Shown here: piece by piece, positions 1 to 64,000 of the stretch
Layout: each line of letters opens with the position of its first letter
Numbering within the stretch: position 1 is the stretch's first letter
Assembly: GCF_033568475.1 (NCBI RefSeq)
Contig: NC_133121.1
Location: forward strand, 201,138,664 to 201,202,663
Length of the DNA: 64,000 nucleotides
Direction of reading: 5' to 3'
DNA from: Henckelia pumila
Lineage: Eukaryota > Streptophyta > Magnoliopsida > Lamiales > Gesneriaceae
Made by a program: the position numbers and the translations under genes
Notes under the pieces: model-generated
Told to the model about the DNA's origin: nothing
What the model saw: the letters and a program-made list of their open reading frames with translations, nothing else
The model's database searches: none

Positions 1-19
1 CGACACGTCATTAACTCTT

Positions 20-367
20 TTACAGTAGCGAACCTTTCAGCTCTCGATTGAGCCCAAAAAGTTTCTTGAGTTGTACGTGAATGTCAGCAGTATTCACGGT
101 ATCATCAAATCGCCTCTGGAGTTCATCAGACATCGAAGCTTGCATATAGCATTTGGCCTTGATATCATGGTCCCACCATTTATCAAGTTTGGCCAACTCT
201 TCCGGACTTATATCAGCTGGTGCTTCCTTCGGAGGAGATTTTTTTAACACGTAGAACATCTTCTCCGAGGTCAAGACAATCTTCAACTTACGGAACCATT
301 CCGTATAGTTTGCGCCAGTCAGTTTATTTTGTTCGAGAATAGAGAATAGTGGATTGCGCGAATTCAT
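20..367 (-). pseudogene. Copia gag, N-terminal part, prematurely stopped
   Basis: This is a Gag polyprotein of the UBN2/Copia type, which forms the virus-like particle. The N-terminus contains the family signature NKLTGANYTEW near residues 14-24, then a helical region rich in K and E. I place the start at the Met at 367 (MNSRNP), because Copia gags normally begin about 10-15 residues before this signature; a Met ten residues upstream is in frame but less likely. The frame ends after about 115 residues at TAA (20-22), where the family continues for more than 200, so it is truncated by a nonsense or frameshift mutation. No protease or integrase is visible before the window edge. Confidence 0.75.
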
Positions 368-1500
368 CTTAATGAAATACTGAAAAGAAACAGACAATAA
401 TCAGTGATTGTTTAATTAATTTACTAAGACATAAAATAGGCGAAATTTATTTTATGAATCTCACTCCCACTATTTTAACGATTTCAGTACCCTCTAGTGA
501 AAACGAGAAACATTTTCTTTAGTGGGAACATGGAGTCCAATTGACAAACTATAGTCCCGAATAATATCAGCCAACCATAATTTTCAAAAGGTAGAGCCCA
601 ATTGCTTCCAAAGCAACCTCCATGTTTTTACCTCATGTCCAATAAGGGCCCAATAATATGACGCCGTTTATTGTGACATGTCAAGATGACCCATCAATGT
701 CAAGTTGTGATGGACGCTCGTCATGTGGATCCCCATAAGCCAATCCCATGGGAGTTCCATCCAACTTACAACATGTGTCGATCCAATGCACATCTTTCCG
801 AAGAACGGCCCCCCCCAATAATATGAGTCGGACCGTATCCGCGGGTAGCATCTCATACATTGATCGTTGATGGAAGGTAGGAACATTTAAACAATATTTA
901 AATTTCCTTTATTTATCTTGATATCAATTTTAAATCATATTTAAAATGAGGGATTTTAATTTTGAAAATTTGTCTCATCATTTAAAATTTGTATGCTTGC
1001 GGGATTCATACAATTTAGTCTAAACATGCATACAACGATAATATCATATATTATATTTTAGGATGATCGATTCCATTACTAATCGACCCGTGGTTGCCAA
1101 TCACGAGTCTAAGTCCAATCCTAGGTGATATGCAAGTATGCAATGCAGTCCTATTACATTGTGCTTCCAATTTACATTTCTTCAGTCTTTATCATTGCTT
1201 GCTCCATCTTCTAAACTCCCACTATTTCTAGTGAATTTACAATAAATTACTATGACAAATAAAGGGATACATTGTAGGGGTGGGAACGGGCCATAAACCA
1301 GGCCCACTTTTATTACAAATAATAAAATCAAATTTGGGCCATAAACCAGGCCCATTAATAAAACCCAACAATCAATAATAAAGTCAAATGTAAACAACCT
1401 AATATACACCTATAATATTGGTCATGGAAATCGATCATCCTTATCCAATAATATTTAATTCAAAAATTAATTTATTGGATATCATGCAATGGCAATAAAT

Positions 1501-1635
1501 ATAAATAGATAAAATCATATTTCATACATAAAATCTTATTTTATATATAAAATCATATTTTATCTAGTTTATCCATAAAATCATATTTTACATATAAAAT
1601 CCAATTTTATACATAAAATCATATTTTATTATCAA
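1501..1635. repeat. AT-rich degenerate tandem repeat in Copia leader
   Basis: A unit close to ATAAAATCATATTTTA recurs about eight times with small changes. It lies in the untranslated leader between primer site and gag. The rest of the leader (400-1500) is AT-rich and has no open frame I would defend. Confidence 0.6.
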
Positions 1636-1875
1636 TTGTACCAAAATTAATAATTAAAGATTTAATTTATGGGATTAAATTTATAAATTTCCAAAATTCA
1701 AAATTTATCCAAAAATTAATTTTCTTAAAAATTTTGGGCTCAAACAATTTTGACCCATTGCCTCGTGGATCAACTGAAACAATTTTCAATCGGGCCAAAA
1801 ACTGGGCCCAAAACCATTTTGGGCTAGAATTCATAATTCACGAAAAATTTAATTTTTAATAAAAAAAAAATTTCT

Positions 1876-2070
1876 GGGCAGCCTGAGACAATCCCGGGTT
1901 GCCCGCCCGTCGCCGCTGGGCCCCTCCATGCGGCCCAGCTGCGCGGGCTAGGGCAACGCTTGCCCTAGCTCGCGCAGGGCTGCTGCGTGCAGCCCATCTG
2001 CGCGCAGCCAAGCTGCGCGCAGGGATGCACGCGGCGCTGCTCGCTGCCTTCGGGCAGCGGGCAGCCCGAA
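1876..2070. other. GC-rich palindromic island in Copia leader
   Basis: An abrupt GC-rich block inside otherwise AT-rich sequence, built of short related words (CTGCGCG, GCAGCC, GCCCTAGC and their complements). The RNA could fold into strong stems next to the primer site. Short open frames here are composition artefacts. Confidence 0.5.
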
Positions 2071-2160
2071 AATATTTTTTTTTTCTTTTCCGTTTTATTT
2101 TTCTGAAAAATCGAGGCTTTGTACAATCGATAAAATTTTAATCGTAAAATCCGAGAACAG

Positions 2161-2176
2161 CCTGGCTCTGATACCA
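2161..2176 (-). other. Copia primer-binding site (tRNA-iMet)
   Basis: The minus strand reads TGGTATCAGAGCCAGG, the complement of the 3' end of plant initiator tRNA-Met, four bases inside the LTR boundary. It sets the minus-strand orientation of the element. Confidence 0.9.
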
Positions 2177-2180
2177 CTAT

Positions 2181-4017
2181 TGGAACACGGTCGTTCTCCG
2201 GATTGAAAAAGAAAGTGATACCCGGTGCAGCGGAAGTTTTAAAATTTTATATGGAACGATTCCATATGGGTATCAAATTCCTACGATTAAAATTGATAAT
2301 ATAAAATTTAAACAATATAAATTTTACCTTAAAATCTCGAAACGAGATTATGGACACCAACAGATTAAACTGCTCTTGTTGTATATCTCAAGAACTGATG
2401 AACGAACAATTCTTCAATCAGGTCCACGAACAGAAGTCTAATCCCTCTGATAGACTGCACTAGAAAGTCTATCAGAAGTTTCTGCGAAGAGATAGAACAG
2501 ATATGATCTGCTAATTCAGACTGCAAATTCAAAATTCGCAGACTGAAAATTCTCTAAGACAGAGAGAGGGGGGCGGCCGAAATTCCTAGACTGGAGGCTA
2601 GGGTTTTCGAAAATCTGAGTGTAAGTTGTGTGTAATTTCTGTACTGCAATAACTTATTTATAATATGGGCTGCTAACAGCTTAGGGCCCATTAGTCCTAA
2701 GTTCAAGCCTGACAAGCAAAGCCCGCATGTTCAGAAATTAATATAAAATTCATCGTGACTCAGATTGATAAACCAATTTCACCAATGTGCACAGAAACCA
2801 TTTCTGCATCTTTTAAAGTCATGATAAATTTTCTCAATCCGAATTCAGTGGTTTCCAAAAATATCCATCACTATGTCATTTTAGAAAATCTTACTCCCTC
2901 TACTCTCAAATAAGAAGTCCCACTTCTTTATTCACTAAATTTAACTCTTTAAATTTAATTATCTCAACGGGGATTAAAAATTCATTACTTGTGTGACCCT
3001 CAATGGTTCAGGGATACAGCTAGCCGTGGGCTCACAACTCCTTGTGACTCGGAACAACAATTTCCGACTTGCCCATCGAATCATGGTAAGAGCGCCTACC
3101 AACATCGCCCCATGATTCCCTAGGTATCACTGATAGTGCCTGCAAGAACCAATAGATTTTGGTTAGCGTACAGTACGGTCCCTTCATCCATATATCCTGA
3201 TCAAATCAACAACTATTGGTAAATCGAGAGTCGTTAGAGATTCGATAACTATGCAATGCATCTTGAAGATCAAATAGTGACATCGCATGTGCTACTAAGA
3301 AACCATTTCTTAAAACACATCATGTACTCTGGCCAGAGATTCGTCACACTAATATCTCCTCAGATTGCATAGGATATCCACACTCGCAAGTATGTGGTGA
3401 ATCCTTGACAACAAAGCATCGACTCCTATATGTGTCATAACTGTACCCAATCCCGACACCTGATGACCCCAATAGAGTCGGTAAACGAGTCAAAGTACAG
3501 TACTAGCATATAGAGTCTCAATGATGTTTCAAGTAGTAAGGACTAATGGTGTACAACCAAAACCGCGGACTTTATCCACTCGATAAGTGATAACCACTTG
3601 GAAAGTCCGGATAGGGTAGTTCGATCATTCATCGTATGAATATCCATTTGCATGCTTTGAACATCTCTATGTTCCATACCAATGAAACGTGGTACTCGGC
3701 ATCGCAAATGCTAGTCTCAATCTCGAGCGATCCTTATCCTTATTAACGGACGGCTCAATGGACTAGGAATTGTTTAGAATATATAGTGACTATAAGATGT
3801 GTTTCATGATAGCCATCCCCATGTGCCACCACATCTTACATACACTATAGTATATTCAAGGTCTTCATCTAAACATCTTATAGTATGTCACAACATAATA
3901 ATATGATAAAAGATAAAGTAAATGCCATTATAAAAGTGTAAATTATATTAAACAAAAGATTGTTTATACATAGAGTCATAAAAGCCCTTAGCCACAAGTT
4001 GGCTCACCGGGCACCCA
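2181..4017 (-). repeat. Copia 5' LTR, about 1.84 kb
   Basis: Bounded by TG..CA: on the minus strand it begins TGGGTGCCCGGTGAGCC at 4017 and ends GTGTTCCA at 2181, next to the primer site. It contains no long open frame. The proximal part (2340-2560) contains short repeats around CAGACTG and TCTGATAGACT. Confidence 0.8.
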
Positions 4018-5508
4018 CTTATTCAGAAGTATGGTCACTTTGAGTTTATAATCATGCCATTCGGTTTGACTAACGTTCCAGCGGTTTTTATGGGTTTGAT
4101 GAACTGTATCTTTCAGCGTTATTTAGATGAGTTCGTCATTATCTTTATCGATGATATTTTTATCTACTTGAAGAACCGTACTGACCATGCAGAGCACTTG
4201 AGGACCGTACTGCAGATTTTGCGAGTTGAGAAGTTGTTTGCCAAGCTGTCTAAGTGTGAATTCTGGTTAGATCGAGTTGTCTTTCTCGGTCATATTATTT
4301 CTAAAGATGGGATTTCTGTCGATCCCAGCAAGATTGAAGCGGTTATGAATTGGCCTAGACCTTCATCAGTACCTGAGATCCAAAGCTTCATGGGTTTAGC
4401 TGGTTATTACCGTTGTTTCATTGAGGGTTTCTCGTCTATTGCCAAGCCAATTACCCAGCTGACTCAGAAGAATGCGCCTTTTGTCTGGACTGCAGATTGT
4501 GAGGCTAGCTTTGTTGATCTGAAGAGGAGACTGACCAGTGCTCCGATTCTTTTTATTACGAAGGGTACTGGAGGTTTCACAGTCTATTGTGATGCTTCTA
4601 ACCGAGGCTTGGGTTGTGTTCTTATGCAGCATAAGCATGTGATAGCATATGCATCGAGGCAGCTGAAACCGCACGAGACTCGTTATCCGGTTCATGATCT
4701 TGAACTAGCTGCGATCGTCTTTTCTCTGAAGATCTGGCGTCACTATCTTTATGGTGAGTCTTTCAAGATCTTTTCTGACCATAAGAGCCTTAAGTACTTG
4801 TTTTCACAGGCAGAGCTGAATATGAGACAAAGAAGATGGTTAGATCTGTTGAAGGATTTTTACTGCGAAATAAAGTATTATCCGAAAAAGTCAAATGCAG
4901 TTGCAGATGCCTTGAGCCGAAAGCTTTGTTCTTTATCTCTTTCTACTATTGGTGTTTCTCAGTTGATCGATGATTGTTGCACTTCTGGTTTAGAATTTGA
5001 AACAGATGGGGAGACTATCAGAGTGTTTGCTATTCAAGCCGAGCCGGAGTTGTTTGTTGCAATCAGAGAAGCACAGAAGTCTGAGCCGAGCATTCAAGTT
5101 TCAGTAGAGAAAGTCAGATCGGGACATCAGTCTGAATTCTAGTTTAGAGATGATGTTTTGTTGGTGAATAACCGTATTGTTGTTCCTGATATTCCGGAGT
5201 TGAGACAACGTATTCTCTGAGAGGCTCATTGCAGTCGGTTTAGTATTCATCCTAGAGGTCGTAAGATGTACAACGATCTGAAGAACCAATTCTAGTGGAA
5301 GAGAATGAAGAGCGATGTGGCAAGGTTTGTATCTCGGTATTCATCCTATTTTGAACGACCGATTCAGATCCTTGATCGGAAATAAATGCAACTCAGAACC
5401 AAGTTGATTCCATTAGTGAAAGTGCAGTGGAGCCGTCACGGCGTCGAGGAAGCGATTTGGGAGACAGAATCTGACATGAGACAGCGATTTCCGGAGTTAT
5501 TTGGATGA
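4018..5508 (+). pseudogene. Gypsy pol fragment: RT C-terminus, RNase H, deleted integrase
   Basis: The open part (4054-5142) starts inside RT at the MPFGLTN motif, carries the catalytic FIDD, and continues through RNase H (YCDAS, then LELAA, SDHKSL and NAVADALS holding the acidic residues). Stops follow at 5140-5142, 5218-5220 and 5293-5295. Near 5345 the frame jumps from the integrase zinc-finger region directly to a chromodomain-like tail (VKVQWSRHGVEEA), so the DDE core of roughly 1 kb is deleted, judged by the element at 22850-27327. The tail ends in ELFG at 5508. No active product can be made. Confidence 0.85.
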
Positions 5509-5606
5509 CGTGAGTTCTTCTTACTGTCTTTAGTTCTTTATTCTATCTTATGAGTTGTGGTTCTTGTTGATTTCGAGGACGAAATATCTTCTTAGATGGG
5601 GAGAAT

Positions 5607-7674
5607 TGTAACGCCCCATTTTTATCTTAAATGAGTTTATTTGAGTTAATCGGAGATTACAGAGTTCGCGAGCCGACTTTATTTTGATCAGGGTCCTTTT
5701 TACAAAATTTGGATTTTTCAGGGACTAAAACGCAATTTTGGAGTTTAATATATTATCTACACATGAGACTAGTCTTCATTTCTCCTCATCTTCTCCCTTG
5801 GGCGTGAACCACCATTGAAGACGCCTCCTTGGAGCTTTTGAGCTTTCAAAATCCAGTCCGAGCTCGATCCGTCCGTTAGAAATTATTTCTGAAGGCAGAT
5901 TATCGATCACTGCAGTGAGAGCTCTGTTATATCGTAAGTTTTTCTACGATCAGATACATTCTAGTTTTTGGATGTTGTTAGAATCGTTCTAGATTCGAGT
6001 ATGTTGTTCTCGACAGAGTTCTGATCGTTTATTACCTGTCGGTTTTGAAATAGAGCGACGTTCGGATTTGTTATGATTTTTGGAAGCCATTTTCGAAAAT
6101 CATGGTTTTGAGATTTGTTGGGTTTGCCTTGTTATGGTTGTATTGGCTTTGATATGAGTTGATATCGCTATTGAACTGCTGTCTGCGTTGTCGGTTTGTT
6201 CAGTTATAGCCATTATGCCGTCGGTTTGCGTTTTGAAGATTTGAACCATTTTTGAAGTTGTTGAACTTGGATTGTAAGTCGATCATGGTAATTGATCTTT
6301 GATTTGTATCTGAACAGATTCGTTTGGAGTTTGTCAAGCCCAGGGTTAACAGCATTTTGATCGTCAAGAGTTGGACGAAGATCGGTAAAGAGTTTTACCT
6401 TGAGCCTTGTTGTTGTTTAGATTGGTTAGACTTTGATACAATCTTTTGTTGTAGCTTTCCAGAAGTTGGAACTACTGCCTTGAAAGGTAAAAGCAGTCAT
6501 CGTCGCGGGATAGCATACTCGGGACAGTTGGTTCTCGAGTTTTCCCTTTCAAATCACATATAGCATCAATACTTGTTCTAGCATGTGGATCTTTTATTTG
6601 TTGGTTGATTGAGTTTCGTTATGTGACTTTTGCTTATATTTATGCTATGCATTCATCTTGAGCCTACTTTGTTTACAGCGGGCAGAACCGCCCTTTTAGT
6701 TTAGACGTTTGGGAACTATGATTGAGTGGCCTAGGTCGTAGTCCTTTCGCCTAGTGCTAGCATACTCATTATCGTGGCTCAAAGTCTAGAGGAGTGGGAT
6801 ACGTGGCACCACCTCGATTGGGAGAGTCGGTGAGTTGTTACATGATCTCATCCTCGGGATCCCAAAAGCACAGCAGCAATCCCTCGTTTATCAGATTTGA
6901 TAACCCGTTTTAAAGACATGCATTCATTACGTTAACATTGATTACTTGTTACCTTGAAAGCATGTTTATTGAATTTATTACTTGCTATGTTGCTTTTACT
7001 GGAATTATCTTTCTCACCGATTATCCGGCTGTTGCTTTGTTTTGTATGTGTACTTGGCAACAGGTGGGGCAGGACCAAGTCAGCGTAGGCCTGGTTAACA
7101 TCAAGAGGGAGAGCTAGTAGTGAGACTCGATTTAGAAGTCGTGTCAGCATGTCTACCTAGAATATGTTAGAACATGTTTAGTTATCGAACTTTGTTTTTA
7201 TGTTGTATTGATTATGCGAGCCTTGTCGTCATGTTATAATCACATATTCTGTATTTGGAGCGGTTGTATGACTCCAGTACGTCATGTATTAGTTGGAGAA
7301 CTAGTGATTGCAATGCATGATATTATTTTGTGGGTTTTGGACTCTAGTTTCTAGCATTAATTTTGCTGTTTTTGGCTCTGTTTCTGTCGCCGCTCGAACG
7401 GCAATATGTTGCGGATCGAGCGAGGGCATTTTGATGCAGTTATGTTTTGGAATTTTTGTGGCTCGCTCGATCCGCAAAATCTTACGGATCGAGCGAGGGC
7501 TGGTTTTCTCGGGCGGAACCTTTTAAGTTTTTGCTCGCTCGATCGGTAAGATCTTATCGATCGAGCGAGGCACTATTTAAAAAAAAAAATTCTTTATTGC
7601 TTTTAACCTTTGGTTATTGTATGTCTTATTGTTGTTTAATCTCGAGATTAGTCGTTTAGAACCGAGGTCTCACA
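5607..7674 (+). repeat. Gypsy 3' LTR, 2.07 kb
   Basis: Begins TGTAACGCCCC and ends GGTCTCACA, preceded by a purine-rich tract after a TTTCGAGGACGAAAT motif that is common in this lineage. It aligns along its length with the reverse complement of 27628-29700. Near its 3' end it carries three palindromic cassettes. Confidence 0.88.
7391..7570. repeat. Three palindromic cassettes in LTR
   Basis: Three near-palindromes of about 34-38 bases with arms CGCTCGATCCG / CGGATCGAGCG lie at about 7391-7424, 7461-7499 and 7533-7570. They are separated by unrelated spacers and lie about 100 bases from the LTR 3' end. The third has diverged (GATCGGTAAG). Confidence 0.8.
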
Positions 7675-8212
7675 TCGCCAAGGCTCATCCCTTGCCAAAT
7701 ATGGCTGGAAAACCCCTAAACTAACCAAGAAACGAGACGAATAAATTATGAATTGGCAAGCTAAAAGTGAGCCTCGAATGCCATATTTATGGACAGAGTT
7801 CGGAAGCTCCGAACTCGCATGCCAGCCATGTTGCATAAATGAAACTATTGGAAGCTCCGAACTCACCTTCGGAGGTTCCAATCTCCTGGGTGTCTGAGCG
7901 AGTTGACATGTCCATAATGCGCATGGCCTAACTGCGATCGAAACCTCCGATCGTACTTCGGAAGTTCCGATCGTGTCGTAGCTTTCGAACTCCTTTGTTT
8001 GTTCCGATCTCTTCGGACCATCCGATACCCATAGGGCTTGGGTTCGGACCTTCCAAACCACCCGAGCCCAAATAATCCCATTTAGCACTTTTGGACATTC
8101 TGGATCTGATTTCTTGGTCCGTTTGGTCATATAAAAATTCCTTAATCATGTTTTATCCATTCTAAACATAATTAAACCACTTCATCTTGTAAAATAGAAT
8201 TGGGCTACTACA
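7675..8212 (-). repeat. Truncated LTR of a second Gypsy family
   Basis: On the minus strand the sequence starts TGTAGTAGCCCA at 8212, right after a purine-rich tract (GTGGGGGAGAA). It runs to 7675, where it is cut by the plus-strand LTR. It contains repeated GGAAGCTCCGAACTC-like inverted motifs (about 7797-8060), in the same relative place as the palindromic cassettes of the other family. Overlapping short frames are artefacts of these repeats. Confidence 0.6.
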
Positions 8213-11200
8213 TTCTCCCCCACTTAAGAGATTTCATTCTCGAAATCAAATCTTAAATACGTAAACACAGAATAAAATGTTCTTTTCATAACTGAACATT
8301 TTACAAGATACAATTCCGTCATTCCGAAATAACAATCCAAACAATTCCAGATGATCTGCTTCTTGATGCTCTTTGATTCCTAAATAACTTCCTTATTGTC
8401 CCGGTGCTTCCACCGAACTAAAACGAGAGGAAATATCTTATTACAATAGCAGAATCCACTGATACTGAAACTAAATACAGTCTGTTTGGCATTAACTAAC
8501 TGTACACTAAAATTTCTACCATATCTTATCATTTTCCTATGATAAGAATTACAAACACTGATGGCCAAGCCACAAAGTTCAATCATCGAATTTTATATTC
8601 ATTTGGCTGAATTCAAATGACAGTCTAATAATTTCAATATCTATCAGATATTCGAGATTGGAGTCATTCCTGAATCTCAATAAATTATACAAAAGTTTAC
8701 GTTCGACTTTAGTAAACTGAATATGAAAATTCACAAGAATCTCACCGAATATCACTGACAACTCATAAATGATTTTCCTAAAACCGTAACAGATCTCAAA
8801 GAACTGTTGTTTATCACCATAGTTGTTATCTTTCTATTCGAAATTCCTCTAATATCTAATCCCTTCTCAACCAACTATGGTTAGATATTGACCCACAACA
8901 ACATCTTTAGATAAATTTTGTAGTTCTTTAAACTACACACTATCTATTCCCTTATACCTGGAAAAATTTAACACTGCTTTCCACGAATAACCCCGAGCAA
9001 ATCGTTGTTAATTCTACAAAAAACTGATCCCATCAATTACATAAACTCGATATAACTCCATTGTATCACTGATCTAGTCTGACACTGATCCTTATAATCT
9101 CAGTTAAAAAATCACGATTGACATTGTCTACGAAATTTTGGCAAGCTATGCCAAATTCAAATCAATCAACCTCAGAAGAGAAATCAAAACTTCCCTTATC
9201 AATAAAGGTTAAATACTTATACCTCAAAGGATACAACTAATGCGAAAATGGTCAAGTATCTGCCACTACCCCGTACTATAAAAACTTCGTAGTCCACAAT
9301 ACTCGTTTTACAGAAACATTCAAATTTATACTAGAGAATCAAATTTCCATCCTGCTGAATACTCAAGTTGATTAATACCACCCTTGGTACTAATAATCTG
9401 AATCAAATAATTACCTCTGTTTCACAGCTTATAGCTTGGAATATTATTACCAATGTACCGATCAATGATACGGATTATCATTTCACTGGCAGCAATTAAC
9501 CTCCATTGAACCTGATTAATTTATTCTGAGAACACAAACCGAGTCACTCGATAATTGCAAAGTCCTAAAACCCTTCTCGAATCAACTCTATCTTATACAA
9601 TTACAACAATGATCTAGCACATCCAAAAGACACCTCGGAAATCAGTGACAATATTCCTGCCAGACCCGAAAACCATAGGTCTCAGCTATTTTCCTTTCCC
9701 CATGTCTAATCACTTGATGTTATCTTGCTAGGTCAAAATCTGTCGATAAAATCTCAAGAAAACTGCAAAGATTCCTCATTGTTCTATATAACATTTCTCA
9801 AAATTAACATTCTATGATAAACTCATGGCAATTACCCAGTCTATTCTCATATTAATGGATTAACATCGTGTAGTACCAAACTAGGTACAATAACAAGTCA
9901 GCCTTTCTGAAAACAAAATGCACATTTTCTCTTTTACTGGCTCTACTAACTATGTAATGCAACAGATACACTCAGAAACATGTTTCGACTGAGACACAAT
10001 CATGGTTAATAAAAACCAACTGTTCGACCCACACAATCTCTAACCATACTGATCCAATCGCCTCATTGCTAACAGATGTCAATACTTTAACAAATCATGG
10101 TTAACATTATCATGATATCAAGACTTAAATCTCCATTATTTTCCTTAGGTAGAAAAAAATTCTGAAAACTTTGGCATAAACATTTTCGAATGTCAATAAT
10201 CCATGTGAATCTAGATATCATTTTTTTGAGGTCAACATCTAACTAAGTCCCTAAGCACAAAATGCTTATTGAACTATCCCAACTTACAGCATGATTCACA
10301 ATATCCCATTACCGAACTACAATTCGATATTCATCATACCAAACAGTATTATCTACTGGTATTGCTCCACTGTGGAATCACACTTAGCCTGGAAAGATCA
10401 ATCAATTAAAAAAACCTTTTACCGGTCTTTGATTGCTAGAAGTTTACTCTGCTGATCAATAAACTCTAATCTTTGAATCACAATTTCTTAAAAATTCATC
10501 TAATTCAAAACACTTGGAATCACAGGATTCCCAATACTGAGTTCTTTCCATTTATTTCTGACATAGTCAAGCAATAACCAAAAGTAAATTCCAACACCAA
10601 TCCTGTACCAGTCTGGATCTACTATCAAAGTTGTCCCTGTCTAACAAGGAATAAACAATAAACCACATACTGAGTCCTGGATTAATTCTAATAAAAGAAG
10701 CAGTAATCACCTTGGACAAATGATCACAAAATACTTCATTCTATATCTCTGACAAAGTCAGATAATAATCTAAACGATCACTGGTAAAAATTTGTCCAAA
10801 TATTAGATCTATCCAACAAATTAGATCAATAACAAATGCATAACCTATCTGTTCAAAACGATCACTTGTTGAGGAATATCCTTTCCCAGACTGTTCTAAC
10901 AACATAAAATCTCAAACTGTATCTCTGACGAAGTCAGACGATAACGATTCTAATTCCTTCGATATAAAATCTGGTATTAACCCATTCTTTTCAAAAGAAT
11001 CCGACTATCAAAACACTCCTGTGACTGTTGCAAAATCACTAAACTAATGTAGCCTCCCCCAAACACATCCTCCCCCTGAAACACGAAAGGTTTCTAGAGT
11101 AATGCTGGTATAGGGTCGCGTTTCCTCTCCATCTAGTTAATAATTCTCACAGTCCACAGTACTTGGCATAATCCATCATTGTATCTTGATGAAACCTATC

Positions 11201-11507
11201 ATCACTTGACAACTAACTTAGAAAAATCTAAACTGAATCATTTGGTCTAAGAAAACTTCTTATCTCAAATCAAACTTTCTGGTATAAATCACGTCCCTGA
11301 TGAAACACATCATCCTTGGCACAAACCTCAAATTTAATAATTTACTGGCACAATCTAGGGTAAACACCCAAAAATTAATCATTTCAACAACTCACATAAC
11401 TCTAATTAGATTATACAAAAGTAACTACAGTTGAATACTTATCAACCAATCATTGAAATCAAATAAAATGATCCAACTCTGAATTCATTTTAACCCTGAA
11501 ACCAAAT
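8213..11507 (-). mobile_element. Eroded internal region of an LTR retrotransposon
   Basis: About 3.3 kb lies between a purine tract adjoining the LTR at 8212 and a degenerate primer site (TTGGTTTCAGGG on the minus strand, about 11490-11506). It is AT-rich with frequent stops in all frames, and I recognise no gag or pol motif. It could be a non-coding (LARD-like) element or an old, decayed one. The LTRs at its two ends are not alike, so two elements have been joined. Confidence 0.5.
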
Positions 11508-14500
11508 TGAAACGACCCTAACTCAACTTTAAATAATAATTAATTAAAATACGGATTTTTCAAAATATTAAAATTTTTATTTAAATTTCGGCATGACCTA
11601 TCTGTTTATATTACAACCCACCTGTCTCAGACAGCAACCAAAATAAAAATAAAAGAAATAGACGACTGACGACACCGTAAACTAGGCCGAGACAAGAACG
11701 AGGCCCAAGAGAGAGGTTCTTCATATCAAATATCCACCAGATTAGAAATCTAATATTTACATGCTCATAAACAATGCTATCGAAACAATACATATGCATT
11801 TGACAACTGAGCAAAATAAATGATCCATAACATAGAAATTCTAATAACTATGCGGAAGACGAGCATAGGTCGGAGGGATGTGCCGTGCCCGCATCGCAGT
11901 TCACTCGATAATCTTGCCTCTCGAGCTTAATGAAATACACCCCACCTGAAAACAATAAGTGTAGTGAGCCTAAAAGACTCAGTAAGAATATGGGGGTGAA
12001 TAACGAGTAATACGTAAATACAAGCACACACAGATTAAAAATAGCTGATACTAAAAATACCTTTGTTTTGTGCCCTTACTTTAAACAAGTAAATAAACTT
12101 CAAAATGAATGAGAGAACATGAATGAAACATATGCATGGCTAAGTCATGTATAATCAATGAAACTGCATAAACATGAATCTGAATCTGTAACTGTAACTG
12201 TAACTGTGAACTTAGATCCTTGATTGTGACTCTGTGATTGCGATCATGATCATGGCTATAGTGCACAATGCCACAAGGAGGTCGAGATGAAACCCAACCT
12301 GTACTTGCCCTATTGGTAAGGGAGACTAGAATAGCCCCGGTCCCACACGAACACATGCTAAGGTAAGGAAACCCATTATGAATTTGTAAGGGAGGCCAAA
12401 ACGTCTTTCAGCCCCACACGAACACATGAATATGTAGTCACAACCATCTCACGTTGTTCAAAAATATTCCTTTCCTTTATTGAATATGAGACTTAGCATG
12501 CATATGTAAATATGAAGTACATGTAAATGTTAATCAATAATCATGCATATGACTCACACATGGATTATAGGGATGATGATTTAGGAACTAAACCAAAAGA
12601 TGAGAATTTAACCCATGAATTGCACTTACGACAAACTCGAGTGGTTTGCCCTTAAAATTAATAACTTGCTCGTTTCTTAATCAAAAAGGGTTCCGCTTGA
12701 AACCACGACTCCATGGAACTTAGAACTAAGTGGGGAAATCATCCTCGGAATTCATCTCCTAAGCGATCATTTTACAACAAACACAATTCCGGGAAGCAGC
12801 CCTTCTTTCTTCGAAAATTATGCACCTAAACCATTAAAAATCTAGAACTCGACCAAAATTTATCCGAATTGATTCCCGCTTTCGCCGAAATAATCCTAAC
12901 ATCCCAAAAAAATTCCAGACCCGAGCCCATAATCAAATTCTACTTTTAACCCTGCCTTAGTTATACATTTTCGGACAGCCCTATTTTAAAGCAAAAATCT
13001 GCACCCCTATATTCAAATGCCTAAAACTCAACCAAAACTTAACCGAATTAGTTTTTGCTTTCACCAATGTATTTCTAACATCCTAGACCCAAGCCAATAA
13101 ACTAGGACTAAGATCAACACTTAGACCCGTCTCAAGCTGCTATAACTCACCTCACAATCACTAAACTCAGCTCGAAGCAGCCCTTCAGCCACCATCGACA
13201 CACAACCCCTACACCATAGAGATTTCGAATTTCCTTCACTCGAACCACATCCAAACTTCACAAATCCTAACACTACCATGTGAACTCGGTATCAACCATG
13301 GTAGCTCTAAATCACCATCCGATTCATCACAAACAACACAATTCGATCGTGTCAAGAATTCACATAATAAGCAAGTTTCTGAAAATTTTGACATAATAAG
13401 AACCTCAATACCAACTTCATTTCAACTCAAAACCCTTCAAATATTCAACAAACATTTATAAGATCACGTTTCCTTACACAAATAAAAAGCACAACTCTCG
13501 TCAGAAAAATGGGGAGGGGTCGAACAGGGCACCAGTTGCTATACATTTTTCTCAAAAATATGGAAATGCAACTACAAACCAAGCACACTACGTAATAGGT
13601 AAGAAAATAAAACCATATCCTTGCCTCGGCTAAACAAATCAGTAATGGGAACTCGACGGCTGGAAACCGAGCTGAAGGAAAGATGATGAACTCGAGCATC
13701 TGCAATCGAGCGAAGGAAGGGGAGAAAAGTTTGTTCAGCTCGCCTAGAGGGAGACTTCGCCGGAGAAATGCAGCTGGCGGCGTCCGAAGGCTGGACTGGA
13801 GAAGAGGGCCGATCGCGAGAGGGGAAAAAATGGGGAGAAAAGAGGAGTCCGCTACCGAGTGAGTCTTGGAGGAGAGGATATGGAAATGGGCCGATGCATA
13901 CGGGTCGGATTAAATCTCTTCTTTTGGGCCGTGTAAAAGGGCTAGAAAAAAAAATAGAAATTGGGTTGGGCAAGCATGTATTTTAAAGTGTGCAAGAAAT
14001 ATAATGCTTAATATATAATATGTAGTATTTTAAATGGTGTGTGTAAAAATGTTAGGCACAAAATTTCGGCAAATACTCAAAGTTGAAAATCTAAGAATTT
14101 AAACACTTTAAATATTTTGATGTCACGGAAACGAGTAAAATATTTAAATAACAAATAGAGCGATTAAAATAATTTTGAACAAATTAGACAAACGTTTAAA
14201 AGAAATTTAAATAAATACACGAGCGAAAATAAATAAATAAAAACTTTAAAATAATTTGGACAATTAAAAAAAAAGTTTAGAATAAACAAGTCTAAAACCT
14301 TTAAAATGATTTGGACAATTAAAAAGGATTTAAATAAATAAACTAGACATTTAAAAAAGTTTAAAATAATTTAAAGTAACTAACCGCTAAACTTAGGCTA
14401 TTTAAAATAAATAAGTTGGACACTCAAAAATATTTAAACAAATAAGCTAACCAGTTAAAATCATTTAAAAAAATAAACTAAACAATTAAAAATCATTTAA

Positions 14501-14802
14501 AAGAATAAACTAAACTATTAAAATTAAAAATTAAAAATAATTGAAGTATGCAAGCTTAAACCTTTAAAATATTTAAAACAATTTAAATTGCACAAAATAA
14601 AATCATTTAGACAAATAAACTTAAAAAAATAAAAATATTAGTTAAATAGTTGGTAAAATAAAATCACTGAATAAATAATAAAAATATTTATTAACACATA
14701 ACTCACATAAAGAATTTAAATCAATTAAACATAAAAATAATAATCCTAATATTTATTAAATTTAATGCATGAGATTTAGTAGATTGAATTTTAGGCATCA
14801 CA
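11508..14802 (-). repeat. Long Gypsy LTR, about 3.3 kb
   Basis: On the minus strand it begins TGTGATGCCTAAAATTC at 14802, next to a purine tract (AAGGGGGGAAGGAAT), and ends GGTCGTTTCA at 11508, next to the degenerate primer site. A related LTR fragment starts at 20988 on the plus strand. The middle (13650-13900) is GC-richer; 14150-14700 is very AT-rich with repeated TTTAAA words; 12186-12211 has four AACTGT-like repeats. No defensible gene. Confidence 0.65.
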
Positions 14803-16345
14803 ATTCCTTCCCCCCTTAAGTGAAATTTCGTCCTCGAAATTCAAGGCTTACTAACTAGGTTCGAATCCCTTAGACCAGATCAACATTATGTTTTCCAACT
14901 TAGCACCTACCTGAGTTGGTCCAAGTCAGCTTTCGCTGCGCACTCTGATACTTACTGATATCTATATCATTAAGAACCAGACTAACTCTTACTGCGAAAT
15001 AAATTTGCAAACTCCTATTTATCCCCAACTGTTTGTAGCCTAAGAAAAGTTTCTAATCACTGTTCCCATGTGACTGTAAGAGTTTTCAATTCGCCACCTA
15101 AACTCCTAAAATATCTGATACCTATCTTAGTTCGATAACCTTAAATCCTGGATCGCAACTTCAATCAATAAATATCTGTAAAACCAATAAATAATTTATG
15201 TCGACCTTTCTCATAACGTAAAGGCTTCCCAACAACGAAACTATGCTTAATGTCTATTCACCAGCAAAACTTAACTCATATAATCTAGAACTTGAGTTCT
15301 TGAGAAATCAACAAGTCTACAAAATACTTAGCAACTAAACGCTAAACTCTTCTAAATAGGATAGCTAAGGGACTATACAATTCTACCTCGTTGGAAATCT
15401 AGATACTAGATGACTCTAACTCGTACTTCCACAACAACGACACATGAAACTCATCATGCGTCTCTAACAACTCTGCGCCAGCTCAACATATAAAACAAAT
15501 TACCTATCTCCCCGACAATCGCATAAGAACCGACAAAACGAGTAAATTTCATTATATTCCCAAATCGGTAATATTACAGAACAATGATACCTTCCAGAAC
15601 AACTTAATATCCATTTTGAAATTTTAAAGGTCTATGTCACTTATTAGTAGTGCTAACTTAATGGTCTTGGGCTTATGTTCAATCCCTTACACCACGACTA
15701 AGAAATCCATAATTTACACCTCAAAAATATACCACGAGTTATCATCTACCTATAGGATTAGACGGTCTTTAAGTGCCAAACAATTCTTACTTATCGCTTG
15801 AAGACATATCTCAAATCCCTAGTTCAACTTGACAGCAAGTTTGTAAATCCAAAAATTCCCAAATTATTATATGTATAACCTGAATTCATATTCCAAGGAT
15901 TTAGTATACATTTGGACACCTCGGAGAGTTTGTAGCCCGATCGTAAAGGCTTTCTAGTTGAGCTTCCAGTACCTTAGTATTTCACCGGTAAGTAAGTCTA
16001 TAGCTTATCCAGAAATCTTCCAAAATATTCTTTTCATCATTCTATGCCCATAGTTGATGCATTAGTCTTACTGGTTGATATTCACAAAATCTTATAACGC
16101 TAATAGAAAGTACTCAAAAGTCTCTAGGACTCGTGACTAATCACCCATTCAGCTTATCAAAGTCATCCGTTCTCTTAACAATCCTATTAAAAATTGAAGC
16201 AACCCATTTAATTAATTCACTACCTATCAATCTACTCGCTGGAACTAGATATAACTAGTCGACATTCCTCGGATCACAACAATAACATAGTATTTTATCT
16301 ATTACTAATACCAAATTCCAACTTTCTAAACGATTTCTATACGGT
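14803..16345 (-). mobile_element. Degenerate 3' internal region of Gypsy element
   Basis: Sits just upstream (minus-strand sense) of the long LTR and contains the typical TTTCGAGGACGAAATTTCA signature before the purine tract. Stops are frequent in all frames and I cannot recover a protein motif. It is probably the decayed end of pol. Confidence 0.5.
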
Positions 16346-16351
16346 TACGAG

Positions 16352-17650
<1,299 letters not shown>

Positions 17651-17834
17651 GTTATATGAATATACGTGCACTGCAGTTGTAAATATCAGTATTTTAAAAT
17701 AAATTAGAGTGTTATATGAATATACGTGCACTGCAGTTGTAAATTTCAGTATTTTAAAATAAATTAGAGTGTTATATGAATATACGTGCACTGCAGTTAT
17801 AAATTTCAGTATTTTAAAATAAATTAGAGTGTTG
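17651..17834. repeat. 60-bp tandem repeat, three copies
   Basis: Units start at 17651, 17711 and 17771 (GTTATATGAATATACGTGCA...), nearly identical, with only a few substitutions between copies. Confidence 0.9.
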
Positions 17835-17976
17835 CATAGCCATTTGAGTGCCCTCAGTTACAACCAATTCATACCAATGCATTCCATTAATTGTCATTGA
17901 AAATCTTTGTTTTGCCAGTTTTGAGATAATGTGTCCTTAGTCATCGAAAGATTCAAATAATTGTCGTCACTTGCAG

Positions 17977-18078
17977 ATAAGGACCAGCTCGAACCTGGAT
18001 GTGCTGTTCTCATGCACAATAAGGCATTTTTTTTGTTTGGCTGTACAAAGTTTGAACTTTGGATTCAGAAAAACAGAG
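17977..18078 (+). pseudogene. Exon fragment of 26S proteasome ATPase RPT2-like gene
   Basis: After a possible splice acceptor (TTGCAG) the translation reads DKDQLEPGCAVLMHNKA, matching the OB-domain segment of plant RPT2, an AAA-ATPase of the 19S proteasome base. After this point the family sequence (VVG.LQDEVDPMVSVMKVEKAP) is replaced by an unrelated stretch ending at a possible donor at 18079. None of the AAA domain (Walker A/B) is present in the window. This is one captured or decayed exon, not a gene. Confidence 0.6.
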
Positions 18079-18300
18079 GTTAGTTGTATTTTATTTTATT
18101 TTTTTCAGAGTTGTGCTTGGTTTGTGATAATGCAAGTTTGTAGGTAGAAATTTTGAGCCATCAAATTTTGGTCGCCTAAAAGGAGGAGTGAATATATATT
18201 ATAATACTTGATAGATATATTATAATACCATTTTATATTCAATTTTTTCTTTTAATGAAGTTCCATATTTGACTTATTTTATGTGATATTGCTTTCTTAG

Positions 18301-18664
18301 CTCTGGAACAACCGAGGGAAGACAAAAACTTGTTCCCTTCACTCAGTATAGTTCCAAGACTACTCTTCAGATTTTCAAACTTGGAGCAGCTTACAGATCA
18401 AGGTATACATGAAAAAAAAATAAAAATTCTCTATAATCAAGTGTTATCTCTTGAAATGGAATTTTCAGGGCTTATCTAGCAAGGGAAGGGGTAAGGATTC
18501 TTGAATTCATATATAGCAACGAAGGTTTCACGAGAACAAGAGCAGGGATCAAAGTAGGAATTTCCATAGCTCACTACTATGCCAGTGATGAATTCAAGCT
18601 CAAACAACAAGAAACCAACTCATTTACTTGCAGCCTAGAAGCTGTGATTTGTAGTAAACTATAA
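18301..18664 (+). other. Unrecognised exon pair, copy 1
   Basis: Two blocks with splice-like borders: 18301-18402 (preceded by TTAG, followed by GTATAC) and 18469-18664 (preceded by TTTTCAG). In one frame they join into an open frame of about 98 codons ending at TAA 18662-18664, with the segment AYLAREGVRILEFIYSNEG. I do not recognise the family. It may be the 3' end of a captured gene, or chance. Confidence 0.35.
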
Positions 18665-18745
18665 ACAATCCACTTACTGTCACCTTATGCTCGGTATCCA
18701 TTATATAATAACTCTGGTGAAAGTGTTGTAGATTCTCTGCTGTGA

Positions 18746-18755
18746 CTATATAATA
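18746..18755 (+). promoter_or_regulatory. Candidate TATA box of glycolate oxidase fragment, copy 1
   Basis: CTATATAATA lies about 160 bases upstream of the ATG at 18908, leaving room for a 5' untranslated region of roughly 130 bases. Inference from sequence and spacing only. Confidence 0.35.
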
Positions 18756-18907
18756 ATGTCCTCGTTTTCCCCCCAGGACGTAATAAACGTTTGGAGAGAG
18801 ATTTTTTGGCTTAGAAACCAATAATATATCGATGATCTGATATGTATCTCGTTTCATTTTTTGATCACGATCTTGAAGGGGACTTGTGACATTCATCATC
18901 CGCCGAG

Positions 18908-19047
18908 ATGGAGGAGGTAACAAATGTAACCGAATACCAGGCTATAGCCAAGGCGAAGTTGCCAAAAATGGTGTATGGCTACTATGCATCACGTGCCGAG
19001 GACCAGTGGACTTTGGTTGAGAACAAAAATGATTTCACAAGAATTCT
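18908..19047 (+). pseudogene. GOX: Glycolate oxidase exon 1, copy 1 (orphan)
   Basis: Exon 1 of a peroxisomal FMN-dependent (S)-2-hydroxy-acid oxidase, the photorespiratory enzyme that converts glycolate to glyoxylate. It encodes 46 residues starting [15 protein letters not shown] and ending FTRI, followed by a donor GTATGT after the split Leu codon. The family motif KMVYDYYASGAEDQW appears here with D to G and G to R changes, the latter in a glycine conserved among these oxidases. No exon 2 follows, because the duplication junction comes 31 bases later. It cannot make an enzyme. Confidence 0.85.
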
Positions 19048-19426
19048 GTATGTTGCTTCATATCCTCCATCGAAGGGCTATATATATTTGTACAGCCAAA
19101 GTGTTTGGCTATACAAAGTTTGAACTTTGGATTCAGAAAAACAGAGGTTAGTTGTATTTTATTTTATTTTTTTCAGAGTTGTGCTTGGTTTGTGATAATG
19201 CGAGTTTGTAGGTAGAAATTTTGAGCCATCAAATTTTGGTCGCCTAAAAGGAGGAGTCAATATATATTATAATACTTGATATATATATATATATATATAT
19301 ATTATATGAGTTGACTCCTAATGAAATGAAAGCGAGAGATATTGATCGAGATACCATTTTATATTCAATTTTTTCTTTTAATGAAGTTCCATATTTGACT
19401 TGTTTTATGTGATATTGCTTTCTTAG

Positions 19427-19790
19427 CTCTGGAACAACCGAGGGAAGACAAAAACTTGTTCCCTTCACTCAGTATAGTTCCAAGACTACTCTTCAGATTT
19501 TCAAACTTGGAGCAGCTTACAGATCAAGGTATACATGAAAAAAAAATAAAAATTCTCTATAATCAAGTGTTATCTCTTGAAATGGAATTTTCAGGGCTTA
19601 TCTAGCAAGGGAAGGGGTAAGGATTCTTGAATTCATATATAGCAACGAAGGTTTCACGAGAACAAGAGCAGGGATCAAAGTAGGAATTTCCATAGCTCAC
19701 TACTATGCCAGTGATGAATTCAAGCTCAAACAACAAGAAACCAACTCATTTACTTGCAGCCTAGAAGCTGTGATTTGTAGTAAACTATAA
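19427..19790 (+). other. Unrecognised exon pair, copy 2
   Basis: Duplicate of 18301-18664, offset by 1126 bases, with the same possible splice borders and stop. No function recognised. Confidence 0.35.
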
Positions 19791-19871
19791 ACAATCCACT
19801 TACTGTCACCTTATGCTCGGTATCCATTATATAATAACTCTGGTGAAAGTGTTGTAGATTCTCTGCTGTGA

Positions 19872-19881
19872 CTATATAATA
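19872..19881 (+). promoter_or_regulatory. Candidate TATA box of glycolate oxidase fragment, copy 2
   Basis: Second copy of CTATATAATA, about 160 bases before the ATG at 20034. Inference only. Confidence 0.35.
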
Positions 19882-20033
19882 ATGTCCTCGTTTTCCCCCC
19901 AGGACGTAATAAACGTTTGGAGAGAGATTTTTTGGCTTAGAAACCAATAATATATCGATGATCTGATATGTATCTCGTTTCATTTTTTGATCACGATCTT
20001 GAAGGGGACTTGTGACATTCATCATCCGCCGAG

Positions 20034-20427
20034 ATGGAGGAGGTAACAAATGTAACCGAATACCAGGCTATAGCCAAGGCGAAGTTGCCAAAAATGGTGT
20101 ATGGCTACTATGCATCACGTGCCGAGGACCAGTGGACTTTGGTTGAGAACAAAAATGATTTCACAAGAATTCTGTATGTTGCTTCATATCCTCCATCGAA
20201 GGGCCATACAAGAGCAACTTTTGCATTTTTTTTTCTACTTTTTTATTTTCTTTTAGTGAAATGGTAATTTCTTGTAATGAGACACCATTAACCTGAACAC
20301 AGGTTTCGGCCGCGGATTCTCATTGATGTAACCAAGATTGACATGTCTACTGCTGTTTTGGGATTCAAGATTTCAATGCCCATCATGATTGCCCCAACTG
20401 CTATGCATAAAATGGCTCACCCCGAAG
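20034..20427 (+). pseudogene. GOX: Glycolate oxidase, exons 1 and 2 only
   Basis: Exon 1 is 20034-20173 (46 codons plus two bases, donor GTATGT). Exon 2 is 20303-20427 (after acceptor ACACAG, donor GTAAGC) and encodes [14 protein letters not shown] through [16 protein letters not shown], the first strands of the FMN-binding TIM barrel. Together about 88 of the family's roughly 370 residues. Splice signals are good and there are no stops, but the catalytic His/Arg region and the peroxisomal C-terminal signal are absent. Downstream is intron-like DNA and then a Gypsy LTR at 20988. The [11 protein letters not shown] substitutions are shared with copy 1, so they predate the duplication. It is either a gene broken by transposons or a captured fragment. 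Confidence 0.85.
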
Positions 20428-20987
20428 GTAAGCAATATTATGTACAGGATTCCTGATTGAAGTAGTTTCTTGCATATAATGGACGACTCATTATGGAAAA
20501 TACTGGGAAACATGTGATTTGAAAATGATTTATTGAGATAATTGTGTGTTGAAGTTGAAGTTTGTGTCCAAGATTTATCTTTTGACCTTTTAACTTATTC
20601 TTGAAAGAGGTGTTTTTTGAGACACAATATATATTGGCCAAGTTGATGCTCATGTGATTTTAATTTTCGGAATCCTGATTTCACAAGCTTGTTAGCAATT
20701 ACATGGGTCAGATGCAAGCTCGACCCTCGTTTCCCGTCTGTACCTTCATTAAGCTATGAATGGTGCTGATACTTTGGTTATCCGTTATGTAATGAAAAGA
20801 TTATGTGTGGTCCATTTCAATACAAGACAAATACTATCTACAACGATATTAGGAGCATGAAAATATTCTGCGCCTTTAGTCAATATCACCGTCGACTTGT
20901 TTCTTTCCCAAGTACACATATTCTATTGAGTTTGACTGTTGCTTTAACTATTGAATGTCTTGCTTGCCTTTCCAACCTAATAATTTA
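20428..20987 (+). other. Glycolate oxidase intron 2 remnant
   Basis: Begins with a good donor (GTAAGC). T-rich, with no coding block recognised; ends abruptly where an LTR starts (TGTGACGCC). Confidence 0.5.
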
Positions 20988-21642
20988 TGTGACGCCTAAA
21001 ATCCAATCTACTAAATCGTATGCATTAATTTAATAAATATTAGGATTTTTATTTTTAAGTTTATCTGATTTAAATTCCTTATTTGAATTGCGTGCTAATA
21101 GAATATTTGATTATTTATTTAAATGATTTTATTGTGCAATTTATTTGTTTTAAATATTTTAAAGGTTTAAACTTGCATATTTAAATGATTTTAATTTTTT
21201 AGCTTATTTGTTTAAATATTTTGAGTGTCCAACTTATTTATTTTAAATAGCATAAGTTTAGCGGTTAATTATTTTAAATTATTTTAAATGTCTAGCTTAT
21301 TTATTTATTTAAATTATTTTAAACATTAGTCTAGCCTGTTTAAATTATTTTAACTGCTCTGTTTATTGTATAAAAATTTTATTTATCGCTGCGACATCAA
21401 AATATTTAAATTACTGATTTTTAATTCTAGGATAGAATTTAATCCCGGGCTAGTAAAATCCAAATTTAATATTTTAAATTAAAAATTTTGAACTTGTATT
21501 TTTTTCAGTGCAAATTAAACTCCTAAATTCTAATTCCTAAGTTTAAATAGCATTTTGGAGATGTGTAGTATTTTCCCTTCTATTTATTTAACCCTTAAAA
21601 ATTCCATTTAAAATACACAACCCTACTCCCCAATTCTACTCC
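20988..21642 (+). repeat. Gypsy LTR fragment, 5' part
   Basis: Starts TGTGACGCCTAAAATCC and aligns over several hundred bases with the reverse complement of the start of the long LTR ending at 14802. It breaks off near 21642, where it fuses to an unrelated truncated LTR. Confidence 0.75.
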
Positions 21643-22751
21643 CCAAACGTCTAAACAAAAAGGGCGGTTCTGCCCGCTGAAATCAAAGTAGGCTCAAGAT
21701 GAATGCATAACAGAAACATAAACATAAGCCACATAACAAAACTCAATCAATCAACAAAATACAAGTTCCACATGCTAGAACAAGTATCGATGCAATATGT
21801 GATTTAAAAAGGGAAACTCGAGAACCAACAGTCCCGAGTATGCTATCCCGCTACGATGACTTCTTTTACCTTTCAATGCAGTAGTTCCAACTTCTGGAAA
21901 GCTACAACAAAAGATTGTATCAAAGTCTAACCAATCTAAACAACAACAAGGCTCAAGGTAATTCTCTATACCGTTCTTCGTCCAAAACTCTGAAACGAAC
22001 AATTGCTATTAATCTTGGGCTTGACAAGCTCCAAATGAATCTGTTCAGATACCAATAAATGATCAATAAGCACGATCAACTTACAAGCCAAGATCACAAC
22101 TCTAAAATGGTTCGAAATCCCCAAAACTCAAACCGACGGCATAACGGCTATAAACTGAACAAACCGACAACGCAGATAGCAGTTCAATAGCGATATAATC
22201 TCATAAAAATGCTAATACCACAACAACAAGGCAATCCCAACAAATCTCAAAACTCAAACATTCGAAAATGGCTTCCAAAAATCATAACAATTCCGAACGT
22301 CGCTCTATTTCAAAACCGACAGATAATAAACGATCAGAACACTGAAGAGAACAACATACTCGAATCTAGAACGATTCTAACAATATCCAAAAACTAGAAT
22401 ACGTCAGATCCAAGAAGAACTTACGATAAAACGGAGCTCTTGCTGCAGTGATCGCTACTCTGCCTTCAGAAATAATTTCTAACGGACGGATCGACCGAAA
22501 ACCGAGATTGGAAAAGCTTGGAAGGTGTTTCCCCAAGCTTCAATGGTGCTTCACGGTTTGGGGAGGAAGAGGGGACTTTTCCAATAAAAATCTAAGTGTA
22601 GATAATATATAAAATCCCATATTTGCGTTTTAGTCCCTGAAATTTTCAAAATTTTCAAAAAGGACCCTAATCAAAATCAAACCGACTCGAGAACTCTGTA
22701 ATCTCTGGTTAACTCAAAAAAACTCATTTAAGATAAAAATGGTGCGTTACA
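21643..22751 (-). repeat. Truncated 3' LTR of Tekay-like element
   Basis: Matches 28592-29700 of the 5' LTR from CCAAACGT onward; the remaining 960 bases toward the LTR 3' end are lost. The inner end (22751) is TGTAACGCACC on the minus strand, after the tract GTGGGGGAGAAT. Confidence 0.88.
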
Positions 22752-22849
22752 ATTCTCCCCCACTAAGAAGAGATTTCGTCCTCGAAATCAACGAGAACCA
22801 CAACTCATAAGATAGAATAAAGAACTAAAGACAGTAAGAAGAACTCACG

Positions 22850-25800
22850 TCATCCGAATAACTCTGGAAAACGTTGTCTCATGTCAGACTCTATCTCCCA
22901 AGTCGCTTCCTCGACTCCGTGACGGCTCCACTGCACTTTCACTAACGGAATCAACTTGGTTCTGAGTTTCTTTTCTTTCCGATCAAGGATCTTAATCGGT
23001 CATTCAAAATAGCTCAGAGTCTCGTCTAACTCGGCTTCATCAGGCTGAAGGATATGAGAAATATCTGGTTGATACTTTCGCAGCATAGAGACGTGAAAAA
23101 CGTCGTGAATACCAGATAAAGACGAAGGAAGTGCAAGTCTGTAGGCAAGATCGCCTATCTTCTCGAGAATCTCGTACGGCCCGATGAATCTCGAAGATAA
23201 CTTCCCTCTCTTACCGAATCTGACAGTGCCTCTGAACGGAGAAATCTTAAAAAAAACACGGTCTTCCTGCTCGAAACTTAGAGGTCTACGTCTGACATTC
23301 GCATACTTCGCCTATCTATCTTGAGCTGACTTCATTCTGGTTTGAATGATCTTAATCTGCTCTGCCATATCTTGAAGCATTTCCGGCCCGAAATCTGGTG
23401 ACTCGGACAAATCATCCCAAAACAGCGGAGATCGGCACTTCTTGCCGTACAAAGCCTCAAAAGGCACCATACCGATACTCGCTTGGAAGCTGTTGTTGTA
23501 AGAAAACTCGACAAGAGGCAAAGAATCCTGCCAACTAGTGCCAAAGTCTAGCACCACCGCTCGCAGCATATCCTCTAACGTCTGGATAGTCCGCTCTGAC
23601 TGTCCATCTGTCTGAGGATGATAAGCTGTACTCAGATGCAATCGAGTACCAAGTGCCTCCTGAAGACTATGCCAGAAGTGCGAAGTGAATCTAGGATCTC
23701 TGTCTGAAACGATCGACTTCGGCACACCATGCAATCTCACAACATTGCTAACATACAACTCAGCCATCTGATCATGACGATACGTCATCCTGTACGGAAT
23801 AAAACAAGCAGACTTCGTCAATCGGTCGATCACTACCCAAATAGCATCGCATCCTCGAACGGATCGTGGTAGCTTCGTGACGAAGTCCATAGAAATGTGA
23901 TCCCATTTCCATTCAGGAACAGATAGGCTGTGCAAACCTCGCCATCGCTCTTCATTCTCTTCCACCAAAACTGACTCTTCAGATCGTTGTACATCTTACG
24001 ATCTCCAGGATGAATACTGAACCGACTGCAATGAGCCTCTCGGAGAATACGCTGTCTCAACTCCGCAATATCTAGCACAACAAGACGGTTATTCACAAAC
24101 AAGACTTCATCTCTAACCTGGAATTCAGACTGATGCCCAGATCTGACTTTCTCTACAGAAACCTGAATGCTCGGCTCAGACTTCTGTGCTTCTCTGATCG
24201 CAACAAACAACTCTGGCTCGGCTTGAATAGCAAACACTCTGATAGTCTCCCTATCTGTTTCAAACTCTAAACCAGAAGTGCAACAATCATCGATCAACTG
24301 AGAAACACCAATAGTAGAAAGAGATAAAGAACATAGCTTTCAGCTCAAGGCATCTGCAATTGCATTCGACTTTCCGGGATAATACTTGATTTCGCAGTCA
24401 AAATCTTTCAACAGATCTAACCATCTTCTTTGTCTCATATTCAGCTCTGCCTGCGAAAATAAGTACTCGAGGCTCTTATGGTCAGAAAAGATCTCGAAAG
24501 ACTCACCATAAAGATAGTGACGCCAGATCTTCAGTGCAAAGACGATCGCAGCTAGTTCAAGATCGTGAACCGGATAACGAGTCTCGTGCGGTTTCAGCTG
24601 TCTCGATGCATACGCTATCACATGCTTATGCTGCATAAGAACACAACCCAAGCCTCTGTTAGAAGCATCACAATAGACTGTGAAACCTCCAGTACCCTTC
24701 AGAATAGAAAGAATCGGAGCACTGGTCAATCTCCTCTTTAGATCAACAAAGATAGCCTCACAATCTGAAGTCCAGACAAAAGGCGCATTATTTTGAGTTA
24801 GCTGGGTAATAGGCTTAGCAATAGACGAGAAATCCTCGATGAATCAGCGATAATAACCAGCTAAACCCATGAAGCTTCGGATCTCAGGTACTGATGTCGG
24901 TCTAGGCCAATTCATTACCGCTTCGATTTTGCTGGGATCGACAGAAATCCCATCTTCAAAAATAATATGACCGAGAAAGACAACTCGATCTAACCAGAAT
25001 TCACACTTAGACAGCTTGGCAAACAACTGCTCAACTCGCAAAATCTGCAGTACGGTCCTCAAGTGCTCTGCATGGTCAGTACGGTTCTTTGAGTAGATAA
25101 GAATATCATCGATAAAGATAATGACGAACTCATCTAAATAACGCTGAAATATGCGGTTCATCAAACCCATAAAAACTACAGGAGCGTTAGTCAAACCGAA
25201 CGACATGACTATAAACTCAAAGTGACCATACCTCGTCCTGAATGCGGTCTTAGGAACGTCTTCCTCTCGCACTCTCAACTGGTGATAACCTGACCTCAGA
25301 TCAATCTTAGAGTTGACAGAAAAACCCTGCAGCTGATCAAAAAGGTCATCTATTTGGGGTAAAGGATACTTGTTCTTAACTGTAGCCTGATTAAATTGGC
25401 GGTAGTCGATACAGAGCCGCATAGAACCATCTTTCTTCCGCACAAATAGAACAGGAGCACCCCAAGGCGATACACTAGGTCTGATGTATCCCTTGGCAAT
25501 CAAATCCTCAAGCTGCTCCTTCAACTCTCTCAATTCAACAAGTGCCATACGATAAGGAGCTTTGGAGATAGGTTGAGTACCTGACACTAAGTCAATGCTG
25601 AATTCGATTTCTCGAATAGGCGGCAATCCAGGAACATCTTCCGGGAATACATCCACAAATTCTCTAACCACTGGTAAATCTACCAACGCTGGGCTAGATT
25701 TCAGTACATCCACTGCATACACCAAAAATCCTTCTGCACCTCTCTGTAGCAAACGAGTCATAGATAACACTAAAATTAAAGGAATTCTAGATCGAGAACC

Positions 25801-27327
25801 CTTACCAAAGAATTTCCACTCGTCTGCCATTTCAGGTCTGAACCTGACAACTTTCTGGAAACAATCGACTGTCGCCCTGTACTTGGTTAAAGCATCTATC
25901 CCGACAATACAATCAAAATCTGACAGTCCAAGTACAATACAGTCGAATTCTAACAAATTTCCTTCAAAACACAGTTCACAGTTCCTGACTAATCTGACAG
26001 AAACAATTCCTCCACCCAAAGGTGAAGTAACAGCTACTACTGTAGGCAACAATTCAGTTGGCAAAGCATGCAATAACACAAATTTCTCAGAGATAAAGGA
26101 ATGGGAAGCACCTGTATCTATCAAGACATGAGCAGAATAACTGAAAATCGAACAGTTACCTGCTATAACATCGTCAAGTGCTGCTTGAGCCTGATCCTCT
26201 GTCAGAGCAAAGACTCGTGCTTGCTGTCTCGGAGGCTGATTTGCACTGGTACTACCTCCTTGTCTGTTCTGCTGCTGCTGAAGTTGGAAAGAGTGCACTG
26301 CAGACGACTGCCTCTCCGGCTGAACTGCAGGTCTAGACGAACTCCCACTCTGAGCTCTATCTCTGTTACGTTGAGGGCACACCTTAGAGAAGTGTCCCAG
26401 TTGCTGACATGTGTTACAATTACCAAAGACTCCCACACACTGATCCGGTGAGTGTCTTCCTCCATACTTGCTACAGTACAAGGATGATGATCCAGGGATC
26501 TGTCCTGAACCGAATTGCTTCGAACCACTGGAACTGGACGAACTGTTCCCCTGCCTTTTGAACTGCTTACCTCTTGCCTTGTACTGATCCTTTCTGTTTC
26601 CCCCACTGTTACCACCTTCATACCTTTGCCACCGCTGATTTTGATACTGAGATGGTTGGTTCTGATACTGCCTTTGCTGCTGAGGTGCCACCTGATTACC
26701 TCTTTGCCTCCATAAGCCTGCTTCTGCTCCTTTTGCGTGATTCATGGCGTCCGCAAAGTTGTCTGGCCTAGCAGTGTTCACCAAAGTGAAGATGTCAGGA
26801 TTCAAGCCATTTATGAAGTAATCTGCCTTAGCTTCTTCATCTCCGGCAATTAGTGGTACAAAACGCAACAGACTATCAAACTTGGCAACGTACTCTTCGA
26901 TGTTCAGATTCCTTTGTCTCAAATTGGTAAATTCTGCTCCCTTGTCCTTACGATACGAGATAGGGAAAAACCGCTTATAGAATTCAGATTTAAAAAGAGT
27001 CCAAGTAACTTCCGTACCTCTATTCTCTATTGCTTTCTTTGTCATGATCCACCAGCTCTTACGTAGCTGATGAATGACTAACCTGATTCTGCGGTCATCT
27101 GTGTAATCAATGGAATCAAACAGCTGATCAATATCATCCTACCAACTTTCATAGTCAACTGGATTTTCTGAACCCAACAAAAACGGCGGATTGAAAGACT
27201 GAAACCTCTTCAGCAAGGTTTCCATAGGCATTGCTGAAGCATCCAACTGATCAACTTCAGTGCTAGCTTGCTCAGTTGCAGGGATAACTGGCGGTGTGTT
27301 TCTGTTTATCACTCGACGAGGACCCAT
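22850..27327 (-). pseudogene. Gag-pol of Tekay-like Gypsy element, disrupted
   Basis: Gag starts at Met 27327 (MGPRRVINRNTPP). Then a CCHC knuckle ([14 protein letters not shown]), protease ([12 protein letters not shown]), RT ([18 protein letters not shown]), RNase H (YCDASN, LELAA, SDHKSL, IADALS), integrase with HHCC remnant, DDE residues (MDF; SDRDPRF; QTDGQSERT), GPYEIL, and a chromodomain-like VKVQWSRHGVEEATWE ending ELFG at 22850. Stops interrupt at about 27139 (TAG), 24844 (TGA), 24340 (TGA) and 23312. A deletion of about 70 bases near 23940 removes the second zinc-finger pair and shifts frame. Most segments between lesions remain open, so loss of function is fairly recent. Confidence 0.9.
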
Positions 27328-27604
27328 CTAATAATCAAAGGTTAGGACACGAGATATCTCAATCGCTACAATCAGTGCCCTTACAACCGCTTGGAATACC
27401 GGATACCAATCAATAACAGAAACAGTTATATCTCAAGTAGATCATGCTTTATAAATTAAATCACATAACCATGTAATTCAATAATTCTCAATAATAAAGC
27501 ATGCTCGCATGGAATTAAGTACACAGTTAAAATAATTCAAACACATGCGAGGAGCCAATACACGCAGACTCGATCTACCCGCTGACTCTAGTTCGACCAA
27601 GAAT

Positions 27605-27622
27605 CTTAACGCTCTGATACCA
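27605..27622 (-). other. Gypsy primer-binding site (tRNA-iMet)
   Basis: The minus strand reads TGGTATCAGAGCGTTAAG, five bases inside the LTR ending at 27628. The 280 bases between it and gag (27328-27604) are untranslated leader. Confidence 0.9.
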
Positions 27623-27627
27623 CTTAA

Positions 27628-29700
27628 TGTGAGACCTCGATTCTAAACATCTAATCTTGGGATTAAACAAAACTAAGACAAACAATAACCAAAGGTTAAA
27701 GCAATTAAAAGAAATTATTTTTTTTTTGAAAATAGTGCCTCGCTCGATCCGCATGATCTTGCGGATCGAGCGAGCAAATTTTGCCAAAGTTACTGCCCGG
27801 AAAACTCAGCCCTCGCTCGATCCTCAAGATCTTGCAGATCGAGCGAGCCACAAAAAAAAAGAAACAGAGGACAGAACAGCTTTCCCTCGCTCGATCCGCA
27901 AGATCTTGCGGATCGAGCGGTGACAGAAACAGAGCAAAAACAGCAGAAATCATGCTAGAACTTGAGTCCAAAACCAACAATATTTTATCATGTACTACAA
28001 TCACAAGTTCTCCAACTAATACATGAAATTCTAGGGTTACACAACCGCTCAAAAGTATTGGATTTGTAACGACAAACTTTCAACACAGCTCGCATAAACA
28101 ATACAATAACATAACGAAGTTCGATATCTAAACATGTTTAAATACAACTAGGTAGACATGTCGACACGACTTTTAAACCGAGTCTCACTACTAGCTCTCC
28201 CTCTTGTTGCTAACCAGGCCTTCGCTGACTTGGTCCTGCCCCACCTGTTGCCAAGTACACATACAAAACAAAGCAACAGCCGGATAAATCGGTGAGAATG
28301 ACATTCCCAGTAAAAACAACATAACAAGTAATGAATATACAACATGCTATCAAACCACATATTCAAGTCGAAGTTAATGATATGCATGTCTTTAAAACCA
28401 GGATATCAATTTTGATAAACAAGGGAGTACTGCTCTGCTTTTGGGGTCCCGAGGATGAGATCACGTAACGCTCACCGACTCTCCCAATCGAGGTGGTGCC
28501 ACGTATCCCACTCCTCTAGAATTTGAGCAACCATAATGAGTATGCTAGCACTAGGCGAAATACTACAACCTAGGCCACTCAATCATAGTTTCCAAACGTC
28601 TAAACAAAAAGGGCGGTTCTGCCCGCTGAAATCAAAATAGGCTCAAGATGAATGCATAACAGAAACATAAACATAAGCCACATAACAAAACTCAATCAAT
28701 CAACAAAATACAAGTTCCACATGCTAGAACAAGTATCGATGCAATATGTGATTTAAAAAGGGAAACTCGAGAACCAACAGTCCCGAGTATGCTATCCCGC
28801 TACGATGACTGCTTTTACCTTTCAATGCAGTAGTTCCAACTTCTGGAAAGCTACAAAAAAAGATTGTATCAAATTCTAACCAATCTAAACAACAACAAGG
28901 CTCAAGGTAATTCTCTATACTGTTCTTCGTCCAAAACTCTGAAACGAACAATTGCTGTTAATCTTGGGCTTGACAAGCTCCAAACGAATCTGTTCAGATA
29001 CCAATAAATGATCAATAACCACGATCAACTTACAAGCCAAGATCACAACTCAAAAAAGGTTCGAAATCCCCAAAACTCAAACCGACGGCATAACGGCTAT
29101 AAACTGAACAAACCGACAACACAGACAGCAGTTCAATAGCGATATAATCTCATAAAAATGCTAATACCACAACAACAAGGCAATCCCAAAAAATCTCAAA
29201 ACTCAAACTTTCGAAAATGTCTTCCAAAAATCATAACAATTCCGAACGTCGCTCTATTTCAAAACCGACAGATAATAAACGATCAGAATACTGAAGAGAA
29301 CAACATAATCGAATCTAGAACGATTCTAACAACATCCAAAAACTAGAATACGTCGGATCGAAGAAGAACTTACGATAAAACGGAGCTCTCGCTGCAGTGA
29401 TCGCTACTCTGCCTTAAGAAATAATTTCTAACGAACGGATCGACCGGAAACCGAGATTGGAAAAGCTTGAAAGGCGTATCCCCAAGCTTCAATGGTGCTT
29501 CACGGTTTGGGGAGGAAGTGGGGACTTTTCCAATAAAAATCTAAGTGTAGATAATATATAAAATCCCATATTTGCGTTTTAGTCCCTGAAATTTCCAAAA
29601 TTTGCAAAAAGGACCCTGATCAAAATCAAACCGGCTCGAGAACTCTGTAATCTCTGATTAACTCAAATAAACTCATTTAAGATAAAAATGGGGCGTTACA
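27628..29700 (-). repeat. 5' LTR of Tekay-like element, 2.07 kb
   Basis: On the minus strand begins TGTAACGCCCC at 29700 and ends GAGGTCTCACA at 27628. Same family as 5607-7674. No gene. Confidence 0.9.
27739..27920. repeat. Three palindromic cassettes in LTR
   Basis: Near-perfect palindromes with arms CGCTCGATCCG and core AAGATCTT at about 27739-27775, 27811-27848 and 27886-27920, matching those at 7391-7570 in the sister LTR. Confidence 0.85.
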
Positions 29701-29957
29701 TTCTGTATCGGAGATACGGAGTTTTATGGGCTTAACGGTCTATTATCGCAGATTTATAAGAGATTTCTCCAGCATTGCCAATTTTATTACTCAGCTTACT
29801 CAAAAAAATACATTGTATGTCTGGACTGAAGCTTGGGAGGCCAGTTTCATTGAGTTGAAAAAGAGATTGACGAGTGCACCAATCTTGACGATTTCTTCAG
29901 GTACTGGTGATTTTGTTGTTTATTGTGATGCTTCTCACACCAGGATAACACTCTCTT
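29701..29957 (+). pseudogene. Gypsy RT/RNase H fragment
   Basis: Plus-strand translation [19 protein letters not shown] through LTSAPILTISSGTGD to VVYCDASH, the RT connection and the start of RNase H of a Tekay-like pol. It is cut on the left by the inserted element and ends at 29957 in unrelated sequence. Confidence 0.85.
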
Positions 29958-30769
29958 GAAGATTCTCCACAAAAAGTTTGAGAGATTGTCATAAAGATCT
30001 TATCTCATACACCAGGGTATTGACCATATAACAGTGATGTACCCGGTAGATTAGTGAGATATTTTGGAGATCGTGTGAAAAAGGTCTGTCCGATATTATT
30101 GTATTGATTCTTTTGGGTAGCAGACAGGAAACCTCATGTTCAAAATCAGTATATGGAATGTAAAAATTCTTCATGTATTTTGTTTAAATATTGTATTAAG
30201 ATTTGTTGTAAACAATACTTCAGTTTTAAGCAATTGAATCATTGTATTATTGATTCCAGGCTATTGGAATTTCTTAGTAGTTGTAACTAAGGAATTGTAA
30301 TAAGAATTGTATTAAATCTGGTTCAGTGGTTTAATGATTTCAGATATCTTGATGTACTAGATGTTGTTACATTGCATCTCTTTTCCACGTATTGATATGG
30401 ATTTAGTTGTTTATTCTATTACAATCTCTATTAAATCTGGTTCAGTGGTTTAATGATTTCAGATATCTTGATGTACTAGATGTTGTTACATTGCATCTCT
30501 TTTCCACGTATTGATATGGATTTAGTTGTTTATTCTATTACATGAGATTGTAATAGGGATTTTTCAGAACCTTGAATAAGTAGTTCAAATAATTGGATGT
30601 TTTCCAGTGGTTAGTTGATCAGTGTTCGACAAATGTGACTCATAGGCTTTTGAGCAATCAGGATTGTAAGTAAATTACCATATGATTAGTTCTAGGCGTT
30701 TTCCTAGAATGGTTGGGTAAGTTTGTGAATTTTGGGATTGACGACCGTTGAATCCGGTTACTTGTGCAT
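29958..30769. other. Non-coding AT-rich filler between Gypsy fragments
   Basis: No gene seen. It contains the 119-base tandem duplication described separately. From about 30700 it grades into eroded gag sequence. Confidence 0.5.
30311..30543. repeat. 119-bp tandem duplication
   Basis: ATTAAATCTGGTTCAGTGG starts at 30311 and again at 30430. The copies look identical for more than 100 bases. Confidence 0.9.
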
Positions 30770-32158
30770 CATATTCAGGGTATTGCAAAAAGTTGGTGGA
30801 TTTTGACGAAGAAAGCCTTAGAGAATCAAGGTACGATAATTTCTTTGAGTCTGTTTATATCTGAATTTCATCAGCAGATTCCGTTCCAGCAATCATCCAG
30901 ATAAAGTTGTAGTAGCAGAAGATATCATTTCCAACCGAGGGGAAAGCAATTCAAGAAGCCAGGGAGCAGTTCTTCTAGTTCCAGTGATTCGAAACAGTTT
31001 GGTTCTGGACAGAGTTCGGGATCTTCAGGTATGTATTGCAGCAAGTGTGGAGGTCGCCACCTCAATGAGCATTGTCGTGGAATTTTTGGAAGCTGTCATT
31101 TATGCCGTCATACTAGACACTTTTACAGAGTTTGTACTCAGCGCGGTTTTGAACGAACTCAGTGTGGGAATTCTTCTTGACCGACACCTTATCCTGAAAG
31201 GCAAGCTTCTATAGTTAACTCCTTTCTGCCACAACAGCAGAATCGATAGGGAGGTAGTCAGAATGTGAATCAACCTCCGAGACAACAGGCACGAGTGTAT
31301 GCACTCACCGAAGATCAGGCTCAGGCTGCACCTGATGATGTCATAGAAGATAACTGTTTTCTCTCGAGTTACCCTGCTCTTGTATTTTTAGATACTGGTA
31401 CATCCCATATTTTCATATCTGAGAAATTTGTTTTGATTCATTCTTTGCCTTTTGAGCCTTTGCCAGCTATAGTTGTTGTTACTTCACCTTTGGGTGGAGG
31501 AATTGTTTCTGTGAGATTAGTACGAAATTGTGAACTTCGATTTGATGGGAATATGATTGAACTGTACTGTGTTGTACTTTGGTTATCAGATTTTAATTGC
31601 ATTATTGGTATAGATGCTTTAACCAAGTAAATGGAAACCGTGGATTGTTTCCAGAAAGTTGTCAGATTCAGGCCAGAAATGGCAGATGAATGGGTATTTT
31701 ATGTTGACGTACTGAGATCTAGCCCCGAATTGGTTGATATACCAGTGGTTAGAGAGTTTGATGACGCCTTTCCGGATAAGATTCCTGGTTTTCCTCCAAT
31801 TCATGAGATCGAGTTCAGCATTGAATTGATGTCAGGTACTCAACCGACATCGAAAGCTACTTATCGAATGGAACCTGTCGAATTGAAAGAATTGAAAGAA
31901 AAGCTCGAGGATTTGATTGCCAAGGGTTACATCAGACCTAGTGTTTCACCTTGGGGCGCTCCAATTATTTTTGTGAGAAAGAAAGATGGATCCATGCGAC
32001 TCTGTATTGACTACCGTCCATTGAACCAAACTACGGTAAATAATAAGTATCCATTGCATCGAATAGATGATTTGTTTGATCAATTGTAGGGTTCATCGGT
32101 ATATTCGAAGATTGATCTGAGGTCATGATATCATCAACTAAGAGTTCGAGAGGAAGAT
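30770..32158 (+). pseudogene. Gypsy gag-protease-RT fragment
   Basis: The sequence begins with a gag piece (SWWILTKKALENQGT), and much of gag is missing after it. Then come a CCHC-like region (CSKCGGRHLNEHC, CHLCRHTRHFYRVC), protease (VFLDTGTSHIFI; the usual catalytic DTGA is DTGT) and RT N-terminus ([12 protein letters not shown]). Stops occur at about 31628 (after DALTK), 32087 and 32125. It ends at 32158, where an LTR begins. Relative to the fragment at 29701 the order is reversed (RT end first), so these pieces are rearranged or come from two elements. Confidence 0.8.
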
Positions 32159-32625
32159 TGTAAGGCCCGAAATTATTTAATTTTAATCCGAGAATATTTA
32201 ATTTGTGAATATTTAGAGTTTAGAATTAAATTCTAATATTATTAAATTATTTATGATTGAAATTGAATTAAAATGCTTTTTCGGGGATTGATTTTCAATT
32301 ATGCTAAATTTTAGGGGCTAAAATGCAAAATATGGGAATTAATGACTTACACATGGCATTTAGTGGATATCAACGTGTATAGGTATTATTTCATTCATAT
32401 CTTCAGCAGCAAGAACCGAGAAAGAGTCTAAATTTAGATTTTCCAAACTTGTTCTTCATTTTCAAACTTTGATTTTGCAAGATTCGGTTATCCGATTTCA
32501 AATCAGAGCTTAGTTCCGTGATCCTTGCAAGAAGAGCTATGTTCTAATGTAAGTATTCTTCATATCCATGATGATTTCAAATTTTGATGTTGGGAGGAAT
32601 CAGGATTTGATATATATTGATGTTC
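32159..32625 (+). repeat. LTR fragment cut by telomere repeat
   Basis: Starts TGTAAGGCCCGAAATTATT directly after Gypsy RT sequence and resembles the 5' end of a Gypsy-type LTR. It stops abruptly at 32625, where TTAGGG repeats begin. No coding content. Confidence 0.55.
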
Positions 32626-32652
32626 TTAGGGTTTAGGGTTTTGGGTTTAGGG
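32626..32652 (+). repeat. Telomere repeat, proximal edge of LINE array
   Basis: Four units (TTAGGG, TTTAGGG, TTTTGGG, TTTAGGG) between the truncated LTR and the poly(T) of LINE unit A. The G-rich strand is the plus strand. Confidence 0.9.
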
Positions 32653-32669
32653 TTTTTTTTTTTTTTTTT

Positions 32670-33516
32670 AAAGGAAAAACCGCCGGAAGCCGGGGGGTGG
32701 GGGTAGGCAGACCCCTACCTGTATATATAAACATAAAAAGAGGTACAAAAAAAAATAAAAATAAAAAATAAAAAACCTAACGGAGGAGGGGGACTAGGCC
32801 AGGACCTCCCCAAAAGGCTATACAAATGTAATAGTAACATCAGAACAGCTAGGGTATCGGAAAAAATACAACCAGAACATCCCTAGAAAATAAGTAAATA
32901 CAGAGAAAATCAATGACAGCTAACGATGTCATCGTCAGCAGTCGACCTGTGCAGTAAAAAGCAAGTAGAGATCCACAACTCAAGGCCACCAAAATCAAAA
33001 TCCGACACTGAGGCGCGAAAAGTGGCTGGCACCATCCAGAGCTGAACAAAAGATCAAAGCTACGCTAGAAATATGTCCAAAAGTCACGATCAGCTGGGAA
33101 GTCACTATACATCAGAGGCCGCCAGGAAAAAGGAGGAGCGACCGCAAACCAGCTGACCCGAAGCAAAATATCAGGAAAATGGCGAAGGAAACTCAAGCCA
33201 TATCCAAAAGCCCAAGAAGACTGGAAATCCAAAAAGCAAGGGGTGCGAGAGGCCGCCCACAAAACAACCATCCAACAGCAAGAACCAGGTAAGGGGAACC
33301 ACAGTGAACTCCTGGCAAATCCATCTCCCTGAAGAAGCAAAGCGAGCGATAGGGAAACAAACTAACTCCAAAAAAAACTCCGAAAAAGGGCCGGAGAGCT
33401 GTACCTGCAAAGAAAAATATATAGCTACATATATAAATAACTCTAGGCGAGCCTAGAGGAAAAGAAGGTGGAATAAAAAGAAGCCCAAAGAAGCGGCGAA
33501 AAGGGAGCAAAAAGCT
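32670..33516 (-). other. 3' untranslated region of LINE A
   Basis: The first ~150 bases from the left are the tail shared by all six units. At 33441-33458 is a perfect stem-loop (CTCTAGGCGAGCCTAGAG) and at 33515-33532 a second, related one overlapping the ORF2 stop. Overlapping short frames are not supported. Confidence 0.7.
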
Positions 33517-36500
33517 CTAGGTGAACCTAGATCTAAGGTAGGGGAGCCCGGATAAATCAGAATGGGCCAAAGCATTGATGGGAGTGGTTAAAGGAACACC
33601 AATCTCCAACAAACACTGCCTATGATCATGAGCCTGCCACGCCAACGCATCCGCAACCGAATTACCTTCCCGAAAGATATGCGAGAAATGAACCGGCCTA
33701 TTCCGCACCAGAACACGCGTCCTCGAAACAATATGATCCAAATACCAATGACATCTCCGAGATCTAAGAATCTGAATGGCAATCTGGGAATCGGTCTCAA
33801 TCCAAAGGGGAAAAAGGCTAAGGTCAGAACAGAGAAGAATACCCCTCCAATTCGCCCAAAGTTCTGCACGGACATTGGACCCCAAACCAATGAACTCACT
33901 AAAAATCGCCAAGACCATACCAGAAGAATCCCGGACAAACCCTCCCACAGACGACTCACCAGGGTTACCTCTCAAGCTCCCATCCACATTGATCTTGAAG
34001 GACCCAGGAGGAGGCCTCAACCAACGGACGATGGCAGTCTTGTGAATCCGTTGGAGGCCGACCGAGATGCCCATCTTCCTCGCAGCCTGCATAGCCCCCA
34101 GCCAAAGACGGGGCTTGATAACAGTTGCGGAATGGGCAAGTCTTGAATAAGACAAAATTTGGAACTTAACCGTCTCCGTAGAGGAGGGTAAGTGACGGTG
34201 CTTAGCATCATTGCGTGCAGTCCAAAGGAACCAAAACACGACAAAAGGAAGGAATTCCCTCACATTACCCCCCGAAGACCACTCGCGACCCCTTTTCCAA
34301 GAACTAAGAAACAAACTGAAGTTCTCAGTGATAGGGATGCGAACTCTGAAGATAGCCCCAAAGAAATGCCACACAGAGCGGGCGATGGGACCATCAATGA
34401 AAATGTGCGTGAATGTCTTCGACATCTCACAGCAGTGGCACTTGGACACAAGAGAGAAACCTCACTGCTGGAGCATCTCATCCACAGGCAACCACCGATG
34501 CCAAAACCTCCACAAGAAGAAGGACATGGTGGGCCTCATCTAGTGCCCCCAACAGGGAGTAAAGATATCCGAGACCGAGCCTCTCGGTCTGACCTGCTCC
34601 CAAGCAGATCTCACAGAAAAAGCACTATCGGTGCTGTGGATCCAGATAGCCGCATCCGGCTCATCCACCAAAATAGGAATCTGAATGATCTCCTCCGCCA
34701 CCGAGGAAGCGACGACAGCGCAGAGGAGATCAAAATCCCAGTCTCCATCCAATAGGAAGCTAGAAACATGGACAGACCGATCCTCTCTGACATCATAGCT
34801 GCTCGACAGAGGGGCGTCACCCAACCAAGTATCATCCCAAAAAGAGACATCCCCAAGACCAATCCTGCACCGGATACCAGGCTCTGCACGAGGTCTAATC
34901 TGGAGCAAGCGCCTCCAAGTGGGGGAAATGGCTCCACGAGAAGGAGCACAAATAGGGCTGACAATCCGGCAATACTTCCTCGAAAGGAACCTCGCCCAAA
35001 GAGAGGAACGCTGCCGAAATCTGAACCACAGCTTCATGGAAAAGCTGTCAACAATGTCCTTGAGCCTGCGAAAACCCAGGCCTCCTTCTTTCACAGGGAG
35101 GCAGGCGCGAGACCAGCGGGCCCAGTGCCACTTCTTCTCTAAGGGTCTGGAGCCCCAAATAAAAGCATTAAAAATAAGCTCCAATTTCTCTAAAACAGCC
35201 AAAGGAGGCTGGATCACATGGCAGAGATAGATTGGGATCGAAAGGAGCACACTGCAAATCAGCATCATCCTACTCCCAGGAGCAAGGGAACGAGACTCCC
35301 AGCCCTCCAGCTTTTTCCAGACCGACTGCAGAAGAGGCTCAAACAGAGAGCACTTACGGTTCCCACGGAAAAGCAGAGCTCCAAGGTATTTCAAGGTCAG
35401 CTGCCCCTCCATGAACCCTGTGATGCGCAGAAACCTGGAGCGGCGACGAGCGGTCCAGCCCGGAGGGAAGATCATAGCGCTCTTGGCCACATTAACGAGC
35501 TGGCCTGAGCAATTCTCATAGTGAGCCAAAAAGTCTTTGAGCCGCTGAAGACCGCGAGATCCCCCATTGGAAAAAATAATGACATCGTCAGCATAGGCCA
35601 AATGGGAGATCGACAAATCACACCCAGATCGGTACCTCATATCTGCATGCTGGAGGAACAACCAGTCCAAGCCCCGGGACAGATATTCCGCTCTGAGAAC
35701 GAAAAGGAGGGGAGATAACGGGTCACCCTGTCTCAGGCACCTCGAGGAAGCAAAGAAACCAGCAGGGGTGCCGTTGAAATTAACAGAGAACTTGCAAAAC
35801 AAAATGCAAGCCCTCACCATCCTCACGACTTGCTCCAAAAAACCAAACCTCCGGAGGACATCCAAAAGAAAAGACCATTGGACTCTATCATAGGCCTTAG
35901 CCATGTCCAATTTCAGAATGACATTGCCACCACGAGCAGGGAGATTAAGACTGTAAATGAGCTCTTGCGCGAGAAGGATATTGTCAGCAATCATCTGCCC
36001 CGGAACAAAGCCACTCTGACTCTGAGAAACGAGTCTCCCCACCACCGACCTCAGACGAGTGTATAAAAGTTTCGAGATGATCTTGTTAGAAACATTACAC
36101 AAGCTGGTGGGACAGAAGTCCGTCCAAGCTTGCGCACCCTCGACTTTGGGGATCAAATTGATCGTGGTGGCAGCGAATCCCTGGGGCATAAGAGAGCCCT
36201 GAAAGAAATCAAGGACGGCGTCCATGACATCATGCTGCACAAAATCCCAGCAGCTCTAAAAGAAAACCGAAGAATACCCATCGGGGCCCGCCACACTATC
36301 CCGAGGGATGGATAAGACGACAGCACGAACCTCCTCCAAGGAAGGTGCGGCGGCAAAGCTAAGGTTCTCCTCCTCCAAAATCTCCAAGGAGAAGCTAGAA
36401 AAATCCGGAAGATCCAGGACAAAGGGATCTCCAGTGAGGAGGCGCTCGAAATAGGCAGCCCCAGATTGCTTGATAAGACCAGGAGAGGTGAGGCAAATTC

Positions 36501-37614
36501 CATCCTCCCCTATATGAAAGATCTTATTAACCACATTCTTCTTCTTCACCATGTTGTGGAAAAGCTTCGTATTCCTCTCCCCGTCCTCAAGCCAATTACA
36601 AGCAGCTTTCTGCTTTCAAAAATCCGCTTCCATAGCGGTGACTCTAGACAGCTCCTCATTGCACCTGGACAAGAGGGTCCAGCTATGCTTAGAGGGATCT
36701 GCATCACAAGAAGCCTCAGCCAGTGTAACCGAACTCTCCGCCTCAGCGATCTTATCAAAAAGGTTCCCAAAAACATCCCGATTCCACCACTTGAGGTGGC
36801 CCTTCAACCGTTTTAGCTTGGCAAAGAGCCTGGGCATGCCTTGCAAAGAGCAGGGCATGTTCCAGTTCAACCTGACGATTTGAAGGAACCCCGGGTGACA
36901 AGCCCACATGCTCTGGAACCGAAATGAGCTCGGCCCCCGAGCAAAGACAGGAGCAGACAACAAAAGAGGACAATGGTCCGAAACCGTGCGACTGAGGTGT
37001 TCAACTCTGACTGAGTTGAAATGATCACCCCAATCCACAGAGACAAAAACTCTGTCAAGACACTTCCAAATGGACTTATTCGTCCAGGTGAACGAAGAGC
37101 CCTCAAAAACAGCGTCGACCAGCGCAGACTCGAAAACAAAATGATTAAATTCATCCATGGGGAGCTGCCTCCCACCAGAAGAGCCAAGACACTCAGAGGC
37201 ATCCCTCAAGACATTATAATCCCCACCGACAAGCCAAGGACCACCATCAATCTTGACCTGCAGCAAAGAAGCCCATAATTTGCGCCGCTGAATGTAGTCA
37301 CACATGGCATAAACGAAAGAACAAAAAACATGTGTCGGCAAAAAAGAAGCCGACACGCGATGATGGAGGAACTGAGTGTGATCAAAGACACACTCCGCCT
37401 TCACATCGTCTGCCAAAAAAACCCAAATATGACCAGAGAAATTCGAAAGAACTCTCTGGAAACCAAGACGACGGGTCATGAAGCGCTGATCAAGAGCAAT
37501 CATCGGCTCCAGGATAGCCAAGATCTTGACACGCTTATCTTTCACCAAGGCATGAAGCCTCTCATTGGACTCAGAGCTCCTGAGTCCCCTGATGTTCCAA
37601 ATTAGACAGTGCAT
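33517..37614 (-). pseudogene. LINE A ORF2: endonuclease-RT-RNase H, four nonsense codons
   Basis: L1-type ORF2 protein. Endonuclease at the N-terminus (WNIRG, LEP, GGDYN and SDHCPL motifs), RT with GFVPGQMIADN, LDMAKAYDRV, RQGDPLSPLLF and catalytic YADD, a zf-RVT region, and a C-terminal RNase H (NVDGS, AELWA, ETDS, SVADALA). Stops at 36616-36618, 36256-36258, 34540-34542 and 34462-34464, each at a sense codon in unit B. Start Met (MHCLIW) at 37614 lies within the end of ORF1. GGDYN replaces the GGDFN of the other units. Confidence 0.9.
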
Positions 37615-38386
37615 TTGGAACGGGCGGAATAAGGCCCCGTCTTCTTTCTAGACTCCTGGTGAGTCTGCTGTCGCTTCGTGTCAGAACAAAGCGTTCTCTT
37701 GAAGGGTGAGACAGAGAAATCAAAATCCTCATCATATCTCCCAAAATCTCTCCCATCACACGATTCAGTCCCACAGAAGGAACTTGAATCGTCCTCGTTG
37801 ACAAACTCAGTAATCGGGTCGAGGTCCTGACAAAGAGGACCCTGCTGAGAGAAGAGCCCCTCAAAGGAAGGGGTGGAGGAATCCCCAGGAGTCCCAGGAA
37901 GCAAGGGGACGGAGTGGCTACTATGATTCAGAGAGAAATGAACAGTAGCCTCAAAGGCAGGCACAGGGACGTCCTGCGGAAAACCAAGCTCCATCTCGCC
38001 AACCACTGAAGAGGCACCAATCTCTTCCTCCACCTGGCGAAACCAAGAAAGGGCCAAGCAGGGGTCAGGTCCCTCATGGGGAGCGACAACTGACTGTGGG
38101 TCAGGAGCACCAGCATCTCCTCCCATCGCAGTATCACTGCACCCATAAGCAATGTCCTCAACAACATCTGGACAGCCTGAGGAGGTGGCTGCCGCTGCTG
38201 GTTACGCCTTCTCTTCTTAGCGGTCCAAGTGCCCGCACCAGGGGCAAAAGGAGCAGGGCCTCCCGGGGCCACTGAAGGGCCCGCCTCCTGAGGCTGCGGA
38301 GGAGGGTTCCCGATCACAACCTTATCCTTCCCAACAAAAGGCTTTGGGCGAGGAGGTCTTGGGTTCTTCCCGTGGGAATAGCACAC

Positions 38387-38941
38387 TGTGAGACCTCGTT
38401 TCTAATCAACTAATATCGGACAAAACAACCGATAAGTAAACGAGAAACAAAGATTAGAAGCAACCAAAGATTTTTTTTTTTTGAAAGAAGGCTCGCGCGC
38501 CCGCGCTGAATTCAGCGTTCCCGCGCTCTAAGGAAGCGCGCCCGCGCCCTTTCCTCGCAAAGAGGCCGCGCGCCCGGGCCGTCCTCTTGCCCAGAAATAT
38601 TAAGGTACCAAAATAAACTCAACAAAACCTAAACACTTGCATTAAAAGTATTTGACAAGCCAATAACAATACAAGAAAGGTTTAGGGAAGAGAAACATTC
38701 CATTCGGTAGTACCTACATCGATTCTTTCTTACAATACGAGAAACGTTGGAGGAGAAGAATGAATGAAGGAGAAAGAGTCAAACAAGCTTAAATATCTAA
38801 TTAAGTCCAAAATTGCATTTTAGTCCCTGAAAAATCCAAAATTTTCAAAAAGGACCCTGATCAAAATCAAGTCTGCTCTTGAACTCTGGAATCTTCGATT
38901 ATCTCAATTAAAGTCAATTAAGATAAAATCAGGGTGTTACA
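38387..38941 (-). repeat. Solo Gypsy LTR inside LINE A ORF1
   Basis: On the plus strand TGTGAGACCTCG...GGTGTTACA, 555 bases, flanked by the 5-base target duplication CACAC (38382-38386 and 38942-38946). It is a shorter relative of the LTRs at 5607 and 27628. A GC-rich repeated block (GCGCGCCCGCGC) at about 38490-38580 sits where the other LTRs have palindromic cassettes. No internal element sequence remains. Confidence 0.92.
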
Positions 38942-39671
38942 CACACAGAGGTAGAATGACCCAACATCTTGCAATCAGTACAGAAGGAGGAGACCTTCTC
39001 ATATACTACCTCAATCTCTTGGGTGTGCTCACCCCATCCAACCCACACGTGCTTAATTCGCTCCTCAAGCACATTCATTTCCACACAAACATGGGCAAAT
39101 GCCCCTCTCGATCTCTCTGCCGTATGCTCATCCATTTTAATTGGATTCCCAAGAACTCTGGCGATAGCATACAGGCTCTTCTTGTGATACAAGTGCAAGG
39201 GAAGCTCAGGAAATCTGACCCAGACTGGGGCAATAGGTGACTCTGCCTCAAACTTGAATTCTGGGGTCCACTTGGAAAATCGGATCCCGACTGCTCCCAC
39301 AAAATCCCTCCCTTCGTCCAAAGACGAGCAAAGTCCTCTTCACAAGAAAGAGTGATGACCAAATATCCCCAAGGGAGGAATTTCAGATTAAAAGAAGTTT
39401 TAAAACCCATTTGAGAAAAAGTAGTTGAAATCAGTCTCTTGGGAGCAGTGGACCGATTTCCAATAATTTTGCCCACCAAAGAAAACTTAAAAGGCTCAAT
39501 TAGGGAGGAAATTACCTCATTCGGGAATCGAATACCCGATTTTCCATCCCGAAAAGTCGGCTCCGGAAGATTTTCCAATGAACTGATCACATCAGCAAAG
39601 CTTTTCCTCGAGGCTCGAGGAGATGGAGGCGCTAAAGCATCCCGAAAAGAAACAGGGACTGAATCAGCAAT

Positions 39672-39960
39672 TTTGGAGCTAGAGTTGACTAGCTGGTCAA
39701 CAATTTTGACCTGAACATCACCAATTTTGGCTTGAGGTTCCAAGTTAACCATTTGAAGGTCAACATCATCAATTTTGACTTCAGAGTCAACAATTTTGAC
39801 CGGGTTGACCATAAGGTCAACAATTTTGACTGCGTTGACCGAGAAGTCAACAATTTTGACCAAAATATCAAAGTCAACAGATTGACTAGATTCAACACCA
39901 ATTTTGATCGCGGAGTCAACAATTTTGATCGGGTTGACCACGAGTTGACCAGCTGAGTTG
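39672..39960 (-). repeat. VKIVD-encoding minisatellite in ORF1
   Basis: GTCAACAATTTTGAC, itself an inverted repeat, recurs at least four times perfectly, plus degenerate copies, with TTGACC words between. On the coding strand it encodes repeated VKIVD. A shorter version occurs in unit C at about 54220-54300. Confidence 0.8.
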
Positions 39961-40557
39961 ACACAGTGAATGCGGCCAGGTGACTCGCCCGAGTTGACTC
40001 GCGAGTCATCGGTCGGAGTACCACCGAGGGCCGGCGAGGTGGTGGAGAACACAAATTTGGGGTTCATGTGTGCAGACTCGGGCAGAAGAGGGGTAAAATA
40101 GCCTTGACTCGGTCCGTGACTCGCCGAAAAATCTTGGAATTGGGCATTTAACACCGGCGGCGAGGAACCAGAAACAATAACCGGTCTTGGCGTGAACAGT
40201 GATTGCGGGCATTCAGAAGCTGATTCCGACGAGCACAGGGACGAAGGAGGAACAGGGAAGATCGTAAAATGATCATGAGGAAAAGGCGATTCAAAAGCAT
40301 GGGTGGAAGTGCCAGAAAAAAGAATGGTCGTGAAACTGGTCGGAGAAGGTGACGAAGCCGAAACTTTAGGTGACGATTTGGCCGGCCAAATGACGTCCGA
40401 TTGGCCTGAAATTTTGAGCGTAGCTTCGTCTCGAAGAGGCGCATCCTGTGGTGGGTCGGGCCAGCCGAGAACCGGTGGCGTCATGGCGGCGACGACAGCT
40501 GCTATTTTAGGAAAGTTGAAGGGCAAATTTGGGAGAAAAAAAGGCTAAAGAGAACAT

Positions 40558-40837
40558 TTTTAGGGTTTTTTAAAAAAACTGGTTTAGGGTTTTGGATATG
40601 CACACTCTTAAGATTGGAGATGTTGCTTATCGTAAGAATTATATAAAATGTCAAATTAAAAATATTAAAACAAAGGGCATAAAAATATTTGACTTTGAAA
40701 ACAAGGGACCCAAATCAGAACTTAAGCATGCAATTAGAAGAAATGTGCATGAAGAAAATAATCTTCATGGAGAAAACAAAGTCTATGCTAGAAGGAGGGC
40801 ATGAACCACAATAAAAGAACACATCTCGTAATATCAA

Positions 40838-40869
<32 letters not shown>

Positions 40870-40871
40870 TT
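40558..40871. other. Foreign filler between LINE A and telomere array
   Basis: Starts TTTTAGGG, then TTTTTTAAAAAAACTGG (resembling the extreme LINE 3' end), then TTTAGGG, then about 250 bases (40595-40837) with no recognised origin, ending in a tRNA 3' fragment. An open frame of 70 codons (40592-40804) has no recognisable similarity and is probably chance. Confidence 0.6.
40838..40870 (-). tRNA. tRNA 3' fragment (probably tRNA-Leu), not a complete gene
   Basis: The minus strand reads a five-pair T-stem GTGGG/CCCAC around a TTCAAAT loop, followed by acceptor strand AGCTGTC and discriminator A, with no encoded CCA. The preceding AAAGGGC resembles the end of a long variable arm, pointing to a class II tRNA such as Leu. 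D-arm, anticodon arm and 5' acceptor strand are absent, so it is not a functional gene. It abuts telomeric repeats. Confidence 0.75.
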
Positions 40872-40874
40872 AGA

Positions 40875-41104
40875 GTTTAGGGTTTAGGGTTTTAGGGTTT
40901 TGGGTTTTGGGTTTAGGGTTTTGGGTTTAGGGGTTTAGGGTTCGGGGTTTAGGGTTTAGGGTTTAGGGTTTTGGGTTTTGGTTTCAGGGTTCAGGGTTCA
41001 GGGTTCAGGGTTTAGGGTTTAGGGTTTAGGGTTTAGGGTTTAGGGTTTTAGGGTTTTAGGGTTTAGGTTTTAGGTTTTAGGGTTTAGGGTTTAGGGTTTA
41101 GGGT

Positions 41105-41142
<38 letters not shown>

Positions 41143-41286
41143 TGGTTCAGGGTTTGGGGTTCAGGGTTCATGGGTTCAGGGTTCAGGGTTCACGGTTCAG
41201 GGTTTAGGGTTCAGGGTTCAGGGTTCAGGGTTCAGGGTTTAGGGTTTAGGGTTTAGGGTTAAGGGTTCAGGGTTCAGGGTTTAGGG
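40875..41286 (+). repeat. Degenerate telomere array between LINE A and B
   Basis: About 410 bases of seven-base units: TTTAGGG with blocks of TTCAGGG, TTGAGGG (at least six in a row near 41102-41143), TTTTGGG and eight-base TTTTAGGG. G-rich strand on plus, same polarity as all other telomere blocks here. Confidence 0.97.
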
Positions 41287-41303
41287 TTTTTTTTTTTTTT
41301 TTT

Positions 41304-42204
41304 AAAAAAACACCGCCGGGAGCGGGGAGTTAGGCAGACCCCTACCTGTATATAAACATAAAAAAGCGATACAAATAAAACCTAACGGAGGAGGGGGACT
41401 AGGCCAAGACCTCCCCAAAAGGCTATACAAAGGTAATAAGAATATCAGAACAGATAGGGTATCGAAAATATGCAACCAAAGCATCCCTAGAAAATAAGTA
41501 TAAACAAATAACATCAATAATAGCTAACTAAATCAACGTCAGCAGTCATCCTGAGCAGCAAAAGCTAGAAGAGAGCCACAGCTCGGCCCAGCAAAATCAA
41601 AAACGGACACTGAGGCGCGAAGAGTGGCTGGTATCAGCCTGTGCAGTAAAACCTAGAGGAGATCCACAACTCCAGGCCAGCAAAATCAAATCCGACACTA
41701 AAGCGCGAAAAGAGGCTGGCACTATCCAGAGCTGAACAAACGATCAAAGCTATGCAAGAAATATGTCCAAAAGTCATGATCAGCTGGGAAGTCACTATAC
41801 ATAGGCCGCGAGGAAAAAGGGGAGCGACCGCAAACCAGCAGACCCAGAGCAAAAAAGCAGGAGAATGGCGAAGGAAACTCAAGCCATAACCTAACTCCCA
41901 AGAAGACTGGAAATCCAAAAAGCGAGGGGCACGAGAGACCGCCCACAAAACATCCAAACAACAGCAAGAACCAGGCAAGGGGAAGCACAGAGAGCGCCTG
42001 ATGATCCATCACCCTGAAGAAAGCAAAGCAAGCGACAGGGGAACAGACTAACTCCAAAAACTTCGGAAAAGGGCCGGAGAGCTGTACCTGCAAAGAAAAA
42101 TAAATAGCTACATATATCTAAATCTAGGATGACCTAGACCAAAAAGGAGGGCAAACAAAGAAAAAGAAAGCCCAAGAGAAACGGCTATAAGCGAGCGTGA
42201 GGCT
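41304..42204 (-). other. 3' untranslated region of LINE B
   Basis: Shared tail at the left. A short segment around 41560-41640 is partly repeated at 41640-41700 (GCAGTAAAAGC-like words and GACACTGAGGCGCG). Stem-loop TCTAGGATGACCTAGA at 42123-42138. No coding function supported. Confidence 0.65.
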
Positions 42205-45200
42205 CTAAGAAAACCTAGATCTAAGGTAAGGAAGCCCGGAAGAGTCAGAACGGGCCAACGCAGCGATGGGAGTGGTTAAAGAAACACCAATCTCCAACAA
42301 ACACTGCCTATGATCATGAGCCTGCCGCGCCAACGCATCCGCAACCGAATTCCCTTCCCGATAGATATACGAGAAATGAACCGGCCTATTCCGCACCAAA
42401 ACACGCGTCCTCGAAACAATATGGTCCAAATCCCAACGGCACCTCCGAGATATAAGAATCTGAATAGCAATCTGGGAATCAGTTTCAATCCAAAGGGGAA
42501 AAAGGCTAAGGTCAGAACAGAGAAGAATACCCCTCCAAATCGCCCAGAGTTCTGCACGGACATTGGACCCCAAACCAATGAACTCACTAAAAAACGCCAA
42601 GACCCTACCAGAAGAATCCCGGACAACCCCCCCCACAGACGACTCACCCGGGTTACCTCTTGAGCTCCCATCCACATTGAGCTTGAAGGACCCAGGTGGA
42701 GGCCTCAACCAATGGACGATCGCAGTCTTGTGAATCCATTGGAGGCCGACCGAGATGCCCATCTTCCTTGCAGCCTGCAAAGCCCTCAGCCAAAGACGGG
42801 GCTTGATAACAGTTGCGGAATGAGCAAGTCTCAAATAAGACAAAATTTGGAACTTAACCTTCTCCGCAGAGTAGGGTAAGTGACGGTGCTTAGTATCATT
42901 GCGTGCAGTCCAGAGGAACCAAAGCACGACAAAAGGAATGAATTCCCTCACATTACCCCCCGGAGACCACTCGCGACCCCTTTTCCAAGCACTGAGAAAC
43001 AGACTGAAGTTCTCAGTGGCAGGGATGCGAACTCTCAAGATAGCCCCAAAGAAATGCCACACAGAGCGGGCGATGGGACCGTCGATGAAAATGTGAGTAA
43101 ATGTCTCCGACATCTCACAGCACTGGCACTTGGACACAAGGGAGAAACCCTGCTGCTGGAGCACCTCATCCACAGGCAACCACCGATGCCAAAACCTCCA
43201 CAGAAAGAAGGACATGGTGGGCCTCATCCAGTGACCCCAACAGGGAGTAAAGATATCCGAGACCGAGCCTCTCGGTCTGACCTGCTCCCAAGCAGATCTC
43301 ACAGAAAAGGCACCATTGGTGCTGTGGATCCAGATAGACGCATCCGGTTCATCCACCAAAACAGGAATCTGAACGATCTCCTCCGCCACCGAGGGAGCGA
43401 AGACAGCGCAAAGGAGATCAAAATCACAGTCTCCCTCCAAAAGGAAGCTGAAAACACGCACACACCGATCCCCTCTGACATTACACCTGCTCGACAAAGG
43501 GGCATCACCCAACCAAGTATCATCCCAAAAGGAGACATCCCCAAGACCAATCCTCCACCGGATACCAGGCTCCGCACGAGGTCTAATCTGGAGCAAGCGC
43601 CTCCAAGTAGGGGAAATGGCTCCACGAGAAGGAGCACAAATAGGGCTGACAGTCCGGCAATACTTCCTCGAAAGGAATCTCGCCCAGAGAGAGGAACCCT
43701 GCCGGAATCTAAACCACAGCTTCATGGAAAAGCTATCAACAATGTCCTTGAGCCTGCGAAAACCCAGGCCTCCTTCTTTCACAAGGAGACAGGTGCGAGA
43801 CCAGCGGGCCCAGTGCCACTTCTTTTCTAAGGGTCTGGAGCCCCAAAGAAAAGCATTGAAAATACGCTCCAATTTCTCCAAAACAGCCAAAGGAGGCTGG
43901 ATCACCTGGCAGAGATAGATCGGGATCGAAAGGAGCACACTGCGGAGCAGCGTCATCCTACTCCCAGGAGCAAGGGAACGGGACTCCCAGCCCTCCAGAT
44001 TTTTCCGGACCGACTGCAGAAGAGGCTCAAAGAGAGAGCACTTGCGGTTCCCACGGAAAAGCGGAGCTCCAAGGTATTTCAAGGGCAGCTGCCCCTCCGC
44101 AAATCCAGTGATTTGCAGCAAACGGGAGCGGCGACGAGCGGTCCAGCCCGGAGGAAAGATCATAGCACTCTTGGCCACATTAACGAGCTGGCCCAAACAA
44201 TTTTCATAGTGAGCCAGAAAATCTTTGAGACGCTGAAGACCACGGGATCCCCCATTGGAAAAAATAATGACATCGTCAGCATAGGCCAAATGGGAAATCG
44301 GCAAATCACACCCAGACCGATACCTCAAATCAGCATGCTGGAGGAACAACCGGTCCAAGCCACGGGACAGATACTCCGCTCCAAGAATAAAGAGGAGGGG
44401 AGATAAAGGGTCACCCTGTCTCAGGCCTCTCGAGGAAGCAAAGAAACCAGCAGGGGTACCATTGACATTAACCGAGAACTTGCAAAAAGAAATGCAAGCC
44501 CTCACCATTCTCACAACCTGCTCCGAAAAACCAAACCTTCGGAGGACATCCAGAAGAAAAGACCATTGGACTCTATCATAGGCCTTAGCCATGTCCAATT
44601 TCAGAATGACATTACCACCACGGGCAGGGAGATTAAGACTGTGAGTGAGCTCATGCGCGAGAAGGATATTGTCAGCAATCATCTGCCCCGGCACAAAGCC
44701 ACTCTGACTCTGAGAAACGAGTCTCCCCACCACCGACCGCAGACGAGAATATAAAAGCTTCGAGATAATCTTGTTGGAAACATTACACAAGTTGATGGGA
44801 CGGAAGTCCGTCCAAGCTTGCGCACCCTCGACTTTTGGGATCAAAGTGATCGTGGTGGCAGTGAAGCCCTGGGGCATAAGAGAGCCCCGAAAGAAATCAA
44901 GGACAGCGTCCATGACATCATGCTGCACAAAATCCCAGCAGCTCTGAAAGAAAACCGAAGAAAACCCATCGGGGCCCGCCACACTATCCCGAGGGATGGA
45001 AAAGACGACAGCACGTACCTCCTCCAAGGAAGGTGCGGCGGCAAAGCTATGGTTCTCCTCCTCCGAAATCTCCTAGGAGAAGCCAAAAAAATCCGGAAGA
45101 TCCAGGACAAAAGGATCTCCAGTGAGGAGGCGCTCGAAATAGGCAGCCCCAGACTGCTTGATGAGACCAGGAGAGGTGAGGCAATTACCATCCTCCCAAA

Positions 45201-46302
45201 TACGAAAGATCTTATTAATCACATTCTTCTTCTTCACCATGTTGTGGAAAAGCTTCGTATTCCTCTCCCCGTCCTCAAGCCAATTACAAGCAGCTTTCTG
45301 CTTCCAAAAATCCGCTTCCATAGCGGTGACTCTAGACAGCTCCTCATTGCATCTGGACAAGAGGGTCCAGCTATGCTCAGAGGGATCCGCTTCACAGGCA
45401 GCCTCAGCTAGTCTAACCGACCTCTCCGCCTCAGCGATCTTATCAAAAAGGTTCCCAAAAACATCCCGGTTCCACCACTTGAGGTGGCCCTTCAACCGTT
45501 TCAGCTTGGCAAAGAGCCTGGGCATGCCTTGCAAAGAGCAGGGCATGTTCCAGTTCAGCCTGACGGTTTGAAGGAACCCCGGGTGCCAAGTCCACATGCT
45601 CTGGAACCGAAACGAGCTCGGCCCCCGAGCAAAGACAGGAGCAGACACCAAAAGAGGACAATGATCCGAAACCGTGCGACTGAGGTGTTCAACCCTGATA
45701 GAGTTGAAATGGTCACCCCAATCCACAGTAACAAAAACTCTGTCAAGACGCTTCCAAATGGACTTATTCGTCCAGGTGAACGAAGAGCCCTCAAAACCAG
45801 CGTCAACCAGTGCAGACTCAAAAACAAAATGATTAAACTCGTCCATGGGGAGCTGCCTCCCACCAGAAGAGCCAAGACACTCGGAGGCATCCCTCACGAC
45901 ATTAAAATCCCCCCCGACAAGCCAAGGACCACCAACAGGCTTGACCTGCAGCAAAGAAGCCCACAAGTCGCGCCGTAAAGTGTAGTCACACTTGGCATAC
46001 ACGAAAGAGCAAAAAACATGAGTCGGCAAAAAGGGAGCCGCCATGCGAAGATGGAGGAACTGAGCGTGATCAAGGACACACTCCGCCTTCACATCGTCCG
46101 CCAAAAAAACCCAAATATGACCAGAGACATTCGACAGAACTCTCTGTAAACCAAGGCGACGGGTCATGAAGCGCTGGTCAAGTGCAATCATCGGCTCCAA
46201 GATAGCCAAGATCTTGACACGCTTATCTTTCACCAAGGCATGAAGCCTCTCCTGGGACTCAGAGCTCCTGAGTCCCCTGATGTTCCAAATTAGGCACTGC
46301 AT
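42205..46302 (-). pseudogene. LINE B ORF2: endonuclease-RT-RNase H with a single nonsense codon
   Basis: 1365 codons. Endonuclease about residues 1-235 (WNIRG, LEP, GGDFN, SDHCPL), RT about 440-760 (LIPKVEGAQAW, GFVPGQMIADN, KLDMAKAYDRV, RQGDPLSPLLF, YADD near residue 678), zf-RVT about 1010-1080 (PTMSFFLWRFWHRWLP; CQCC), RNase H about 1205-1335 (NVDGSSRGNPGE, AELWA, ETDS, SVADALA). The only lesion I see is TAG at 45073-45075, where the sister unit has Leu. The enzyme would copy element RNA from a nicked or free 3' end. Start Met 46302 overlaps the end of ORF1 by 13 bases. Confidence 0.93.
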
Positions 46303-47516
46303 TTGGAACGGGTGGAGTAAGGCCCCGTCTTCTTTCTAGACTCCTGGCGAGTCTGCTGTCGCTTCGTGTCAGAACGAAGAGTTCTCTTAGAGGGTGAGAC
46401 AGAGAAATCAAAATCCTCATCATATCTCCCAAAATCTCTCCCATCACACGATTCAGTCCCACAGAAGGAACTTGAGTCGTCCTCGCTGACAAACTCAGTG
46501 ATCGGATCAACGTCCTGACAAAAAGTACCCTGCTGAGAGACAAGCCCCTCAAAGGACGGGGCGGAGGACTCCACAGGAGTCCCAGGAAGCGAGGGGATGG
46601 AGTGGCTACTGTGATTCAGAGTGCAGGTATCAGTAGCCTCCAAGGAAGGCACAGGAATAGCTTGCGGAAAACCAAGATCCATCTCACCGACCCCTGAAGA
46701 AGCACCAACCTCTTCCTCCACCTCACGAGCCCAAGAAAGGGCCAAGCCGAGGTCAGGTCCCTCATGGGGAGCGACAACTGACTGCGGGGCGGGAGCACCA
46801 GCATCACCTCCCATCGTAGCATCACTACACCCAGAAGCAAGGTCCTTAACAACATCTCCATCCACAGGGAGATCTGGACTCTGCTCAGCAGACTCAAAAG
46901 GAGCCTCAGTCCTCAACTCATAGCGACAAAGATCAGGCTCCTCAGGTAAAGACTCAAGAACTTGGAAGACATTCTGAGTACGCGGGGCAGCCTGAGGAGG
47001 TGGCCGCCGCCGCTGGTTATGTCTTCTCTTTTTTGTGGTCCAAGTGCCCGCACCAGGGGCAAAAGGAGCAGGGCCACCCGGGGTCACTGAGTGACCTGCC
47101 TCCTGAGGCTGCGGAGGAGGGTTCTCGGTCACAACCTTTTCCTTCCCAACGGAGGGCTTTGGACGAGGAGGTCTTGGGTTTTTCCCGTGGGAATAGCACA
47201 CAACGGTAGAATGACCCAACATCTTGCAATCAGTGCAAAAGGACGGGACCTTCTCATAAACTACTTCAATCTCTTGGGTATGCTCACCCCATCCAACCTA
47301 CACGTGCTTAATTCGCTCGTCAAGCACGTTCATTTACACACAAACCCGGGCAAAAGCCCCTCTCGATCTCTCCGCCGTATGCTCATCCAATTTAATTGGA
47401 TTCCCAAGAATTCTGGCGATAGCATACAGACTCTTCTTGTTATACAAGTGCAAGGGAAGCTCAGGAAATCGGACCCAGACTGGGGCAATAGGCGACTCAG
47501 CCTCGAACTTGAATTC
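46290..47516 (-). pseudogene. LINE B ORF1, N-terminally truncated, two nonsense codons
   Basis: Begins inside DUF4283 at the junction with telomere repeats (FKFEAESPIAPVWVRFPELP), with stops at 47334-47336 and 47298-47300. Zinc knuckle starts CTDCKMLGH, then basic GKNPRPPRPKP and a long acidic/serine-rich tail ending SKCSA. The final residues overlap ORF2. Truncated by incomplete reverse transcription or by later erosion. Confidence 0.9.
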
Positions 47517-47540
47517 AGGGTTTAGGGTTTAGGGTTTAGG

Positions 47541-47541
<1 letters not shown>
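47515..47541 (+). repeat. Telomere repeat between LINE B and C
   Basis: TTCAGGG followed by three TTTAGGG, then poly(T) of unit C. The first unit overlaps the last bases of unit B. Confidence 0.95.
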
Positions 47542-47566
<25 letters not shown>

Positions 47567-47573
<7 letters not shown>

Positions 47574-48723
47574 ACACCGCCGGAAGCGGGGGGGGGGGGG
47601 GTTAGGCAGACCCCTACCAGTATATAGACATAAAAGGAAATACAAGGAAACCTAAAGGAGGAGGGTGACTAGACCAAGACCTCCTCAAAAGGCTATACAA
47701 AGCAAATAAAAACATCATAACATCTAGGGAATCAAGAGATAAAAAATCCATAGCAACCCTAGAAACTATATCAGTGATAACAAAAAACTGCAACCTCTAG
47801 CGAAAGAGATACCAGAAGCCCTCCATATCAGCAAAAAAATCAGAGACATCCACAGCTCAAGCTAGCCAATAAAAGACCAGGCAAAGAAGCACGGATGAGG
47901 AACATCAGTCAAAATCTAAAACGCTAGCAATGCGGACCCCAGAAGTCAGCGAGAGCGACAAAAAATACCATCAAAGCGGGTGGTCAGAACTATGCAAGAA
48001 AAGGACCAGAAGAACGTCAACTGAGAAGTCACTGTGCAAAAGAGGCCGCCAGAAGAAAGAGAAGGCAACCGCAAACCAGTCGACCCATGCAAATAAGTAA
48101 CGGGGATATGAATGTCTGAAACCAGCCACATCCAATAGCTAAGCAAAACAGCCCCAGAGAAGCAGAGGGCAGCAGATCCCAATAGTAGCAAGAGACCCAT
48201 AAAGGCAGATTCGGCCATGGAAAAAAAATCCCCAAAAGCGCCCGACAAATCCTAACCCTCAGAGGAGCAGTAAGGCCAAGAATGAACTGCAAAAGACCTC
48301 CAAAAGATCCGGAAAGAGACCGAAAAGGTGTACCTGCAAAGAGAATAAATATCTACATATATCTAAATCTAGGATGACCTAGACCAAAAAAAGGGCCAAA
48401 CAAAGAAAAAGAGAAGCCCAAGAGAGACGGCTATGGTCGTGTGAGGCTATAGGAGAGCGTGAGGCTCAATGTGAAACTAAAGCAAAAGAAAAGCCCTGGA
48501 GAAACAGACAGGGCCTGGCCAATCCATCTCCCGAAGGAAGCAAAGCGAGAGAGCAGGGAGACTGACAAACTCCAAATACTCCGGAAAGAGGCCGGAGAGC
48601 ATGTACCTGCAAAGAAAAATAAATAGCTACATATATCTAAATCTAGGATGACCTAGATCAACAAGGAGATCAAAGAAAGAAACAGAAGGCCCAAAAGAAC
48701 CGGCTATCAGTGAGCGTGAGGCT
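47567..48723 (-). other. 3' untranslated region of LINE C
   Basis: Shared tail, then a region almost identical to that of unit D. It contains two copies of a TACCTGCAAAGA...CTACATATATCTAAATC block, each followed by the stem-loop TCTAGGATGACCTAGA (48368-48383 and 48641-48658). Units A and B have one such block. Confidence 0.75.
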
Positions 48724-51700
48724 CTAAGAAAACCTAGCTCTAAGGTAAGGAAGCCCGGAAGAATCAGAACGGGCCAAGGGAGCAATATGAGTGGGTAAGG
48801 GAGCACCAAACTCATCTAAAAACTGCCTGTGATCATGAGCATGCCGCGCCAGCGCATCTGCCACCGAATTCCCTTCCCTATACACATGAGAGAAATGAAC
48901 CAGCCGATTGCTCACCAAAATACACGTCCGCGACACAATATGATCCAAATCCCAGCGACACCTCCGAGAACGAAGAATCTGAATGGCTATCTGGGAATCA
49001 GTCTCAATCCAAAGGGGAAAAAGGCTATGGTCAGAACAGAAGAGGACACCCCTCCATATCGCCCAAAGCTCCGCACGGACATTGGACCCCGTACCAATGA
49101 ACTCACTGAAAAAACCCAAAGTACGACCAGAAGAATCCCTGACAACACCACCCACCGAAGACTCACCCGGATTCCCTCTAGAACTCCCATCAACATTAAG
49201 CTTGAAAAACCCAGGCGGAGGCCTTAACCAACGGACAATCGCAGTCTTCTGCGTCCGTTGTAATCGCACCGAGATACCCATGGAACGCGCAGCCTGAAAG
49301 ACCCCCAGCCAAAGGCCGGGCTTGATCGTGGCTGCAGAATGAGACAGTCTCAAGTATGACAAGATCTGAAATTTGACCGTCTCCGTAGAAGGGGATAAGC
49401 GACGGTGCTTAGCATCATTGCGTGCAGTCCAAAGGAACCAAAGCACGACGAAAGGAAGGAACTCCTTCACATTACCCCCAGGAGACCACTCGCGACCCCG
49501 CTTCCAAGCACTGAAGAACAACCGAAAGTCCTCAGTGTCAGGGATGTGCACACGGAAAATAGCCCCAAAGAAATGCCAGACAGAACGAGCGAGGGGACTA
49601 TTAATGAAAACGTGTGTGAGCGTCTCAGCCCTCTCACAACACTGACATTTGGAAGCAAGGGTAAAACCACGCCGCTGAAGCACCTCATCAACAGGCAGCC
49701 ACCGGTGCCAAAATCTCCACAAGAAAAAGGACATGGTGGGCCTCATCCAACGACCCCAGCAAGGGGTCAAAAAACCCAAAACCTGCCCTCTCGGGCGGAC
49801 CTGCTCCCAAGCAGATCTCACCGAAAAAGCCCCATCAGAACTGTGGATCCAAAGAGCCACATCCGGCTCATCCACAACAATAGGAATCTGCGCTATCTCC
49901 TCCGCCAAAGCGGAAGGAACAAAAGCACAGAGAGTATCAAAATTCCATGCTCCCTCCGAAAGGAAGCTGGACACACACGCACCCCGATCACCTCTGACAA
50001 TGCAGCGGCTCGACAAAGGGGTATCACCCAACCACCTGTCATCCCAAAAAGAAACCTCCCCACAGCCAATACGCCACCGAATACCAGGCTCCGCACGAGG
50101 CCGAATCTGAAGCAAGAGACGCCAAGTAGGCGAGATGGCACCACGGGAGGGGGCACAAACAGGACTCACAGACCTACAATACTTCCTCAACAGGAATCTC
50201 GCCCAAAGCGATGTACCCTGTCGGCATCTGAACCACAGCTTCATAGAAAAGCTATCAACAATGTCTTTTAGCCGACGAAAGCCAAGGCCGCCTTCACGCA
50301 CCGGAAGACAGGCCCGAGACCACTTAGCCCAATGCCACTTTTTCTCCAGAGGACGAGAGCCCCAGAGACGGGAGCGACGACGAGCAGTACAACCAGGAGC
50401 AAAGATCATGGAACTCTTGGCCACATTCACCAATTGACCAGAACAATTCTCATAATGGGCCAAAAAGTCTTTGAGGCACTGCATACCCCGAGACCCCCCA
50501 TTGGCAAAAATAATGACATCATCAGCATAAGCCAGATGGGAGATCGGCAAGTCACACCCAGACCGGTATCTCAAATCAGGAGTCTGGAGGAACAAACGAT
50601 CGAGACCGCGGGACAAGTACTCAGCTCCAAGAATGAAAAGAAGAGGGGACAAAGGGTCCCCCTGACGCAAGCCCCTCGCGGAACCAAAGAAGCCAGTAGG
50701 GGTACCATTGATATTAACAGAGAATTTGCAAAAAGAAATGCAAGCCCGCACCATCCTCACGACCTGTTCGGAAAAGCCAAACCGCGTGAGAACATCCAAG
50801 AGAAAAGACCATTGGACTCTATCATAAGCCTTGGCCATGTCCAATTTCAAAATGACATTACCACCACGGGAAGGGAGGTTAAGGCTGTGAGTAAGTTCCT
50901 GAGCGAGAAGGATATTATCAGCAATCATCCGACCCGGAACAAAACCACTCTGGTTCTGAGAAATAAGCCTCCCAACCCCAGAACTCAGTCGAGAGTACAA
51001 AAGCTTCGAGATGATCTTATTCGAGACATTACACAGGCTAATGGGACGGAAGTCCGTCCAGGCATGAGCACCCTCGACTTTAGGAATCAATGTGATAGAG
51101 GTGGCAGTGAAGCCTTGAGGCAAAGGAGAGCCATTAAAAAAATCAAGGACGGCGTCCATGACATCCTTCTGCACAAAATCCCAGCAGCTCTGAAAAAAGA
51201 GCGACGAGTACCCATCAGGGCCCGCCACACTCTCCCGAGGAATGGAGAAAACAACCGATCGCACCTCCTCCAAAGAGGGAACGGCAGCAATGCGATTATT
51301 CTCCTCAATCAAAATTTCCGGGGAAAAACCAGCAAAATCAGGAAGAGCCAAGACAAAAGGATCGCCAGTAAGAAGGCGCTGGAAGTAAGCAGCCCCAGAC
51401 TGCTGGATAAGCATCGGGGAAGTAAGGTAGGTCCCTTCTTCCCAAATACGGAAGATCTTATTAGCCACATGCTTCTTCTTGACCATATTATGGAAGAGCT
51501 TCGTGTTATGCTCCCCATCCTCCAGCCACTTGCAGGCAGCTTTCTGTTTCCAAAAATCCGCCTCCATGGCGGTGATACGGGCCAGATCCTCATTGCACCT
51601 GGACAAAAGTGTCCAACAATGCTCAGAGGGGTTCGCTTCACAGGCGGCCTCAGCAAGTCGAACAGACTTCTCCGCCTCAACGATCCGATCAAAAATGTTC

Positions 51701-52548
51701 CCAAAAACATCCCGGTTCCACCACTTAAGGTGGCCCTTCAGACGCTTCAGCTTCGCAAATAGCTTGGGCATGCCTTGCAGAGAACAGGGCGTGTTCCAAT
51801 TCAGCCTGACGGTCTGAAGGAACCCAGGATGACGAACCCACATGCTCTGGAACCGAAAAGAACTCGGCCCACGAGCGAAAACAGGAGCAGACACCAAGAG
51901 AGGACAATGATCCGAGACCGTACGACTGAGATGTCCCACTCTAATAGAGTGGAAATGATCACCCCAATCAACAGAAACAAAAACACGGTCCAAACGCTTC
52001 CAAATGGTCCTGTTCGTCCAGGTGAACGAGGAACCCTCAAAACCAGCGTCAACCAAAGCCGACTCGAGAATGAAATCATTAAACTCGTCCATGGGGAGCT
52101 GCCTTCCGCCAGACGAGCCCAAGCATTCAGAGGCATCCCTCACAATATTGAAATCACCTCCAACAAGCCAAGGACCACTGTCAGGCTTGACTTGCAGCAA
52201 AGAAGCCCACAAGTCCCTCCGAACAGTGTAATCACACTTGGCATAAACAAATGAGCAGAAAGCAGCAACCGGGAGGAAAGGCACAGACACTTTGAAATGG
52301 AGGAACTGAGCATGATCAAAAAGACACTCAGCCATCACATCTTCCGCAAAAAAGACCCAAATATGTCCAGAGAGATTAGAAAAAACTTTCTGAAAACCAA
52401 GACGACGCACCATGAAAGATGGATCAAGCGCAATCATCGGTTCCAAGACAGCCAAAATTTTGATACGCTTTTCTTTAACAAAAGCGTGAAGCCTCTCTTG
52501 AGACTCCGAAGAACGGAGGCCCCTGATATTCCAAATAAGGCACTGCAT
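48724..52548 (-). CDS. LINE C ORF2: endonuclease-reverse transcriptase-RNase H
   Basis: 1274 codons without a stop. Endonuclease motifs WNIRG, LEP, GGDFN, SDHCPL; RT motifs GFVPGRMIADN, KLDMAKAYDRV, RQGDPLSPLLF, YADD; zf-RVT; RNase H (NVDGSSRGNPGE, AELWA, ETDS, SVADALA). Compared with units B and D, about 91 codons are missing in frame near 50365, between ARRRSR and LWGSRPLEKK, just after the RT palm (thumb/connection region), so activity is doubtful. The ATG (52546-52548) overlaps the ORF1 stop as TAATG, suggesting translation by termination-reinitiation. It would act in a ribonucleoprotein with ORF1 protein and element RNA. Confidence 0.92.
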   Translation of the reverse strand: MQCLIWNIRGLRSSESQERLHAFVKEKRIKILAVLEPMIALDPSFMVRRLGFQKVFSNLSGHIWVFFAEDVMAECLFDHAQFLHFKVSVPFLPVAAFCSFVYAKCDYTVRRDLWASLLQVKPDSGPWLVGGDFNIVRDASECLGSSGGRQLPMDEFNDFILESALVDAGFEGSSFTWTNRTIWKRLDRVFVSVDWGDHFHSIRVGHLSRTVSDHCPLLVSAPVFARGPSSFRFQSMWVRHPGFLQTVRLNWNTPCSLQGMPKLFAKLKRLKGHLKWWNRDVFGNIFDRIVEAEKSVRLAEAACEANPSEHCWTLLSRCNEDLARITAMEADFWKQKAACKWLEDGEHNTKLFHNMVKKKHVANKIFRIWEEGTYLTSPMLIQQSGAAYFQRLLTGDPFVLALPDFAGFSPEILIEENNRIAAVPSLEEVRSVVFSIPRESVAGPDGYSSLFFQSCWDFVQKDVMDAVLDFFNGSPLPQGFTATSITLIPKVEGAHAWTDFRPISLCNVSNKIISKLLYSRLSSGVGRLISQNQSGFVPGRMIADNILLAQELTHSLNLPSRGGNVILKLDMAKAYDRVQWSFLLDVLTRFGFSEQVVRMVRACISFCKFSVNINGTPTGFFGSARGLRQGDPLSPLLFILGAEYLSRGLDRLFLQTPDLRYRSGCDLPISHLAYADDVIIFANGGSRGMQCLKDFLAHYENCSGQLVNVAKSSMIFAPGCTARRRSRLWGSRPLEKKWHWAKWSRACLPVREGGLGFRRLKDIVDSFSMKLWFRCRQGTSLWARFLLRKYCRSVSPVCAPSRGAISPTWRLLLQIRPRAEPGIRWRIGCGEVSFWDDRWLGDTPLSSRCIVRGDRGACVSSFLSEGAWNFDTLCAFVPSALAEEIAQIPIVVDEPDVALWIHSSDGAFSVRSAWEQVRPRGQVLGFLTPCWGRWMRPTMSFFLWRFWHRWLPVDEVLQRRGFTLASKCQCCERAETLTHVFINSPLARSVWHFFGAIFRVHIPDTEDFRLFFSAWKRGREWSPGGNVKEFLPFVVLWFLWTARNDAKHRRLSPSTETVKFQILSYLRLSHSAATIKPGLWLGVFQAARSMGISVRLQRTQKTAIVRWLRPPPGFFKLNVDGSSRGNPGESSVGGVVRDSSGRTLGFFSEFIGTGSNVRAELWAIWRGVLFCSDHSLFPLWIETDSQIAIQILRSRRCRWDLDHIVSRTCILVSNRLVHFSHVYREGNSVADALARHAHDHRQFLDEFGAPLPTHIAPLARSDSSGLPYLRARFS

Positions 52549-55094
52549 TAAGACAAATCAGGGTAGGGCCCCATCTTCGTCTTCTGCTCGAGAGGAGCCT
52601 CCGAACAAGGCTCTTCATCAGAACGCTTCTTTTTTCGATGGTTAAAATCGGACATATCAGTGTCCAGATTCGCCCGCCCATCACAAGAACCGGTACTCCG
52701 AGGAGCACACGGATCATCATCCTCTAGATTCACAGCAACCGAGCCAAGATCCTGAAAAGATCGGCCTTGCTGTGCAATAATGCCCTCAATGAACAGGGCA
52801 GACGAAACCTCAGGAGACCCAGGATTTGAAGGGATAGAATGACTGCTGAAATTCACCCTACAATCAGAAGGGTCCAAAAGAGCATAACCAGAAACATCAC
52901 GTGGAGAACCAAGATCATCCACGCAATCGACAAAGGAGGAACCATCCTCCTCGGTCACTTGACTAGCCCAAGTAGAAGCCGAAGAACAGCCAACTTTAAC
53001 CTTGGGAATTTGGACTGAAGGAGAAAGATGGACCAACTCGGGAATATGGACAGAACTGGGAACTTGGACTGACTTGGGAAATTGGACAGAATGGGGAACA
53101 AGGACAGACTGGGAGAGAATGACACTATTGGAACCAACCAAAATAGTGTTAGAAGCCGAAGGAATCCCCACTTGGGGAAGGCCACCCTCACAAACCGAAT
53201 CGTCCTCAAGGGTCGACAAGACCGCAAAAGCATTTTCGGAAGGAGGATCAATGGAGGGACCCGGATCCACCCTGGAAGGAGCACGACCCCTTGGAGGTCG
53301 TCTCCTCGGTCGCCTAGGCACAAAAGCAGGCCCAGGGATATGCTGATCAGGATGCTCAACAGGCTCAGGGGCATCACTCCCTGGAGGCTGTTGATCAGAG
53401 GTGTCCTCAGCCCGCTGTGGGGCTGTAGCAGAAGGAGACGGACGCTGGGGCCTGGGATTCTTACCATGAGAGTAACAAGCAACTGTAGCATGCCCAAGCA
53501 TTTTGCAATCCGTACAATACGCAGGAATTTTTTCATAAACAACATCAATCTCCCGAGTATGATCACCCCAACCAACCCAGATTTGCTTAATCCTCTCCTC
53601 TAAAACATTCAGCTCAACACAAACCCGAGCAAAAGCCCCTCGAGAAACATTAACAGTGTGCTCATCTACCTTAAGAGGATTTCCTAGAATTTTGGCAAGA
53701 GCATAGAGGCTTTTTTTGTTAAACAAGTGTAAGGGTAGTTCCGGGAAACGAACCCAAACAGGGGCTATGGGCGATTCCATTTCAAACTTAAATTCCGGGG
53801 TCCATTTAGAAAAACGAATCCCAATCAGCCCCACATAAAGAGAACCACGCGTCCAGATACGCGTGTAATCTTCCTCGCAAGAAAAGGTGACAACCAAGTA
53901 ACCTCGGGGGAGGAATTTTAAATTAAACGGGGCAATAAATCCAATTTTTGAAAAAGCAGAAGATATTACAGAATTAGGCACAGAGAACCTATTGCCCGAA
54001 ATCTTGCCAACCAAAGCAAATTTAAAAGGTTCAGCGAGAGAAGAAATTACCTCCTCCGGGAATCGAATACCCGGTTTCCCATTCAGAAAGCTGGGCTCGG
54101 GCAAATCATCCATCGAATCAAGCACCTCAGCAAAGCTTTTTTTCACCGTACGAGGAGACGGTGGAGCCAAAGTGTCCCGAAACGAAACCGGGTGCGAAAT
54201 AGCAGGCGAGGCACTAGGGTTGACCAAAGAGTCAACAGGTTTGACCCTAATTTTGACCGCAGGGTCAACAATTTTGACCAGGGGGTCAACAGATTTGACT
54301 GGCGGGTGGACTCGCTGGGCTCGAGCGAGTGAGTTCGGGTTGACTCGCGCGACACCGGTCGGAGCAGCCCCGACGACCGGCGAAGGTGACTTGACACAGG
54401 AACCGGGGTCCATTCCGGCAGACTCGGGCAGCGACGGGGGTAACTCGGCGTGACTCAGTGAGGAAGCCATGGAAGCAATCGAATTTTGGGCGTTTACCAA
54501 GGAGGTGGAAATGCCGGCAATGGAAGGAGTAGAAATGACGGCCATGGGCGGGGAAGAGAAGCCCTCAAAGGAATTGGAAAAAGCTGCATCCACGGCCAAG
54601 AAATCAGCCGGAGAAGATGAAGAGGGGGGCCGATTTTGCCTAGCCTTTTTAGATCTAAAATTCACACCCAATGAAGCACGGATCGGGGCAATTGGGGTGT
54701 GCGTTTTCTTTGTCTTGGAAAGAGGATCACAGATCGAGGCTTGATTTGAAGCATGGGTGTCGGAGTTGGCCGCAAAAGCCAAAAAACCAGACGGGGTGGC
54801 GGTGAACAGTGCCGGCGAGGATTCAGAAGCAAAACCCGTCGGATTTAGGGAAGAAGAAAACTGGGCAGTGGTCGGAACTTGAAGAGGTGAAGGAGACGAA
54901 CCAGGAACCGGTAAGGCGACGCCGGAAAACTGCCCGGACGGCGCCGCGATCGGAAGTGACGCAGGTGAAGGGATTTCGGGAGTGAAATTGGACGGGCAAA
55001 CGACGTCCAATTCGCCTGAAATTTGGACCGTAGGGTCGCCGTGAGGAGGCGAGTCCGGTGGTGTGGTCGGCCGGCCGGGAACCGGCGGCGGCAT
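52548..55094 (-). CDS. LINE C ORF1: Gag-like RNA-binding protein
   Basis: 848 codons, open. Start Met 55094 (MPPPVPGRP) lies about 95 bases from the 5' end and aligns with the inferred start in unit A. Residues 1-310 are P/S/T-rich and probably disordered, with a basic FRSKKARQNRP near 146 and VK(I/S)VD repeats near 265-285. DUF4283 about 345-500, CX2CX4HX4C knuckle about 527-540 (CTDCKMLGHATVAC), then basic/proline-rich and serine-rich regions and a second basic patch (HRKKKRSDEE) near the end. By family it should bind element RNA, and for a telomeric element it may direct the particle to telomeres (inference). Confidence 0.93.
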   Translation of the reverse strand: MPPPVPGRPTTPPDSPPHGDPTVQISGELDVVCPSNFTPEIPSPASLPIAAPSGQFSGVALPVPGSSPSPLQVPTTAQFSSSLNPTGFASESSPALFTATPSGFLAFAANSDTHASNQASICDPLSKTKKTHTPIAPIRASLGVNFRSKKARQNRPPSSSSPADFLAVDAAFSNSFEGFSSPPMAVISTPSIAGISTSLVNAQNSIASMASSLSHAELPPSLPESAGMDPGSCVKSPSPVVGAAPTGVARVNPNSLARAQRVHPPVKSVDPLVKIVDPAVKIRVKPVDSLVNPSASPAISHPVSFRDTLAPPSPRTVKKSFAEVLDSMDDLPEPSFLNGKPGIRFPEEVISSLAEPFKFALVGKISGNRFSVPNSVISSAFSKIGFIAPFNLKFLPRGYLVVTFSCEEDYTRIWTRGSLYVGLIGIRFSKWTPEFKFEMESPIAPVWVRFPELPLHLFNKKSLYALAKILGNPLKVDEHTVNVSRGAFARVCVELNVLEERIKQIWVGWGDHTREIDVVYEKIPAYCTDCKMLGHATVACYSHGKNPRPQRPSPSATAPQRAEDTSDQQPPGSDAPEPVEHPDQHIPGPAFVPRRPRRRPPRGRAPSRVDPGPSIDPPSENAFAVLSTLEDDSVCEGGLPQVGIPSASNTILVGSNSVILSQSVLVPHSVQFPKSVQVPSSVHIPELVHLSPSVQIPKVKVGCSSASTWASQVTEEDGSSFVDCVDDLGSPRDVSGYALLDPSDCRVNFSSHSIPSNPGSPEVSSALFIEGIIAQQGRSFQDLGSVAVNLEDDDPCAPRSTGSCDGRANLDTDMSDFNHRKKKRSDEEPCSEAPLEQKTKMGPYPDLS

Positions 55095-55190
55095 GGTCGG
55101 CGACGGAAAGCTGTGAATAGTGACGGAAATGGCACCTTTTTGGGAATTTTTTTTTCTTTTTAGACTAGAGAGCTTTTTGAGGACGTTTTC

Positions 55191-55237
55191 TAGGGATTAG
55201 GGTTTAGGGTTTAGGGTTCAGGGTTCAGGGTTTAGGG
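55191..55237 (+). repeat. Telomere repeat between LINE C and D
   Basis: TAGGGATTAGGG, two TTTAGGG, two TTCAGGG, one TTTAGGG, then poly(T) of unit D. Confidence 0.95.
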
Positions 55238-55263
55238 TTTTTTTTTTTTTTTTTTATTTTTTT

Positions 55264-56425
55264 AGGAAAAAACACCGCCGGAAGCGGGGGGGGGGGGGGG
55301 TTAGGCAGACCCCTACCAGTATATAGACATAAAAGAAAATACAAGGAAACCTAAAGGAGGAGGGGGACTAGACCAAGACCTCCTCAAAAGGCTATACAAA
55401 GCAAATAAAAACATCAGAACATCTAGGGAATCAAGAGATAAAAAAATCCATAGAAACCCTAGAAACTATATCAGTGATAACAAAAAACTGCAACCTCTAG
55501 TGAAAGAGACACCAGAAGCCCTCCATATCAGCAAAAAATCAGAGACATCCACAGCTCAAGCTAGCCAATAAAAGACCAGGCAAAGAAGCACGGATGAGGA
55601 ACATCAGTCGAAATCTAAAACGCTAGCAATGCGGACCCCAGAAGTCAGCGAGAGCGACAAAAAATACCATCAAAGCGGGTGGTCAGATCTATGCAAGAAA
55701 AGGACCAGAAGAACCAGGTCAACTGAGAAGTCACTATGCAAAAGAGGCCGCCAGAAGAAAGAGAAGGCAACCGCAAACCAGTCGACCCATGCAAATAAGT
55801 AACGGGGATGTGAATGTCTGAAACCAGCCACATCCAATAGCTAAGCAAAACAGCCCCAGAGAAGCAGAGGGCAGCAGATCCCAATAGTAGCAAGAGACCC
55901 ATAAAGGCAGAGTCGGCCAAGAAAAAAAATCCCCAAATGCGCCCGACAAATCCTAACCCTCTGAGGAGCAGTAAGGCCAAGAATGAACTGCAAAAGACCT
56001 CCAAAAGATCCGGAAAGAGACCGGAAAGGTGTACCTGCAAAGAGAATAAATAACTACATATATCTAAATCTAGGATGACCTAGACCAAAAAAAGGGCCAA
56101 ACAAAGAAAAAGAGAAGCCCAAAAGAGACGGCTATGGTCGCGTGAGGCTATAGGAGAGCGTGAGGCTCAATGTGAAACTAAAGCAAAAGAAAAGCCCTGG
56201 AGAGACAGACAGGGCCTGGCCAATTCATCCCCCGAAGGAAGCAAAGCGAGAGAGCAGGGAGACTGACAAACTCCAAATACTCCGGAAAGAGGCCGGAGAG
56301 CATGTACCTGCAAAGAAAAATATAAAGCTACATATATCTAAATCTAGGATGACCTAGATCAACAAGGGGATCAAAGAAAGAAACCAGAAAGCCCAATAGA
56401 ACCGGCTATCAGTGAGCGTGAGGCT
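55264..56425 (-). other. 3' untranslated region of LINE D
   Basis: Same architecture as in unit C, with two TACCTGCAAAGA blocks (about 56030 and 56305) each followed by TCTAGGATGACCTAGA. Small indels distinguish it from C, so D is not merely a copy error of the same unit. Confidence 0.7.
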
Positions 56426-59400
56426 CTAAGAAAACCTAGCTCTAAGGTAAGGAAGCCCGGAAGAATCCGAACGGGCCAATAGAGCAAAACGAGTGGGCAA
56501 GGGAGCCCCAAACTCAGCTAAAAACTGCCGATGGTCATGAGCATGCCGTGCCAGCGCATCCGCAACCGAATTCCCTTCCCTATAAATATGAGAGAAATGA
56601 ACCGGCCTATGCCTCACCAAAATACGCGTCCTCGACACAATATGATCCAAATCCCAGCGACACCTCCAAGAACGAAGAATCTGAATGGCTATCTGGGAAT
56701 CAGTTTCAATCCAAAGGGGAAAAAGACTATGGTCAGAACAGAAGAGGACACCCCTCCAAACCGCCCAAAGCTCTGCACAGACATTGGACCCCGGACCAAT
56801 GAACTCACTGAAAAAAGCCAAAGTACTACCAGAAGAATCTCTAACAACCCCACCCACGGAAGACTCACCCAGATTCCCTCTAGAACTCCCATCAACATTA
56901 AGCTTGAAGAACCCAGGCGGAGGCCTCAACCAACGGACAATCGCAGTCTTCAGAGTCCGTTGGAAGCCAACCGAGATGCCCATGGAACGCGCAGCCTGCG
57001 AAACCCCCAGCCAAAGGCGGGGCTTGATCGTGGCAGCAGAGTGGGCAAGTCTCAAGTAGGACAAGATCTGGAATTTGACCGTCTCCGCAGAAGGTGATAA
57101 GTGACGGTGCTTAACATCATTGCGTGCGGTCCAGAGGAACCAAAGCACGACGAAAGGAAGGAACTCCTTCACATTACCCCCAGGAGACCACTCGCGACCC
57201 CTCTTCCAAACGCTGAGGAACAACCGAAAGTCCTCAGTGTCGGGGATGCGAACACGAAAAATAGCCCCAAAGAAATGCCACACAGAGCGAGCAATGGGAC
57301 TATGAATGAAAACGTGTGTGAGCGTCTCAGACCTCTCACAACACTGACATTTGGATGCGAGTGAAAAACCACGCCGCTGAAGCACCTCATCAACAGGAAG
57401 CCACCGGTGCCAAAATCTCCACAAGAAAAAGGACATGGTGGGCCTCATCCACCGGCCCCAGCAAGGGGTCAAGATGTCCAAAACCTGCCCTCGCGGGCGG
57501 ACCTGCTCCCAAGCAGATCAAACCGAAAAGGCCCCATTAGAGCTGTGGATCCAAAGAGCCGCATTCGGCTCATCCACCAACACGGGGACCTGCGCTATCT
57601 CCTCCGCCAAAGCAGAAGGAACAGTAGCACAGAGGGTATCAAAATCCCACGCCCCCTCAAGAAGGAAGCTAGAAACACACGCACCCCTATCACCTCTGAC
57701 ATCACAACGGCTCGACAGAGGAGTATCCCCCAGCCAAATATCATCCCAAAAAGAAACCTCCCCACCCCCAATTCTCCACCGAATACCAGGCTCCGCACGA
57801 GGCCGAATCTGAAGCAAACGACGCCAAGTGGGGGAAATAACACCACGGGAGGGGGCACAAACGGGGCTCACAGACCTACAATACTTCCTCAAAAGGAAAC
57901 TCGCCCAAAGGGAAGTACCCTGTCTGCACCGAAACCACAGCTTCATGGAGAAGCTATCAACAATGTCTTTAAGACGACGAAAGCCAAGTCCGCCTTCACT
58001 CACCGGAAGGCAGGCACGAGACCACCTAGCCCAATGCCACTTTTTCTCCAAAGGACGAGAGCCCCAGAGAAAAGCATTAAAAATAAGCTCCAATCTCTCC
58101 AAAACAGTCAAGGGAGGCTGGATCACTTGACAGAGAAAAATCGGGATCGAGAGGAGCACACTACGAATCAGAGTCATCCGGCTCCCAGGCGCAAGGGAGC
58201 GGAGCTCCCAACCCTCCAGCTTTTTCCGAACCGATTGCAAAAGACGCTCAAACAAAGAGCACTTACGGTTCCCACGGAAAAGCGGAGCTCCAAGGTATCT
58301 CAAAGGCAGCTGCCCCTCCGCAAAACCAGTGATGCGCAGCAAACCGGAGCGGCGACGAGCAGAGCAACCCGGAGGAAAAATCATGGAACTCTTGGCCACA
58401 TTCACCAATTGGCCAGAGCAATTCTCATAATGAGCTAAGAAATCTTTGAGGCACTGCATACCCCGAGACCCCCCATTGGCAAAAATAATGACATCATCAG
58501 CATAAGCCAGATGGGAAATCGACAAGTCACACCCAGACCGGTACCTCAGATCAGGATTCTGGAGGAACAATCGATTGAGACCGCGGGACAAGTACTCAGC
58601 CCCAAGAATGAAAAGGAGAGGGGACAAGGGGTCCCCCTGGCGCAGGCCCCTCGCAGAACCAAAGAAACCAGCAGGGGTACCATTAATATTAACAGAGAAC
58701 TTGCAAAAAGAAATGCAAGCCCGCACCATCCTCACGACCTGTTTAGAAAAACCAAACCGCCTGAGGACATCCAAAAGAAAGGACCATTGGACTCTATCGT
58801 AAGCCTTGGCCATGTCCAGTTTCAAAATGACATTACCACCACGAGAAGGGAGGTTGAGGCTGTGAGTAAGCTCCTGAGCGAGAAGGATATTATCAGCGAT
58901 CATCCGACCCGGAACAAAACCACTCTGATTTTGAGAAATAAGCCTCCCAACCACAGAACTCAGCCGAGAGTACAAAAGCTTCGAGATGATCTTATTAGAG
59001 ACATTGCACAAGCTGATAGGACGGAAGTCCGTCCAAGCCTGAGCACCCGCGACTTTAGGAATCAAAGTGATTGTGGTGGCAGTGAAGCCTTGAGGCAAAT
59101 GAGAGCCACCAAAAAAGTCAAGGACGGCGTCCATGACGTCCTGCTGCACAAAATCCCAGCAGTGCTGGAAGAAGATCGACGAATACCCATCAGGTCCCGC
59201 CACACTCTCCCTAGGAATGGAGAAAACAACCGATCGCACCTCCTCCAAGGAGGGAAAGGCAGCAATGCGATTATTCTCCTCAAGAGAAATATCCGGGGAA
59301 AAACCAGCAAAATCAGGCAGAGCCAAGATAAAAGGATCCCCAGTGAGGAGGCGCTGGAAATACACAGCCCCAGACTGCTGGATAAGCGTCGGGGAAGTAA

Positions 59401-60466
59401 GGCAGGTCCCGTCTTCCCAAATACGGAAGATCTTATTCGCCACATGCTTCTTCTTAACCATATTATGGAAGAGCTTCGTGTTACGCTCCCCATCCTCCAA
59501 CCACTTGCAAGCGGCTTTTTGTTTCCAAAAATCCGCCTCCATGGCGGTGATACGGGCCAAATCCTTGTTGCACCTGGACAGAAGGTTCCAACAGTGCTCA
59601 GAGGGGTTCGCTTCACAGGCGGCCTCAGCAAGTCTAACAGACTTCTCCGCCTCAGCGATCCGATCAAAAATGTTCTCGAACACATCCCGATTCCACCACT
59701 TGAGGTGGCCCTTCAGACGCTTCAGCTTCGCAAAAAGCTTGGGCATGCCCTGTAGAAGACAGGGCGTGTTCCAATTCAGCCTTACAGTCTGAAGGAACCC
59801 AGGATGACGGATCCACATGCTCTGGAACCGAAAAGAGCTCGGCCCACGAGCGAAAACAGGAGCAGAGACCAAAAGGGGGCAATGATCCGAAACCGAACGA
59901 CTGAGGTGTTCCACACGAATAGAATGGAAATGATCACTCCAATCCACAGAAACAAAAACTCGGTCCAGACGCTTCCAAATGTTCCTGTTCGTCCAAGTGA
60001 ACGAGGAACCCTCAAAACCAGCTTCAACCAAGGCCGATTCGAGGATAAAATCGTTAAACTCATCCATGGGGAGTTGCCTCCCGCCAGACGAGCCCAAGCA
60101 TTCAGAAGCATCTCTCACAACATTGAAGTCCCCTCCAACAAGCCAGGGACCAGTGTCAGGCTTAACCTGCAGCAAAGAAGCCCACAAGTCCCTCCGCACA
60201 GTGTAGTCACACTTGGCATAAACAAAAGAACAAAAAACCGCCACCGGGAGGAAAGGCGCAGACACTTTGAAGTGGAGGAACTGAGCATGATCAAAGACAC
60301 ACTCAGCCATCACATCTTCAGCAAAAAAAACCCAAATATGCCCAGAGAGATTCGAGAAAACTCTCTGAAAACCCAGACGACGCACCATGAAACGCTGATC
60401 AAGGGCAATCATCGGCTCCAAAACAGCCAAAATCTTAACACGCTTTTCTTTGACAAAAGCGTGAAG
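56426..60466 (-). pseudogene. LINE D ORF2, 5'-truncated, one nonsense codon
   Basis: Starts at codon ~20 of the endonuclease (LHAFVKEKR) and otherwise keeps all domains: GGDFN, SDHCPL, RT with YADD, the full thumb/connection region that unit C lacks, zf-RVT and RNase H (NVDGS, AELWA, ETDS, SVADALA). TGA at 57518-57520 replaces an Arg codon of the sister units (FSVRSAWEQV). The EN start WNIRG is missing, so no complete protein can be made. Confidence 0.92.
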
Positions 60467-60486
60467 TTAGGGTTTAGGGTTTAGGG
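60467..60486 (+). repeat. Telomere repeat between LINE D and E
   Basis: TTAGGG and two TTTAGGG, only about 20 bases, then poly(T) of unit E. Confidence 0.95.
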
Positions 60487-63132
60487 TTTTTTTTTTTTTT
60501 TTTTAAAAAAACACCGCCGGAAGCGGGGGGGTTAGGCGGACCCCTACCAGTATATATACATAAAAGACAATACAAAAAAACCTAAAGGAGGAGGGGGACT
60601 AGACCAAGACCTCCTCTAAAGGCTATACAAGGCAAATAAAAACATGAAAACATCTAAACATCAAAACATCAAAACATGATCACATAAAAGACATCAGATG
60701 CCCAAAAACAGTATAAACAGGAGGCAGGGAGAAATCACCAGTAAACGCCCACTGAATACCGTCCAATCAAACCATCATCAACAAGCAGTCAAGGTGGCCT
60801 ATCCAAAGCAGCAGAAGACTGACTCTGTTGCCTCTTGAAACTGTGTCGAGACATAGGATGCGGGCGAACAGAAGGGGGCCGGCGAGCCTCCGCAGCCTGC
60901 TGATCTCGTAACTCCTTAGAAGTAAGAGGCTGAACCTCCGCATAAACAGAATCAAAATCACGAACCGGATGACGCGCCAAATGAGACTGCTCACGCATGT
61001 CCAAATCCAAAGGATGAATAAAAACCAACCCCGGAGAAGGAGAAGTAAGCACCTGAGGCGGAGCATCCACAAGCAACGGATCAGAGGGAGGCTGAGACTG
61101 GGCCTCCAATAACATCTGACCAGCCAGAGGCTGATCAGGAACAGTCACCATAACCTGAACGGTCTCCAGGGGCTCAGCAGAGGTGGTAGAAACACCAGAG
61201 GGCTCACCCTGATCCAAACTAACATCCCGGAGGGCATCAAATCGTCCTAAAGGTAAAGGCAGCCCTTGACCCGAAGAAAGCGGCTGCCTACGTCTACCCT
61301 GTTTAACAGTCCAAACTTCCTCAGGGGCCACAACTGAAGGGATAGGGGAAGGAACAACATCAGTAGAAGTAACCGAAGAAGGATCCCTAGGCTGCGGAAC
61401 ATCAGACGAAGGACCCTGTGGAGCCTTACCCTGAGGCCTGCGTCTGCGAGGTCTAGAAGGAGCACCAGCGCGAGAACAGAAAGCAAGGGAATGCCCCATC
61501 AACTTGCAATGAGTGCAGAAATGCGGGACTTTCTCATAGACCACCTGAATCACCTGGCTATGATCACCCCAACCAACCCATAACTGCTCCTGACGAGCCG
61601 CGAGAACATCCATCTCAACACAGACTCTCGCAAAAGAGCCCCTGTTACCCTCTACAGTGAAGTCATCAATCTTAATCGGATTACCTAGGATCTTAGCAAT
61701 CGGATAAAGACTCTGTTTGGCATATAAATGCAGAGGCAAATCAGGAAACCTAACCCAAACCGGAGCAATAGAAGATTCTGCCTCAAACTTGAACTCCGGA
61801 GTCCATTTAGAAAAATGGATCGAGACAGAACGGATAAAAATATCAGGTTTGCTCCAAAACTTCAAGTAATCAACTTCCTCCGAAAAAATAATAACCATAA
61901 AGCCCCGAGGAAGGAAACGAACAGAATGGGAGCCAATTAAACCAGAACCAGATAAAGCAGTAATAATATCCGAATTAGGAGTCAAACCCCTATTCCCCGA
62001 AACACGCCCTACCAAAGCAAAATGGAAAGGCTCAGATAAAGAAGATATCACCTGATCAGGGAATAAAATCCCTGGGATACCATCTCTCAAAGTCGGGTCG
62101 AGGGCTTCCACCTGCGAGTCCGCAACATCATCAAAACTCAAATTGCGCAGACCTGGGGAAGAAGCAGCAACATCTCTAAAAGAGACCTTGGGATGAGCAG
62201 GAACCCGCTTCGGAGCAGCAGAAACAGGAGGACGAGCTGAAACGGAGGCCAGGTCAACAAGACCGGGTTGACACGGTGACTTGCGAGTTGACTGGGCCGA
62301 GTCACCGGTCGGAGAACCACCCAAGTACTGCGAGGAGGTGGGGAGTTCGAAACCGGAACAATCACCACCAGAACCGGCCGGGAAGATGGGGAAATCAGGC
62401 GCAACAGTAGCCGAAAAACCGCCGGAAAATTGAAATTGGGCGTTTTTGACTGGGACCTCCGATGACAGAACGGGAACGGTGGATGGAAAGCCCATCGAGA
62501 CAGGAACTTGCTGACCAAAAATCAGCTCACTCGGACGGTGGACGGCGGCGGAATTGCAAAAAGACTCCGGCAGGGGCGTGAATAGGGAGCTGCGCACGTT
62601 CAAACCCAAATCGCCGGAGCTAGGGGGCATAGTCGGCGACACGCCCTGAAGGATCGGAAAGGACTCTTCAAGGCGGTTCAGGAACTGGGTCCGGCTCGAC
62701 GGGGCACCAGCGGACGCGCCGTAGATCGGGGAAACAGTCGCCGGAATTCGCGTGAACAGTGCCGTCGGGACATCAACGGCCGAATTGGACGGGCAAAACA
62801 ACTCCAAATTGGATGAAATTTGTACCGTGTGTTCGTCTTGGAAAGGCGCATCAGATGAAAAAATGGGCTTGTCCATCGGAGCAACGACGGCCGAAATCGC
62901 ACAGTTGATCGGAAAAGTCGAAACTTCAAACGAGGATTTGACCGGGAAAATCAACTCCGAATTACCTGAAATTTTAGTATGTTGGTCGCCTTGACGAGGC
63001 GATTCCGATGATACCATGGGCTTGCCGGAAACCGGCACCGGCCGGCCGGCCGACGGGAGGCGATTTTTTGGCTCTATTTTGGCTTTTTTTAACTTGAGAG
63101 CATTTTAGTTCGGAAGTTCGAATTTTTAAAAA
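60487..63132 (-). mobile_element. Gag-only telomere-associated LINE unit E
   Basis: About 2.65 kb: poly(T) 60487-60504, the 3' tail shared with the two-ORF units, a 3' untranslated region of about 285 bases, one open ORF1, and a 5' untranslated region of about 94 bases ending at AAAAAGGTTTAGGG. No endonuclease or RT sequence is present. It appears complete at both ends, so it is a distinct non-autonomous element and not a 5' truncation. Confidence 0.93.
60789..63038 (-). CDS. LINE E ORF1: Gag-like protein of non-autonomous element
   Basis: 749 codons, open, from Met 63038 (MPVSGKPMV) to TGA at 60789-60791. Homologous to ORF1 of units A and C: DUF4283 about 338-490 (FALVGRVSGNRG to VCVEMDVL), CX2CX4HX4C knuckle about 508-521 (CTHCKLMGHSLAFC), then arginine-rich RPRRRRPQGK. 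The N-terminal motif (TKISGNSELIFP) appears twice (again TVQISSNLELFCP near residue 72), a partial internal duplication. The C-terminus differs from the two-ORF units and has KRQQSQSSAALDRPP. By analogy with Gag-only telomeric elements it may package its own RNA and borrow RT from autonomous relatives (inference). Confidence 0.92.
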   Translation of the reverse strand: MPVSGKPMVSSESPRQGDQHTKISGNSELIFPVKSSFEVSTFPINCAISAVVAPMDKPIFSSDAPFQDEHTVQISSNLELFCPSNSAVDVPTALFTRIPATVSPIYGASAGAPSSRTQFLNRLEESFPILQGVSPTMPPSSGDLGLNVRSSLFTPLPESFCNSAAVHRPSELIFGQQVPVSMGFPSTVPVLSSEVPVKNAQFQFSGGFSATVAPDFPIFPAGSGGDCSGFELPTSSQYLGGSPTGDSAQSTRKSPCQPGLVDLASVSARPPVSAAPKRVPAHPKVSFRDVAASSPGLRNLSFDDVADSQVEALDPTLRDGIPGILFPDQVISSLSEPFHFALVGRVSGNRGLTPNSDIITALSGSGLIGSHSVRFLPRGFMVIIFSEEVDYLKFWSKPDIFIRSVSIHFSKWTPEFKFEAESSIAPVWVRFPDLPLHLYAKQSLYPIAKILGNPIKIDDFTVEGNRGSFARVCVEMDVLAARQEQLWVGWGDHSQVIQVVYEKVPHFCTHCKLMGHSLAFCSRAGAPSRPRRRRPQGKAPQGPSSDVPQPRDPSSVTSTDVVPSPIPSVVAPEEVWTVKQGRRRQPLSSGQGLPLPLGRFDALRDVSLDQGEPSGVSTTSAEPLETVQVMVTVPDQPLAGQMLLEAQSQPPSDPLLVDAPPQVLTSPSPGLVFIHPLDLDMREQSHLARHPVRDFDSVYAEVQPLTSKELRDQQAAEARRPPSVRPHPMSRHSFKRQQSQSSAALDRPP

Positions 63133-63161
63133 GGTTTAGGGTTTAGGGTTTAGGGTTTAGG

Positions 63162-63162
<1 letters not shown>
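63132..63162 (+). repeat. Telomere repeat between LINE E and F
   Basis: Four perfect TTTAGGG units followed by the poly(T) of unit F. Confidence 0.96.
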
Positions 63163-63195
<33 letters not shown>

Positions 63196-64000
63196 CCGCC
63201 GGAAGCGGGGGGGTTAGGCGGACCCCTACCAGTATATATACATAAAAGACAATACAAAGAAACCTAAAGGAGGAGGGGGACTAGACCAAGACCTCCTCTA
63301 AAGGCTATACAAGGCAAATAAAAACATGAAAACATCTAAACATCAAAACATCAAAACATGATCACATAAAAGACATCAGATGCCCAAAAACAGTATAAAC
63401 AGGAGGCAGGGAGAAATCACCAGTAAACGCCCACTGAATACCGTCCAATCAAACCATCATCAACAAGCAGTCAAGGTGGCCTATCCAAAGCAGCAGAAGA
63501 CTGACTCTGTTGCCTCTTGAAACTGCGTCGAGACATAGGATGCGGGCGAACAGAAGGGGGCCGGCGAGCCTGCGCAGCCTGCTGATCTCGTAACTCCTTA
63601 GAAGTAAGAGGCTGAACCTCCGCATAAACAGAATCAAAATCACGAACCGAATGACGCGCCAAATGAGACTGCTCACGCATGTCCAAATCCAAAGGATGAA
63701 TAAAAACCAACCCCGGAGAAGGAGAAGTAAGCACCTGAGGCGGAGCATCCACAAGCAACGGATCAGAGGGAGGCTGAGACTGGGCCTCCAATAACATCTG
63801 ACCAGCCAGAGGCTGATCAGGAACAGTCACCATAACCTGAACGGTCTCCAGGGGCTCAGCAGAGGTGGTAGAAACACCAGAGGGCTCACCCTGATCCAAA
63901 CTAACATCCCGGAGGGCATCAAATCGTCCTAAAGGTAAAGGCAGCCCTTGACCCGAAGAAAGCGGCTGCCTACGTCTACCCTGTTTAACAGTCCAAACTT
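63163..64000 (-). mobile_element. Gag-only LINE unit F, runs off the window
   Basis: Poly(T) 63163-63187 (longer than in E), then sequence nearly identical to unit E for the remaining 813 bases, with a handful of substitutions. The 5' end lies beyond the window. Confidence 0.93.
63471..64000 (-). CDS. LINE F ORF1, C-terminal part
   Basis: The frame is open from the window edge to the stop at 63471-63473. It matches the last ~175 residues of the unit E protein with a few changes, for example RRSFKRQQ for RHSFKRQQ. The knuckle and DUF4283 would lie outside the window. Start not visible. Confidence 0.88.
   Translation of the reverse strand, partial: VWTVKQGRRRQPLSSGQGLPLPLGRFDALRDVSLDQGEPSGVSTTSAEPLETVQVMVTVPDQPLAGQMLLEAQSQPPSDPLLVDAPPQVLTSPSPGLVFIHPLDLDMREQSHLARHSVRDFDSVYAEVQPLTSKELRDQQAAQARRPPSVRPHPMSRRSFKRQQSQSSAALDRPP

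Follow-up and report, generated by a model that had tools for sequence, protein, structure and literature searches.

A head-to-tail array of L1-clade LINEs embedded in telomere repeats near an assembled chromosome end of Henckelia pumila

A telomere-embedded LINE array in the window

We analyzed a stretch of 64,000 nucleotides of the Henckelia pumila genome (the window) and confirmed that it contains a real telomere-embedded array of six L1-clade LINE units, arranged head-to-tail and all on the minus strand, spanning positions 32,653-64,000. Read on the plus strand, each unit follows the order telomeric tract, poly(T), antisense LINE. TTTAGGG-type repeats adjoin the proximal side of every poly(A) end, and GGG precedes the T run at 6/6 unit junctions. 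The six minus-strand L1-type units and the proximal joining of poly(A) to telomeric GGG had been described in a first-pass annotation of this DNA, and both were seen here as described. All positions and counts in this work were taken from the genome assembly sequence alone.

The array begins at its inner edge with a 27-bp plus-strand telomeric tract (32,626-32,652; script and TRF). Unit A (32,653 to approximately 40,560, minus strand) belongs to the AB lineage and has broken ORFs and a nested insert (38,387-38,941), the termini of which resemble repeats found at other places in the window. The gap that follows (40,561-40,868) holds short telomere-like bits, possibly a 14-bp LINE 3' remnant, and non-telomeric DNA of approximately 280 bp, part of which looks tRNA-like from its sequence; no whole tRNA was found in the window by ARAGORN. 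Units A and B are therefore not separated by telomere repeats alone, and the earlier description of TTTAGGG-type repeats between the units (about 20-410 bases) has to be amended at this gap. A 421-bp plus-strand tract of variant repeats (40,869-41,289; TRF) leads to unit B (approximately 41,287-47,516, minus strand), also of the AB lineage and 5'-truncated in ORF1. After a 28-bp plus-strand tract (47,514-47,541; script) comes unit C (47,542 to approximately 55,190, minus strand) of the T lineage, in which ORF1 (52,548-55,094; 848 aa) and ORF2 (48,724-52,548; 1274 aa) are both open. A plus-strand tract of 50 bp by TRF or 41 bp by script (55,191-55,240) precedes unit D (approximately 55,238-60,466, minus strand), another T-lineage copy, 5'-truncated near the ORF2 start and with ORF2 in two frames. 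A 20-bp plus-strand tract (60,467-60,486; script) is followed by unit E (60,487-63,133, minus strand), an ORF1-only element (ORF1 60,789-63,038; 749 aa) whose 3' tail is of the T type, and a plus-strand tract of 33 bp by TRF or 28 bp by script (63,133-63,165) by unit F (approximately 63,163-64,000, minus strand). Unit F is a second element carrying ORF1 and no ORF2; it is cut by the window end and continues beyond, and the pseudomolecule ends 1,356 bases past the window, still within this unit.

In Pfam searches the ORF1 of unit C contains DUF4283 and its ORF2, approximately 90 aa shorter than in other copies (1274 vs 1365 aa), contains endonuclease, RT, zf-RVT and RNase H domains. The endonuclease is of the PF03372 type, not restriction-like as in MoTeR. 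In a domain test units C and E were assigned to the plant L1 clade with RNase H, which combines a DUF4283 ORF1 with APE-type endonuclease, RT, zf-RVT and RNase H. The nearest relatives are plant LINEs, both by an RT tree (FastTree) and by the best matches, which include Primulina, Dorcoceras and further plants. Only two G-quadruplex motifs, one antisense and one sense, were detected among six units (A-E and the first C3-right unit), and these counts therefore give no support for an enrichment as in other telomeric LINEs.

The sequence TTTAGGGTTTAGGG has 19 matches in the window, all on the plus strand, and 0 in 100 shuffles, and 43 out of 44 plus-strand TTTAGGG copies lie beyond position 32,600. 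A chance origin of the pattern was ruled out by the shuffles and by reversed-pattern controls, which gave 0 in nearly all searches and, in one search, 1 match vs 649 overlapping forward and 89 reverse matches. Identity between units is 90.8% for A-B, 91.6% for C-D and 99.4% for E-F (over 828 bases), and 78-82% for A/B vs C/D. This divergence, together with differing truncation points, rules out a single unit multiplied by the assembler.

Junctions and lineages across the genome

Across the whole genome there are 27 places where T12 follows GGGTTTAGGG; 21 were confirmed as junctions of this LINE family, and the mirror orientation occurs at 0 places. In the principal junctions that were read and have any telomere-like tract, GGG stood before the T run in 27/28, a count that leaves out two further micro-junctions and includes many related copies. 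Exact (TTTAGGG)5 is present at 11 places in the genome, 9 of them inside LINE arrays. Tracts at LINE copies range from 13 to 421 bp, and 19 of the 20 spacers measured are 94 bp or shorter (median 43.5). Given this range and the absence of tracts from dispersed copies, the telomere repeats are unlikely to be a fixed part of the element.

An RT query free of telomeric letters recovered 8 copies of lineage T at 92% or higher, the next match down being at 82%. At the 3' ends of these copies a tract was read in five, is probable by position in one and measures 13 bp in one; the 3' end of the last is missing. Among the other RT matches listed, 3/32 lie in known arrays, and the difference gives a Fisher p of 0.004, 0.0005 or 0.00005 when 5/8, 6/8 or 7/8 T copies are taken to be at tracts. 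T-type tails, collected with a 3'-tail query that itself contained telomeric letters, adjoin a tract of at least 20 bp in 14/17 cases; two tails have AGGG only and are duplicates of each other. The genome 3'-tail searches did not recover the 3' tail of the third C3-right unit. The first-pass annotation had taken a majority of copies in non-telomeric DNA to count against its proposal, and for the wider family the genome-wide count of 3'-end sites came out that way. The wider family is mostly dispersed, with most copies away from telomeric tracts and TTTAGGG at the poly(T) in 11/89 of the 3'-end sites among the reverse-strand matches listed (each site appears once there), while lineage T is found at tracts. 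AB-lineage copies occur at telomeric tracts too, and the concentration at telomere repeats in a fixed orientation is seen for lineage T and not for the wider family. These data support one plant L1 branch that is nearly confined to telomeric tracts, a telomere-associated LINE lineage.

Several arrays lie away from assembly ends: at C3 0.38-0.81 Mb, at C3 204.07 Mb (260 kb short of the end) and at C4 229.6 Mb (3.9 Mb short of the end), and the array at C3 2.87-2.90 Mb is oriented inward. The C4 unit has 1 kb of telomere repeats on its distal side, followed by a 100-N gap. No telomere array was found in the 7 other pseudomolecule-end stretches examined (C1-C4 left plus the right ends of C3 and C4; 10-kb pieces for five ends). 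Contig C11 has a telomeric start within its first 858 bases.

Proposed mechanism and competing explanations

Array anatomy, orientation, junction phase, the concentration of lineage T at tracts and the open ORFs of one copy are directly established. We propose that this chromosome end was probably assembled by repeated addition of L1-clade LINEs, with lineage T priming on the G-strand and the repeats restored afterwards. Lineage T, with AB as a mixed relative, would synthesize first-strand cDNA on the telomeric G-strand, where a 3' end in ...GGGTTT would be created through nicking at TTT|AGGG or exist at an eroded terminus. This end would pair with the LINE poly(A) tail and prime reverse transcription, which would always place the 3' end of the element on the proximal side and the 5' end on the distal side. 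Synthesis would often stop early, leaving 5' truncations; the new end would regain TTTAGGG repeats, either through telomerase or because it is joined to what is left of the telomere, and could then receive another element. Elements that carry ORF1 only and have the same 3' tail may ride along. What we infer is the priming step, the origin of the distal repeats and an action at short telomeres. Counted for the mechanism were the orientation (27 vs 0), the 27/28 junctions, the T concentration, the short spacers, the terminal array, the near-identity of E and F and the distal repeats at C4; counted against it were the dispersed wider family, the AGGG-only tails, the non-terminal arrays, the inward array and the other ends without a telomere array.

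The first-pass annotation had argued from orientation and junctions against random insertion. A uniform orientation says less about end extension than that annotation assumed, because a TTT-ending primer exists only on the G-strand, and an element inserting within telomere repeats would come to lie the same way round. Of the accompanying suggestion of telomere-targeting or telomere-extending plant LINEs, a telomere-associated lineage is supported by the near-confined branch, the 27 vs 0 orientation and an array 1,356 bp from the end; telomere extension fits the array anatomy and, as telomere maintenance, is hypothetical.

A narrower version of the proposed mechanism, which we consider plausible although short of an even chance, has only internal insertion as in TRAS1: the elements would nick TTT|AGGG inside telomere arrays as parasites, with any length gain incidental. 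The endonuclease domain in ORF2 and the junction phase (27/28) agree with it, as does the TT|AGG nick of TRAS1, which has the same phase (PMC7265360). However, spacers of approximately 20-94 bp are shorter than random hits in kilobase arrays would be expected to leave, unless tracts shrink later. At the 5' junctions read, microhomology amounts to 0-3 bases and is ambiguous, and healing and internal insertion are therefore not separable by it.

It is unlikely that ordinary L1 elements inserted at broken or eroded ends with no special targeting, the breaks being healed by addition of a few telomere repeats and the free end serving whatever L1 RNA is at hand. Tracts do begin within Ty3-type elements at two other loci, and AB-lineage copies share the tracts, but the strong concentration of one lineage was obtained with an RT query lacking telomeric letters. 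We give still less weight to maintenance of the HeT-A kind, in which LINEs joining the terminal 3'-OH, with ORF1-only partners, would be the main route of chromosome lengthening. Orientation, stacking, terminal position, the ORF1-only units and the scarcity of perfect telomeric tracts in the rest of the assembly suit it; TTTAGGG between units points instead to ongoing telomere-repeat synthesis, the absence of terminal arrays may reflect a shortfall of the assembly, and only a few ends are visible. An assembly artefact or tandem segmental duplication, suggested by arrays that in places lie beside contig ends or N runs and by a head-to-head LINE pair at C3:204.08 Mb, is very improbable, as lineage, truncation point and 8-22% of the sequence vary between the units (E-F excepted), the window array has no N and the same junction type recurs at several genomic places.

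Beyond the proposed assembly of this one end, it is doubtful, if conceivable, that H. pumila maintains its chromosome ends by combining telomere repeats with a dedicated L1-clade LINE system made up of an autonomous lineage and its ORF1-only partners. No land plant would have been known to have such a system before, and it might mark a stage on the way to retrotransposon-based telomeres, some chromosomes then terminating in LINE sequence instead of long TTTAGGG arrays. Stacked and recently active copies in a plant would make it possible to test whether LINEs rescue short telomeres alongside telomere-repeat synthesis, and how retrotransposon-based telomeres arise.

Comparison with known telomeric LINEs

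The one-direction stacking at plant chromosome ends appears much like that of insect and fungal telomere-targeting elements. In Drosophila, HeT-A, TART and TAHRE lie head-to-tail at chromosome ends with the 3' end proximal and with an ORF1-only partner. The Henckelia units share terminal stacking, polarity and ORF1-only partner; they differ in having TTTAGGG between units, where Drosophila has no telomerase repeats. In repair-deficient cultured cells, endonuclease-independent human L1 was reportedly primed from telomeric DNA at dysfunctional telomeres (Morrish 2007); the priming proposed here is alike, and Henckelia has a genomic lineage instead of events in cultured cells. TRAS1 and SART1 of Bombyx mori are R1-clade elements, and the relatives of the Henckelia element are plant L1 elements.

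Like the Henckelia elements, TRAS1 and SART1 are poly(A) LINEs with two ORFs residing in telomere repeats (PMC7265360, PMC4700185). In TRAS1 the endonuclease cuts one strand of TTAGG at the T-A step (PMC7265360), and the junction phase suggests the same nick in Henckelia. TRAS1 and SART1 insert in opposite directions (PMC7265360, PMC4700185), whereas the Henckelia elements, known from sequence, take one direction only. Telomere-targeted LINEs have been reported from insects, Giardia, fungi, green algae and the anole lizard (PMC10088271), and none from a land plant came up in the searches made of open-licence PMC papers. Zepp1 of Chlorella, likened here by description, is also a green-lineage LINE at telomeres, in an alga (PMC10088271). 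MoTeR1 and MoTeR2 of Pyricularia/Magnaporthe oryzae form head-to-tail arrays with half to more than 20 telomere repeats between elements, have their 5' ends nearest the chromosome end, include an RT-less partner that shares the ends, and leave 5'-truncated copies and internal relics (PMC7367193), all as in Henckelia. MoTeR differs in its putative restriction-like endonuclease and in the telomere-like repeats at its own terminus (PMC7367193), the Henckelia element being an APE-type plant L1.

The LINE array at the end of C2

Six LINE units (A to F, proximal to distal) occupy the minus strand from position 32,653 to the window end. On the plus strand each of them shows the same order of telomeric tract, poly(T) and antisense LINE, and the T run is preceded by GGG in all six. 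The G-rich telomeric strand is oriented toward high coordinates, and every unit has its poly(A) end proximal and its 5' end distal. Units A and B (90.8% alike) belong to lineage AB and units C and D (91.6% alike) to lineage T. E and F contain only ORF1 and have a 3' tail of the T type; they are 99.4% alike across 828 bases. Unit C carries DUF4283 in ORF1 and endonuclease, RT, zf-RVT and RNase H domains in ORF2, which is ~90 aa shorter than in other copies. A protein search with unit E ORF1 matched 11 proteins, those named being from Primulina and Dorcoceras; at the DNA level only E and F matched at ~100%, the next places lying at 70-81% (best 40 of 162 candidates scored).

Between A and B (40,595-40,868) we observed ~280 bp of non-telomeric DNA with a tRNA-like piece at its end, and in two other stretches (L042, L043) the LINE tail is preceded by a similar tRNA- or SINE-like piece, both likenesses being judged by reading. 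The LINE 3' tail (for example 55,280-55,310) has on the antisense strand a G run followed by TTAGGC, vaguely telomere-like and common to telomeric and dispersed copies. Outside the array, a 60-bp unit occurs three times in tandem (17,651-17,833) and a perfect 119-bp tandem duplication lies at 30,310-30,542.

The assembly searched has 884.7 Mb in 133 contigs, with the window at G000:C2:201138664-201202663. C2 is 201,204,019 bases long and its last base falls within unit F ORF1. Another H. pumila contig of 201,206,415 bases is longer by 2,396, so another version of the chromosome may exist. No telomere array was found in the stretches examined at five other pseudomolecule ends. AT-rich satellite-like repeats lie near the C3 and C4 ends (L013, and L039 beyond its N run).

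Telomeric junctions and arrays elsewhere in the assembly

Exact (TTTAGGG)5 gave 93 overlapping matches in the whole assembly (control 0), grouped into 11 places, nine of which (seven on C3 and one each on C2 and C4) fall within LINE arrays. The remaining two are C1:3.47 Mb and bases 1-858 of contig C11, a stretch of telomere repeats with which that contig opens. The pattern GGGTTTAGGG followed by T12, which does not itself name a LINE, was found genome-wide at 27 places (control 0), and 21 of these are junctions of this LINE family; the mirror pattern, CCCTAAACCC with 0-6 bases and T12, occurs nowhere in the whole assembly. TTTAGGG, T10, 0-28 bases and CACCGCCGG gave 23 places (control 0) over the same assembly. 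GGG stands ahead of the T run in 27 of the 28 principal junctions read that have a telomere-like tract, a count that includes many related copies and omits two micro-junctions (L031, L032). In these two, telomere-like repeats separate a ~25-bp LINE 3' end from the next LINE, an extreme case of 5' truncation.

The array at C3 left (373-393 kb) comprises one unit of full-length type, one that is truncated and the beginning of a third, with every 5' end facing the left end; stretches 98.5-99% similar lie at 0.78 and 2.9 Mb, the latter oriented inward. C3 right (204.07 Mb) holds two consecutive units, the first with both ORF1 (863 aa) and ORF2 (1365 aa) open and the second with ORF1 cut and ORF2 open (1365 aa), plus a third unit head-to-head with the second (C3:204,082,001-204,086,000, L040), the arms being 97.8% alike and each LINE cut in ORF1. 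This pair could reflect an end-to-end fusion, an inverted duplication or an assembly error. The C4 array (229.62 Mb) starts with a 43-bp tract next to Ty3-type sequence, followed by a 5'-truncated unit and ~1.04 kb of telomere repeats; a run of 100 N separates these from satellite-like DNA, and we infer a chromosome end misplaced by scaffolding.

Lineage T and the dispersed copies

A 1,201-base RT query free of telomeric letters found eight places at 92-100% and the next 32 at 81-82% (best 40 of 246 candidates scored). A telomeric tract was read at the 3' end in five of the top eight: C, D, two at C3 right and one on C4. The inverted C3 right unit has a GGGTTTAGGG-T12 junction where expected (C3:204,088,203), its tail being absent from the matches listed in the 3'-tail and CACCGCCGG junction searches; the copy at C1:160.2 Mb has a 13-bp tract, and the C119 copy is without a 3' end. 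The known arrays hold three of the 32 lower copies (unit B, C3:383.6 kb and C3:2.891 Mb), the flanks of few others having been read. Fisher p for the top eight versus the lower 32 is 0.004, 0.0005 or 0.00005 for 5, 6 or 7 of 8, copies of the same array not being independent. When the 3' tail is used as the criterion, 17 copies fall into group T: the tract measures at least 20 bp in 14 of them and 13 bp in one, and two duplicates show AGGG only; the tail query held 46 telomeric bases and may favour telomeric copies. A tail tree of 37 copies gave support of 82 for group T and 100 for its core of 11, the copies being partly picked as telomeric so that the tree's proportions carry no meaning. An RT tree built from 85 sequences places both T (0.90) and AB (0.99) inside a single H. 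pumila clade (0.91).

Most of the wider LINE family is dispersed. T10, 0-28 bases and CACCGCCGG gave 649 overlapping forward and 89 reverse matches in the whole assembly (control 1 and 0), and TTTAGGG stands at the T run in 11 of the 89 reverse-strand sites, counted once per site among the matches listed. No telomeric tract was seen in eight further copies chosen by tail motif (8 of 31 motif places). Four dispersed copies (L029, L034, L035, L036) have >300 bp of upstream flank in common, including a short telomeric tract, and thus represent one event copied.

Spacers, priming and known systems

Spacers are at most 94 bp in 19 of 20 cases (median 43.5), or 23 of 24 (median 42) with L030-L032 and L041 added, both counts omitting the short tracts of the four dispersed copies with a common flank. 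Such short spacers suggest that the elements insert into eroded ends or close to the inner edge, or that the tracts shrink afterwards. A primer ending in GGGTTT, either generated by a nick or existing at the terminus, would set both orientation and phase. End extension by these LINEs is possible.

Judged by title, none of the open-licence papers found that name Henckelia pumila is a genome paper, and no land-plant LINE targeted to telomeres appears in the portions of that literature consulted, subscription journals being outside its scope. TRAS1 nicks TT|AGG (PMC7265360), in the same phase as the H. pumila LINE junctions. Arrays of MoTeR elements, which have an RT-less partner, are laid out in the same way (PMC7367193). 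We regard the H. pumila elements as combining a MoTeR-like layout with probable TRAS-like priming, arisen among plant L1 elements.
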